From: Pelagibacterium luteolum
GTDB lineage: Bacteria > Pseudomonadota > Alphaproteobacteria > Rhizobiales > Devosiaceae
DNA length: 35,141 bases
Assembly (NCBI RefSeq): GCF_900100665.1
Contig: NZ_FNCS01000025.1
Coordinates: 1 to 35,141 of the forward strand
Reading direction: 5' to 3'
Shown one piece after another: positions 1-35,141 of this stretch (its first letter is position 1; the number at the start of each line of letters is the position of its first letter). Below the pieces are notes generated by a model, which saw only the letters and a list, made by a program, of their open reading frames with translations, had not been told where the DNA came from and did no database searches. The translations under genes were made by a program, and so were the position numbers.

Positions 1-247
1 CATCCAAGCGTACCGGATAAAACGAAGCCGCCTCGTTGCCCAGCTGGCCGTCGCGATACGCCTTGCGCCAGGCAAAAAGCAATGGCACCGCAATTCCATG
101 CCGTCGTGCGGTCGCCGAACCCATTCGCGGGGCCGACAAGCTTTCTTCAACGATCCGGATCTTCTCCGCATCACTGAACCGCCTGCGCCGGCCCGTGTCC
201 ACAATCTCGAGCCGCTCCACACGGCTTCTATCTGTAAGGATATCCAT
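1..247 (-). CDS. tnpA: IS66-family accessory protein TnpA (OrfA), C-terminally cut by the window edge
   Basis: This is the first gene of the IS66 element, a small helix-turn-helix protein of the IS3/IS66 OrfA type needed for transposition together with TnpB and the DDE transposase TnpC. About 82 codons are visible. They start with ATG at 245-247, and an in-frame TAG six codons upstream rules out an earlier start. The visible part holds a basic arm (GRRRRFSDAEK), then KIRIVEESL and ARRHGI..LLFAWRKAYRDGQL, the typical HTH and helix pattern of this family. No strong ribosome-binding site is seen. The protein runs off the window at position 1. Confidence 0.8.
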   Translation of the reverse strand, partial: MDILTDRSRVERLEIVDTGRRRRFSDAEKIRIVEESLSAPRMGSATARRHGIAVPLLFAWRKAYRDGQLGNEAASFYPVRLD

Positions 248-307
248 AGCGATAGTTTGCTACCAGATCGGCCGCTCAGGCCAAGGCGGCCCTCAACGGA
301 GGCTTAC
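1..307 (-). mobile_element. IS66-family insertion sequence, one end (partial)
   Basis: The element enters from the left edge and ends at 307. Read on the minus strand, its terminus starts GTAAGC, the conserved tip of IS66-family inverted repeats. About 60 bases of terminal sequence are followed by the first gene of the element at 247. Position 308 onward is sequence of an interrupted kinase gene, so the boundary is sharp. IS66 elements normally duplicate 8 bp of target, so the other end (outside the window) should be flanked by a copy of 308-315, TAGATGTG on the plus strand. Only the left part is visible, so neither completeness nor activity can be judged. Confidence 0.85.
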
Positions 308-1514
308 TAGATGTGTTCGTGCACGGCAACCATCGCTGCGATGCGCCTGCCCATCTCGCCCTTGACTGCTGCGGGCACCGGCTGGAGTTGTACCAGCGAG
401 GAAACCGCCTGTAGATTATTCTTCACCCGGTGGTGGATTTCCCTGAACAGCACGTGGTTTTTCTCCACGGCCTCGGCCAGCTTTTCGCGTGTCTTCCGAT
501 CACGCTTCAATATGCGGAGCAACCAGCCCAGCGCGGCCAGCATGCCGCCGAGGCCGGGGATGATCAATGCGAGAACGATAGCCACATTCTGCCAGAACCG
601 CGCCATTGCCGCGTCGGTCGATAGTGCCGCGATGGCGACGAGGGGTATCGTGTCGAGCGTCCGGTATCCAACGATGCGCCTTGCACCATCCACCGGGGAT
701 GCTTCGGCGAGATAGGTGCCCTGCGGCGCGCGCGCCAAATGCTCAGTAAACAGTTCATAGTCGATAAGTGTACTGACTTCGGCAGGGGCGGGGTGTCGTG
801 CGACAATCCAGCCATCGTTCCGCACGAGCGATATCGCGGAGCCATCATCGAGGTCGAGCGAGCGCCAAACCTCGGCAAGCATTTGATTGGAGATCGATAC
901 CGCGGCAACCCCTGCGAAAGTGCCGTTATTGGTCAGTCGCTTGGCCACGACATATCCCGTAGCCTGCGTGCCCTCTCCGAGCATCATAGGTGAAATCAGG
1001 TAGTCCCCGCCGGCGACGAGATCGCTGAAAAAAGGTTCGGCGGAGACATTGAGCGGGCGCATCTCGTCGTCATTGGAAAGTCGCAAATTTCCGCCGGCCC
1101 ATAGACGGAAATCCGCATGTAATTGGGCAAGCTGCTGAGTTGCTCATCGATATTGCCCAGCCCCCGGTCTTGCGGCCATGTGCCTTCGAGCGCAATGCTG
1201 TCCTTGATCCGCTCGAGCGCCTGAAGGCTCGCTTCCACCATCCATTGGGTATGGACGGCAACGATATGCGCGTCCGCGGCCGCGGTCGTTTCGGCGCGTT
1301 CGAACTGATCGTTGTACCCCTGAACCACAAGCATGGCGGTGAGGACCAAGATCGAAATCGTGACGATCACCGCAAAGATGATCGACGCGATGGCCGCATC
1401 GATCTTTCGCTTCATTCGTCCAACAGATAGTCCTGGCGCCGCCGCGTCGCTCAATGTGGTTTCCATGCCCGCAAATCGTTCCGGGCGAACAGAGCACATA
1501 GCTTGGGTCGCCAC
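307..1514 (-). pseudogene. Cache-domain sensor histidine kinase (HisKA_2 type), disrupted by IS66 and a frameshift
   Basis: Remnant of a membrane sensor kinase. An N-terminal membrane helix (about residues 36-62 from the 1514 start) is followed by a periplasmic cache-like domain, a second membrane helix and the HisKA_2 phosphoacceptor region REIHHRVKNNLQ. Two lesions are visible. First, the frame breaks at about 1091-1100 (GGGCCGGCGG on the minus strand), as expected from loss of one base: upstream coding reads ...ISVYGP and downstream resumes ...NLRLSNDDEM. Second, translation ends at HEHI, where the IS66 tip supplies the G of a TAG stop at 307-309; intact relatives continue with Tyr here. 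The ATP-binding domain is absent. Possible starts are 1514, 1499, 1466 and 1415. A weak GGAAC-N19-TT lies upstream at 1544-1569. The frameshift could be a sequencing error, but the IS truncation alone inactivates the kinase. Confidence 0.85.
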
Positions 1515-1631
1515 AACCTATTGAAAGTCCTATAGGCCCTCAAAAGCTTAACTCAAAGCAATAGGTTCCAATGATCTTCGTGCCATAGCGCGGCAGGAGT
1601 GCAAGCCGCGCTTTCGGTGGGCCAGCGCAGC

Positions 1632-1657
1632 GGAACGAAGCGGAGTTCGCAATCATT
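1632..1657 (+). promoter_or_regulatory. Candidate EcfG/RpoE2-type general-stress promoter (variant -10)
   Basis: GGAAC at 1632-1636, then 17 bases, then CATT at 1654-1657. This fits the form GGAAC-N19-TT described for rhizobial RpoE2, though the usual -10 is CGTT. It lies 32 bases before the SDR start codon. The same GGAAC-N17-CATT form recurs before the DUF2231 gene at 10410. Confidence 0.4.
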
Positions 1658-1689
1658 GTGCTGGCCAGATCACAAGGAGCTTGCGACCA

Positions 1690-2535
1690 ATGCCAGAACA
1701 GCCTGCCCAGAAACAGAACCGCCAGCCGGGTTGCGAAGGCGAGATGACGCCGGAACCGGCTTACATGCCCTTTTTTCCAGGCAGCGGGCGGCTCAAGGGC
1801 AAGGTGGCAATTGTGACCGGCGGGGACTCGGGGATAGGCCGTGCGGTCAGCGTTCTGTTCGCGCGCGAAGGGGCCAAGCTCGTCATCGCCTATCTCGATG
1901 AGCATGAGGACGCCGAGACGACGAAGGCCGCGATCGAAAAAGAGGGCAGCGAGGCCCTGCTCGTTCCGGGCGACATCGGCGACCCGGAATTCTGCAAGTC
2001 GATCGCCGCCCAAACGCTCGAAAAATTCGGTCGCATCGATATTCTCGTCAACAACGCTGCCGAACAGTATGTCCGCAAGGATCTGAGCGAGACGGCGCCG
2101 GAGGATGTCGAGCGGGTTTTTCGCACGAATATCTTTGGCTATTTCTTCATGGTGCAGGCCGTCATCGATCACCTCGAAAACGGCAGCCGTATCATCAATA
2201 CGGCGTCCATCGTCGCCTATCGCGGGCACCCGGAACTCGTTGATTATTCCATGACCAAGGGCGCCATCGTGACACTTACGCGCTCACTCGCCAACCGCTT
2301 TGCCGAGCGTGAAATTCTCGTCAATGCAGTAGCGCCGGGCCCAATCTGGACGCCACTGATTCCAGCGAGTTTTCCACCCGATAAGGTCGAGGAGTTCGGC
2401 TCGGATACGCCGCTGGGTCGTCCGGGGCAGCCCAATGAAGTGGCGCCGGCTTACCTGCTTTTGGCCAGCGCCGATGGCAGCTACATCACAGGCCAGACCA
2501 TTCACGTCAATGGCGGCGGGTTGACCAGCAGTTGA
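1690..2535 (+). CDS. SDR-family NAD(P)-dependent oxidoreductase (general stress protein 39 / YghA type)
   Basis: Short-chain dehydrogenase of 281 residues. After an N-terminal tail of about 35 residues, common in the YghA/GSP39 subgroup, it has the cofactor motif TGGDSGIG (43-50), NNAA (121-124), catalytic Ser about 173 and YSMTK with Tyr186 and Lys190, then the PGPIWTPL segment. The substrate is unknown; relatives are annotated as stress-linked aldehyde or sugar-alcohol reductases. The ATG at 1690 is chosen because AAGGAG (1674-1679) sits 10 bases ahead; the TTG at 1681 is too close to it. The topoisomerase gene follows within 8 bases, so the two are probably co-transcribed. A GGAAC-type promoter candidate at 1632 suggests stress induction. 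Confidence 0.9.
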   Translation: MPEQPAQKQNRQPGCEGEMTPEPAYMPFFPGSGRLKGKVAIVTGGDSGIGRAVSVLFAREGAKLVIAYLDEHEDAETTKAAIEKEGSEALLVPGDIGDPEFCKSIAAQTLEKFGRIDILVNNAAEQYVRKDLSETAPEDVERVFRTNIFGYFFMVQAVIDHLENGSRIINTASIVAYRGHPELVDYSMTKGAIVTLTRSLANRFAEREILVNAVAPGPIWTPLIPASFPPDKVEEFGSDTPLGRPGQPNEVAPAYLLLASADGSYITGQTIHVNGGGLTSS

Positions 2536-2543
2536 CGGCCATC

Positions 2544-3584
2544 ATGAACGCAATTGAGCCCGACCTCGCCAATGGCGCGCTGCGCTATGTCAATGACGAC
2601 GAGCCAGGCATCACGCGCCGTCGGCATGGCAAAGGCTTTTCCTATCGCCGCGCCAGCGGTCGCCTGGTCTTGCGCGAGTCTGACGTGGCGCGAATTCGCG
2701 CGCTGGCCATCCCACCCGCATGGACCAATGTCTGGATTTGTGACGACCCCGATGGGCACATTCAGGCGACGGGTCGGGATCTGAAGGGCCGTAAGCAGTA
2801 TCGCTATCACAATCGCTGGCATGAAGAGCGCGGCAGCGCCAAATATGCACTTCTGGCCGAGTTTTCGGCGGCCCTACCCAAACTGCGCAAAGTCATTGAC
2901 GCCGATCTTGGTCTGCGAGGCCTGCCGCGCGACAAGGTGGTCGCTACCGTCGCTTGGCTCCTCGACAACACGATGATCCGCGTCGGCAACGACACCTATG
3001 CTCGGGATAACAAGAGTTTTGGATTGACCACCTTGCGGACGCGCCACCTCGAGGTTTCGGGCTCTCGCTTCAACTTCGCCTTCAAGGGCAAGTCGGGAAA
3101 GGAGTGGGATATCGATTTCACCGACCGTCGCATGGCGCGCATCCTGCGCTCGATCGAAGATTTGCCCGGTCAGCGCCTGTTCCGCTACCGTGACGAAGAG
3201 CGCGGCCTTCACGATGTCGGTTCGCACGACGTCAACGCATATATCCGGGCGGCGATCGGCGAGCGGTTCAGTTCAAAGGATTTTCGGACATGGGGCGGCA
3301 CGATGCGTGCGCTGACGCTGCTATCGAAAACCGACGTCCCCGAAACCAAGACAGCGCGCGCCAAAACGCTCAATGCCGTGATCGACAAGGTCTCGCGCCG
3401 TCTTGGCAATACCCGCGCCGTTTGCCGTGCATGTTACATCCATCCCGCAGTCTTTGAAAACTGGGAGCAGGGGCAATTGGCCGATGAGGTTGCCGCGATC
3501 CGCGCAAAGCGGCCCCGACGCTCTGGGTTGGACGCTGAGGAAACCATTGCCTCAGTGTGGCTGCAGCAAAACGCCGGTGGCTGA
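2544..3584 (+). CDS. DNA topoisomerase IB (poxvirus-type, bacterial)
   Basis: Type IB topoisomerase of about 346 residues that relaxes supercoils by transient 3'-phosphotyrosine cleavage. The N-terminal domain has the family signature GKGFSYRRASG and IPPAWTNVWIC..GHIQATG..KGRKQYRYH. The catalytic domain has NDTYARDNKSFGLTTLR, FAFKGKSGKEW, FRTWGGT and the active-site Tyr at about 298 in CRACYIHPAV. The usual Arg/Lys/Arg/His-type catalytic set appears complete. ATG at 2544 is preferred; a TTG at 2532 would overlap the SDR stop. The gene directly follows the SDR gene and precedes ligD, a DNA end-joining gene, with one small opposite-strand gene between. This enzyme occurs patchily in bacteria; its role in vivo is not established. 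Confidence 0.93.
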   Translation: MNAIEPDLANGALRYVNDDEPGITRRRHGKGFSYRRASGRLVLRESDVARIRALAIPPAWTNVWICDDPDGHIQATGRDLKGRKQYRYHNRWHEERGSAKYALLAEFSAALPKLRKVIDADLGLRGLPRDKVVATVAWLLDNTMIRVGNDTYARDNKSFGLTTLRTRHLEVSGSRFNFAFKGKSGKEWDIDFTDRRMARILRSIEDLPGQRLFRYRDEERGLHDVGSHDVNAYIRAAIGERFSSKDFRTWGGTMRALTLLSKTDVPETKTARAKTLNAVIDKVSRRLGNTRAVCRACYIHPAVFENWEQGQLADEVAAIRAKRPRRSGLDAEETIASVWLQQNAGG

Positions 3585-3597
3585 CGCGTTTTGAGGG

Positions 3598-3783
3598 CTA
3601 GAGCTTGAGCACTGTTTGCGCGTCGCGGCTGCGACGCAGCAATGCCAGCCGGATCAGGCTGTGGTCATTGCACTTGTGATCGACAGCGATGCGGATCGCA
3701 CTCTCCTCCAGCTTCAACAGCCGGTGGTGGTGACGATCGACTTCCTCGCGTACCGATTCCAACACGCTTTTGCGTGCAAACAT
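3598..3783 (-). CDS. Small hypothetical protein between topoisomerase IB and ligD
   Basis: Not recognised. The predicted protein has 61 residues, is rich in Arg, Leu and His, and contains HHHRLLKLEE and a helical pattern throughout, with no membrane segment or signal peptide. The start at 3783 is supported by AAGGAG six bases upstream on the minus strand; a frame extension to 3843 lacks such a site. It converges on the topoisomerase gene with a 13-base gap. A CGAAC-N19-TT sequence (one mismatch to the stress -35) lies upstream on its strand within about 3784-3820. The two opposite-strand frames here look less convincing. Confidence 0.55.
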   Translation of the reverse strand: MFARKSVLESVREEVDRHHHRLLKLEESAIRIAVDHKCNDHSLIRLALLRRSRDAQTVLKL

Positions 3784-3870
3784 ATTGCGCTCCTTGGCCC
3801 CACCCGGAAACACTAGAGGACACATATATGTTCGCATTAACACATGTTACTCGGCTTACTCGCTGGGACG

Positions 3871-3896
3871 GGAACGGTTGAGAGGAATGGCGCGTT
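3871..3896 (+). promoter_or_regulatory. EcfG/RpoE2-type general-stress promoter upstream of ligD
   Basis: GGAAC at 3871-3875, 17 bases, CGTT at 3893-3896: an exact match to the alphaproteobacterial general-stress sigma consensus. Transcription would start near 3903, leaving a leader of about 40 bases before the ligD ATG. Strand, distance and spacing all fit. Confidence 0.7.
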
Positions 3897-3941
3897 GGGT
3901 GAGCGCGCTTCAGCCGCCAACGCCTGTTCCCGGATTTCACC

Positions 3942-6428
3942 ATGGCCCGTGCCCGCGATCTGCTCGATGAATACCGCGCCAAGCGAGACTTTGCCCAGAC
4001 CAGCGAGCCGGATGGCGGCACGCCGTCAGAAAGCGGCAACATCTTCGTGGTGCAAAAGCACGATGCAACGCGCCTGCACTATGATTTCCGACTCGAATAC
4101 GAGGGCGTGCTCAAGAGCTGGGCCGTAACCCGCGGCCCGAGCACCGATCCCGCCGACAAGCGCCTTGCCGTTCGCACTGAGGATCACCCGCTAGACTATG
4201 CCACGTTTGAGGGCACCATCCCAAAAGGCCAATACGGCGGCGGCACGGTGATGCTCTGGGATTTCGGCACATGGGAGCCGATCGAAGAACCCAAGGCGGG
4301 GTTTAAGTCCGGCAAGCTCAAAGTCCGGCTCGATGGCGAGCGCATGAAGGGCGACTGGGCGTTGATCCGCATGAAAGCAAAACCCGGCGACAAGCGCGAA
4401 AACTGGCTGTTGATCAAGGAGCACGATTCCTTCGCCACCGACGGCAAGGGCGAAGCGATCCTCGATACCGACACCAGCGTTTCGACCGGCCGCGCGATGG
4501 ATGCGATCGCCAGCGGCAAGAAGCCGAAGCGCCTCACGAAATCCACCGCGAAGGCGCTGCCGAAATTCGTCGAACCCCAACTCGCTACGCTCGTCGATGA
4601 CGTGCCGGTCGGCAAGGATTGGCTGTTCGAGATGAAGTATGACGGCTACCGCTGCATCGCCGCGATCTCTGGCGACACCGTCAAGCTCTACACCCGCCAC
4701 GGCCATGACTGGACCGAGAAATTCGCGTCCCTCGTCGCCCCGCTCTCGAAGGTCACCAAGGGATCAGCCCTCATCGACGGCGAAATCTGTGCCTTTAACG
4801 CCGACGGCAAGACCGATTTCTCTACTCTCAAGGCGGCATTATCCGATGGTGGTCCGCTGGTTTTCTTCGCGTTTGATCTCCTCGAGCGCGACGGCAAATC
4901 CCTTCGCAATCTCCCGCTCGTCGACCGCAAGAAGGCGCTCGAAGAGCTAATCGGTACGCGAGAGCGCCACGATGCCATCCAGCTCTCCCCCGATATCGAA
5001 GGGAAGGGGCAGGAGGTGTTCGACGCCATCTGCAAGGCCGGGCTCGAGGGCGTCATCGCCAAGAAGGCATCGGCCGAATACTTGTCCGGCCGCGCGAAAA
5101 CATGGCTCAAGATCAAATGCACGCTGCGCCAGGAATTCATCATCGTAGGCTGGTCGCCGTCCGAAAAACGCAAGGGCGTCTTCGCCTCCCTGCTGCTGGC
5201 CACCGAGGAAGACGGAAAGCTCGTCTATCGCGGACGCGTCGGCACCGGATTTTCGGACCAGACGCGTGAGGATCTGCAAAAATTGCTCGACGCCGCCGCC
5301 CGCAAATCCGCTCCGCTCACCGGCGTCCCGTCCCAGATGTCGCGCAATGCGCGCTGGGTCACGCCACGCCATCTTGCCGAAATCGCCTATACCGAGCAAA
5401 CGCCCGATGGCGTCTTGCGTCACCCGTCATTTCTCGGCCTGCGCGAAGACAAACCGGCCAAAGGCGTCGCCTTGGAAAAGCCGACCAAGGTGACCAGCCC
5501 GCGCACCAAGAGATCGACACCGGGCGCAAAGCTGACCGACGACGCAGGCATCGCTGCTGCGGAGAAGGCCGGTATCAAGCTCACGAGCCCCGACAAGCTT
5601 CTCTATCCGGGCCAGGGCGTCACCAAAGCAAAGCTGGCCGCCTACTACGCTGCGGTCGTCGATGCGATGCTTCCCTACATCACCGACCACCCCTTGAGCC
5701 TCGTTCGCTGCCCCGGGGGTCGCGCCAAGCAGTGCTTTTTCCAAAAGCACGATACCGGCGGCTTTTCCCAAGGCATGCACTCGATCGCCATCACGGAAAA
5801 AGACGGCACCTCGGACGATTATTTCACCCTCAACGGGCTGGATGGACTCTTGGCAGGCGTGCAGATGGGTGTTCTTGAATTCCACATCTGGGGCTCGCGC
5901 CGTGACGACATCGAAAAGCCTGACCGGCTTGTCTTCGACATCGACCCCGATGAAGGCCTCGATTTCGCCGATGTCAAATCCGCCGCCCTCGACATCCGCG
6001 ACCGACTTGCAGACATCGGCCTCAAGACCTTCCCCATGGCCACGGGCGGAAAGGGCATCCATGTCATCGCGCCTCTCACCCGCAGTGCCGAATGGCCCGA
6101 GGTCAAAGCTTTCGCGTCGGGCTTTGCCAAACATCTGGCCGAAACACAGCCCGATCGCTACACCGCGACGCTGTCGAAAAAGGCGCGAAAGGGCAAGCTG
6201 TTCGTCGACTATCTGCGCAACGAGCGGGGCTCGACGGCCATCGCGCCCTATTCAACCCGTGCGCGTGAAGGGGCGCCCTGCGCCGTGCCGCTCTCTTGGG
6301 ATGAACTGGACGATCTCAAGCAAGCCAACGGCTTTTCGCTCGATGCTGCTGCCGAACGCGCTACGGGGCCGGACCCTTGGCAGGGCTATGGCAAGGTGCG
6401 CCAGTCCCTACCCAAAACCTTTAAATGA
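3942..6428 (+). CDS. ligD: ATP-dependent DNA ligase D (PE-Lig-Pol), bacterial NHEJ
   Basis: Multifunctional end-joining ligase of 828 residues with all three domains in the Pseudomonas/rhizobial order. The N-terminal 3'-phosphoesterase has HDATRLHYDFRLE (His40, His46, Asp48) and His82 in EDHPLDY. The ligase domain has the adenylation Lys232 in EMKYDGYR, then DGEICAF, EGVIAKK and WLKIKC. The C-terminal archaeo-eukaryotic primase-type polymerase (about 545-828) has DKLLYPG, the metal-binding pair Asp666/Asp668 in FDIDPDEG and LFVDYLRN. It heals, fills and seals double-strand breaks with Ku. No ku gene is in the window. The ATG has only a weak ribosome-binding site. Its TGA directly abuts the stop of the opposing Crp-family gene. 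A GGAAC-N17-CGTT promoter lies just upstream. Confidence 0.96.
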   Translation: MARARDLLDEYRAKRDFAQTSEPDGGTPSESGNIFVVQKHDATRLHYDFRLEYEGVLKSWAVTRGPSTDPADKRLAVRTEDHPLDYATFEGTIPKGQYGGGTVMLWDFGTWEPIEEPKAGFKSGKLKVRLDGERMKGDWALIRMKAKPGDKRENWLLIKEHDSFATDGKGEAILDTDTSVSTGRAMDAIASGKKPKRLTKSTAKALPKFVEPQLATLVDDVPVGKDWLFEMKYDGYRCIAAISGDTVKLYTRHGHDWTEKFASLVAPLSKVTKGSALIDGEICAFNADGKTDFSTLKAALSDGGPLVFFAFDLLERDGKSLRNLPLVDRKKALEELIGTRERHDAIQLSPDIEGKGQEVFDAICKAGLEGVIAKKASAEYLSGRAKTWLKIKCTLRQEFIIVGWSPSEKRKGVFASLLLATEEDGKLVYRGRVGTGFSDQTREDLQKLLDAAARKSAPLTGVPSQMSRNARWVTPRHLAEIAYTEQTPDGVLRHPSFLGLREDKPAKGVALEKPTKVTSPRTKRSTPGAKLTDDAGIAAAEKAGIKLTSPDKLLYPGQGVTKAKLAAYYAAVVDAMLPYITDHPLSLVRCPGGRAKQCFFQKHDTGGFSQGMHSIAITEKDGTSDDYFTLNGLDGLLAGVQMGVLEFHIWGSRRDDIEKPDRLVFDIDPDEGLDFADVKSAALDIRDRLADIGLKTFPMATGGKGIHVIAPLTRSAEWPEVKAFASGFAKHLAETQPDRYTATLSKKARKGKLFVDYLRNERGSTAIAPYSTRAREGAPCAVPLSWDELDDLKQANGFSLDAAAERATGPDPWQGYGKVRQSLPKTFK

Positions 6429-7178
6429 TCAAGCCGGAACGGCGCCGATCAGCGGCATTTCACGCAGGTGCAGATAATCGGGAGAAAACATCGCCTGAGC
6501 CGCCAGCGCATTGAAGTCGAAGATTTCGACGGTCCCGGCCTGAAAGGCAATCTGGCCAGATTTGCGCAACTCCTGGAGCGTACGGTTCACATGGACCGTG
6601 GACAGGCCCAGCGCATCCGCCAATTCGCTCTGGGTCAGGGGCAGGGGGAAGCGGGCACCCTCGGTTCGGCCCACGGCAGCGAGACGCAGGAAGGTTTCGC
6701 ACAGAAGATGCGCCATCCGCTCGATGGCCGATCGCTTGCCGATCGACACCAGCCACTCTCGGGAAATCGATTCTTCAACGAGCGTAGTGCTCCAGAGCGC
6801 CGTCGTAATGCGCGGGTGGTCTTCGAGCAGTCGGAAAAGGCTCGCATTGGGAATGGCCGCCAGTGTAGCAACCGACAGGGTCGCCACGGCCGGCTGCATG
6901 CCACCCAGAACGAATTGGCGCAGATCGATGACGTCCCCTGGCATCAAAAGCGACAGGATTTGCCGCCGCCCGTCCGCGAGGTCGCGATACCGGCAGGCAT
7001 AGCCTTCGATGATCATGTGCACGTGGTTTTCGGACAGCTTGCCGGCCAGCGCCAAATTGCGTCCGGGCATGCTGCGCATCTGACAGGGCAGGCCGGCAAG
7101 CCCGTTGCGCTCGGACTCATCGAGCGCCAGATGGCTCTGCAATCGTGCAATCAACAGATCATTGGGCATGGTCTTCAT
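6429..7178 (-). CDS. Crp/Fnr-family transcriptional regulator
   Basis: 249-residue regulator with an N-terminal cyclic-nucleotide-binding-type beta barrel (about 30-130; the ILSLLMPGDVIDL segment is the usual core) and a C-terminal winged helix-turn-helix (about 160-225; LTQSELADALGLSTVHVNRTLQELRKSG). It has no N-terminal cysteine cluster, so an oxygen-sensing Fe-S type Fnr is unlikely. The ligand and targets are unknown. The gene is the second in a minus-strand pair, 9 bases after the flavodoxin-fold gene, so it shares that transcript. The start at 7178 has no clear ribosome-binding site; 7169 is an alternative. Its stop and the ligD stop together form TGATCA with no space between the genes. 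Confidence 0.9.
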   Translation of the reverse strand: MKTMPNDLLIARLQSHLALDESERNGLAGLPCQMRSMPGRNLALAGKLSENHVHMIIEGYACRYRDLADGRRQILSLLMPGDVIDLRQFVLGGMQPAVATLSVATLAAIPNASLFRLLEDHPRITTALWSTTLVEESISREWLVSIGKRSAIERMAHLLCETFLRLAAVGRTEGARFPLPLTQSELADALGLSTVHVNRTLQELRKSGQIAFQAGTVEIFDFNALAAQAMFSPDYLHLREMPLIGAVPA

Positions 7179-7187
7179 CGATACAGG

Positions 7188-7808
7188 TCAGTCCAGGCTG
7201 GGATAGGGGTCTTGGGCCAACAACCGCGCCAGATGGGCGCTCGTGCGCGCGACCATCGTAATGGTCCCGCTCACCGTTTCCGGCACGGCTTTCAAATCTT
7301 TAAAGTCGGTCGACCCCATGGCCTCGCCGACCCAGTAGGCCACTGCGTTGGGCGCAAGCGAAAAGCCGACATCATTGAGGGCCTGGAACAGCTCGGCAGA
7401 TACGTGGTGCGCGCCATCCTCATTGCCCACAACAGCCACCGCGGCCACACGACCGTAGGAGGGCATGCGGCCCTCGTCGTCCTTTTCGCTGATGAAGGCG
7501 TCCAGGCGTTCCATCGCCCGCTTGATGACGCTCGAGGGCTGGCCCATCCAGACAGGGGTCCCTGCAATCAAGATGTCGGCGGCAAGAATTTTCTCTCGAA
7601 TAGCCGGCCACTCATCGCCTTTACCTTCGTCCGATGTCACCCCGGGCAGGATATTGTGGTCGGCAAGCCGAATGGTCTCGCCTTCGATCCCCAGGGATTT
7701 CAGTTCGCTTAAGAGCAATTGGATCATCCGGTCGGTGGACGAACTCTCCTTGCCCTTGGACGGTTTGAGCGTACCATTGAGCGCGAGAGCGGTGAGGGTC
7801 TTTGGCAT
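7188..7808 (-). CDS. Flavodoxin-fold NAD(P)H-dependent FMN reductase-like protein
   Basis: 206-residue flavoprotein of the NADPH-dependent FMN reductase/flavodoxin-like family. It starts LTALALNGTLKPSKGKESSSTDRM, the phosphate-binding loop region, continues with AADILIAGTPVWMGQPSSVIKRAMERLDAF, the typical flavin-contact segment, and GRVAAVAVVGNEDGAHH. Relatives act as quinone, azo or flavin reductases; the substrate here is unknown. ATG at 7808 is chosen because AAGGA lies 7 bases upstream; the in-frame codon at 7838 has no such site. The Crp-family regulator gene follows on the same strand after 9 bases. A GGAAC-N17-CGTT promoter about 100 bases upstream suggests general-stress control. Confidence 0.85.
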   Translation of the reverse strand: MPKTLTALALNGTLKPSKGKESSSTDRMIQLLLSELKSLGIEGETIRLADHNILPGVTSDEGKGDEWPAIREKILAADILIAGTPVWMGQPSSVIKRAMERLDAFISEKDDEGRMPSYGRVAAVAVVGNEDGAHHVSAELFQALNDVGFSLAPNAVAYWVGEAMGSTDFKDLKAVPETVSGTITMVARTSAHLARLLAQDPYPSLD

Positions 7809-7909
7809 GCTTGTGTCCTTGGGTATCGGCGGGCGCAATAACTTAGGTTAGGCGGAAACCCGGTCGCGCTGCGGCGAGGGTCACGCCCCGCGGTCCGGTC
7901 TGGAGCAAG

Positions 7910-7935
7910 AACGAACGGGGCACGAACCGTGTTCC
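7910..7935 (-). promoter_or_regulatory. EcfG/RpoE2-type general-stress promoter for the reductase-crp pair
   Basis: On the minus strand GGAAC (7935-7931), 17 bases, CGTT (7913-7910). This exactly matches the stress sigma consensus and points at the reductase start at 7808 with a leader of about 95 bases. Confidence 0.6.
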
Positions 7936-7972
7936 ATATCGCTGCCGCAGGTCGATGCACAAATTTGGGTAC

Positions 7973-7987
7973 GTTTTGCAACAAAAC
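7973..7987. promoter_or_regulatory. Perfect palindrome, candidate operator
   Basis: GTTTTG-CAA-CAAAAC, six-base arms around three bases. It lies in the 240-base divergent region between the reductase gene and the receiver operon, 62 bases before the receiver start codon. No protein is assigned; the neighbouring Crp-family regulator is a possibility, but the motif is not the classical TGTGA type. Confidence 0.4.
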
Positions 7988-8048
7988 ACCCCTCCCATTG
8001 GTTCTGATAGCGCTGGACGTCGTGCCGGCGATCAAAGCGGAGGACAGG

Positions 8049-8447
8049 ATGGGTACGACGGGTCCCGGTATTTCCGGGAAAGCCATCATGGTTGTTGAAG
8101 ACGAATATTTGATCGCACTTACCCTCGAGATGGCGCTGTCCGAACAGGGTGCACATGTCATGGGGCCATACTCCAGCGTGGACGCAGCGCTGGAAGCATT
8201 GTCCGCGACGCCCTGGCCCGATGCGGCGGTTCTCGACATCAATGTAAGGGAGCGTCTTGTGTTTCCAGTCGCCGAAAAACTGACCGAACTCGACATACCT
8301 TTCGTCTTTGCCACCGGCTATGACAACTGGACGGTGCCAGCCGTTTTCAGCACGATCCGTCGCTTTGAAAAGCCGACCGATACGGACCGTCTGATCGTTG
8401 AACTGTCCAACATGCTGGCAGCACGTGACACCTCAGGTGCGGCATGA
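8049..8447 (+). CDS. Single-domain response regulator, FATGUY-like
   Basis: Stand-alone receiver of 132 residues with no output domain. It has the acidic pocket VVEDE (Glu17-Asp18), phosphoacceptor Asp63 in AVLDINV, and IPFVFATGYD (84-92), where Thr89 is the switch residue, plus the conserved Lys108 in FEKP. The PF-x-FATGY sequence is the mark of FATGUY receivers, which include SdrG-type regulators and the PhyR receiver in the alphaproteobacterial general stress response. The ATG at 8049 is backed by GGAGGA about six bases upstream; a frame extension to 7929 has none. The stop overlaps the next receiver gene as ATGA, and a kinase gene follows. Confidence 0.9.
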   Translation: MGTTGPGISGKAIMVVEDEYLIALTLEMALSEQGAHVMGPYSSVDAALEALSATPWPDAAVLDINVRERLVFPVAEKLTELDIPFVFATGYDNWTVPAVFSTIRRFEKPTDTDRLIVELSNMLAARDTSGAA

Positions 8448-8977
8448 GCGCCCTCGTCGATGAAAAACAGGCCGACGATATCGCGGGCAAATGTGTGCTC
8501 GTCGTTGAAGATGACTACGTCCTTGCCCGTGAGGTTTGTAATGATCTCAAGAGCCACGGCGCGCTTGTCCTTGGACCTGCGCCTACCGTTCATTATGCCC
8601 ATTTGATTATCGGCCGTCGTCGCCTCGATGGAGCGATCCTCGATATCAAGTTGTTCGGCGAGGAGGTCTACGAGCTCGTTGATGTCCTCAAGGCACGGGG
8701 CGTGCCCATTGTCTTTGCCACGGCGTATCAACCCGATCAGATCGATGAACGCTATCGCAGTATCGATGTTTTGCCCAAACCCCTCGATTTTGACCATCTC
8801 CGGCGAAAAGTCGCCGATTTCCGCCCCACCCCTATCGCGGCCCCGCTGCGGCAAGACGCGGTTGAGCGACACTATCCAATACCCGATCCTCACCGGCCGA
8901 CTGTCGGGGCCACTGCTATGGGCGATCGTGAACGCTGGGCGCGTCTTTTGACCGGCGCCATGCGCCGGCAGAGCTGA
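8444..8977 (+). CDS. Second single-domain response regulator with FATAY motif
   Basis: 177-residue receiver with a C-terminal tail of about 45 residues, rich in Pro, Arg and charged residues, that matches no output domain I know. It has VVEDDY (21-25 region), phosphoacceptor Asp67 in AILDIKL, VPIVFATAYQ (88-96) and VLPKPLD. It is a FATGUY-like variant with Ala in place of Gly. It overlaps the preceding receiver by four bases (ATGA), so translation is probably coupled. Having two closely related receivers before one kinase suggests a phosphate shuttle or sink arrangement. The kinase gene follows after 16 bases. Confidence 0.9.
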   Translation: MSALVDEKQADDIAGKCVLVVEDDYVLAREVCNDLKSHGALVLGPAPTVHYAHLIIGRRRLDGAILDIKLFGEEVYELVDVLKARGVPIVFATAYQPDQIDERYRSIDVLPKPLDFDHLRRKVADFRPTPIAAPLRQDAVERHYPIPDPHRPTVGATAMGDRERWARLLTGAMRRQS

Positions 8978-8993
8978 TGTCGGGAGGCTGTTC

Positions 8994-10400
8994 ATGACGG
9001 AAGGTCGCACGATCGATCAGCCCGGGCGCCCGCCGTTCACGGACGACGACGAACGCTTTCGCCTTATCGTCGAGAATGCCCGCGACTACGCGATCTTCAC
9101 CACCGATGCGGATGGCATCATCGACAGTTGGCCGCCTGGCGCATCATCGGTGTTCGGGTGGGACGCGCCCGACATCCTGGGTAAACCCGCGTCTCTTATC
9201 TTCGTCCCCGAGGACCGTGAGAGCGGGGTTCCCGAACAGGAATTCAACACCGCTCTGGAGCGCGGTTATGCCCCCGATGTTCGCTGGCATCAGCACAAAT
9301 CAGGCTCGCGCGTATTCATTGAGGGCAGTGTCTGGCCGCTGACCGAGGCGGATGGTTCATTGAGAGGCTTTCTCAAGATCGGCCAGGACATGACCCTGCG
9401 CCGCCAGCACGAGATCGCCCTCATGGAAAGCGAGGAGCGATTTCGCCTTCTTGCAACGACAGTTCCCCATCTGGTTTTCCGTTCGACGACCGAGGGGCGC
9501 CGCACCTGGGCCAGCCCGCAATGGGCAACCTATACCGGTATGGGCAATGCGGAATCCGAAGGGTATGGCTGGCTGGACGCCATCCATCCCGATGACCGCG
9601 ACGTCGCGCTCAAGAAGTGGGACGAAGCCGCCTATGACGGCAACACCTATTACGGCGAGCATCGCATTCGGCGGCAGACCGATGGCATGTATCGTTGGCA
9701 CCAGACGCGCGCCGTCCCCATCGGCCCTTCCGCCGGCGGAACGCAGGAGTGGGTCGGCTCAGCTGCAGACATCCACGACGTCCGCATGCTGCAAGAGCAG
9801 CAGGGACTTCTTGTCGGAGAGCTTCAGCACCGGACACGAAATCTGCTTGCGGTCGTCCGCTCCATAGCGTCGCAGACCGTTGAAGCGGTCGGGTCGCTCC
9901 AGGACTTCCAGCGGGCCTTCGACAGTCGCCTGGGTGCGCTATCGCGCGTTCAGGGACTTCTCTCGCGCGCTGACAATCAGGGCATAACCGTCGAACGTCT
10001 CCTCAGTATCGAGCTTGGTGCGGTGGCGTCGAGCTGGGATCAGATCCACACGGAAGGGCCGCGGGTCCTTGTGGCAGACGGTAGTCTGCAGACCCTGATG
10101 CTCGTGATCCACGAGTTAAGTACCAACGCCGTGCGACATGGCGGCCTGGCCACCAACGAGGGCAGGGTCGATATTGTCTGGTCCATGCGCGGAAACGCCG
10201 CCGACGGCGGATTGCTGATCATCGAATGGCGCGAGCGTTTTCCGCCTCGCGCGATCGATCCGGACCGTCCCCGCGGTTTCGGTCGCCAGTTGATCGAGGA
10301 AGCGATACCCTACCAGCTCGGCGCGGCGACCAAGTTCGTTCTTGGTGAAGATTCGCTTCAGTGCGTCCTCAGCCTGCCGCTCGATCCGCAGGATGCCTGA
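8994..10400 (+). CDS. PAS-PAS HWE-family sensor histidine kinase (soluble)
   Basis: 468-residue cytoplasmic kinase with no membrane segment. It has PAS domain 1 (about 18-135), PAS domain 2 (about 145-265) and an HWE kinase core. His279 in GELQHRTRNLL is the phosphoacceptor, HELSTNAVRHG (373-383) is the N box with the family His, and IEWRE (410-414) provides the WxE. No photoactive Cys motif (NCRFLQ-type) is seen in either PAS, so blue-light sensing is not suggested. The ATG at 8994 follows GGGAGG by 7 bases. It lies in an operon with two FATGUY-like receivers. HWE kinases often feed PhyR or SdrG-type receivers in the general stress response, which fits the context; the direct partner is inferred. 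Confidence 0.92.
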   Translation: MTEGRTIDQPGRPPFTDDDERFRLIVENARDYAIFTTDADGIIDSWPPGASSVFGWDAPDILGKPASLIFVPEDRESGVPEQEFNTALERGYAPDVRWHQHKSGSRVFIEGSVWPLTEADGSLRGFLKIGQDMTLRRQHEIALMESEERFRLLATTVPHLVFRSTTEGRRTWASPQWATYTGMGNAESEGYGWLDAIHPDDRDVALKKWDEAAYDGNTYYGEHRIRRQTDGMYRWHQTRAVPIGPSAGGTQEWVGSAADIHDVRMLQEQQGLLVGELQHRTRNLLAVVRSIASQTVEAVGSLQDFQRAFDSRLGALSRVQGLLSRADNQGITVERLLSIELGAVASSWDQIHTEGPRVLVADGSLQTLMLVIHELSTNAVRHGGLATNEGRVDIVWSMRGNAADGGLLIIEWRERFPPRAIDPDRPRGFGRQLIEEAIPYQLGAATKFVLGEDSLQCVLSLPLDPQDA

Positions 10401-10409
10401 CGCCGATAG

Positions 10410-10435
10410 GGAACCTCGACCCTGTCGCAGTCATT
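10410..10435 (+). promoter_or_regulatory. Candidate general-stress promoter (variant -10) for the DUF2231 gene
   Basis: GGAAC (10410-10414), 17 bases, CATT (10432-10435), giving GGAAC-N19-TT. It lies 17 bases before the ATG at 10453 and has the same variant form as the element upstream of the SDR gene. Confidence 0.45.
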
Positions 10436-10452
10436 GAGCATATATCGCATGC

Positions 10453-10965
10453 ATGGGGGCGTTAGTGGCTGAAGAAGACAATCCAGACAATCCGGTCATC
10501 GCTGAAGTTCTCAAGGACGACGTGCAATCGGCCGTTGCCGTTGCAGGGCACCCAATTCACGCCATGATGGTGCATTTCCCCATCGCTCTCGTCTTTGCGA
10601 CGCTGGGCGCGGATATCTTCTATTGGTGGACCGCCGATCCCTTCTGGGTGCGGGCAGGTCTTTGGTCGGCAGGCTTTGCTTTCGTCTTCGGCGTCGCCGC
10701 CGGCATTGCCGGGACGGCAGAATTGGTTCTCGTAAAAGGCATTCGCGGTCGGATCGGAAGCTGGACGCACGCCCTTGCCGCCATGACACTTATCGCCATT
10801 GCGGGCACCAATTGGGGGCTGCGACTGGCCGAGCCGGACGCTGTCCTGCCCCTGGGACTATCGCTCTCGATCCTCGCGGGGATATTTACCGGCCTTGCCG
10901 GATGGCATGGTGGCAAGCTGGTCTTTGATCACGGCGTCGGGATGATCGTCGATCCAAATGAATAG
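10453..10965 (+). CDS. DUF2231-family membrane protein
   Basis: 170-residue membrane protein with the DUF2231 opening GHPIHAMMVHFPIAL (about 33-47) and four predicted membrane helices: about 40-58, 66-92, 104-122 and 130-150. The conserved His pair in GHPIH..VHFP suggests metal or heme contact, but the family function is not known. About 30 acidic residues precede the first helix. The start ATG lacks a good ribosome-binding site; the GTG four codons on is an alternative. The gene follows the HWE kinase on the same strand but has its own promoter candidate. Its TAG abuts the stop of the opposing oxidase operon (TAGCTA). Confidence 0.8.
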   Translation: MGALVAEEDNPDNPVIAEVLKDDVQSAVAVAGHPIHAMMVHFPIALVFATLGADIFYWWTADPFWVRAGLWSAGFAFVFGVAAGIAGTAELVLVKGIRGRIGSWTHALAAMTLIAIAGTNWGLRLAEPDAVLPLGLSLSILAGIFTGLAGWHGGKLVFDHGVGMIVDPNE

Positions 10966-11310
10966 CTAAATGCACATGCTCGTTGCCAACACCGGAATAG
11001 CGACGCCGATCATCGCCACAAACGCCGATCCCAACCCATATATGCCTATTATGGACAGGGTCGGAGCAGGCGCTACTTCGGCCTTCGCGTTCCGCTCCCA
11101 ATGACGGTGAACAAGGTGCCACGCGACACCGCCGAGGCCCAGAAACCCTAGAGATATCGCAATCAGCATCCCCCGCTGAACAGCGCTCGGCCATTCAAAG
11201 GCGCAGCCGATGGCATTGGTCGCATATAGCACCACGAACGCCGCCGCCCAGATCGTAAATCCAAGTGGAATCAAGAGGATACGATTGGCGGGGACATGCG
11301 CTTCACCCAT
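10966..11310 (-). CDS. Small three-helix membrane protein at the end of the oxidase operon
   Basis: 114-residue protein, family not recognised. Three hydrophobic segments are visible: about 10-38 (IPLGFTIWAAAFVVLYA), 50-70 (AISLGFLGLGGVAWHLV) and 84-112. The first contains a single Cys; HLVHRHWER follows the second. The start codon overlaps the stop of the subunit I/III gene as ATGA, so it is translated with the oxidase. It might be a small accessory subunit or assembly factor of this oxidase; that is inferred only from position. It ends head-on against the DUF2231 gene with no intervening base. Confidence 0.7.
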   Translation of the reverse strand: MGEAHVPANRILLIPLGFTIWAAAFVVLYATNAIGCAFEWPSAVQRGMLIAISLGFLGLGGVAWHLVHRHWERNAKAEVAPAPTLSIIGIYGLGSAFVAMIGVAIPVLATSMCI

Positions 11311-13832
11311 CACCGCACTCCTTCCAGCATCCCGATCAGCATCGGCATCGCCCCAATCAGAAGCGCTCCAATCACGCCCGTAACAGCAGTATAATCGTGC
11401 CACAAAACCGACAGCCGCAGCGGCAGCGAACGGCGTGCGGAGACGTATCCGCCACGGGCCTTCATCAAGCCATTGAGCGCAAAGCAAAATCCGCCTGCCG
11501 CATGCAGCCAGCCATAGCCCAGAATGGCCGCGACGGTCGCGATATGGGCATGCGCGGTCGGGTCGGGCAGGGCGCTAAGGGCAAGTGAAATCAGCACGAT
11601 TGTCAAACCGTCGATTATGACAATGGCAAACAGTGCCGGCGCGAAATTGCCCCCCTGCCGATTTATCCCCGTAGCCCAGCGTGCGACTATACTCGACACG
11701 ATCATCGCAACAGGCGCGAGCCAGAGCCAAAAGCCGGGATCGGCAATTTCAGCAGGCGGCCAGGCGGGAGCCACGAGCCACAGGTAAAGCGCCCCGAAAA
11801 TAAGAGACGCAAACAGCGTCCCATTCGCCGAAAGCGCAAAAACCATCGCCCACCATGGCGTAGAGCCATCCACCTCGACATCCGGCGGCACGAATTCACC
11901 ATTGCCGACCGGCACCGGTCCGCTGTCGGTCGTAAGGCCCGTCGTCCTCGACCAGAGGAAGAAACTACTAACAGTTGCAATGGCGAAGACGATCGCGCCA
12001 ATGTACAACTTGAAGAGCGTGCATAGTACTACGCTCCCCGTAAGCCCCGCCGAGAGCAGCGGCAGATATGTCGCATTGGGAAGCACGACCAGATGTTCGA
12101 GCCGGCCCGTCGTCATATCGACAGCGAGGGTTTCCATGCGATTGTTGCGCGCAAATCCGAGGTATCCCTTGCCCGCCGCCAGTTCCGCCCCAAGCCGATC
12201 AGGATCGATGCCATCAGCTCGCTCTTCGATTTTCGGCAAGGACGCGAAGGCGTAGGACGTTGGTCGTGTGGGCATGGCCCAGTCCAGCGTCGACGCCTTC
12301 CAGATATTGCGCCGGAAATGCCGGCCGAACCTGAACTGCAGGATCAGATCGACAGCGAACAGCGCAAATCCCATGGTCAGGATAAACCCGCCAACGCTGG
12401 AGAGAAGGTTGAGCCAATCCCAGCCGAAATTGGAGGGGTAAGTATAGATTCTCCTCGGCATTCCCATGAGACCGGTCAGGTGCATCAGGAAGAATGTCAG
12501 GTTGAAACCGATAAAGATCAGCCAGAAGGCGGGTACCGAAATTCGATGTACCGATTGCCGGCCGGTGATGTGTGGCAGCCAGAAGTAAACCGCTGCCAAC
12601 ATCGGGAAAACAAACCCACCCACAAGGACATAGTGGAGGTGGGCCACAACGAAATAGCTGTCATGGGCCTGCTGGTTAAAGGGCACCATCGCGAGCATGA
12701 CACCGGTCAAACCCCCGATCACGAACACGACGAAAAAGCCGAAAATATAGAGCATCGGTATGTCGAAGCGTGGTCGTCCATGGGCCAGCGTAGCCAGCCA
12801 GGCAAAGATTTGCACCGCTGTCGGTATGGCAACGATGGCGCTGGCAGCGGAAAAGAATGCGAGAGCCAGATGGGGGATGCCGACGGTGAACATGTGGTGC
12901 ACCCACAGACCGAACGACAGGAACGCCAACGCCACGATGGCGGCTATAATGGCATGATATCCAACGATCTTTCGCTGCGCGAAGACGGGGATCATCGTCG
13001 ATATCGCGCCCGCCGCCGGCAGGAAGATGATATAGACCTCGGGATGGCCGAACAGCCAGAACAGATGCTGCCAGAGCAATGGATCACCGCCGCGCTCGGG
13101 ATCAAAGAACGGTAAGCCGAAGGCCCGTTCCAGTTCGAGCAGAATTGAACCGAGGATGAGGGGCGGGAACCCGAACACCATCATCAGAGCGGTCACCAGC
13201 ATGTACCACGCAAAGAGCGGCATGCGGTTGAGCGACATGCCCGGCGCGCGCAGTTTCAAAATGGTGACTGTGATCTCGATCGCCGCAGACACTGCTGAAA
13301 TTTCGACGAATGTGACGCCTAGCAGCCAGATATCGGCATTGATTCCAGGTGTGTAGGGCTGGGAGGACAGCGGGGTGTACATGAACCACCCGCTGTCTGG
13401 AGCGACGCCGAACAGCATCGATACGACAATGATCGTACCGCCGAACAAATAACACCAATAGCCATAGGCCGTCAGGCGCGGAAACGCGAGGTCGCGCGCG
13501 CCAAGCATCTTGGGCAAAAGATAGATCGCCAGCCCTTCCAGCATCGGAATGGCAAAGAGAAACATCATCACAGTGCCATGCATGGAGAAGAGCTGATTGT
13601 AGAGCTCTGGCCCAACGAACGCTGCATTAGGCGTCGCAAGCTGTGCCCGGATCAGCATCGCCAGCAAGCCGCCGATGGCGAAGAACACGAAAGCGGTAAT
13701 CATGAACCGCTTTCCGATCACCGTGTGGTTTACCGCCGCCAGCCGCTGCAATCCGGGACCCGTGCCCCATATGCGCTCAAGCTGCTTATGGAGACGGATC
13801 GGGCTCGGTGTTTCAGGCGTCAGGTCGGTCAT
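11310..13832 (-). CDS. Cytochrome c oxidase, fused subunits I and III
   Basis: 840-residue heme-copper oxidase core. Residues 1 to about 560 are subunit I, with MHGTVMMF (low-spin heme His), WLFGHPEVYIIFLP (CuB His, the His-Tyr pair and the proton-channel Glu), WVHHMF (CuB) and HDSYFVVAHLHYVL (heme a3 and heme a His). From about 600 on is a subunit III region with a paired-helix lead-in and five further helices. Relatives belong to the caa3-like SoxM/A-type oxidases with I/III fusion. The start at 13832 overlaps the subunit II stop (ATGA); the frame extension to 13931 runs back into subunit II and is rejected. It pumps protons while reducing O2 with electrons from subunit II. Confidence 0.94.
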   Translation of the reverse strand: MTDLTPETPSPIRLHKQLERIWGTGPGLQRLAAVNHTVIGKRFMITAFVFFAIGGLLAMLIRAQLATPNAAFVGPELYNQLFSMHGTVMMFLFAIPMLEGLAIYLLPKMLGARDLAFPRLTAYGYWCYLFGGTIIVVSMLFGVAPDSGWFMYTPLSSQPYTPGINADIWLLGVTFVEISAVSAAIEITVTILKLRAPGMSLNRMPLFAWYMLVTALMMVFGFPPLILGSILLELERAFGLPFFDPERGGDPLLWQHLFWLFGHPEVYIIFLPAAGAISTMIPVFAQRKIVGYHAIIAAIVALAFLSFGLWVHHMFTVGIPHLALAFFSAASAIVAIPTAVQIFAWLATLAHGRPRFDIPMLYIFGFFVVFVIGGLTGVMLAMVPFNQQAHDSYFVVAHLHYVLVGGFVFPMLAAVYFWLPHITGRQSVHRISVPAFWLIFIGFNLTFFLMHLTGLMGMPRRIYTYPSNFGWDWLNLLSSVGGFILTMGFALFAVDLILQFRFGRHFRRNIWKASTLDWAMPTRPTSYAFASLPKIEERADGIDPDRLGAELAAGKGYLGFARNNRMETLAVDMTTGRLEHLVVLPNATYLPLLSAGLTGSVVLCTLFKLYIGAIVFAIATVSSFFLWSRTTGLTTDSGPVPVGNGEFVPPDVEVDGSTPWWAMVFALSANGTLFASLIFGALYLWLVAPAWPPAEIADPGFWLWLAPVAMIVSSIVARWATGINRQGGNFAPALFAIVIIDGLTIVLISLALSALPDPTAHAHIATVAAILGYGWLHAAGGFCFALNGLMKARGGYVSARRSLPLRLSVLWHDYTAVTGVIGALLIGAMPMLIGMLEGVR

Positions 13833-14512
13833 TGTGCGGCCTCCCTTACGGCATTGGCATATAATTCGGGCTCGTGGGCCTCGACCTGGAACAGCATGCG
13901 CGTATGGCCATTGCCACAAAATTCCGCACACACGCCCTGATAGGAACCCGGGCGATCGGCTTGAATACGCACGACATTTTCATGCCCCGGAATCGCGTCG
14001 ATCTTGCCTGCAAGTCGCGGCACCCAGAACGAATGCACGACATCGCCGCTCGTGACGAGAATATCCACCGGCTGGCCCGCCGGGATGTGGAGAACACGCG
14101 TTGGACCGACATCGCCAAGTTCGGGATAGCTGAACTGCCATTGCCACATCACCCCATGCGCGCTGATGCGCGGCGGGGCGTCTTCGATGGGGTGCGCCAG
14201 CAGGCGCTCGCCGGTATAGAGCGCAAACCCCACGAGCACCGTCAGCAGCGCCCCAGGCACCGCTAGGCCGCCATAGATGATCCATTTTCCCGGCCGCACT
14301 GTTCGCGCCAAGCCGGGACGCAGCCAGATGGTCGTGAGTACAGCCATCATCAAAATGAAGATAACCACCGACGACCAGAACATCACCCACCACAGCGTCG
14401 AGATCGCTGTAGCGGACGGGCCGGCGGGATCGAGGGTTGATAGTGGTGCAGCGCATGCGGAAAGCGTTAGAAGCGCTGCGACCGTTGAGAAAATGCGGGC
14501 TATTGATTTCAC
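13829..14512 (-). CDS. Cytochrome c oxidase subunit II (lipoprotein, CuA)
   Basis: 227 residues from a GTG start whose codon overlaps the previous stop (GTGA). The signal ends in a lipobox, LSAC, so the mature N-terminus is probably lipidated. Two membrane helices follow (about 40-62 and 80-100). The periplasmic cupredoxin domain carries the CuA ligands: VVHSFWVP (His) and CAEFCGNGHTRM (two Cys, Glu carbonyl, His, Met). The aromatic path WQWQFSYP is present. No cytochrome c domain is fused at the C-terminus, so electrons must come from a separate cytochrome c. A frame extension to 14569 lies inside the upstream gene and is rejected. Confidence 0.93.
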   Translation of the reverse strand: MKSIARIFSTVAALLTLSACAAPLSTLDPAGPSATAISTLWWVMFWSSVVIFILMMAVLTTIWLRPGLARTVRPGKWIIYGGLAVPGALLTVLVGFALYTGERLLAHPIEDAPPRISAHGVMWQWQFSYPELGDVGPTRVLHIPAGQPVDILVTSGDVVHSFWVPRLAGKIDAIPGHENVVRIQADRPGSYQGVCAEFCGNGHTRMLFQVEAHEPELYANAVREAAQ

Positions 14513-15018
14513 TGAGCCCACCCCAAGACCGGCATCACCAGCTCCGATAGTTTGCCTGGCGCCACCCAATCGGGGACCATCGACTCGAAATCGATGTCCG
14601 GCTTGCCCGATACGATCGTGAGAATGGCCGACACGACGATCAGCGTTCCGCCGGTGACCACTACGTACCGCAGCCGAGAATACTTGGTCTTCTCATCGAA
14701 AAGCTTCAGGATCAGCAAGCCCGAAAGCAGGTGAATAATCACCATGAGCCCGACGAGTGCGAGCTTGAGCGCAAACCATGGCTCGAACGTCGATCGCAGG
14801 AAAACGAGGGCTGTCCCACTGCCAACAGCGATGAACGCGGCAGGCGACAGGATCACGACGTAAAAGAATCGGACCATGGCGTGAAGCCGATGAACAGCGT
14901 CGGGCCGTCCCGCATCCTTGCGCTGCGCAAACAGAAACGGAAGACAGACCAGGCCAGCAGCCCATACGGCGATGCCAGCAATGTGGACGAATTTTAGAAG
15001 CGTCGTCAGTGCGTCCAT
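14509..15018 (-). CDS. HemJ/CopD-like four-helix membrane protein
   Basis: 169-residue membrane protein with four helices. The first opens LLKFVHIAGIAVWAAGL with a conserved-looking His12; the others are about 50-75, 80-105 and 120-140. The pattern (His in helix 1, FYVVILSPA, WFALKLALVGLMVIIH) resembles HemJ protoporphyrinogen oxidase and CopD families, and the exact family is uncertain. In an oxidase operon a heme- or copper-handling role in assembly is a reasonable inference. The start at 15018 overlaps the end of ctaG by 13 bases; the 15108 extension lies in ctaG. Its end overlaps the subunit II start. Confidence 0.75.
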   Translation of the reverse strand: MDALTTLLKFVHIAGIAVWAAGLVCLPFLFAQRKDAGRPDAVHRLHAMVRFFYVVILSPAAFIAVGSGTALVFLRSTFEPWFALKLALVGLMVIIHLLSGLLILKLFDEKTKYSRLRYVVVTGGTLIVVSAILTIVSGKPDIDFESMVPDWVAPGKLSELVMPVLGWAQ

Positions 15019-15761
15019 CCAGCCCTCTGCGCTTCGGGCTGTCCTTTGACCAGGCGCATCAGGAGGCCAAGGCCGGCGGCCAGATAGGGCAGCATCGCCG
15101 GCACCCACATCAGAAGGCCCGCAAGCTGCTGGTCTGACAGCGCCGAAAGGCCAAACGCTGCAGTGGTCTGGAAATGTATGGAATAGACGGCGAACGGGCT
15201 GAAGACGAGGAGCGCGCCAAGCAGACCCATCTGCGCTACAAACGCCACCAAGGCGATCAGAGCCGCCCCGTTGCGGGTCAGAGGCGAAAGCACCTCACGC
15301 CAGAACAGCCAGGCACTCCCTAGCAGCGAGATTTGCATGAGCCAGTAGGGCGCAGCGTCCATCACAGCCCACTCGTAGGCCGAAGGCGCATGCCATATCC
15401 AGACCAGCAGCGCATTGAGCAAGGTCACCGCCGCCAGGGGAAGCAATGGGCCGGATCGCCAAGGCAGGGCGATCGCGAGCAACGGCGCGATCACCGCGAT
15501 GAGGATAACATGGTGAAACACACGCGCCGAAAACAGCGACACGGTAAGGGCGCAGAGCGGTGAGAAGAACGCAAGGACGATAAGCCCGATCGCGCCCATC
15601 AGGGCCGCGCGACCGACGCTATCGCGCCGCCCTACCATCAGCCACGCATAGACGAGGGCGATGATCGCTACGAAGGCGAAGGGGTCAAAATTCCATTGGA
15701 AAATTAAAGTGGCGGGGACCGGAGCCGGTCCACAATACGCAATCGAATCGTCAAACAACAT
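15006..15761 (-). CDS. ctaG: Cytochrome c oxidase assembly factor CtaG, caa3 type
   Basis: 251-residue membrane protein of the Caa3_CtaG family (distinct from the Cox11-type CtaG), with about seven helices. Recognisable parts are FHHVILIAVIAPLLAIALP, LLVWIWHAPSAYEWAV and LSDQQLAGLLMWVPAM, the His-rich helix faces typical of this copper-insertion factor. It is first in the five-gene oxidase operon and is needed in relatives for CuB or CuA assembly. Upstream (15762-15879) are a perfect palindrome and a GGAAC-type promoter candidate. ATG at 15761 has no strong ribosome-binding site. Confidence 0.88.
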   Translation of the reverse strand: MLFDDSIAYCGPAPVPATLIFQWNFDPFAFVAIIALVYAWLMVGRRDSVGRAALMGAIGLIVLAFFSPLCALTVSLFSARVFHHVILIAVIAPLLAIALPWRSGPLLPLAAVTLLNALLVWIWHAPSAYEWAVMDAAPYWLMQISLLGSAWLFWREVLSPLTRNGAALIALVAFVAQMGLLGALLVFSPFAVYSIHFQTTAAFGLSALSDQQLAGLLMWVPAMLPYLAAGLGLLMRLVKGQPEAQRAGWTH

Positions 15762-15787
15762 CAGCCAGCACGGCCCCCCGAAACCGC

Positions 15788-15803
15788 AGTGCGAAATCGC
15801 ACT
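15788..15803. promoter_or_regulatory. Perfect palindrome upstream of the oxidase operon
   Basis: AGTGCGA-AA-TCGCACT, seven-base arms. It lies 27 bases before the ctaG start and just downstream of the candidate promoter at 15814-15838, a typical place for a repressor site or leader hairpin. No T run follows on the minus strand, so a terminator for pobA is less likely. Confidence 0.45.
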
Positions 15804-15813
15804 TCACAGTCCC

Positions 15814-15838
15814 AACTAGACGGCGTGGAAAATGTTCC
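15814..15838 (-). promoter_or_regulatory. Candidate general-stress promoter of the oxidase operon
   Basis: Minus strand: GGAAC (15838-15834), 16 bases, AGTT (15817-15814), which fits GGAAC-N18-TT. It is about 50 bases ahead of the ctaG start. The -10 has A instead of C at its first base. Confidence 0.45.
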
Positions 15839-15879
15839 CGTCCGAGAGTAATTTTTTCGGGTAGGGCAAATGAGCCGCC

Positions 15880-18027
<2,148 letters not shown>

Positions 18028-18054
<27 letters not shown>

Positions 18055-18942
18055 ACGCAAATTCTGGCTCAGTATCTCAAGCGAGGCGTTCGAGGGCGCG
18101 CCGTCCCGTCGGGTCAGCCCCACCGCGCCGCGCGTATCCTCGGTCTCGATCGGCAGCGCGGTCAGTCTGCCTGAGGCGATGTCGCGGTGCACCACGCCGT
18201 CGGAAATCACCCAAACGGCGTCGGTTTGTTCCACAAAGGCCCGGCCAAAGGAGTCCGAGACGGTTTCGATCGCATGAGGGAGTTCCCCAACGCCCTGCGT
18301 CAGCAGATAACGATCCACAAACGGTCGGATCACCGATCCCATTGGCGGCATGAGTATGGGATAGTCCCGGATACGCGCGAAATCAAAGCGCTTCATTGAT
18401 AGCAGCGGGTGCCCCGCGCGCACGACGATGCGGACCTGCTCGGAATAAAGGTACTCGAAACTCAGCCCGCTCATCTGCTCGGCGGCGGCTAGCCGTCCGA
18501 TCACGAGATCGAGTTTCCCCATGCGCAGTTGATCCAGCAATACCTGGTTTTCACCTGTGACGATCCTGATCGGACTGTCGGTTTTCTCGGCCAGAAACAG
18601 GGTGATCGCCTGTGGCATGATACGGGCGGAAACGGTGGGCAGTGCGCCAATCGCGATAGGCGGCCCGGCATTCGTCGTGGCGAGGCTGTCGATGCCCTGC
18701 TGGAGCGCGGCAACCGAGGCCCCTGCATGCCGCAGAAACACTTCCCCATACTGCGTTATCTTGATACCGCGACCGTCTTTGACAAACAGACGCTTGCCCA
18801 AAATGTCTTCGAGCTCGCGGATGGTCTTGGTAACCGCCGGCTGCGTCACCGAGAGGATGTCGGCGGCCTTGCCTACCGAGTTCTGGCGCGCGGCCTCGAT
18901 AAAGGTCCTCAAGTGGCGGAAGCGAATGCGGGCATCGATCAT
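18028..18942 (-). CDS. pcaQ: LysR-family activator of the pca operon
   Basis: 304-residue LysR regulator: N-terminal winged helix-turn-helix (about 8-65; GKAADILSVTQPAVTKTIRELEDILGKRLF) and a C-terminal effector-binding domain. The match to PcaQ of rhizobia is recognisable in FRHLRTFIEAARQNSVGKAA and the ending LEILSQNLRSVV. It stands divergent to pcaDCHGB, the same arrangement as in Agrobacterium and Sinorhizobium, where PcaQ activates pca genes with 3-carboxy-cis,cis-muconate and/or its lactone as inducer. A PcaQ-box-like element lies in the 97-base divergent region. Confidence 0.93.
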
Positions 18943-18954
18943 CGCGTTAAATCC

Positions 18955-18970
18955 ATAAGTTCAGGGTTAT
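18955..18970. promoter_or_regulatory. PcaQ-box-like operator
   Basis: ATAAGT-TCAG-GGTTAT lies between pcaQ and pcaD. The described S. meliloti PcaQ site is ATAACC-N4-GGTTAA; nine of twelve fixed bases agree and the spacing is identical. It is 70 bases ahead of the pcaD start. Confidence 0.6.
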
Positions 18971-19039
18971 CCATAGCGCCGATAGTTTCATTTTACAAAA
19001 CCTGCGTGGCGAGCCACAGTCAGCAGTGAGGAGCCAAGC

Positions 19040-19825
19040 ATGCAAAGCATCGATATCGACGGTACCGCGATCCACTATCGCTTTTCCCCCGGCAGGACGG
19101 GGGAGCGCGTTGTTGTCTTCATCAACTCGCTTGGTACAGATTTTCGCATCTGGGATGATGTAATTGCCGAACTCGGCGCGCCGTACCTGGTCTACGACAA
19201 ACGTGGGCATGGCCTGTCCGCAGTAGGGCCGACCCCCTACAGCATTGAAGCGCTCGCCCAGGATCTCGCCGACCTTATGGATCGGCTGGAAATTTCCGGT
19301 GCAATCATTTGCGGCTTGTCGGTTGGTGGTCAGATTGCGCAACAGCTTTATCATGACCGCCCCGATCTCGTGGCCGGCCTCATCCTTTGCGATACGGCTG
19401 CCAAGATCGGCGAGCCTGAATTCTGGCAGCAGCGGATTGCAACGATCGCGGAGCAGGGCCTCGCGGCTGTGACCGATGGCATTATGGAGCGCTGGTTCAG
19501 TGCCGCGTTCCGGCATGAGGGCGGCGCGCAGTACGCCATCGCCCGTGCGATGTTCGAGCGCCAGCCCGTGGAGGGCTATCTTGCGACGTGCGCGGCGATT
19601 GCCGCGTTCGACCGGCGCGACGATGCGGCAAACATCGCGGTACCCACAGCGGTTCTGGTTGGATCGCTAGACGGCGCGACACCACCGGACGTCGTTGAAT
19701 CCTTCGCCGGGCTGATCAACGGCTCGACGTTTCAGATTATCGATGGGGCAGGTCATCTGCCCTGCATAGAAGCACCGGGCGCTGTGGCTGCGGCTTTGGC
19801 CGCGCTGCAGGCTCGAATCCAGTAA
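19040..19825 (+). CDS. pcaD: 3-oxoadipate enol-lactonase
   Basis: 261-residue alpha/beta hydrolase with nucleophile Ser94 in CGLSVGG, Asp211 in GSLDGATPP and His239 in GAGHLPCIE, a complete triad. It opens 3-oxoadipate enol-lactone to 3-oxoadipate. GAGGAG lies a few bases before the ATG. It is the first gene of pcaDCHGB. Confidence 0.95.
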   Translation: MQSIDIDGTAIHYRFSPGRTGERVVVFINSLGTDFRIWDDVIAELGAPYLVYDKRGHGLSAVGPTPYSIEALAQDLADLMDRLEISGAIICGLSVGGQIAQQLYHDRPDLVAGLILCDTAAKIGEPEFWQQRIATIAEQGLAAVTDGIMERWFSAAFRHEGGAQYAIARAMFERQPVEGYLATCAAIAAFDRRDDAANIAVPTAVLVGSLDGATPPDVVESFAGLINGSTFQIIDGAGHLPCIEAPGAVAAALAALQARIQ

Positions 19826-19834
19826 GGAGACATC

Positions 19835-20236
19835 ATGTCTGAGCAAACCGGGCCCGCGGCTCGTTATGACGAGGGTATCAACACCCGTCGCAGTGTTTTG
19901 GGCGAGGACTATGTCGATGCGCGGCTGGCCGCGATGACGGAGTTCGAGCGTCCTTTTCAGGAACTCATCACGGAGGGCGCCTGGGGCCACGTGTGGTCAC
20001 GCGACAACTGGGACAAACGCCAACGCTCTATCGTCACCATTGCGCTGCTTGCCGGGCTGGGGCACTACGAAGAGATGGTGATGCATATCGAGGCGACGGC
20101 CCGGACCGGCGCAACGGAAGAGGATATTCGCGAGATTTTGCTGCATGTTGCGATCTATGCCGGCGTTCCGCACGCCAATCACGCGATGAAGCTGGCGCGG
20201 CAGGCACTCGATCGCATCAAGGGAGAGCGTAAATGA
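19835..20236 (+). CDS. pcaC: 4-carboxymuconolactone decarboxylase
   Basis: 133-residue small all-helical enzyme of the CMD family. Typical motifs are RSVLGEDYVDA, KRQRSIVTIALLAGLGHYEEMVMHI and YAGVPHANHAMKLA. It decarboxylates 4-carboxymuconolactone to 3-oxoadipate enol-lactone, the PcaD substrate. AAGGAGA precedes the ATG; the end overlaps pcaH as ATGA. It is a free-standing PcaC rather than a PcaD-PcaC (PcaL) fusion. Confidence 0.95.
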   Translation: MSEQTGPAARYDEGINTRRSVLGEDYVDARLAAMTEFERPFQELITEGAWGHVWSRDNWDKRQRSIVTIALLAGLGHYEEMVMHIEATARTGATEEDIREILLHVAIYAGVPHANHAMKLARQALDRIKGERK

Positions 20237-20985
20237 CCGACCGCCTCGTCAATGCGCCGCAGGAAGCGGGCGCGTTCATGGAACGCGATTTCAGTCAGCA
20301 TCCTCCGGCCTTTACGCCCGGATACAAGTCATCGACCTTGCGTGCGCCCAAGCAGGCACTCATTAGCTTCGCTAGCACATTGAGCGAAAAGACCGGTCCC
20401 GCGTTCGGCCACAATATGTTGGGCGAATACGACAACGATCTGATCATCAACTACGCCAAGGCCGGAGAAGAGGCCATCGGGCCACGGATCGTTGTGCATG
20501 GGCAGCTGCTCGACCAGAACGCGCGGCCCATTCCCAATGTGCTACTGGAGTTCTGGCAGGCCAATGCAGGTGGGCGCTACCGTCACAAGCGGGAGGGCTA
20601 TCGTGCGCCTCTCGACCCAAACTTCGGCGGCTTCGGACGCACGATCACCGATGAGAATGGTTATTACTGGTTCCGCACCATCAAGCCGGGCCCGTATCCC
20701 TGGCCGAATGGCGTCAACGACTGGCGCCCGGCGCATATTCATTTTTCGCTGTTCGGGTCTGGTTTTGCGCAGCGATTGGTCAGTCAAATGTATTTCGAAG
20801 GCGATCCGCTGATCAAAATCTGCCCGATCGTCAACACGATTTCCGATCCTGCGGCCATCGATCGGCTGGTGGCGCGGCTGGATATGAACAACACGGTGCC
20901 CATGGATTTGAGCGCGTACAGGTTCGACATCGTCCTGCGTGGTCGACGCTCGACATTCTTTGAAAACCGGAAGGAGGGCAATTGA
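20233..20985 (+). CDS. pcaH: Protocatechuate 3,4-dioxygenase beta subunit
   Basis: 250 residues. This is the iron-bearing subunit that cleaves protocatechuate between its hydroxyls. The non-heme Fe(III) ligands are visible: Tyr123 in REGYRAP, Tyr155 in KPGPYPWPNG, His168 and His170 in WRPAHIHFS. The substrate-lining motif GRYRHKRE is present. It overlaps pcaC by four bases and pcaG by one base. Confidence 0.96.
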   Translation: MTDRLVNAPQEAGAFMERDFSQHPPAFTPGYKSSTLRAPKQALISFASTLSEKTGPAFGHNMLGEYDNDLIINYAKAGEEAIGPRIVVHGQLLDQNARPIPNVLLEFWQANAGGRYRHKREGYRAPLDPNFGGFGRTITDENGYYWFRTIKPGPYPWPNGVNDWRPAHIHFSLFGSGFAQRLVSQMYFEGDPLIKICPIVNTISDPAAIDRLVARLDMNNTVPMDLSAYRFDIVLRGRRSTFFENRKEGN

Positions 20986-21596
20986 TGATGCTACCGCGCG
21001 ATTACCTCAAGGAGACCCCCTCCCAGACTGGTGGGCCATATGTCCATATCGGGATGATGCCCAATCTCTTCGACATCAACGGCGTGATCCCCGAAGATCT
21101 CGGCGGCGACATCGTGCTCGAAGGCGTCAAGGGCGAGCGCATCACCATCAAGGGGCGCATTGTCGATGGAGGCGGTAATCCCGTCTTCGACTGCGTCGTC
21201 GAGCTGTGGCAGGCCGATGCCAACGGCATCTACAATAGCCCGATGGAGCATCGGTCCGGTGCCGATCCCAAATGTATAGGCTGGGGCCGGCAGTCTGCGG
21301 ACGACAATGGGGAATTTGCGTTCGAAACGATCAAACCCGGTCCCGTGCCTGCTCCGGGAGGGGGCCTGATGGCGCCTCATGTGACGTTGTGGATCGTGGC
21401 ACGCGGCATCAATATCGGGTTGCAGACGCGGATGTACTTTTCCGACGAGGAGGCAGCAAATGCCAAAGACCCTATTCTAGGCAAAGCCCGGATGATTGGG
21501 CGCGATGGCACCATGATCGGAAAGCGCGATGGTGACATTGTCACTTTCGACATCTACCTGCAGGGTGAAAATGAAACCGTGTTTCTGGACATCTGA
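20985..21596 (+). CDS. pcaG: Protocatechuate 3,4-dioxygenase alpha subunit
   Basis: 203-residue partner of PcaH, with the family fold (TPSQTGGPYVHIG, VVELWQADANGIY, TIKPGPVPAPGG..APHVTLWIVARG) but without the full iron-ligand set, as expected. GGAGGG at 20973-20978 supports ATG 20985, which shares its A with the pcaH stop (TGATG); a second ATG follows at once at 20988. It ends in the same TGATG overlap with pcaB. Confidence 0.95.
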   Translation: MMLPRDYLKETPSQTGGPYVHIGMMPNLFDINGVIPEDLGGDIVLEGVKGERITIKGRIVDGGGNPVFDCVVELWQADANGIYNSPMEHRSGADPKCIGWGRQSADDNGEFAFETIKPGPVPAPGGGLMAPHVTLWIVARGINIGLQTRMYFSDEEAANAKDPILGKARMIGRDGTMIGKRDGDIVTFDIYLQGENETVFLDI

Positions 21597-22672
21597 TGGC
21601 CCTGTCGCCCTTCGATCATCCGTTCCTATCCGGGCTGTTCGCCGACCCTGAGATCGCCGCGCTGATGAGCGCCGATGCCGATCTCGGGGCCATGCTGCGC
21701 TTTGAAGTGGCCCTCGCCGAAGCTCAGGTCGATCAAGGCGTGATACCCGAAACGGCCGCATCCCATATCGCGCGCCTAATCGATTTCAAGCCCGACCTCG
21801 CCGCGTTGCGCGCTGGGGTGGGGCAGGACGGCGTCGTCGTGGCGCAACTCGTAAAGCAGTTGCGCGCGCAGTTGCCCGCTGCAGTGGCAGAGTTCGTCCA
21901 TTTTGGCGCAACCAGCCAGGATGTGATCGACACGAGCCTTGTCATGCGCCTTGCCTCGGTTTGCGATATTTTCGACGACAGGCTGGCGGGTCTTGTCGAG
22001 GACATCGATCAATTGGTCGCCCGATTTGGCACAAACCGTCTCATGGCGCGGACACGCATGCAGGATGCGCTCGAGATTTCCGTTGCCGATCGGCTGATCG
22101 ACTGGCGAGCCCCGCTTGTGCGGCATCGCGCGCGGCTGAAGGAATTGAGATCACGGCTGCTGGTCGTGCAGTTCGGCGGTGCGGTTGGAACGCTGGATAA
22201 GTTCAACGAGACCGGGCCGGCGATCCGCACAGCGCTTGCCGAAAGATTGGGACTCGGCAACGGAGCGAAATCCTGGCACTCGGCGCGTGATGGGATTGTC
22301 GAATTCGGCAACTGGCTTGCGCTCGTTGCCGGCAGTCTGGGCAAAATCGGGCAGGATGCCGCTCTGATGGCGCAGAACGCTATGGGAGATATTTCGCTGG
22401 CTAGCGGCGGCGGATCGTCGGCCATGCCCCACAAGTCCAATCCTGTAGCCGCTGAAGCGCTCGTCAGCCTCGCACGTTATGCGGCGGGGTCCAGTGGAAC
22501 ATTGGCGCAGGCGATGGTGCACGAGCAAGAGCGCTCGGGGGCGGCATGGACGCTGGAATGGCTGGTCCTCCCGCAATTGATCCTGGCAACTGGATCCAGC
22601 ACTTTGCACGCCGGTCGGCTTCTGACCTCTATCAATTCCATGGGTCGTTCAGAAACGGATGCGTCACCTTGA
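21596..22672 (+). CDS. pcaB: 3-carboxy-cis,cis-muconate cycloisomerase
   Basis: 358-residue member of the fumarase/aspartase superfamily converting 3-carboxymuconate to 4-carboxymuconolactone. It has the HFGATSQDVIDT helix start and the superfamily signature GGGSSAMPHKSNPV. It ends about 90 residues before gamma-proteobacterial PcaB, which have a C-terminal extension; the shorter form is usual in rhizobia, so I do not call it truncated. The gene shares one base with pcaG and is last in the operon, 16 bases from the opposing Nif11-like gene. No hairpin terminator is seen. Confidence 0.93.
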   Translation: MALSPFDHPFLSGLFADPEIAALMSADADLGAMLRFEVALAEAQVDQGVIPETAASHIARLIDFKPDLAALRAGVGQDGVVVAQLVKQLRAQLPAAVAEFVHFGATSQDVIDTSLVMRLASVCDIFDDRLAGLVEDIDQLVARFGTNRLMARTRMQDALEISVADRLIDWRAPLVRHRARLKELRSRLLVVQFGGAVGTLDKFNETGPAIRTALAERLGLGNGAKSWHSARDGIVEFGNWLALVAGSLGKIGQDAALMAQNAMGDISLASGGGSSAMPHKSNPVAAEALVSLARYAAGSSGTLAQAMVHEQERSGAAWTLEWLVLPQLILATGSSTLHAGRLLTSINSMGRSETDASP

Positions 22673-22688
22673 GGCTCCAATCCTCTCG

Positions 22689-22892
22689 CTAGACCTGCGC
22701 GGGAGGGGGCCCCGAGCGGGTGCGTCGAATGTCCTCGAATGACAGATCGAACCCGATCTCACGCGCGAATTGGGCGATGGCTTCAATTGCTTCGGCACTG
22801 TGCTTGTCGTGCGTGGCCAGCAGAAAGCGGCGCGTCAGCTGGGTGTCCTGTCCCACCGTAGCGAAAAATTGTGCGGCGGTGGTCTTTGGCAT
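22689..22892 (-). CDS. Nif11-like small protein
   Basis: 67 residues. The N-terminal 50 fit the Nif11 pattern: TTAAQFFATVGQDTQLTRRFLL, then a helix (EAIEAIAQFAREIGFDLSFEDI). A short Arg/Pro-rich tail follows. Nif11 domains serve as leader peptides of RiPP precursors in some bacteria, but here there is no Gly-Gly cleavage site, no Cys/Ser/Thr-rich core and no modifying enzyme nearby, so a natural-product role is unlikely. The start at 22892 has GGAG seven bases upstream; the frame extension to 22985 would cover a clean stress-type promoter, which argues against it. The function is unknown. Confidence 0.7.
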   Translation of the reverse strand: MPKTTAAQFFATVGQDTQLTRRFLLATHDKHSAEAIEAIAQFAREIGFDLSFEDIRRTRSGPPPAQV

Positions 22893-22935
22893 TTGCGGGC
22901 TCCATGAATACGCGGGCTGACTTTGCCGGTGGTCC

Positions 22936-22960
22936 AACGGTCGGAGTACTCCCTTGTTCC
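22936..22960 (-). promoter_or_regulatory. EcfG/RpoE2-type general-stress promoter of the Nif11-like gene
   Basis: Minus strand: GGAAC (22960-22956), 16 bases, CGTT (22939-22936). Exact consensus with an allowed spacer. Transcription would start near 22929, about 37 bases before the ATG at 22892. Confidence 0.65.
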
Positions 22961-23120
22961 CCTTTGAAACGCCTTTTCTGCCCATCGCCTAAGACTGGTC
23001 CATGCTCCCGGACCCCATGCGATTTATGTCGGGGTATCGCGCGCGCTTGAGATTAAGTAAGGGTGCGGCCATATAAGGAGCTAAAGCGGGTCGCAGAGCC
23101 CCGCGTGCGGGAGAAACTCA

Positions 23121-23960
23121 ATGACCTATGGCAAAGACGCCGTCCGTCCGATCACTGCACCGGCCATCCGAGCGCAAAAGGGCCAAACCCCAATAGCCTG
23201 TCTTACCGCATACACCACGCCCATGGCGCAGGTGGTCGACAAGCATTGCGATCTGGTTTTGGTAGGCGATAGCGTCGGCATGGTCCTGCATGGGTTACCC
23301 GATACGTTGGGTGTCACAATGGACATGATCATCATGCACGGTAAGGCGGTGCGACGCGGACTGAAACGCGCCTTGATGGTCATAGACATGCCGTTCGGGA
23401 CATATGAGGAAAGTCCCGAGATAGCGTTTCGCAATGCCGCACGACTGATGCAGGATACGGGCGCGGGTGCCGTCAAGCTCGAGGGCGGCGTCGCCATGGC
23501 GCCAACTATCGCCTATCTCACGCAACGCGCCATTCCTGTCATGGCCCATATCGGGTTGACGCCGCAATCGGTCAACACGATCGGCGGTTACAAGGTCAAG
23601 GGCAGGGGCATCGAAGCGCAAGCCATCCTCGCCGATGCGCAGGCTGTCGCTGAAGCCGGTGCTTTCGCGGTGGTGATCGAAAAGGTCCCCGATATTCTCG
23701 CGCGCCGCATCACTGCAGAGATCGATATCCCAACCATCGGCATTGGTGCGTCGGCCGCATGCGACGGCCAAATACTCGTCGTTGACGACATGCTCGGCAT
23801 GTTCGCCGAGTTCAAACCCAAATTCGTCAAGCGCTACGCCGAACTGGGAACCGATGCCGATGCTGCGATCGCGCGCTACGCCCAGGAGGTGAAATCGCGT
23901 GCCTTTCCCTCTGCGGAGCACATATTCGGTGACGCACCCGCTAGCGTAGTGAGTTCCTAG
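23121..23960 (+). CDS. panB: 3-methyl-2-oxobutanoate hydroxymethyltransferase
   Basis: 279-residue TIM-barrel enzyme transferring a hydroxymethyl group from methylene-tetrahydrofolate to ketoisovalerate, the first committed step of pantothenate synthesis. Mg ligands Asp50 (VGDSVGMV) and Asp89 (VIDMPFG) and catalytic Glu186 (VIEKVP) are visible; TAYTTPMAQ and [14 protein letters not shown] are typical. GGGAGAA precedes the ATG. A possible housekeeping promoter is TTGAGA (23047-23052) with TATAAG (23072-23077), though its spacer of 19 is long. panC starts directly after its stop. Confidence 0.95.
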
Positions 23961-24824
23961 ATGGGGTTGCAGATCGTACGGACTGTGGCCGAACTTAGAG
24001 CCGCGGTGCGGGGGTGGAGAGCCGACGGGCAAACCGTGGGCCTCGTTCCCACGATGGGCGCGCTGCATGAGGGGCATCTATCCCTTGTACAGGCTGCCAA
24101 GGGCCGTTGCAGCCGTGTAGTCGCAACGCTCTTTGTCAATCCCAAGCAGTTCAACAATCCTGACGACCTCAACTCATATCCGCGCAGCGAGGAGGATGAT
24201 GCCGCCAAGCTGACGGGTGCCGGAGCGGACGTTCTCTACGCCCCGAGCGTCAATGAGATGTATCCGCAAGGGTTCGCGACCACCGTGTCTGTCGCCGGGG
24301 TCAGCGAGGGGCTTTGCGGCGCGCATCGGCCGGGGCATTTCGACGGTGTAGCCACCGTGGTCTCCAAGCTGTTTCTCCAGAGCGGCGCCGACATGGCGTT
24401 CTTTGGCGAGAAAGATTTCCAGCAACTCGCGGTGATCCGGCGCATGGTGCTGGATCTCGACATGCCCATCGAAATCGTCGGCATGCCGACAGTGCGAGAC
24501 GCCGATGGATTAGCGCTTTCGTCGCGAAATCAGCGTTTGAGTGAAGCGGGCCGGGCAGCGGCTCCAGCGCTCGCCCGCGTATTGGCTAGTGCTGCGCGAT
24601 CGATCGAGGCCGGTGGCGACATCGCCTCGACCCTTCAAGACGCCTCGACGTCGATTAAGGCTGGCGGGTTTAAAAGCGTCGAATATATCGAGCTGCGTGA
24701 TGCCGAGTCCTTGGACCCGATGGTCAGTCTGGATCGTCCAGCACGGCTTCTCGCCGCTGCGTGGATCGATAGCGTTCGCCTTATCGACAATGTAGCCGTG
24801 CTGCCGCCCATCGCCAGCTACTGA
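23961..24824 (+). CDS. panC: Pantothenate synthetase
   Basis: 287-residue nucleotidyltransferase-fold ligase joining pantoate and beta-alanine with ATP. It has the HIGH-type motif [11 protein letters not shown] (His36, His39), [22 protein letters not shown] and the KMSKS-like ALSSRN. The ATG immediately follows the panB stop with no gap, so the two are translated from one message. It ends with a 7-base tail-to-tail overlap with the transporter-kinase gene. Confidence 0.95.
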
Positions 24825-27547
24825 GCGGCCTTGGCATCGGGCTTGGCAATAAGGGGCAGGGTGATGCGGAAGCACGCGCCCTCATCCGCGCTCGAGACAA
24901 GGTCCAGCTTCCCATCCATCCGACCGATGATTTCGCGACTGATCGGTAGGCCCAGTCCGGCCCCGGAGTAGGGCCCAGTTTCGCCTAGTCTTCCGCGATA
25001 GAACTTGTCGAAGATGCGGCCACGTTCGTCCTCGGCAATGCCGATGCCGTTATCCTCTACCTCGATAATGTAGGATTTGCCGCGCACGCGTGATCGCACC
25101 GTAACCTCCGGAGCGATGGCGCCGTTGTATTTGATCGCGTTGGTGATCAGATTGATCAGCACTTGGCTCAGTCGGTCCGGATCGGCTTTAACGTAAGCGG
25201 ACGGCGCTCGCGACTCCACGACAATCTTGGTCTTTGATTGGCGCGCAAGCGCATCGCAAACCCGCAGCGCCTGATCGAGAGATTCCTCGGCATCGAGCGG
25301 TCGATTTTCCCATGCCCTTTCCCCGCGCTCCAGCGCGGAGAGGTCGAGGATTTCATCTAGGAGCGAGGTCAGCCGCAGGCTCTCCTTGTGGATCGTGGAG
25401 ATAAACTTTTCACGCGACTCGCGCGGTAGGTCGCTCTCGGAGAGCAGGATTTCCGAAAAGGCCCGGATGGCCGTCATCGGCGTGCGCACCTCATGGCTCA
25501 CCTGGCTCAGGAACTCGTCCTTTTGCAAGTCGACCTTGCGCAATTGCCTGTTGGCTTCCTCCAGCTTTTCGGCGGTAGCGCGTAGCTCGGTCGAGGTCTT
25601 TTCCAGATCCTGGGAATATTCGATGGCCTGCTGGGTTTCGTCGGCCATCCGCATCACTTCTTCAAGCGACACGGAATCTCCGGACACGACCTTTGACAGC
25701 ATGACGTGCGCCGATGCAGCGCCGATCGAACCGGCCAATTCGCGCTCGAGCCGCCGGATGAAGGCCGGGCTTGGCTCCAGCGTCGTCCACGGCATGCGGG
25801 CGAGCTTGGCTTCTTCTGAGAAAAGCTCCACCGCCCGCCCGTGACCCAATACGCGGCGCGCCACAAGAAACAGATCATCTGCTGTCGCAGTGCCGCGAAT
25901 GGGCGAATCTTCCGAGCGTGTCCGCCGGAAAACGTTGAGAAACAGCGCTGCCTGGACGTGCTCGAGCGCCGACTGATTAGTAATGAGAGACCCAAGGATC
26001 AAGACAGTGGAATTGAGGAACAGGCTCCAGAACACCGCGTGGGTCAGGGGATCGAGCCCATTGAGGCCGAACAATTCCTGTGGCCGCAGCCAGCCGATGC
26101 CACCAGGTCCATTGGCGATGATGTCGGCCACGATGGGAGACGATGATGCGAAGGACGGCAGGAAACTGGCCCAGAGCCATACCACAAAGCCCACGAGCAC
26201 CGCGCAGATAGCGGCCTTGGTCGAAGCGTCCCGCCAGAACAGACTGGCGAGAATGGCCGGAAGGAATTGCGCGACACCGGTAAATGAGATCAGCCCGATA
26301 GGCGCCAATGCATCGGATGTGCGGGTGAGGTAGAAATATCCAAACCCCAAGAACAGGATGAGGATGATCGATATGCGCCGCGCATTGAGGATCAGCCGTC
26401 GCACGCCCTGACCGTCACCGATCCCGGTCCCCGATGTCAGCCGGAGCATTACGGGGACAACAATGTGGTTGGAGACCATGATCGAGAGTGCGATGGATTC
26501 GAGGATGATCATCGACGTGGCCGACGAGAACCCCCCGATGAACGCAAACAGCGCCAGCCCATCCTGACCGACTGCCAGGGGGAGGGTCAGAACGTACATG
26601 TCTGGATTGGAACCTTCAGGCATGAAGCTCAGCCCAAACAGCGCGATTGGCAGCGTGAAAAGGCTCATCGCCAGCATGTATGCGGGAAAAGCCCAGCTTG
26701 CGGTGCGCAGATGGTTCTCGTCGGAATTTTCGACCACAGTCACCTGAAACTGGCGCGGAAGGCAGATGACGGCGGCGGCGGCGAGGATAGTCATGGCGAT
26801 CCAGCGATCGCCGAACGTGTCCCTGGCGTGGATCTCGTGCCCCGCCGCAGCCGCGTTGGCAAAGATGGAGTCCATGCCGCCGCCCATATAGACGACGAAC
26901 ACCCCGACAGCGATCAACGCTGCGAGTTTAACCACGGCCTCAAACGCAATCGCCGCAACCACGCCGTGGTGCTGCTCCTTGGCATCGACATTGCGCGTAC
27001 CAAACAGGATCGTAAAGATCGCCATGCCGGCCGCGACCCCAAAAGCCAGCCCCACTTCGTCCCAGCCTTCGAGGCTCCCGCGTCCAAACTCCGAAGAGCC
27101 GGCGATGGCTTCGATCGATGAGGTAATGGCCTTGAGTTGCAGCGCGATGTAAGGCGCGATCGCGATGACCGCGAGGACGGTTATGAGCACGCCCAATGTA
27201 CTGGATTTACCGAACCTCGACGACAGAAGGTCGGCGATCGATGTGATGCGCTGGTCATGGCTGATGCGCACCAACCGGCGTAAAATGAACCACCACCCGA
27301 GAAAGACGATAGTCGGGCCGAGATAAATCGTGAGGAATTCCAAACCGCTACGTGCGGCGGTTCCCACGGCACCGTAGAACGTCCAACTCGTGCAGTAGAC
27401 CGAGATCGAGAGCGTATAGACGAACGGAGAGCGCAGAAAGCCACCGGTGCGTGTCCTAGTCTGGCGATCGCCGAGATAGGCGATGATAAACAGCAGGCCC
27501 ACATAGGCGACGGCCGTTGCGATGACGAGATCGGCCGTGAGGATCAT
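24818..27547 (-). CDS. CbrA-like SSF transporter-fused sensor histidine kinase
   Basis: 909 residues. The N-terminal sodium/solute symporter domain (about 1-500, about 13 helices) starts [20 protein letters not shown] and contains [17 protein letters not shown]-like linker follows (about 540-625; [16 protein letters not shown] and [18 protein letters not shown]), then a coiled coil (about 630-675), HisKA with His685 in [15 protein letters not shown], and HATPase with [13 protein letters not shown] (about 800) and [16 protein letters not shown]. There is no PAS domain, unlike Pseudomonas CbrA. The symporter part may sense or carry a solute; the solute is unknown. The start overlaps the small upstream gene by ATGA. 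The genes upstream encode the small membrane partner and a receiver. Confidence 0.92.
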
Positions 27548-27783
27548 GGCCGTGTCTTGTCCTGTGGCGGCATGGGCTCATCGCGCGGCAGGATGACGCC
27601 GAACAGCGCAGCACCGACCACCAGACCGATCCACAGCGCGAAGAGATAGACGGTTTCCACCGGCACGCCGAAAACCAGCCCGTCAAATCGGAACAGCAGG
27701 ATCAGTGGCGGAAGAATGGCCATGGCGCCAAACAGCGTGAAGAACAGCGAAGCTCCGATGATCTTGCGACGCGTCACCGTCAT
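27544..27783 (-). CDS. Small two-helix membrane protein, CbrX-like in position
   Basis: 79-residue protein with two hydrophobic helices (about 8-30 and 44-65) joined by FRFDGLVFGVPVETVYLF and ending in a Pro/Lys-rich tail. Its stop overlaps the transporter-kinase start (ATGA). Pseudomonas has a small hydrophobic protein, CbrX, in the same place before CbrA, and the GVPVxxVYLFxxW-like pattern is reminiscent of it. A role as subunit of the symporter domain is inferred from position only. Confidence 0.75.
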   Translation of the reverse strand: MTVTRRKIIGASLFFTLFGAMAILPPLILLFRFDGLVFGVPVETVYLFALWIGLVVGAALFGVILPRDEPMPPQDKTRP

Positions 27784-27789
27784 GGTGCG

Positions 27790-28185
27790 CTATTTCGGTG
27801 GTGCCGCGACCGCGCCGGTTTCGCCCATAAGCACGCGAACGGCATCGACCACGTCAGCATTTGAATAGGGTTTGGTGACGAACTTGTCGGCGCCCAGTTC
27901 CTCTGCGATCCGCCGATCCTGCTGTTGGCCCTTGGCGGTCAGCACGAGCACGGGCAGGGCAGATGTCGCCTTGTCGGCGCGGATCTGCTTGAGCACCTCA
28001 AAGCCGCTGCGCTTGGGCAGCATGATATCGAGTACGAGGACGCGCGGCTTTTCGCGGCGCACGGCGTCCATAACGGCTTCGCCATCCATCACCGCAGAAA
28101 TGCTCCAGCCAGCCCGCTTCAGCACGAAATCGAGCGCTTCGAGAATGCTCGGTTCGTCTTCTGCAATGAGAACGTCGATGGCCAA
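27790..28185 (-). CDS. Single-domain response regulator
   Basis: 131-residue receiver: VLIAEDEPSI (acidic pocket), phosphoacceptor Asp53 in VLVLDIMLPKRSG, VLVLTAKGQQ (switch Thr) and DKFVTKPYSN (Lys). There is no DNA-binding or enzymatic output domain, unlike CbrB. The start is uncertain: TTG at 28185 has GAAGGGGGA just upstream and begins close to the first beta strand, while ATG 28206 is the alternative. The 28254 codon has no support. It lies 6 bases before the small membrane gene and in an operon with the kinase, its probable phosphodonor. Confidence 0.85.
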   Translation of the reverse strand: MAIDVLIAEDEPSILEALDFVLKRAGWSISAVMDGEAVMDAVRREKPRVLVLDIMLPKRSGFEVLKQIRADKATSALPVLVLTAKGQQQDRRIAEELGADKFVTKPYSNADVVDAVRVLMGETGAVAAPPK

Positions 28186-28271
28186 ATTTCCCCCTTCGCG
28201 CCTCATCCTCAAGAGGCACACATTCACATACGCCCAATTGGCAGGCTTCGCCAACCCCTAGCGGTCTGCCG

Positions 28272-29852
28272 TTACAGCGCCGGTCGGGCGAAGGGATCCG
28301 TCTCATCAGGCGTAAAGGGCGGCTCCTCGCGGCTGGGGCAATCGGTTCGCGTACACAATCGACAGGTGGGACCGACAGGCACATCGGCAGTTTGTGCCGT
28401 GAGATCCAGCCCCTCGGCATAGACCGTGCCTGCCGCGTGGTGGACGTCAGTCACCAGCAGGATGGAATGCGGCAAGACCTGATCGGCAAATCCCGAGGAC
28501 CGCCGCGAGATCGCCTTCGCGATAAAAAGGAAGCGCGAACCATCGGAAAACCGCACCAGTTGGCGCACAAGCTGGCCAGATGTGCGAAATGCCGAATAGA
28601 TCGCCCATAGCGGACAGGCGTGCCCGGTATGGGGGAGGAGCAGGCCTGGGAGGGGGAAATGCTTGGTCAGTCGACCTGCCGGATCCGAGCGCAAGAAGCC
28701 GAAGGGAATGCCTTCAGCGTCGGGCCGCCGTAGGGTCACCAGACGATGGGCGATCTGTTCGAAACTAGCGTTGTAGCGTTCGCTGAGTGCCTCGACGTCG
28801 TATCTGAGCGCGCGCGCATCGGTGAGGAATGGCTGGTAGGGAAACAGCGTAGCGCCCGCGATGTAGGATGTAAGGTATCGGGACGCCTGCGCTCTTGCCG
28901 CGGTCGATGTCAGCAGAGGGCTGTTCAGCGCTTCGGCCATCTCGTCTGCGCTGGTCAGTTCGGCCAGGGTGCGCACCATCTGAAATTGCCGGGTCGACTG
29001 AGGGATCGTGTTGCGAAACCAGAGAACTCTTTTATCCGAGTCATAGCCGAACGGGCGTCCGCTCGGTGGGGCTGCAGTGCGCTCGACCGTGATGCCGTGT
29101 CTCGTGTCGAGGACGCGCATGATCGTCTGCTCGGTAAAATTGCCCTCGGCACGAACCTCGGATCGAATGTCATCGCCGCGCGCTTCCAACTCGGGAAAAT
29201 AGTTGCGCGCTGCAAAGATCATGTCATCGAGCTCGCGTCGGATCGAGGCAGACCGGCTTGCTGTGCTGGCGTGGTCGAACTGCCCGATCAAGTTGCGGGT
29301 AACGGCCGTCAATCCCTTGGTTTCACGTGCAATCGATGTGACGAACCTACGGCGCTCGTCGGCATTGAGATCGTCCACCTCTTCGAGGATTTCCGCGCTC
29401 GATCTAACGGCGGTCAGCGCCGAGAGCACCTGGTGCAGCAATTGACTGAGCAGAGGGTCGGCCTGCAGCCGGTTGGCGTACGCATCTGCGCTCACCGCGG
29501 TCGCCGTATAGGCACGGTAGAGCGTCGCGATAAGATTGGCGATCTGCGGTTGGGTGGCGACGAGCGCTCGCGCCTGATCCAGTCCAAGCCTGCGCTCGGC
29601 AAGCACTGGATCGGCGAAGGCCTCGACCAATTCGTGGATGAGCCGATGCTCTGTTTGGCCGGTCAGCTCATCGATGCCGATGTCGAGTTCGGTCGCAATC
29701 CTTTGCAGCAGCGCGCCGCCGACCTGTCGCTTGTTGCTCTCGATAAGGTTGAGGTAGCTGGGCGATATCTCGACGCTACGCGCCAACGCCGCCTGAGAGA
29801 TGCGCAGGGTCTTCCGGCGGGTGCTGATCCGCAATCCTATTGGTGCGCGCAC
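28272..29852 (-). CDS. XRE-family regulator with ScfR/RamB-type C-terminus and HisKA-like insert
   Basis: 526 residues. An N-terminal XRE helix-turn-helix (about 6-64; ISQAALARSVEISPSYLNLIESNKR) leads into a long C-terminal region of the short-chain fatty acyl-CoA regulator type, with TGHACPLWAIYSAF and the final CRLCTRTDCPSR cysteine motif. Known relatives (RamB, ScfR) control acetate or propionate metabolism. Residues about 135-195 resemble a HisKA dimerisation hairpin: His140 in HQVLSALTAVRSSAEIL lines up with HExRTPLTAIR-type sequence, but no ATPase domain follows. The IrrE-type HExxH is not evident. The GTG start at 29852 has GGAGA about 8 bases upstream. The receiver/kinase operon follows on the same strand. 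Confidence 0.85.
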   Translation of the reverse strand: MRAPIGLRISTRRKTLRISQAALARSVEISPSYLNLIESNKRQVGGALLQRIATELDIGIDELTGQTEHRLIHELVEAFADPVLAERRLGLDQARALVATQPQIANLIATLYRAYTATAVSADAYANRLQADPLLSQLLHQVLSALTAVRSSAEILEEVDDLNADERRRFVTSIARETKGLTAVTRNLIGQFDHASTASRSASIRRELDDMIFAARNYFPELEARGDDIRSEVRAEGNFTEQTIMRVLDTRHGITVERTAAPPSGRPFGYDSDKRVLWFRNTIPQSTRQFQMVRTLAELTSADEMAEALNSPLLTSTAARAQASRYLTSYIAGATLFPYQPFLTDARALRYDVEALSERYNASFEQIAHRLVTLRRPDAEGIPFGFLRSDPAGRLTKHFPLPGLLLPHTGHACPLWAIYSAFRTSGQLVRQLVRFSDGSRFLFIAKAISRRSSGFADQVLPHSILLVTDVHHAAGTVYAEGLDLTAQTADVPVGPTCRLCTRTDCPSREEPPFTPDETDPFARPAL

Positions 29853-29911
29853 TAAAGCTTCTCCGACCAGTCAATCCATTGACACCCAACACGGCATCCC
29901 GAGCCGGCAAT

Positions 29912-29937
29912 TTACAGATTGTAACTTGAATCACAAT
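29912..29937. promoter_or_regulatory. Overlapping palindromes, candidate operator of the XRE regulator
   Basis: TTACA-GAT-TGTAA (29912-29924) overlaps ATTGT-N10-ACAAT (29918-29937). Both have perfect arms and lie 60-85 bases upstream of the regulator start, in the AT-rich part of the gap between the regulator and the MFS gene. Autoregulation is plausible but not shown. Confidence 0.4.
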
Positions 29938-29985
29938 GGACTGACTCCACTCGTGACTCCGGCTCAACGCACGCTTTGATTAGCG

Positions 29986-31221
29986 CTACATCGCCTGTGG
30001 TGGTCGAGGCGGGCTGTCGGGCGCGAATATCGGGGGGATCACGTAGAGCATCCAAGCGATCGCTAGCGTCAGCATCGTGGTGCCCCCCGCGACAGCAACG
30101 ACGCCTGCCCAGCCCCAATGCGACCATCCGTATCCGGCCAGCGTACCGATGACGCTCGATCCAGCATAGTAGGCCAGGAGATACAGCGCGCTGCCTTGGG
30201 CCCGCGCACCTTCGGCGCGCCGCGCAACCCAGGCGCTGGCGATCGAATGTGCGGCGAAAAAGCCAAAGGTCATCATCGCGATGCCCAGGATCACGGCCCA
30301 GATGGCGGATATCAGTGACAGCACGATGCCTGTCGCCATGATGACAACCATGGGCCAGAACACTTTACGTCGACCTAGACGTCCGGCCAGAGACCCCATC
30401 CAGGCTGAAGCCAGCGTTCCGACCAGATAGACGACAAAGATCAGCGAAATCTGGCTCTGGCTCAGACTATAGGGCGGCGCGAGCATTCGGAAGCCGACAT
30501 AATTATAAATCGCGACAAAGCCGCCCATCAAAAGAAACGACGCGAGAAACAGCAGCGGCAGCGCCCTGTCATGAAAAAGCAAACCCAGATTTGCGACGAA
30601 ACGCCGGGGCGATAACGTTTCACCGCGTGAGTTCTGCGGTTTGGGCAGGAGGATCAGGAAAGCGATCGCGTTGAGCAACAGCAACACGCCGAGCACGACC
30701 AGCGCCGTGCGCCAGTCGAAATGGTCGGCGAGGTAGCCTACCAGCAATCGCCCGCTCATCCCGCCAACCGCCGAGCCGCCGACGAACAGCCCCATTCCCA
30801 TCCCGAGCGCTTCCGTGGACATTTCTTCGGCAAGATAGACCATGGCGATCGCCGGGACGCCGCACACTGCAATGCCAAGAAGGGCGCGCAGGATGACAAG
30901 GCCGGTCCAGTTCGGCATCAGCGGTATGGCGAGCCCGATGAGCGCTGTTGCAACCATCGTCGTCAGCATCAGCTTCTTGCGATCAAAGCGGTTGCCCAGC
31001 CAACTGATCATCACCAGAGATATGGCCAGTGTTGCCGTCGTGGCTGACAACGCGATCGAACTGGTCGCCGCGTCGAGCCCAAATTCGTCGGCTAGTATGG
31101 GGAGGATCGGCTGCACCGAATAGATCGACGCGAAGACCGAGAACGCCGCGAGGAACAGCGCAATCGACGCGCGCCAATAGGCGGGCGTGCCGCGTTCGAT
31201 AACTGATAGAGAAGGGGACAT
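29986..31221 (-). CDS. MFS transporter (YnfM-like)
   Basis: 411-residue major facilitator protein with 12 predicted helices and a central loop near residue 200-215. Motifs: SVFASIYSVQPILPILADEFG in helix 1, GNRFDRKKLML (motif A) between helices 2 and 3, and RALLGIAVCGVPAIAMVYLAEE. This is the YnfM-like drug/metabolite efflux type; the substrate is unknown. No clear ribosome-binding site at 31221. The gene is divergent from fructose bisphosphatase and transcribed towards the XRE regulator, 133 bases away. Confidence 0.88.
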   Translation of the reverse strand: MSPSLSVIERGTPAYWRASIALFLAAFSVFASIYSVQPILPILADEFGLDAATSSIALSATTATLAISLVMISWLGNRFDRKKLMLTTMVATALIGLAIPLMPNWTGLVILRALLGIAVCGVPAIAMVYLAEEMSTEALGMGMGLFVGGSAVGGMSGRLLVGYLADHFDWRTALVVLGVLLLLNAIAFLILLPKPQNSRGETLSPRRFVANLGLLFHDRALPLLFLASFLLMGGFVAIYNYVGFRMLAPPYSLSQSQISLIFVVYLVGTLASAWMGSLAGRLGRRKVFWPMVVIMATGIVLSLISAIWAVILGIAMMTFGFFAAHSIASAWVARRAEGARAQGSALYLLAYYAGSSVIGTLAGYGWSHWGWAGVVAVAGGTTMLTLAIAWMLYVIPPIFAPDSPPRPPQAM

Positions 31222-31360
31222 AGGAAGTGTCTGATGGTGTGGGCCGCCCTATCGTCGCTGATTTGTCCGTGCGCCACAAGACTAGGACTTTCGTCGCTCT
31301 CGACTTCGCCACACCCTCTGCATAAGTCGATAGCTGATGCAAAACTGCCAGGAGCCTGCC

Positions 31361-32338
31361 TTGTCGCGCACAACCCTCAACGACTGGTCCTCCGGGGTCG
31401 AAATCACCGGCGATGTCGCCGGCATTTTTGCGATGGTTGCCGATTGCGCCATCGAGATCGCTCTGGAACTCCGTCAGGCATCAGTTGCGGGTGATACCGC
31501 GGCCATCCAGGCGGTGAACGTGCAGGGTGAAGACCAGAAAAAGCTCGATGTCGTCGCCAACGACATTTTCCTTCGTCGTGGCCGCGACAGCGGACTTTTG
31601 GCGGCGATGGTGTCGGAAGAACTCGATGATATCGTCACCATTGAAGGCGCAGGGCCATCGGCCCGCTACGCGCTGGTCTTCGATCCTCTGGACGGATCGT
31701 CCAATCTTGAGGTCAATGGCGCTGTAGGCTCGATCTTTTCCGTCCTCGATCTGGGGAAATCGGCTGGCGTCGTCGCCGCTGACGTTCTCCAGCCCGGGGT
31801 CCGCCAGATTGCTGCCGGCTACGTGCTCTATGGCCCTGCCACCCTGCTGGTCGTAACCACGGGACAATCGGTTTCGATGTTCAGCCTCGATGAAGCCAGT
31901 GGCGAATTCGTGCTCGTGCGCGATGCAATGACGATTCCTCTCGAAGCTGCCGAGTTCTCGATCAATGCCTCACGTCGCGGGCAGTGGTATCCGCCCACCC
32001 GCGCCTATATCGACACCTGCCTCGCGGGCAAAGCGGGAGCGTTCGGCAAGAGCTACAATATGCGCTGGTGCGCCGCGATGGTTGCCGATCTCCATCGCAT
32101 TCTCTGTCGCGGCGGCGTTTTTCTTTATCCCGAGGATGAAGGCACACGCGACAAGGGTGGGCGGTTGCGCCTGATGTATGAGGCCAACCCGATGAGCATG
32201 ATCGTCGAGGCGGCTGGTGGGGCGGCATCGACCGGTCGCGAGCGCATCCTTGAGGTCGAGCCGACTGGCCTGCACCAGCGCATCGGAGTCATCATGGGCT
32301 CGCGTGCCGAGGTGGAACGCGCCGTTTCCATGTATTGA
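31361..32338 (+). CDS. fbp: Class I fructose-1,6-bisphosphatase
   Basis: About 325 residues. It converts fructose 1,6-bisphosphate to fructose 6-phosphate in gluconeogenesis. Signature motifs: VSEELDD (metal Glu), FDPLDGSSNLEVNGAVGSIF (Asp108, Asp111), RYALVFDP, NMRWCAAMVADLHRIL and GGRLRLMYEANPMSMIVEAAGG. TTG at 31361 is preferred because AGGAG (31350-31354) lies six bases before it; the ATG at 31337 is in frame but has no ribosome-binding site. No Calvin-cycle genes are nearby, so it is most likely the gluconeogenic copy. Confidence 0.93.
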   Translation: MSRTTLNDWSSGVEITGDVAGIFAMVADCAIEIALELRQASVAGDTAAIQAVNVQGEDQKKLDVVANDIFLRRGRDSGLLAAMVSEELDDIVTIEGAGPSARYALVFDPLDGSSNLEVNGAVGSIFSVLDLGKSAGVVAADVLQPGVRQIAAGYVLYGPATLLVVTTGQSVSMFSLDEASGEFVLVRDAMTIPLEAAEFSINASRRGQWYPPTRAYIDTCLAGKAGAFGKSYNMRWCAAMVADLHRILCRGGVFLYPEDEGTRDKGGRLRLMYEANPMSMIVEAAGGAASTGRERILEVEPTGLHQRIGVIMGSRAEVERAVSMY

Positions 32339-32423
32339 GCCGACGTCAATCCTCTCTCGTCTCTTAATCTTACCATCGCATTTTTCGGCAACTGCGTAAG
32401 TTTACTGAAAATCCATTCCGGTA

Positions 32424-33779
32424 GTGTCTGATCCGCTGGGGGCCGAGCGTATTCGGTTCGACCGGCGGGACGCGGTGCGCGAGGCGCGCCAAAAATCGGG
32501 CATGCTCATGGGACGCCTACTGCTCAGCTTGTTTCGGCGCGATGACGGCGTCGTCGCCGTTATCTTCGCCGTCATGGCCATACCCTTCATCGCCATGGGC
32601 GGCTGGGCCGTGGATTATCTGCGCATCCAGCATGTGAAGGAATACCTGCAAATTCAGGTGGATTCGGCCGCGCTCAACTCGTTCGTCGAGCATGGACGAA
32701 CGGCCGACCAGCAATGGGCGTTGGTGGAGGCGGCGACCCTGGGTGAGATATCGCGGCAGTATCAGGGTAACTGGGCGCGACAGGTCACTTTGAACCATCA
32801 ATATCTGTCGGACGCCAACGACATGATCGAGGTCCAGGCAAGCGCTGACGTGCCCGTGGCTTTCATCCATCTGCTGCCGGGAATACCGGAAACGCAACGC
32901 GTTTCAGTTTCGGCTGTCGCGCAGTTCTTTGCAGCCCGCGAAGTGCGCGAGCCGCCCAATACCTCGTTGCTCGACCCCGAGGCCGGCGACTTCAACCGTA
33001 TTTGGGCCTATTGCTATTGGCCCAACAGATGGGAGCACAGCGAGCTCCCTAAGCGTACACGGATGGTTCCGATCGCCGATAATGGTGGGTCGACCTTCAC
33101 CCCCAATTTCGATCTTCCGCCAAACAGCGCCGCGCTCGCCCCCATCTATGCCGCAAGAAACGGCTCCAACATCCTTGGCTTGGACGGGGTGGAAGAAGGC
33201 GTTTGGAAGATGACCAAGGGCGGCGGAAACAACCAGCGCACTTACGAATATATGTGGCCCGCCTGTCAGGAAGGCTCTTTTCTGAGCTTCAGGCTCGAGA
33301 ACGTCCGTTTTTCGCGCACCCAGCCCAATTACTGGGATGCCAATAATGCCGCCCCCAATGGTGGTGGTGACAGGATTACTGGCCGGTTCAATTACTACAC
33401 CGACACATACTTCGAAATTGGCAGTACCGAGGAGAAGTATGACGGGCTGTACGGCCCCAGCCAGTACACCAACGGTCCTCAGAAGGTGAATATTCTTGAG
33501 ACTGTCCTGTGCAACTCATTGGCCGAATGCCGGCCGGCGTCACAGGGCGGGGTCATTCCCGACCAAAGGCCGCGCGAGCCGCAACGCGCCACTGGTCAAT
33601 GCGAGCCGGGCAAGTACATGTATTACGGCTGGGAGGATCGTCCGCCAGGATTGCTGGGGCAATCTCGGAACTGGCAGGATATCGCATGGACCGATCGCGA
33701 CTATGACGACATCCGCATTATCATCAAATGCCCGACGTTCGAGACGGTCGGGGAGCGCAATTCCCGTCTGGTGCGGTAG
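32424..33779 (+). CDS. TadG-like pilus-associated/secreted protein (orphan)
   Basis: About 451 residues from GTG 32424, with alternative starts at ATG 32502/32508. A basic stretch precedes DDGVVAVIFAVMAIPFIAMGGWAVDYL, the TadE/TadG-type N-terminal helix, then VKEYLQIQVDSAAL typical of TadG. The exported remainder (about 380 residues) has few Cys, many Asn/Trp/Tyr, and no MIDAS motif, so it lacks the von Willebrand domain of many TadG proteins. I do not recognise its C-terminal domain. No tad/cpa pilus genes are in the window. No clear ribosome-binding site at the GTG. Confidence 0.75.
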   Translation: MSDPLGAERIRFDRRDAVREARQKSGMLMGRLLLSLFRRDDGVVAVIFAVMAIPFIAMGGWAVDYLRIQHVKEYLQIQVDSAALNSFVEHGRTADQQWALVEAATLGEISRQYQGNWARQVTLNHQYLSDANDMIEVQASADVPVAFIHLLPGIPETQRVSVSAVAQFFAAREVREPPNTSLLDPEAGDFNRIWAYCYWPNRWEHSELPKRTRMVPIADNGGSTFTPNFDLPPNSAALAPIYAARNGSNILGLDGVEEGVWKMTKGGGNNQRTYEYMWPACQEGSFLSFRLENVRFSRTQPNYWDANNAAPNGGGDRITGRFNYYTDTYFEIGSTEEKYDGLYGPSQYTNGPQKVNILETVLCNSLAECRPASQGGVIPDQRPREPQRATGQCEPGKYMYYGWEDRPPGLLGQSRNWQDIAWTDRDYDDIRIIIKCPTFETVGERNSRLVR

Positions 33780-33804
33780 GCATCAGCGCAAGTGGGCGAA
33801 TTGC

Positions 33805-33830
33805 ATGAAGCGGCCATCGTGCCGCTTCAT
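33805..33830 (+). terminator. Intrinsic terminator after the TadG-like gene
   Basis: ATGAAGCGGC-CATCGT-GCCGCTTCAT: a perfect ten-base-pair stem with a six-base loop, followed at 33835 by TTTT. It lies 26 bases past the TadG-like stop and separates it from tuf. Confidence 0.75.
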
Positions 33831-33901
33831 CGCGTTTTGGGTCCGCATTGCGGGGTCTTGATTTTTGCTGGACGAAAAACCACTTGTCTCGCTTCCCTCA
33901 A

Positions 33902-33917
33902 CCGGGTAAACGCCCGG
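33902..33917 (+). promoter_or_regulatory. Hairpin in the tuf leader
   Basis: CCGGG-TAAACG-CCCGG followed after CAG by TTTT. It looks like a short terminator or attenuator hairpin 32 bases before the tuf start. It could also be a leader stem that protects the message. No convincing sigma-70 promoter was found between it and the terminator at 33805. Confidence 0.4.
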
Positions 33918-33948
33918 CAGTTTTAACTCGAGAATACGGTTGTGAGTC

Positions 33949-35139
<1,191 letters not shown>

Positions 35140-35141
35140 GC

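Follow-up and report, generated by a model that had tools for sequence, protein, structure and literature searches.

The stretch of Pelagibacterium luteolum DNA analysed here (35,141 nucleotides of contig NZ_FNCS01000025.1; hereafter, the window) raises the question of whether its promoter-like sites mark a general-stress locus in which signalling genes and their targets sit together. All six sites listed by a sequence-only reading were found as GGAAC-N16/17-NNTT on the strand given there, with the -10 box 17-101 bases upstream of the start codon, and its assignment of an exact CGTT to three of them (3871, 7935 and 22960) was correct (Table 1). A probable seventh site, absent from that list, precedes the receiver/HWE-kinase operon. 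The set (six with GGAAC, one with GCAAC) has the N16-17 spacers, the NGTT or CATT -10 boxes and the same-strand placement within about 100 bases of a start codon (gaps of 17-101 bases) that are expected of an EcfG-type promoter. Recurrence at orthologues, together with absence from other genes, was found for four targets and not for ligD or the site at 22960.

Table 1 Candidate promoters and genes of the window (gap, bases from -10 box to start codon)
Feature	Positions	Strand	Details
GGAAC-N17-CATT, EcfG-type	1632..1657	+	Ahead of SDR-topoisomerase IB; gap 32
SDR, short-chain dehydrogenase/reductase	1690..2535	+	Pfam adh_short_C2
DNA topoisomerase IB	2544..3584	+	Co-directional, immediately 3' of SDR; Pfam Topoisom_I, Top1B_N_bact
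GGAAC-N17-CGTT, EcfG-type	3871..3896	+	Ahead of ligD; gap 45
ligD, NHEJ DNA ligase D	3942..6428	+	NCBIfam TIGR02776
Crp/Fnr-family regulator	6429..7178	-	Pfam HTH_Crp_2, cNMP_binding
NADPH-dependent FMN reductase-like protein	7188..7808	-	5' of crp; Pfam FMN_red
GGAAC-N17-CGTT, EcfG-type	7910..7935	-	Ahead of reductase-crp; gap 101
GCAAC-N17-GGTT, probable EcfG-type	7978..8003	+	Ahead of receiver/HWE-kinase operon
RR1, single-domain receiver, FATGY motif	8049..8447	+	Pfam Response_reg below cut-off; PDB SdrG 5ieb, E 1.4e-11
RR2, single-domain receiver, FATAY, C-terminal tail	8444..8977	+	Pfam Response_reg slightly below cut-off; PDB SdrG 5ieb, E 1.3e-10; relatives
PAS-PAS-HWE histidine kinase	8994..10400	+	Pfam HWE_HK, PAS; PDB 6ph4 LOV-HWE kinase, E 1.6e-29
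GGAAC-N17-CATT, EcfG-type	10410..10435	+	Ahead of DUF2231; gap 17
DUF2231 membrane protein	10453..10965	+	Pfam DUF2231
Oxidase operon	10966..15761	-	CtaG, UPF0093-like, COX2, COX1-containing 873-aa protein, small downstream ORF; Pfam
GGAAC-N16-AGTT, EcfG-type	15814..15838	-	Ahead of oxidase operon; gap 52
Small protein, weak Nif11 match	22689..22892	-	Pfam Nif11, E 0.017; 15.8 bits versus cut-off 23.8 (sub-threshold)
GGAAC-N16-CGTT, possible promoter outside conserved cluster	22936..22960	-	Ahead of small Nif11-like gene; gap 43, to ATG at 22892

By itself, the motif displays no convincing enrichment, because both shuffled-window and genome-wide counts are near chance. Specifically, strict sites occur three times anywhere in the window compared with an average of 0.88 after shuffling (at least 3 in 5 of 100 shuffles), GGAAC-N16-19-GTT five times against 3.19 (25 of 100 shuffles) and GGAAC-N17-20-TT 15 times against 11.5 (22 of 100 shuffles), and the whole genome carries 85 copies of GGAAC-N16-17-CGTT versus 100 of the reversed pattern. 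The check proposed by the sequence-only reading, an excess over shuffled and genomic sequence, therefore yields little or nothing for raw counts, but does yield an excess for correctly placed sites (outside genes and 5-150 bases upstream of a called start): 6 per 33 called starts in the window versus 14 per 761 in an 800-kb sample of this genome (Poisson 4.4e-5), or versus 21 per 761 if any NNTT -10 box is admitted in the background (Poisson 3.9e-4), values that depend on -10 box classes set after the six sites had been inspected. The background comprised forty 20-kb stretches spaced by hand (not randomly) on six large contigs, with the core locus left out; allowing for the roughly 122 such windows that 4.3 Mb could hold brings the two probabilities to about 0.005 and 0.05. 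Gene starts were those of a custom gene caller, which overlooked RR1 and RR2 and placed a gene opposite the region upstream of the HWE kinase gene. The weak raw counts alone would argue for rejection; placement and conservation changed the overall judgement.

Conservation is the stronger evidence. Across seven genomes of the same genus (Pelagibacterium group, Devosiaceae), 23 of the 24 regions examined upstream of four targets preserve the site: GGAAC-N16-CATT precedes the SDR gene in 6/6 close relatives having it, the flavin reductase-crp and oxidase operons retain their sites in 6/6 each (among relatives having the reductase and ctaG, respectively, the latter with CATT as the -10 box), and DUF2231 does so in 5/6, the exception being G122. 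Each of eight scrambled -35 boxes scored 0/24 at these regions. Upstream regions of eight other genes of the locus (topoisomerase IB alone, RR2, HWE, COX1, COX2, UPF0093, pobA and LysR) contained the site in 0/41 cases in relatives and one of the eight scrambled boxes in 2/41; this control set includes a remote COX2 match in G126 (34%) and draws pobA and LysR from the few genomes where they could be read. Thus, four of the six sites recur despite divergence of the surrounding DNA, and both boxes stand out in the alignments, most clearly for SDR and the reductase; box identity (225/225 at -35 and 170/180 at -10, against 39-54% elsewhere) is a biased measure because sites were chosen by pattern, and is not relied on. 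The SDR upstream regions of G125 and G130 have no site. The ligD site is present at 1 of 10 ligD genes and is peculiar to this genome, and that at 22960 is missing in both relatives (2/2) that carry the Nif11-like gene.

Because the latter site is not conserved and the pca region (15.9-22.7 kb) contains no placed site, the cluster proper spans approximately 1.6-15.8 kb. The claim of a general-stress locus uniting signalling and target genes is largely borne out by the sites, their placement, the neighbouring genes and the agreement of targets with published regulons, except that the 22960 site falls outside the cluster. Gene order is rearranged in the P. limicola-like genomes G124 and G130 and in the Arsenicitalea-like G001, where SDR, crp and RR2 still lie within one 20-kb stretch, joined by ligD in two of the three. 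The organism has the PhyR-NepR-EcfG response: PhyR and an adjacent ECF sigma factor were identified by Pfam on another contig (C42), alongside a NepR-like frame recognised by eye from a translation. Like the window, this core locus combines the same GGAAC motif, which flanks phyR and nepR-ecfG, with an adjoining HWE kinase gene. The cluster is a satellite located apart from it, on a separate contig here and with RR2 0.31-0.42 Mb from the PhyR match in four relatives; no PhyR sigma-domain match was detected inside the window.

The sites do surround the receiver/HWE-kinase operon, as had been read, and its genes lie within the cluster in all seven close relatives (at a contig end in G126). The kinase carries an HWE/HisKA2 domain, as expected of a Pak-type kinase (Pfam HWE_HK, 72.2 bits versus a cut-off of 22.8). 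RR1 has the FATGY motif of SdrG-type FAT GUY receivers, and RR2 (FATAY) deviates at the G; the phosphoacceptor Asp is retained in the RR2 alignment, and SdrG, a FAT GUY receiver acting in the PhyR relay (PMC5898713), is within the two best PDB matches for both. Upstream of RR1, GCAAC is aligned in 7/8 genomes, the eighth (G122) having GGAAC-N16-CGTT, and the -10 box is variable (GGTT, CTTT); GCAAC ranks among the two most frequent -35 boxes of the general stress response in Sphingopyxis granuli (PMC7083833). This candidate site suggests that the signalling genes may also be targets. A GGAAC-N17-TGTT 121-125 bases ahead of RR1 in G121, G126 and G127 was set aside, being not common to other genomes. 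In G125, RR1-RR2-HWE is flanked by EcfG-type sites ahead of SodC-like and DUF892-like genes.

Our results point to a satellite locus of the general stress response, in which targets presumably read by EcfG surround a kinase operon that is probably an input arm of the PhyR pathway, a reading to which we assign a probability of roughly 0.75. By analogy with known alphaproteobacteria, from which the PhyR-NepR-EcfG switch is carried over, stress would lead to phosphorylated PhyR capturing NepR and freeing EcfG. EcfG-RNA polymerase would then read GGAAC-N16/17-NNTT ahead of SDR-topoisomerase IB, ligD, reductase-crp, DUF2231 and the oxidase operon, and probably also the GCAAC-type promoter of the RR1-RR2-HWE operon. 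With its cytosolic PAS sensors and SdrG-like receivers, that operon is most likely an input or adjusting arm, whose phosphate would reach the PhyR branch; if so, input and output genes would share one cluster, with feedback. A bolder proposal, that selection has kept together a stress hub in which an EcfG-target receiver-receiver-HWE operon feeds PhyR among EcfG targets including an alternative terminal oxidase, is held only tentatively. If true, a self-amplifying input arm and general-stress outputs in repair, redox and respiration would be united in one cluster.

Fortuitous hits to so short and gapped a motif, in a window rich in GC, would explain why loose counts equal the shuffled expectation and why the reversed pattern is equally common genome-wide. 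For four of the six sites, however, chance is contradicted by the excess of placed sites and by recurrence that scrambled boxes never reproduce, and as an overall explanation it is exceedingly improbable. Genuine promoters could instead serve another ECF sigma factor, either alone or together with EcfG: at least one further ECF sigma gene, on contig C14, resembles the PhyR/EcfG sigma domain and could share promoters, and in Sinorhizobium meliloti the RpoE2 regulon shares 27 of the 40 genes that RpoE6 raises (PMC6180224). Since the same motif flanks this genome's own phyR and nepR-ecfG, and the target list agrees with published EcfG regulons, we consider this improbable.

A less remote alternative, still unlikely in our view, accepts the promoters as EcfG targets and treats the receiver/kinase operon as an independent two-component module caught among them by inherited gene order. 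The seven closest genomes represent one genus, so that shared order may reflect descent, and the operon's own site is of the GCAAC type with a variable -10 box. Against such a bystander role stand the persistence of SDR, crp and RR2 within 20 kb in the three rearranged genomes, the EcfG-type sites flanking the operon in G125 and the match of the receivers to SdrG.

Comparison with described regulons supports and extends this assignment. The EcfG regulon of Sphingomonas melonis Fr1 includes topoisomerase IB, Ku and a Crp-type regulator (PMC6599016), and that of S. granuli TFA includes ku-ligD (PMC7083833), both with a GGAAC-N-GTT motif and a variable -10 box, as in the window. The window differs in grouping a kinase operon side by side with several targets of this kind, and in the conserved sites of its oxidase operon and DUF2231 gene; neither 'cytochrome' nor 'DUF2231' was found in the main text of PMC6599016. 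S. melonis PakB-PkrB likewise pairs an HWE-type kinase with a single-domain receiver, and PkrB belongs to the set of genes regulated in response to a mixture of stresses (PMC6599016), whereas the window has two receivers with one kinase, embedded among targets. By contrast with the cluster, the SdrG and Pak genes of S. melonis are described as scattered (PMC5898713). The result is a conservation-backed general-stress promoter set for Devosiaceae; in the open-licence literature, no paper was found joining Pelagibacterium with 'general stress response', or Devosia with EcfG. It predicts that a general stress sigma factor controls the oxidase operon and feeds back on a kinase operon amid its own targets. 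Among titles found in the open-licence literature, outside which most subscription papers lie, none reports an EcfG-dependent oxidase; in Rhizobium etli, coxPONM is induced in stationary phase in an rsh-dependent manner (PMC3188799).

The ku and ligD genes offer a small natural experiment: once separated, each has its own site. In relatives, ku sits ahead of ligD and carries its own site, GGAAC-N16/17-AATT in 6/7 and GGAAC-N16-CGTT in G122; S. melonis has the same AATT form at ku and the same CATT form at topoisomerase IB (PMC6599016). In this genome, two ku genes lie on contig C8, each preceded by a GGAAC-CGTT site.

Sequence conservation supports the sequence-only reading that signalling and target genes sit together in one general-stress locus; the cluster covers roughly 1.6-15.8 kb, and one further site joins the original six. 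The single-domain receivers RR1 and RR2, the PAS-PAS-HWE histidine kinase (HWE) and the surrounding genes would form a combined signalling and target locus under predicted EcfG-type control. The locus adds a new case of the general stress response (GSR) known from alphaproteobacteria, in an unusual gene arrangement; the assignment of its sites to the sigma factor EcfG and a flow of signal to the regulator PhyR are putative.

Features of the locus and its flanks (sites of the original six by start position)
Feature	Position	Strand	Remark
Broken dCache-HisKA2 sensor kinase gene	1-1514	-	ORFs 996-1514 and 307-1086, overlapping, in different frames
Site before SDR (short-chain dehydrogenase/reductase)	1632		
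Site before ligD	3871		
Site before reductase-crp	7935		
GCAAC-N17-GGTT	7978-8003	+	ends 45 bases upstream of the RR1 ATG at 8049
RR1-RR2-HWE operon	8049-10400	+	
Site before DUF2231	10410		
Site before oxidase operon (with ctaG)	15838		
Site before Nif11-like small gene	22960		

All six GGAAC-N18/19-TT sites proposed before genes around the receiver/HWE-kinase operon were recovered, with positions and strands unchanged, and three indeed carry the exact CGTT. The excess over shuffled sequence that the same reading had set as its own test was marginal or lacking in raw counts: 3 matches against 0.88 for the strict motif (5 of 100 shuffles reach 3), 5 against 3.19 for the GTT form (25 of 100 as high) and 15 against 11.5 for the loose form (22 of 100 as high), and genome-wide GGAAC-N16-17-CGTT occurs 85 times versus 100 for the reversed pattern. 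Motif counts over the whole window, regardless of position, carry little information. Placement before gene starts (outside genes, same strand, 5-150 bases before a start set by a simple gene caller) gave 6 sites for 33 starts in the window, versus 14 for 761 across forty 20-kb background stretches of this genome when the -10 was NGTT or CATT (Poisson P 4.4e-5), and 21 per 761 with any NNTT (P 3.9e-4); adjusted for about 122 such windows, P is near 0.005 and 0.05, respectively. No background stretch holds more than two placed sites, and eight scrambled -35 boxes yield 0-1 in the window and, in the NGTT/CATT class, 0-3 in the background versus 14 for the real box. Because the -10 classes were picked after the sites were known, this statistic is supportive only.

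The stronger evidence comes from relatives. A search for RR2 across 136 genomes of its family (Pelagibacterium belongs to Devosiaceae, Hyphomicrobiales) gave matches in 54, paralogues counted, among them P. lentulum, P. limicola, Arsenicitalea and several Devosia; stretches around 20 matches and five further stretches were read. In seven same-genus genomes (G119, G120, G121, G122, G126, G127 and G129, with near-duplicate pairs G119/G120 and G126/G127), the order SDR, topoisomerase IB, ku, ligD / crp, reductase / RR1, RR2, HWE, DUF2231 / oxidase operon is largely kept, contigs permitting; G122 has no reductase, and topoisomerase IB has no match in G119 and G120 and a partial one in G126 and G127. 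Sites precede SDR, reductase and ctaG in six of six same-genus relatives each and DUF2231 in five of six (missing in G122), that is, 23 of 24 upstream regions, or 17 of 18 without G120 and G126. Each of eight scrambled -35 boxes scored 0/24 in these regions. Before eight other genes of the locus in the same relatives, EcfG-type sites were absent (0/41), and one scrambled box of eight scored 2/41. Both boxes stand out in alignments as conserved islands, most distinctly upstream of SDR and reductase. Further afield, the SDR site is present in G123, G124 and G001 and absent from G125 and G130.

The intergenic gap at 7.81-8.05 kb, between a divergent gene pair, holds a probable seventh EcfG-type site, before RR1. 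Its GCAAC aligns in seven of eight genomes, the eighth, G122, having GGAAC-N16-CGTT; the -10 is GGTT here and in G129 and, by eye, CTTT in G119, G120, G121 and G127 and CATT in G125, a more distant genome. In S. granuli, GCAAC ranks among the two most frequent -35 boxes of GSR promoters (PMC7083833). If this site is correct, the signalling operon is also a target. The G122 element (L038, 4324-4350) is near-palindromic, reads as GGAAC-N16-CGTT on either strand and could drive crp and RR1 divergently.

On contig C42 of P. luteolum, Pfam identifies PhyR and an ECF sigma factor, and a NepR-like frame is visible by eye; GGAAC-CGTT sites lie where phyR meets nepR and close to the adjacent HWE kinase. 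In four relatives the PhyR match lies 0.31-0.42 Mb from RR2. The window is thus a satellite of the phyR-nepR-ecfG locus rather than its core, the roles of EcfG, NepR and PhyR being those described in PMC6599016, PMC7083833, PMC5898713, PMC12148442, PMC6180224, PMC3616915 and PMC3188799. The best two PDB sequence matches of RR1 and RR2 are 2lpm (response regulator) and 5ieb (SdrG, the FAT GUY receiver of S. melonis); HWE combines two PAS regions with an HWE domain and resembles LOV-HWE kinases. Outside the genus, RR2 adjoins a Crp-type gene in most stretches read. In G125, EcfG-type sites nearby lie upstream of SodC-like and DUF892-like genes; in Devosia-group genomes the genes behind such sites resemble inositol-phosphate synthase or trehalose-pathway genes (names by eye). 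Close to the RR2-crp pair, four Devosia-group stretches (L049 12693, L050 13902, L054 16759, L055 7004) have GGAACAAAGCTTGG...CGTT in common, and in three the downstream ORF resembles inositol-3-phosphate synthase (by eye). A further RR2-like receiver match in P. luteolum (contig C37, 492646-493816) lies at most about 1 kb from two opposite-strand GGAAC-CGTT matches.

The ligD site occurs before one of ten ligD genes. In seven of seven same-genus relatives ku precedes ligD, with a site roughly 100 bases ahead of the Ku-domain match (GGAAC-N16/17-AATT in six, GGAAC-N16-CGTT in G122); the S. melonis ku site likewise ends in AATT (PMC6599016). Contig C8 of P. luteolum carries two convergent ku genes away from ligD (about 34.5-36.3 kb; L096, L099), each behind a GGAAC-CGTT site, so ku and ligD, where separated, each have their own. 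The site at 22960 matches the motif perfectly and is absent from both relatives having the small gene (0/2); the pca region that separates it from the cluster has no placed site, and the 22960 site is a possible candidate outside the conserved cluster.

At the contig end, an HTH_Tnp_1 transposase fragment adjoins the broken sensor kinase gene, whose second ORF stops inside the HisKA_2 domain. Directly before this gene, GGAAC is followed by CTTT-type ends (1543-1569, minus strand), possibly a weak stress-type site serving it. An apparently fuller homologue of the kinase lies divergent from SDR in G129 (L040).
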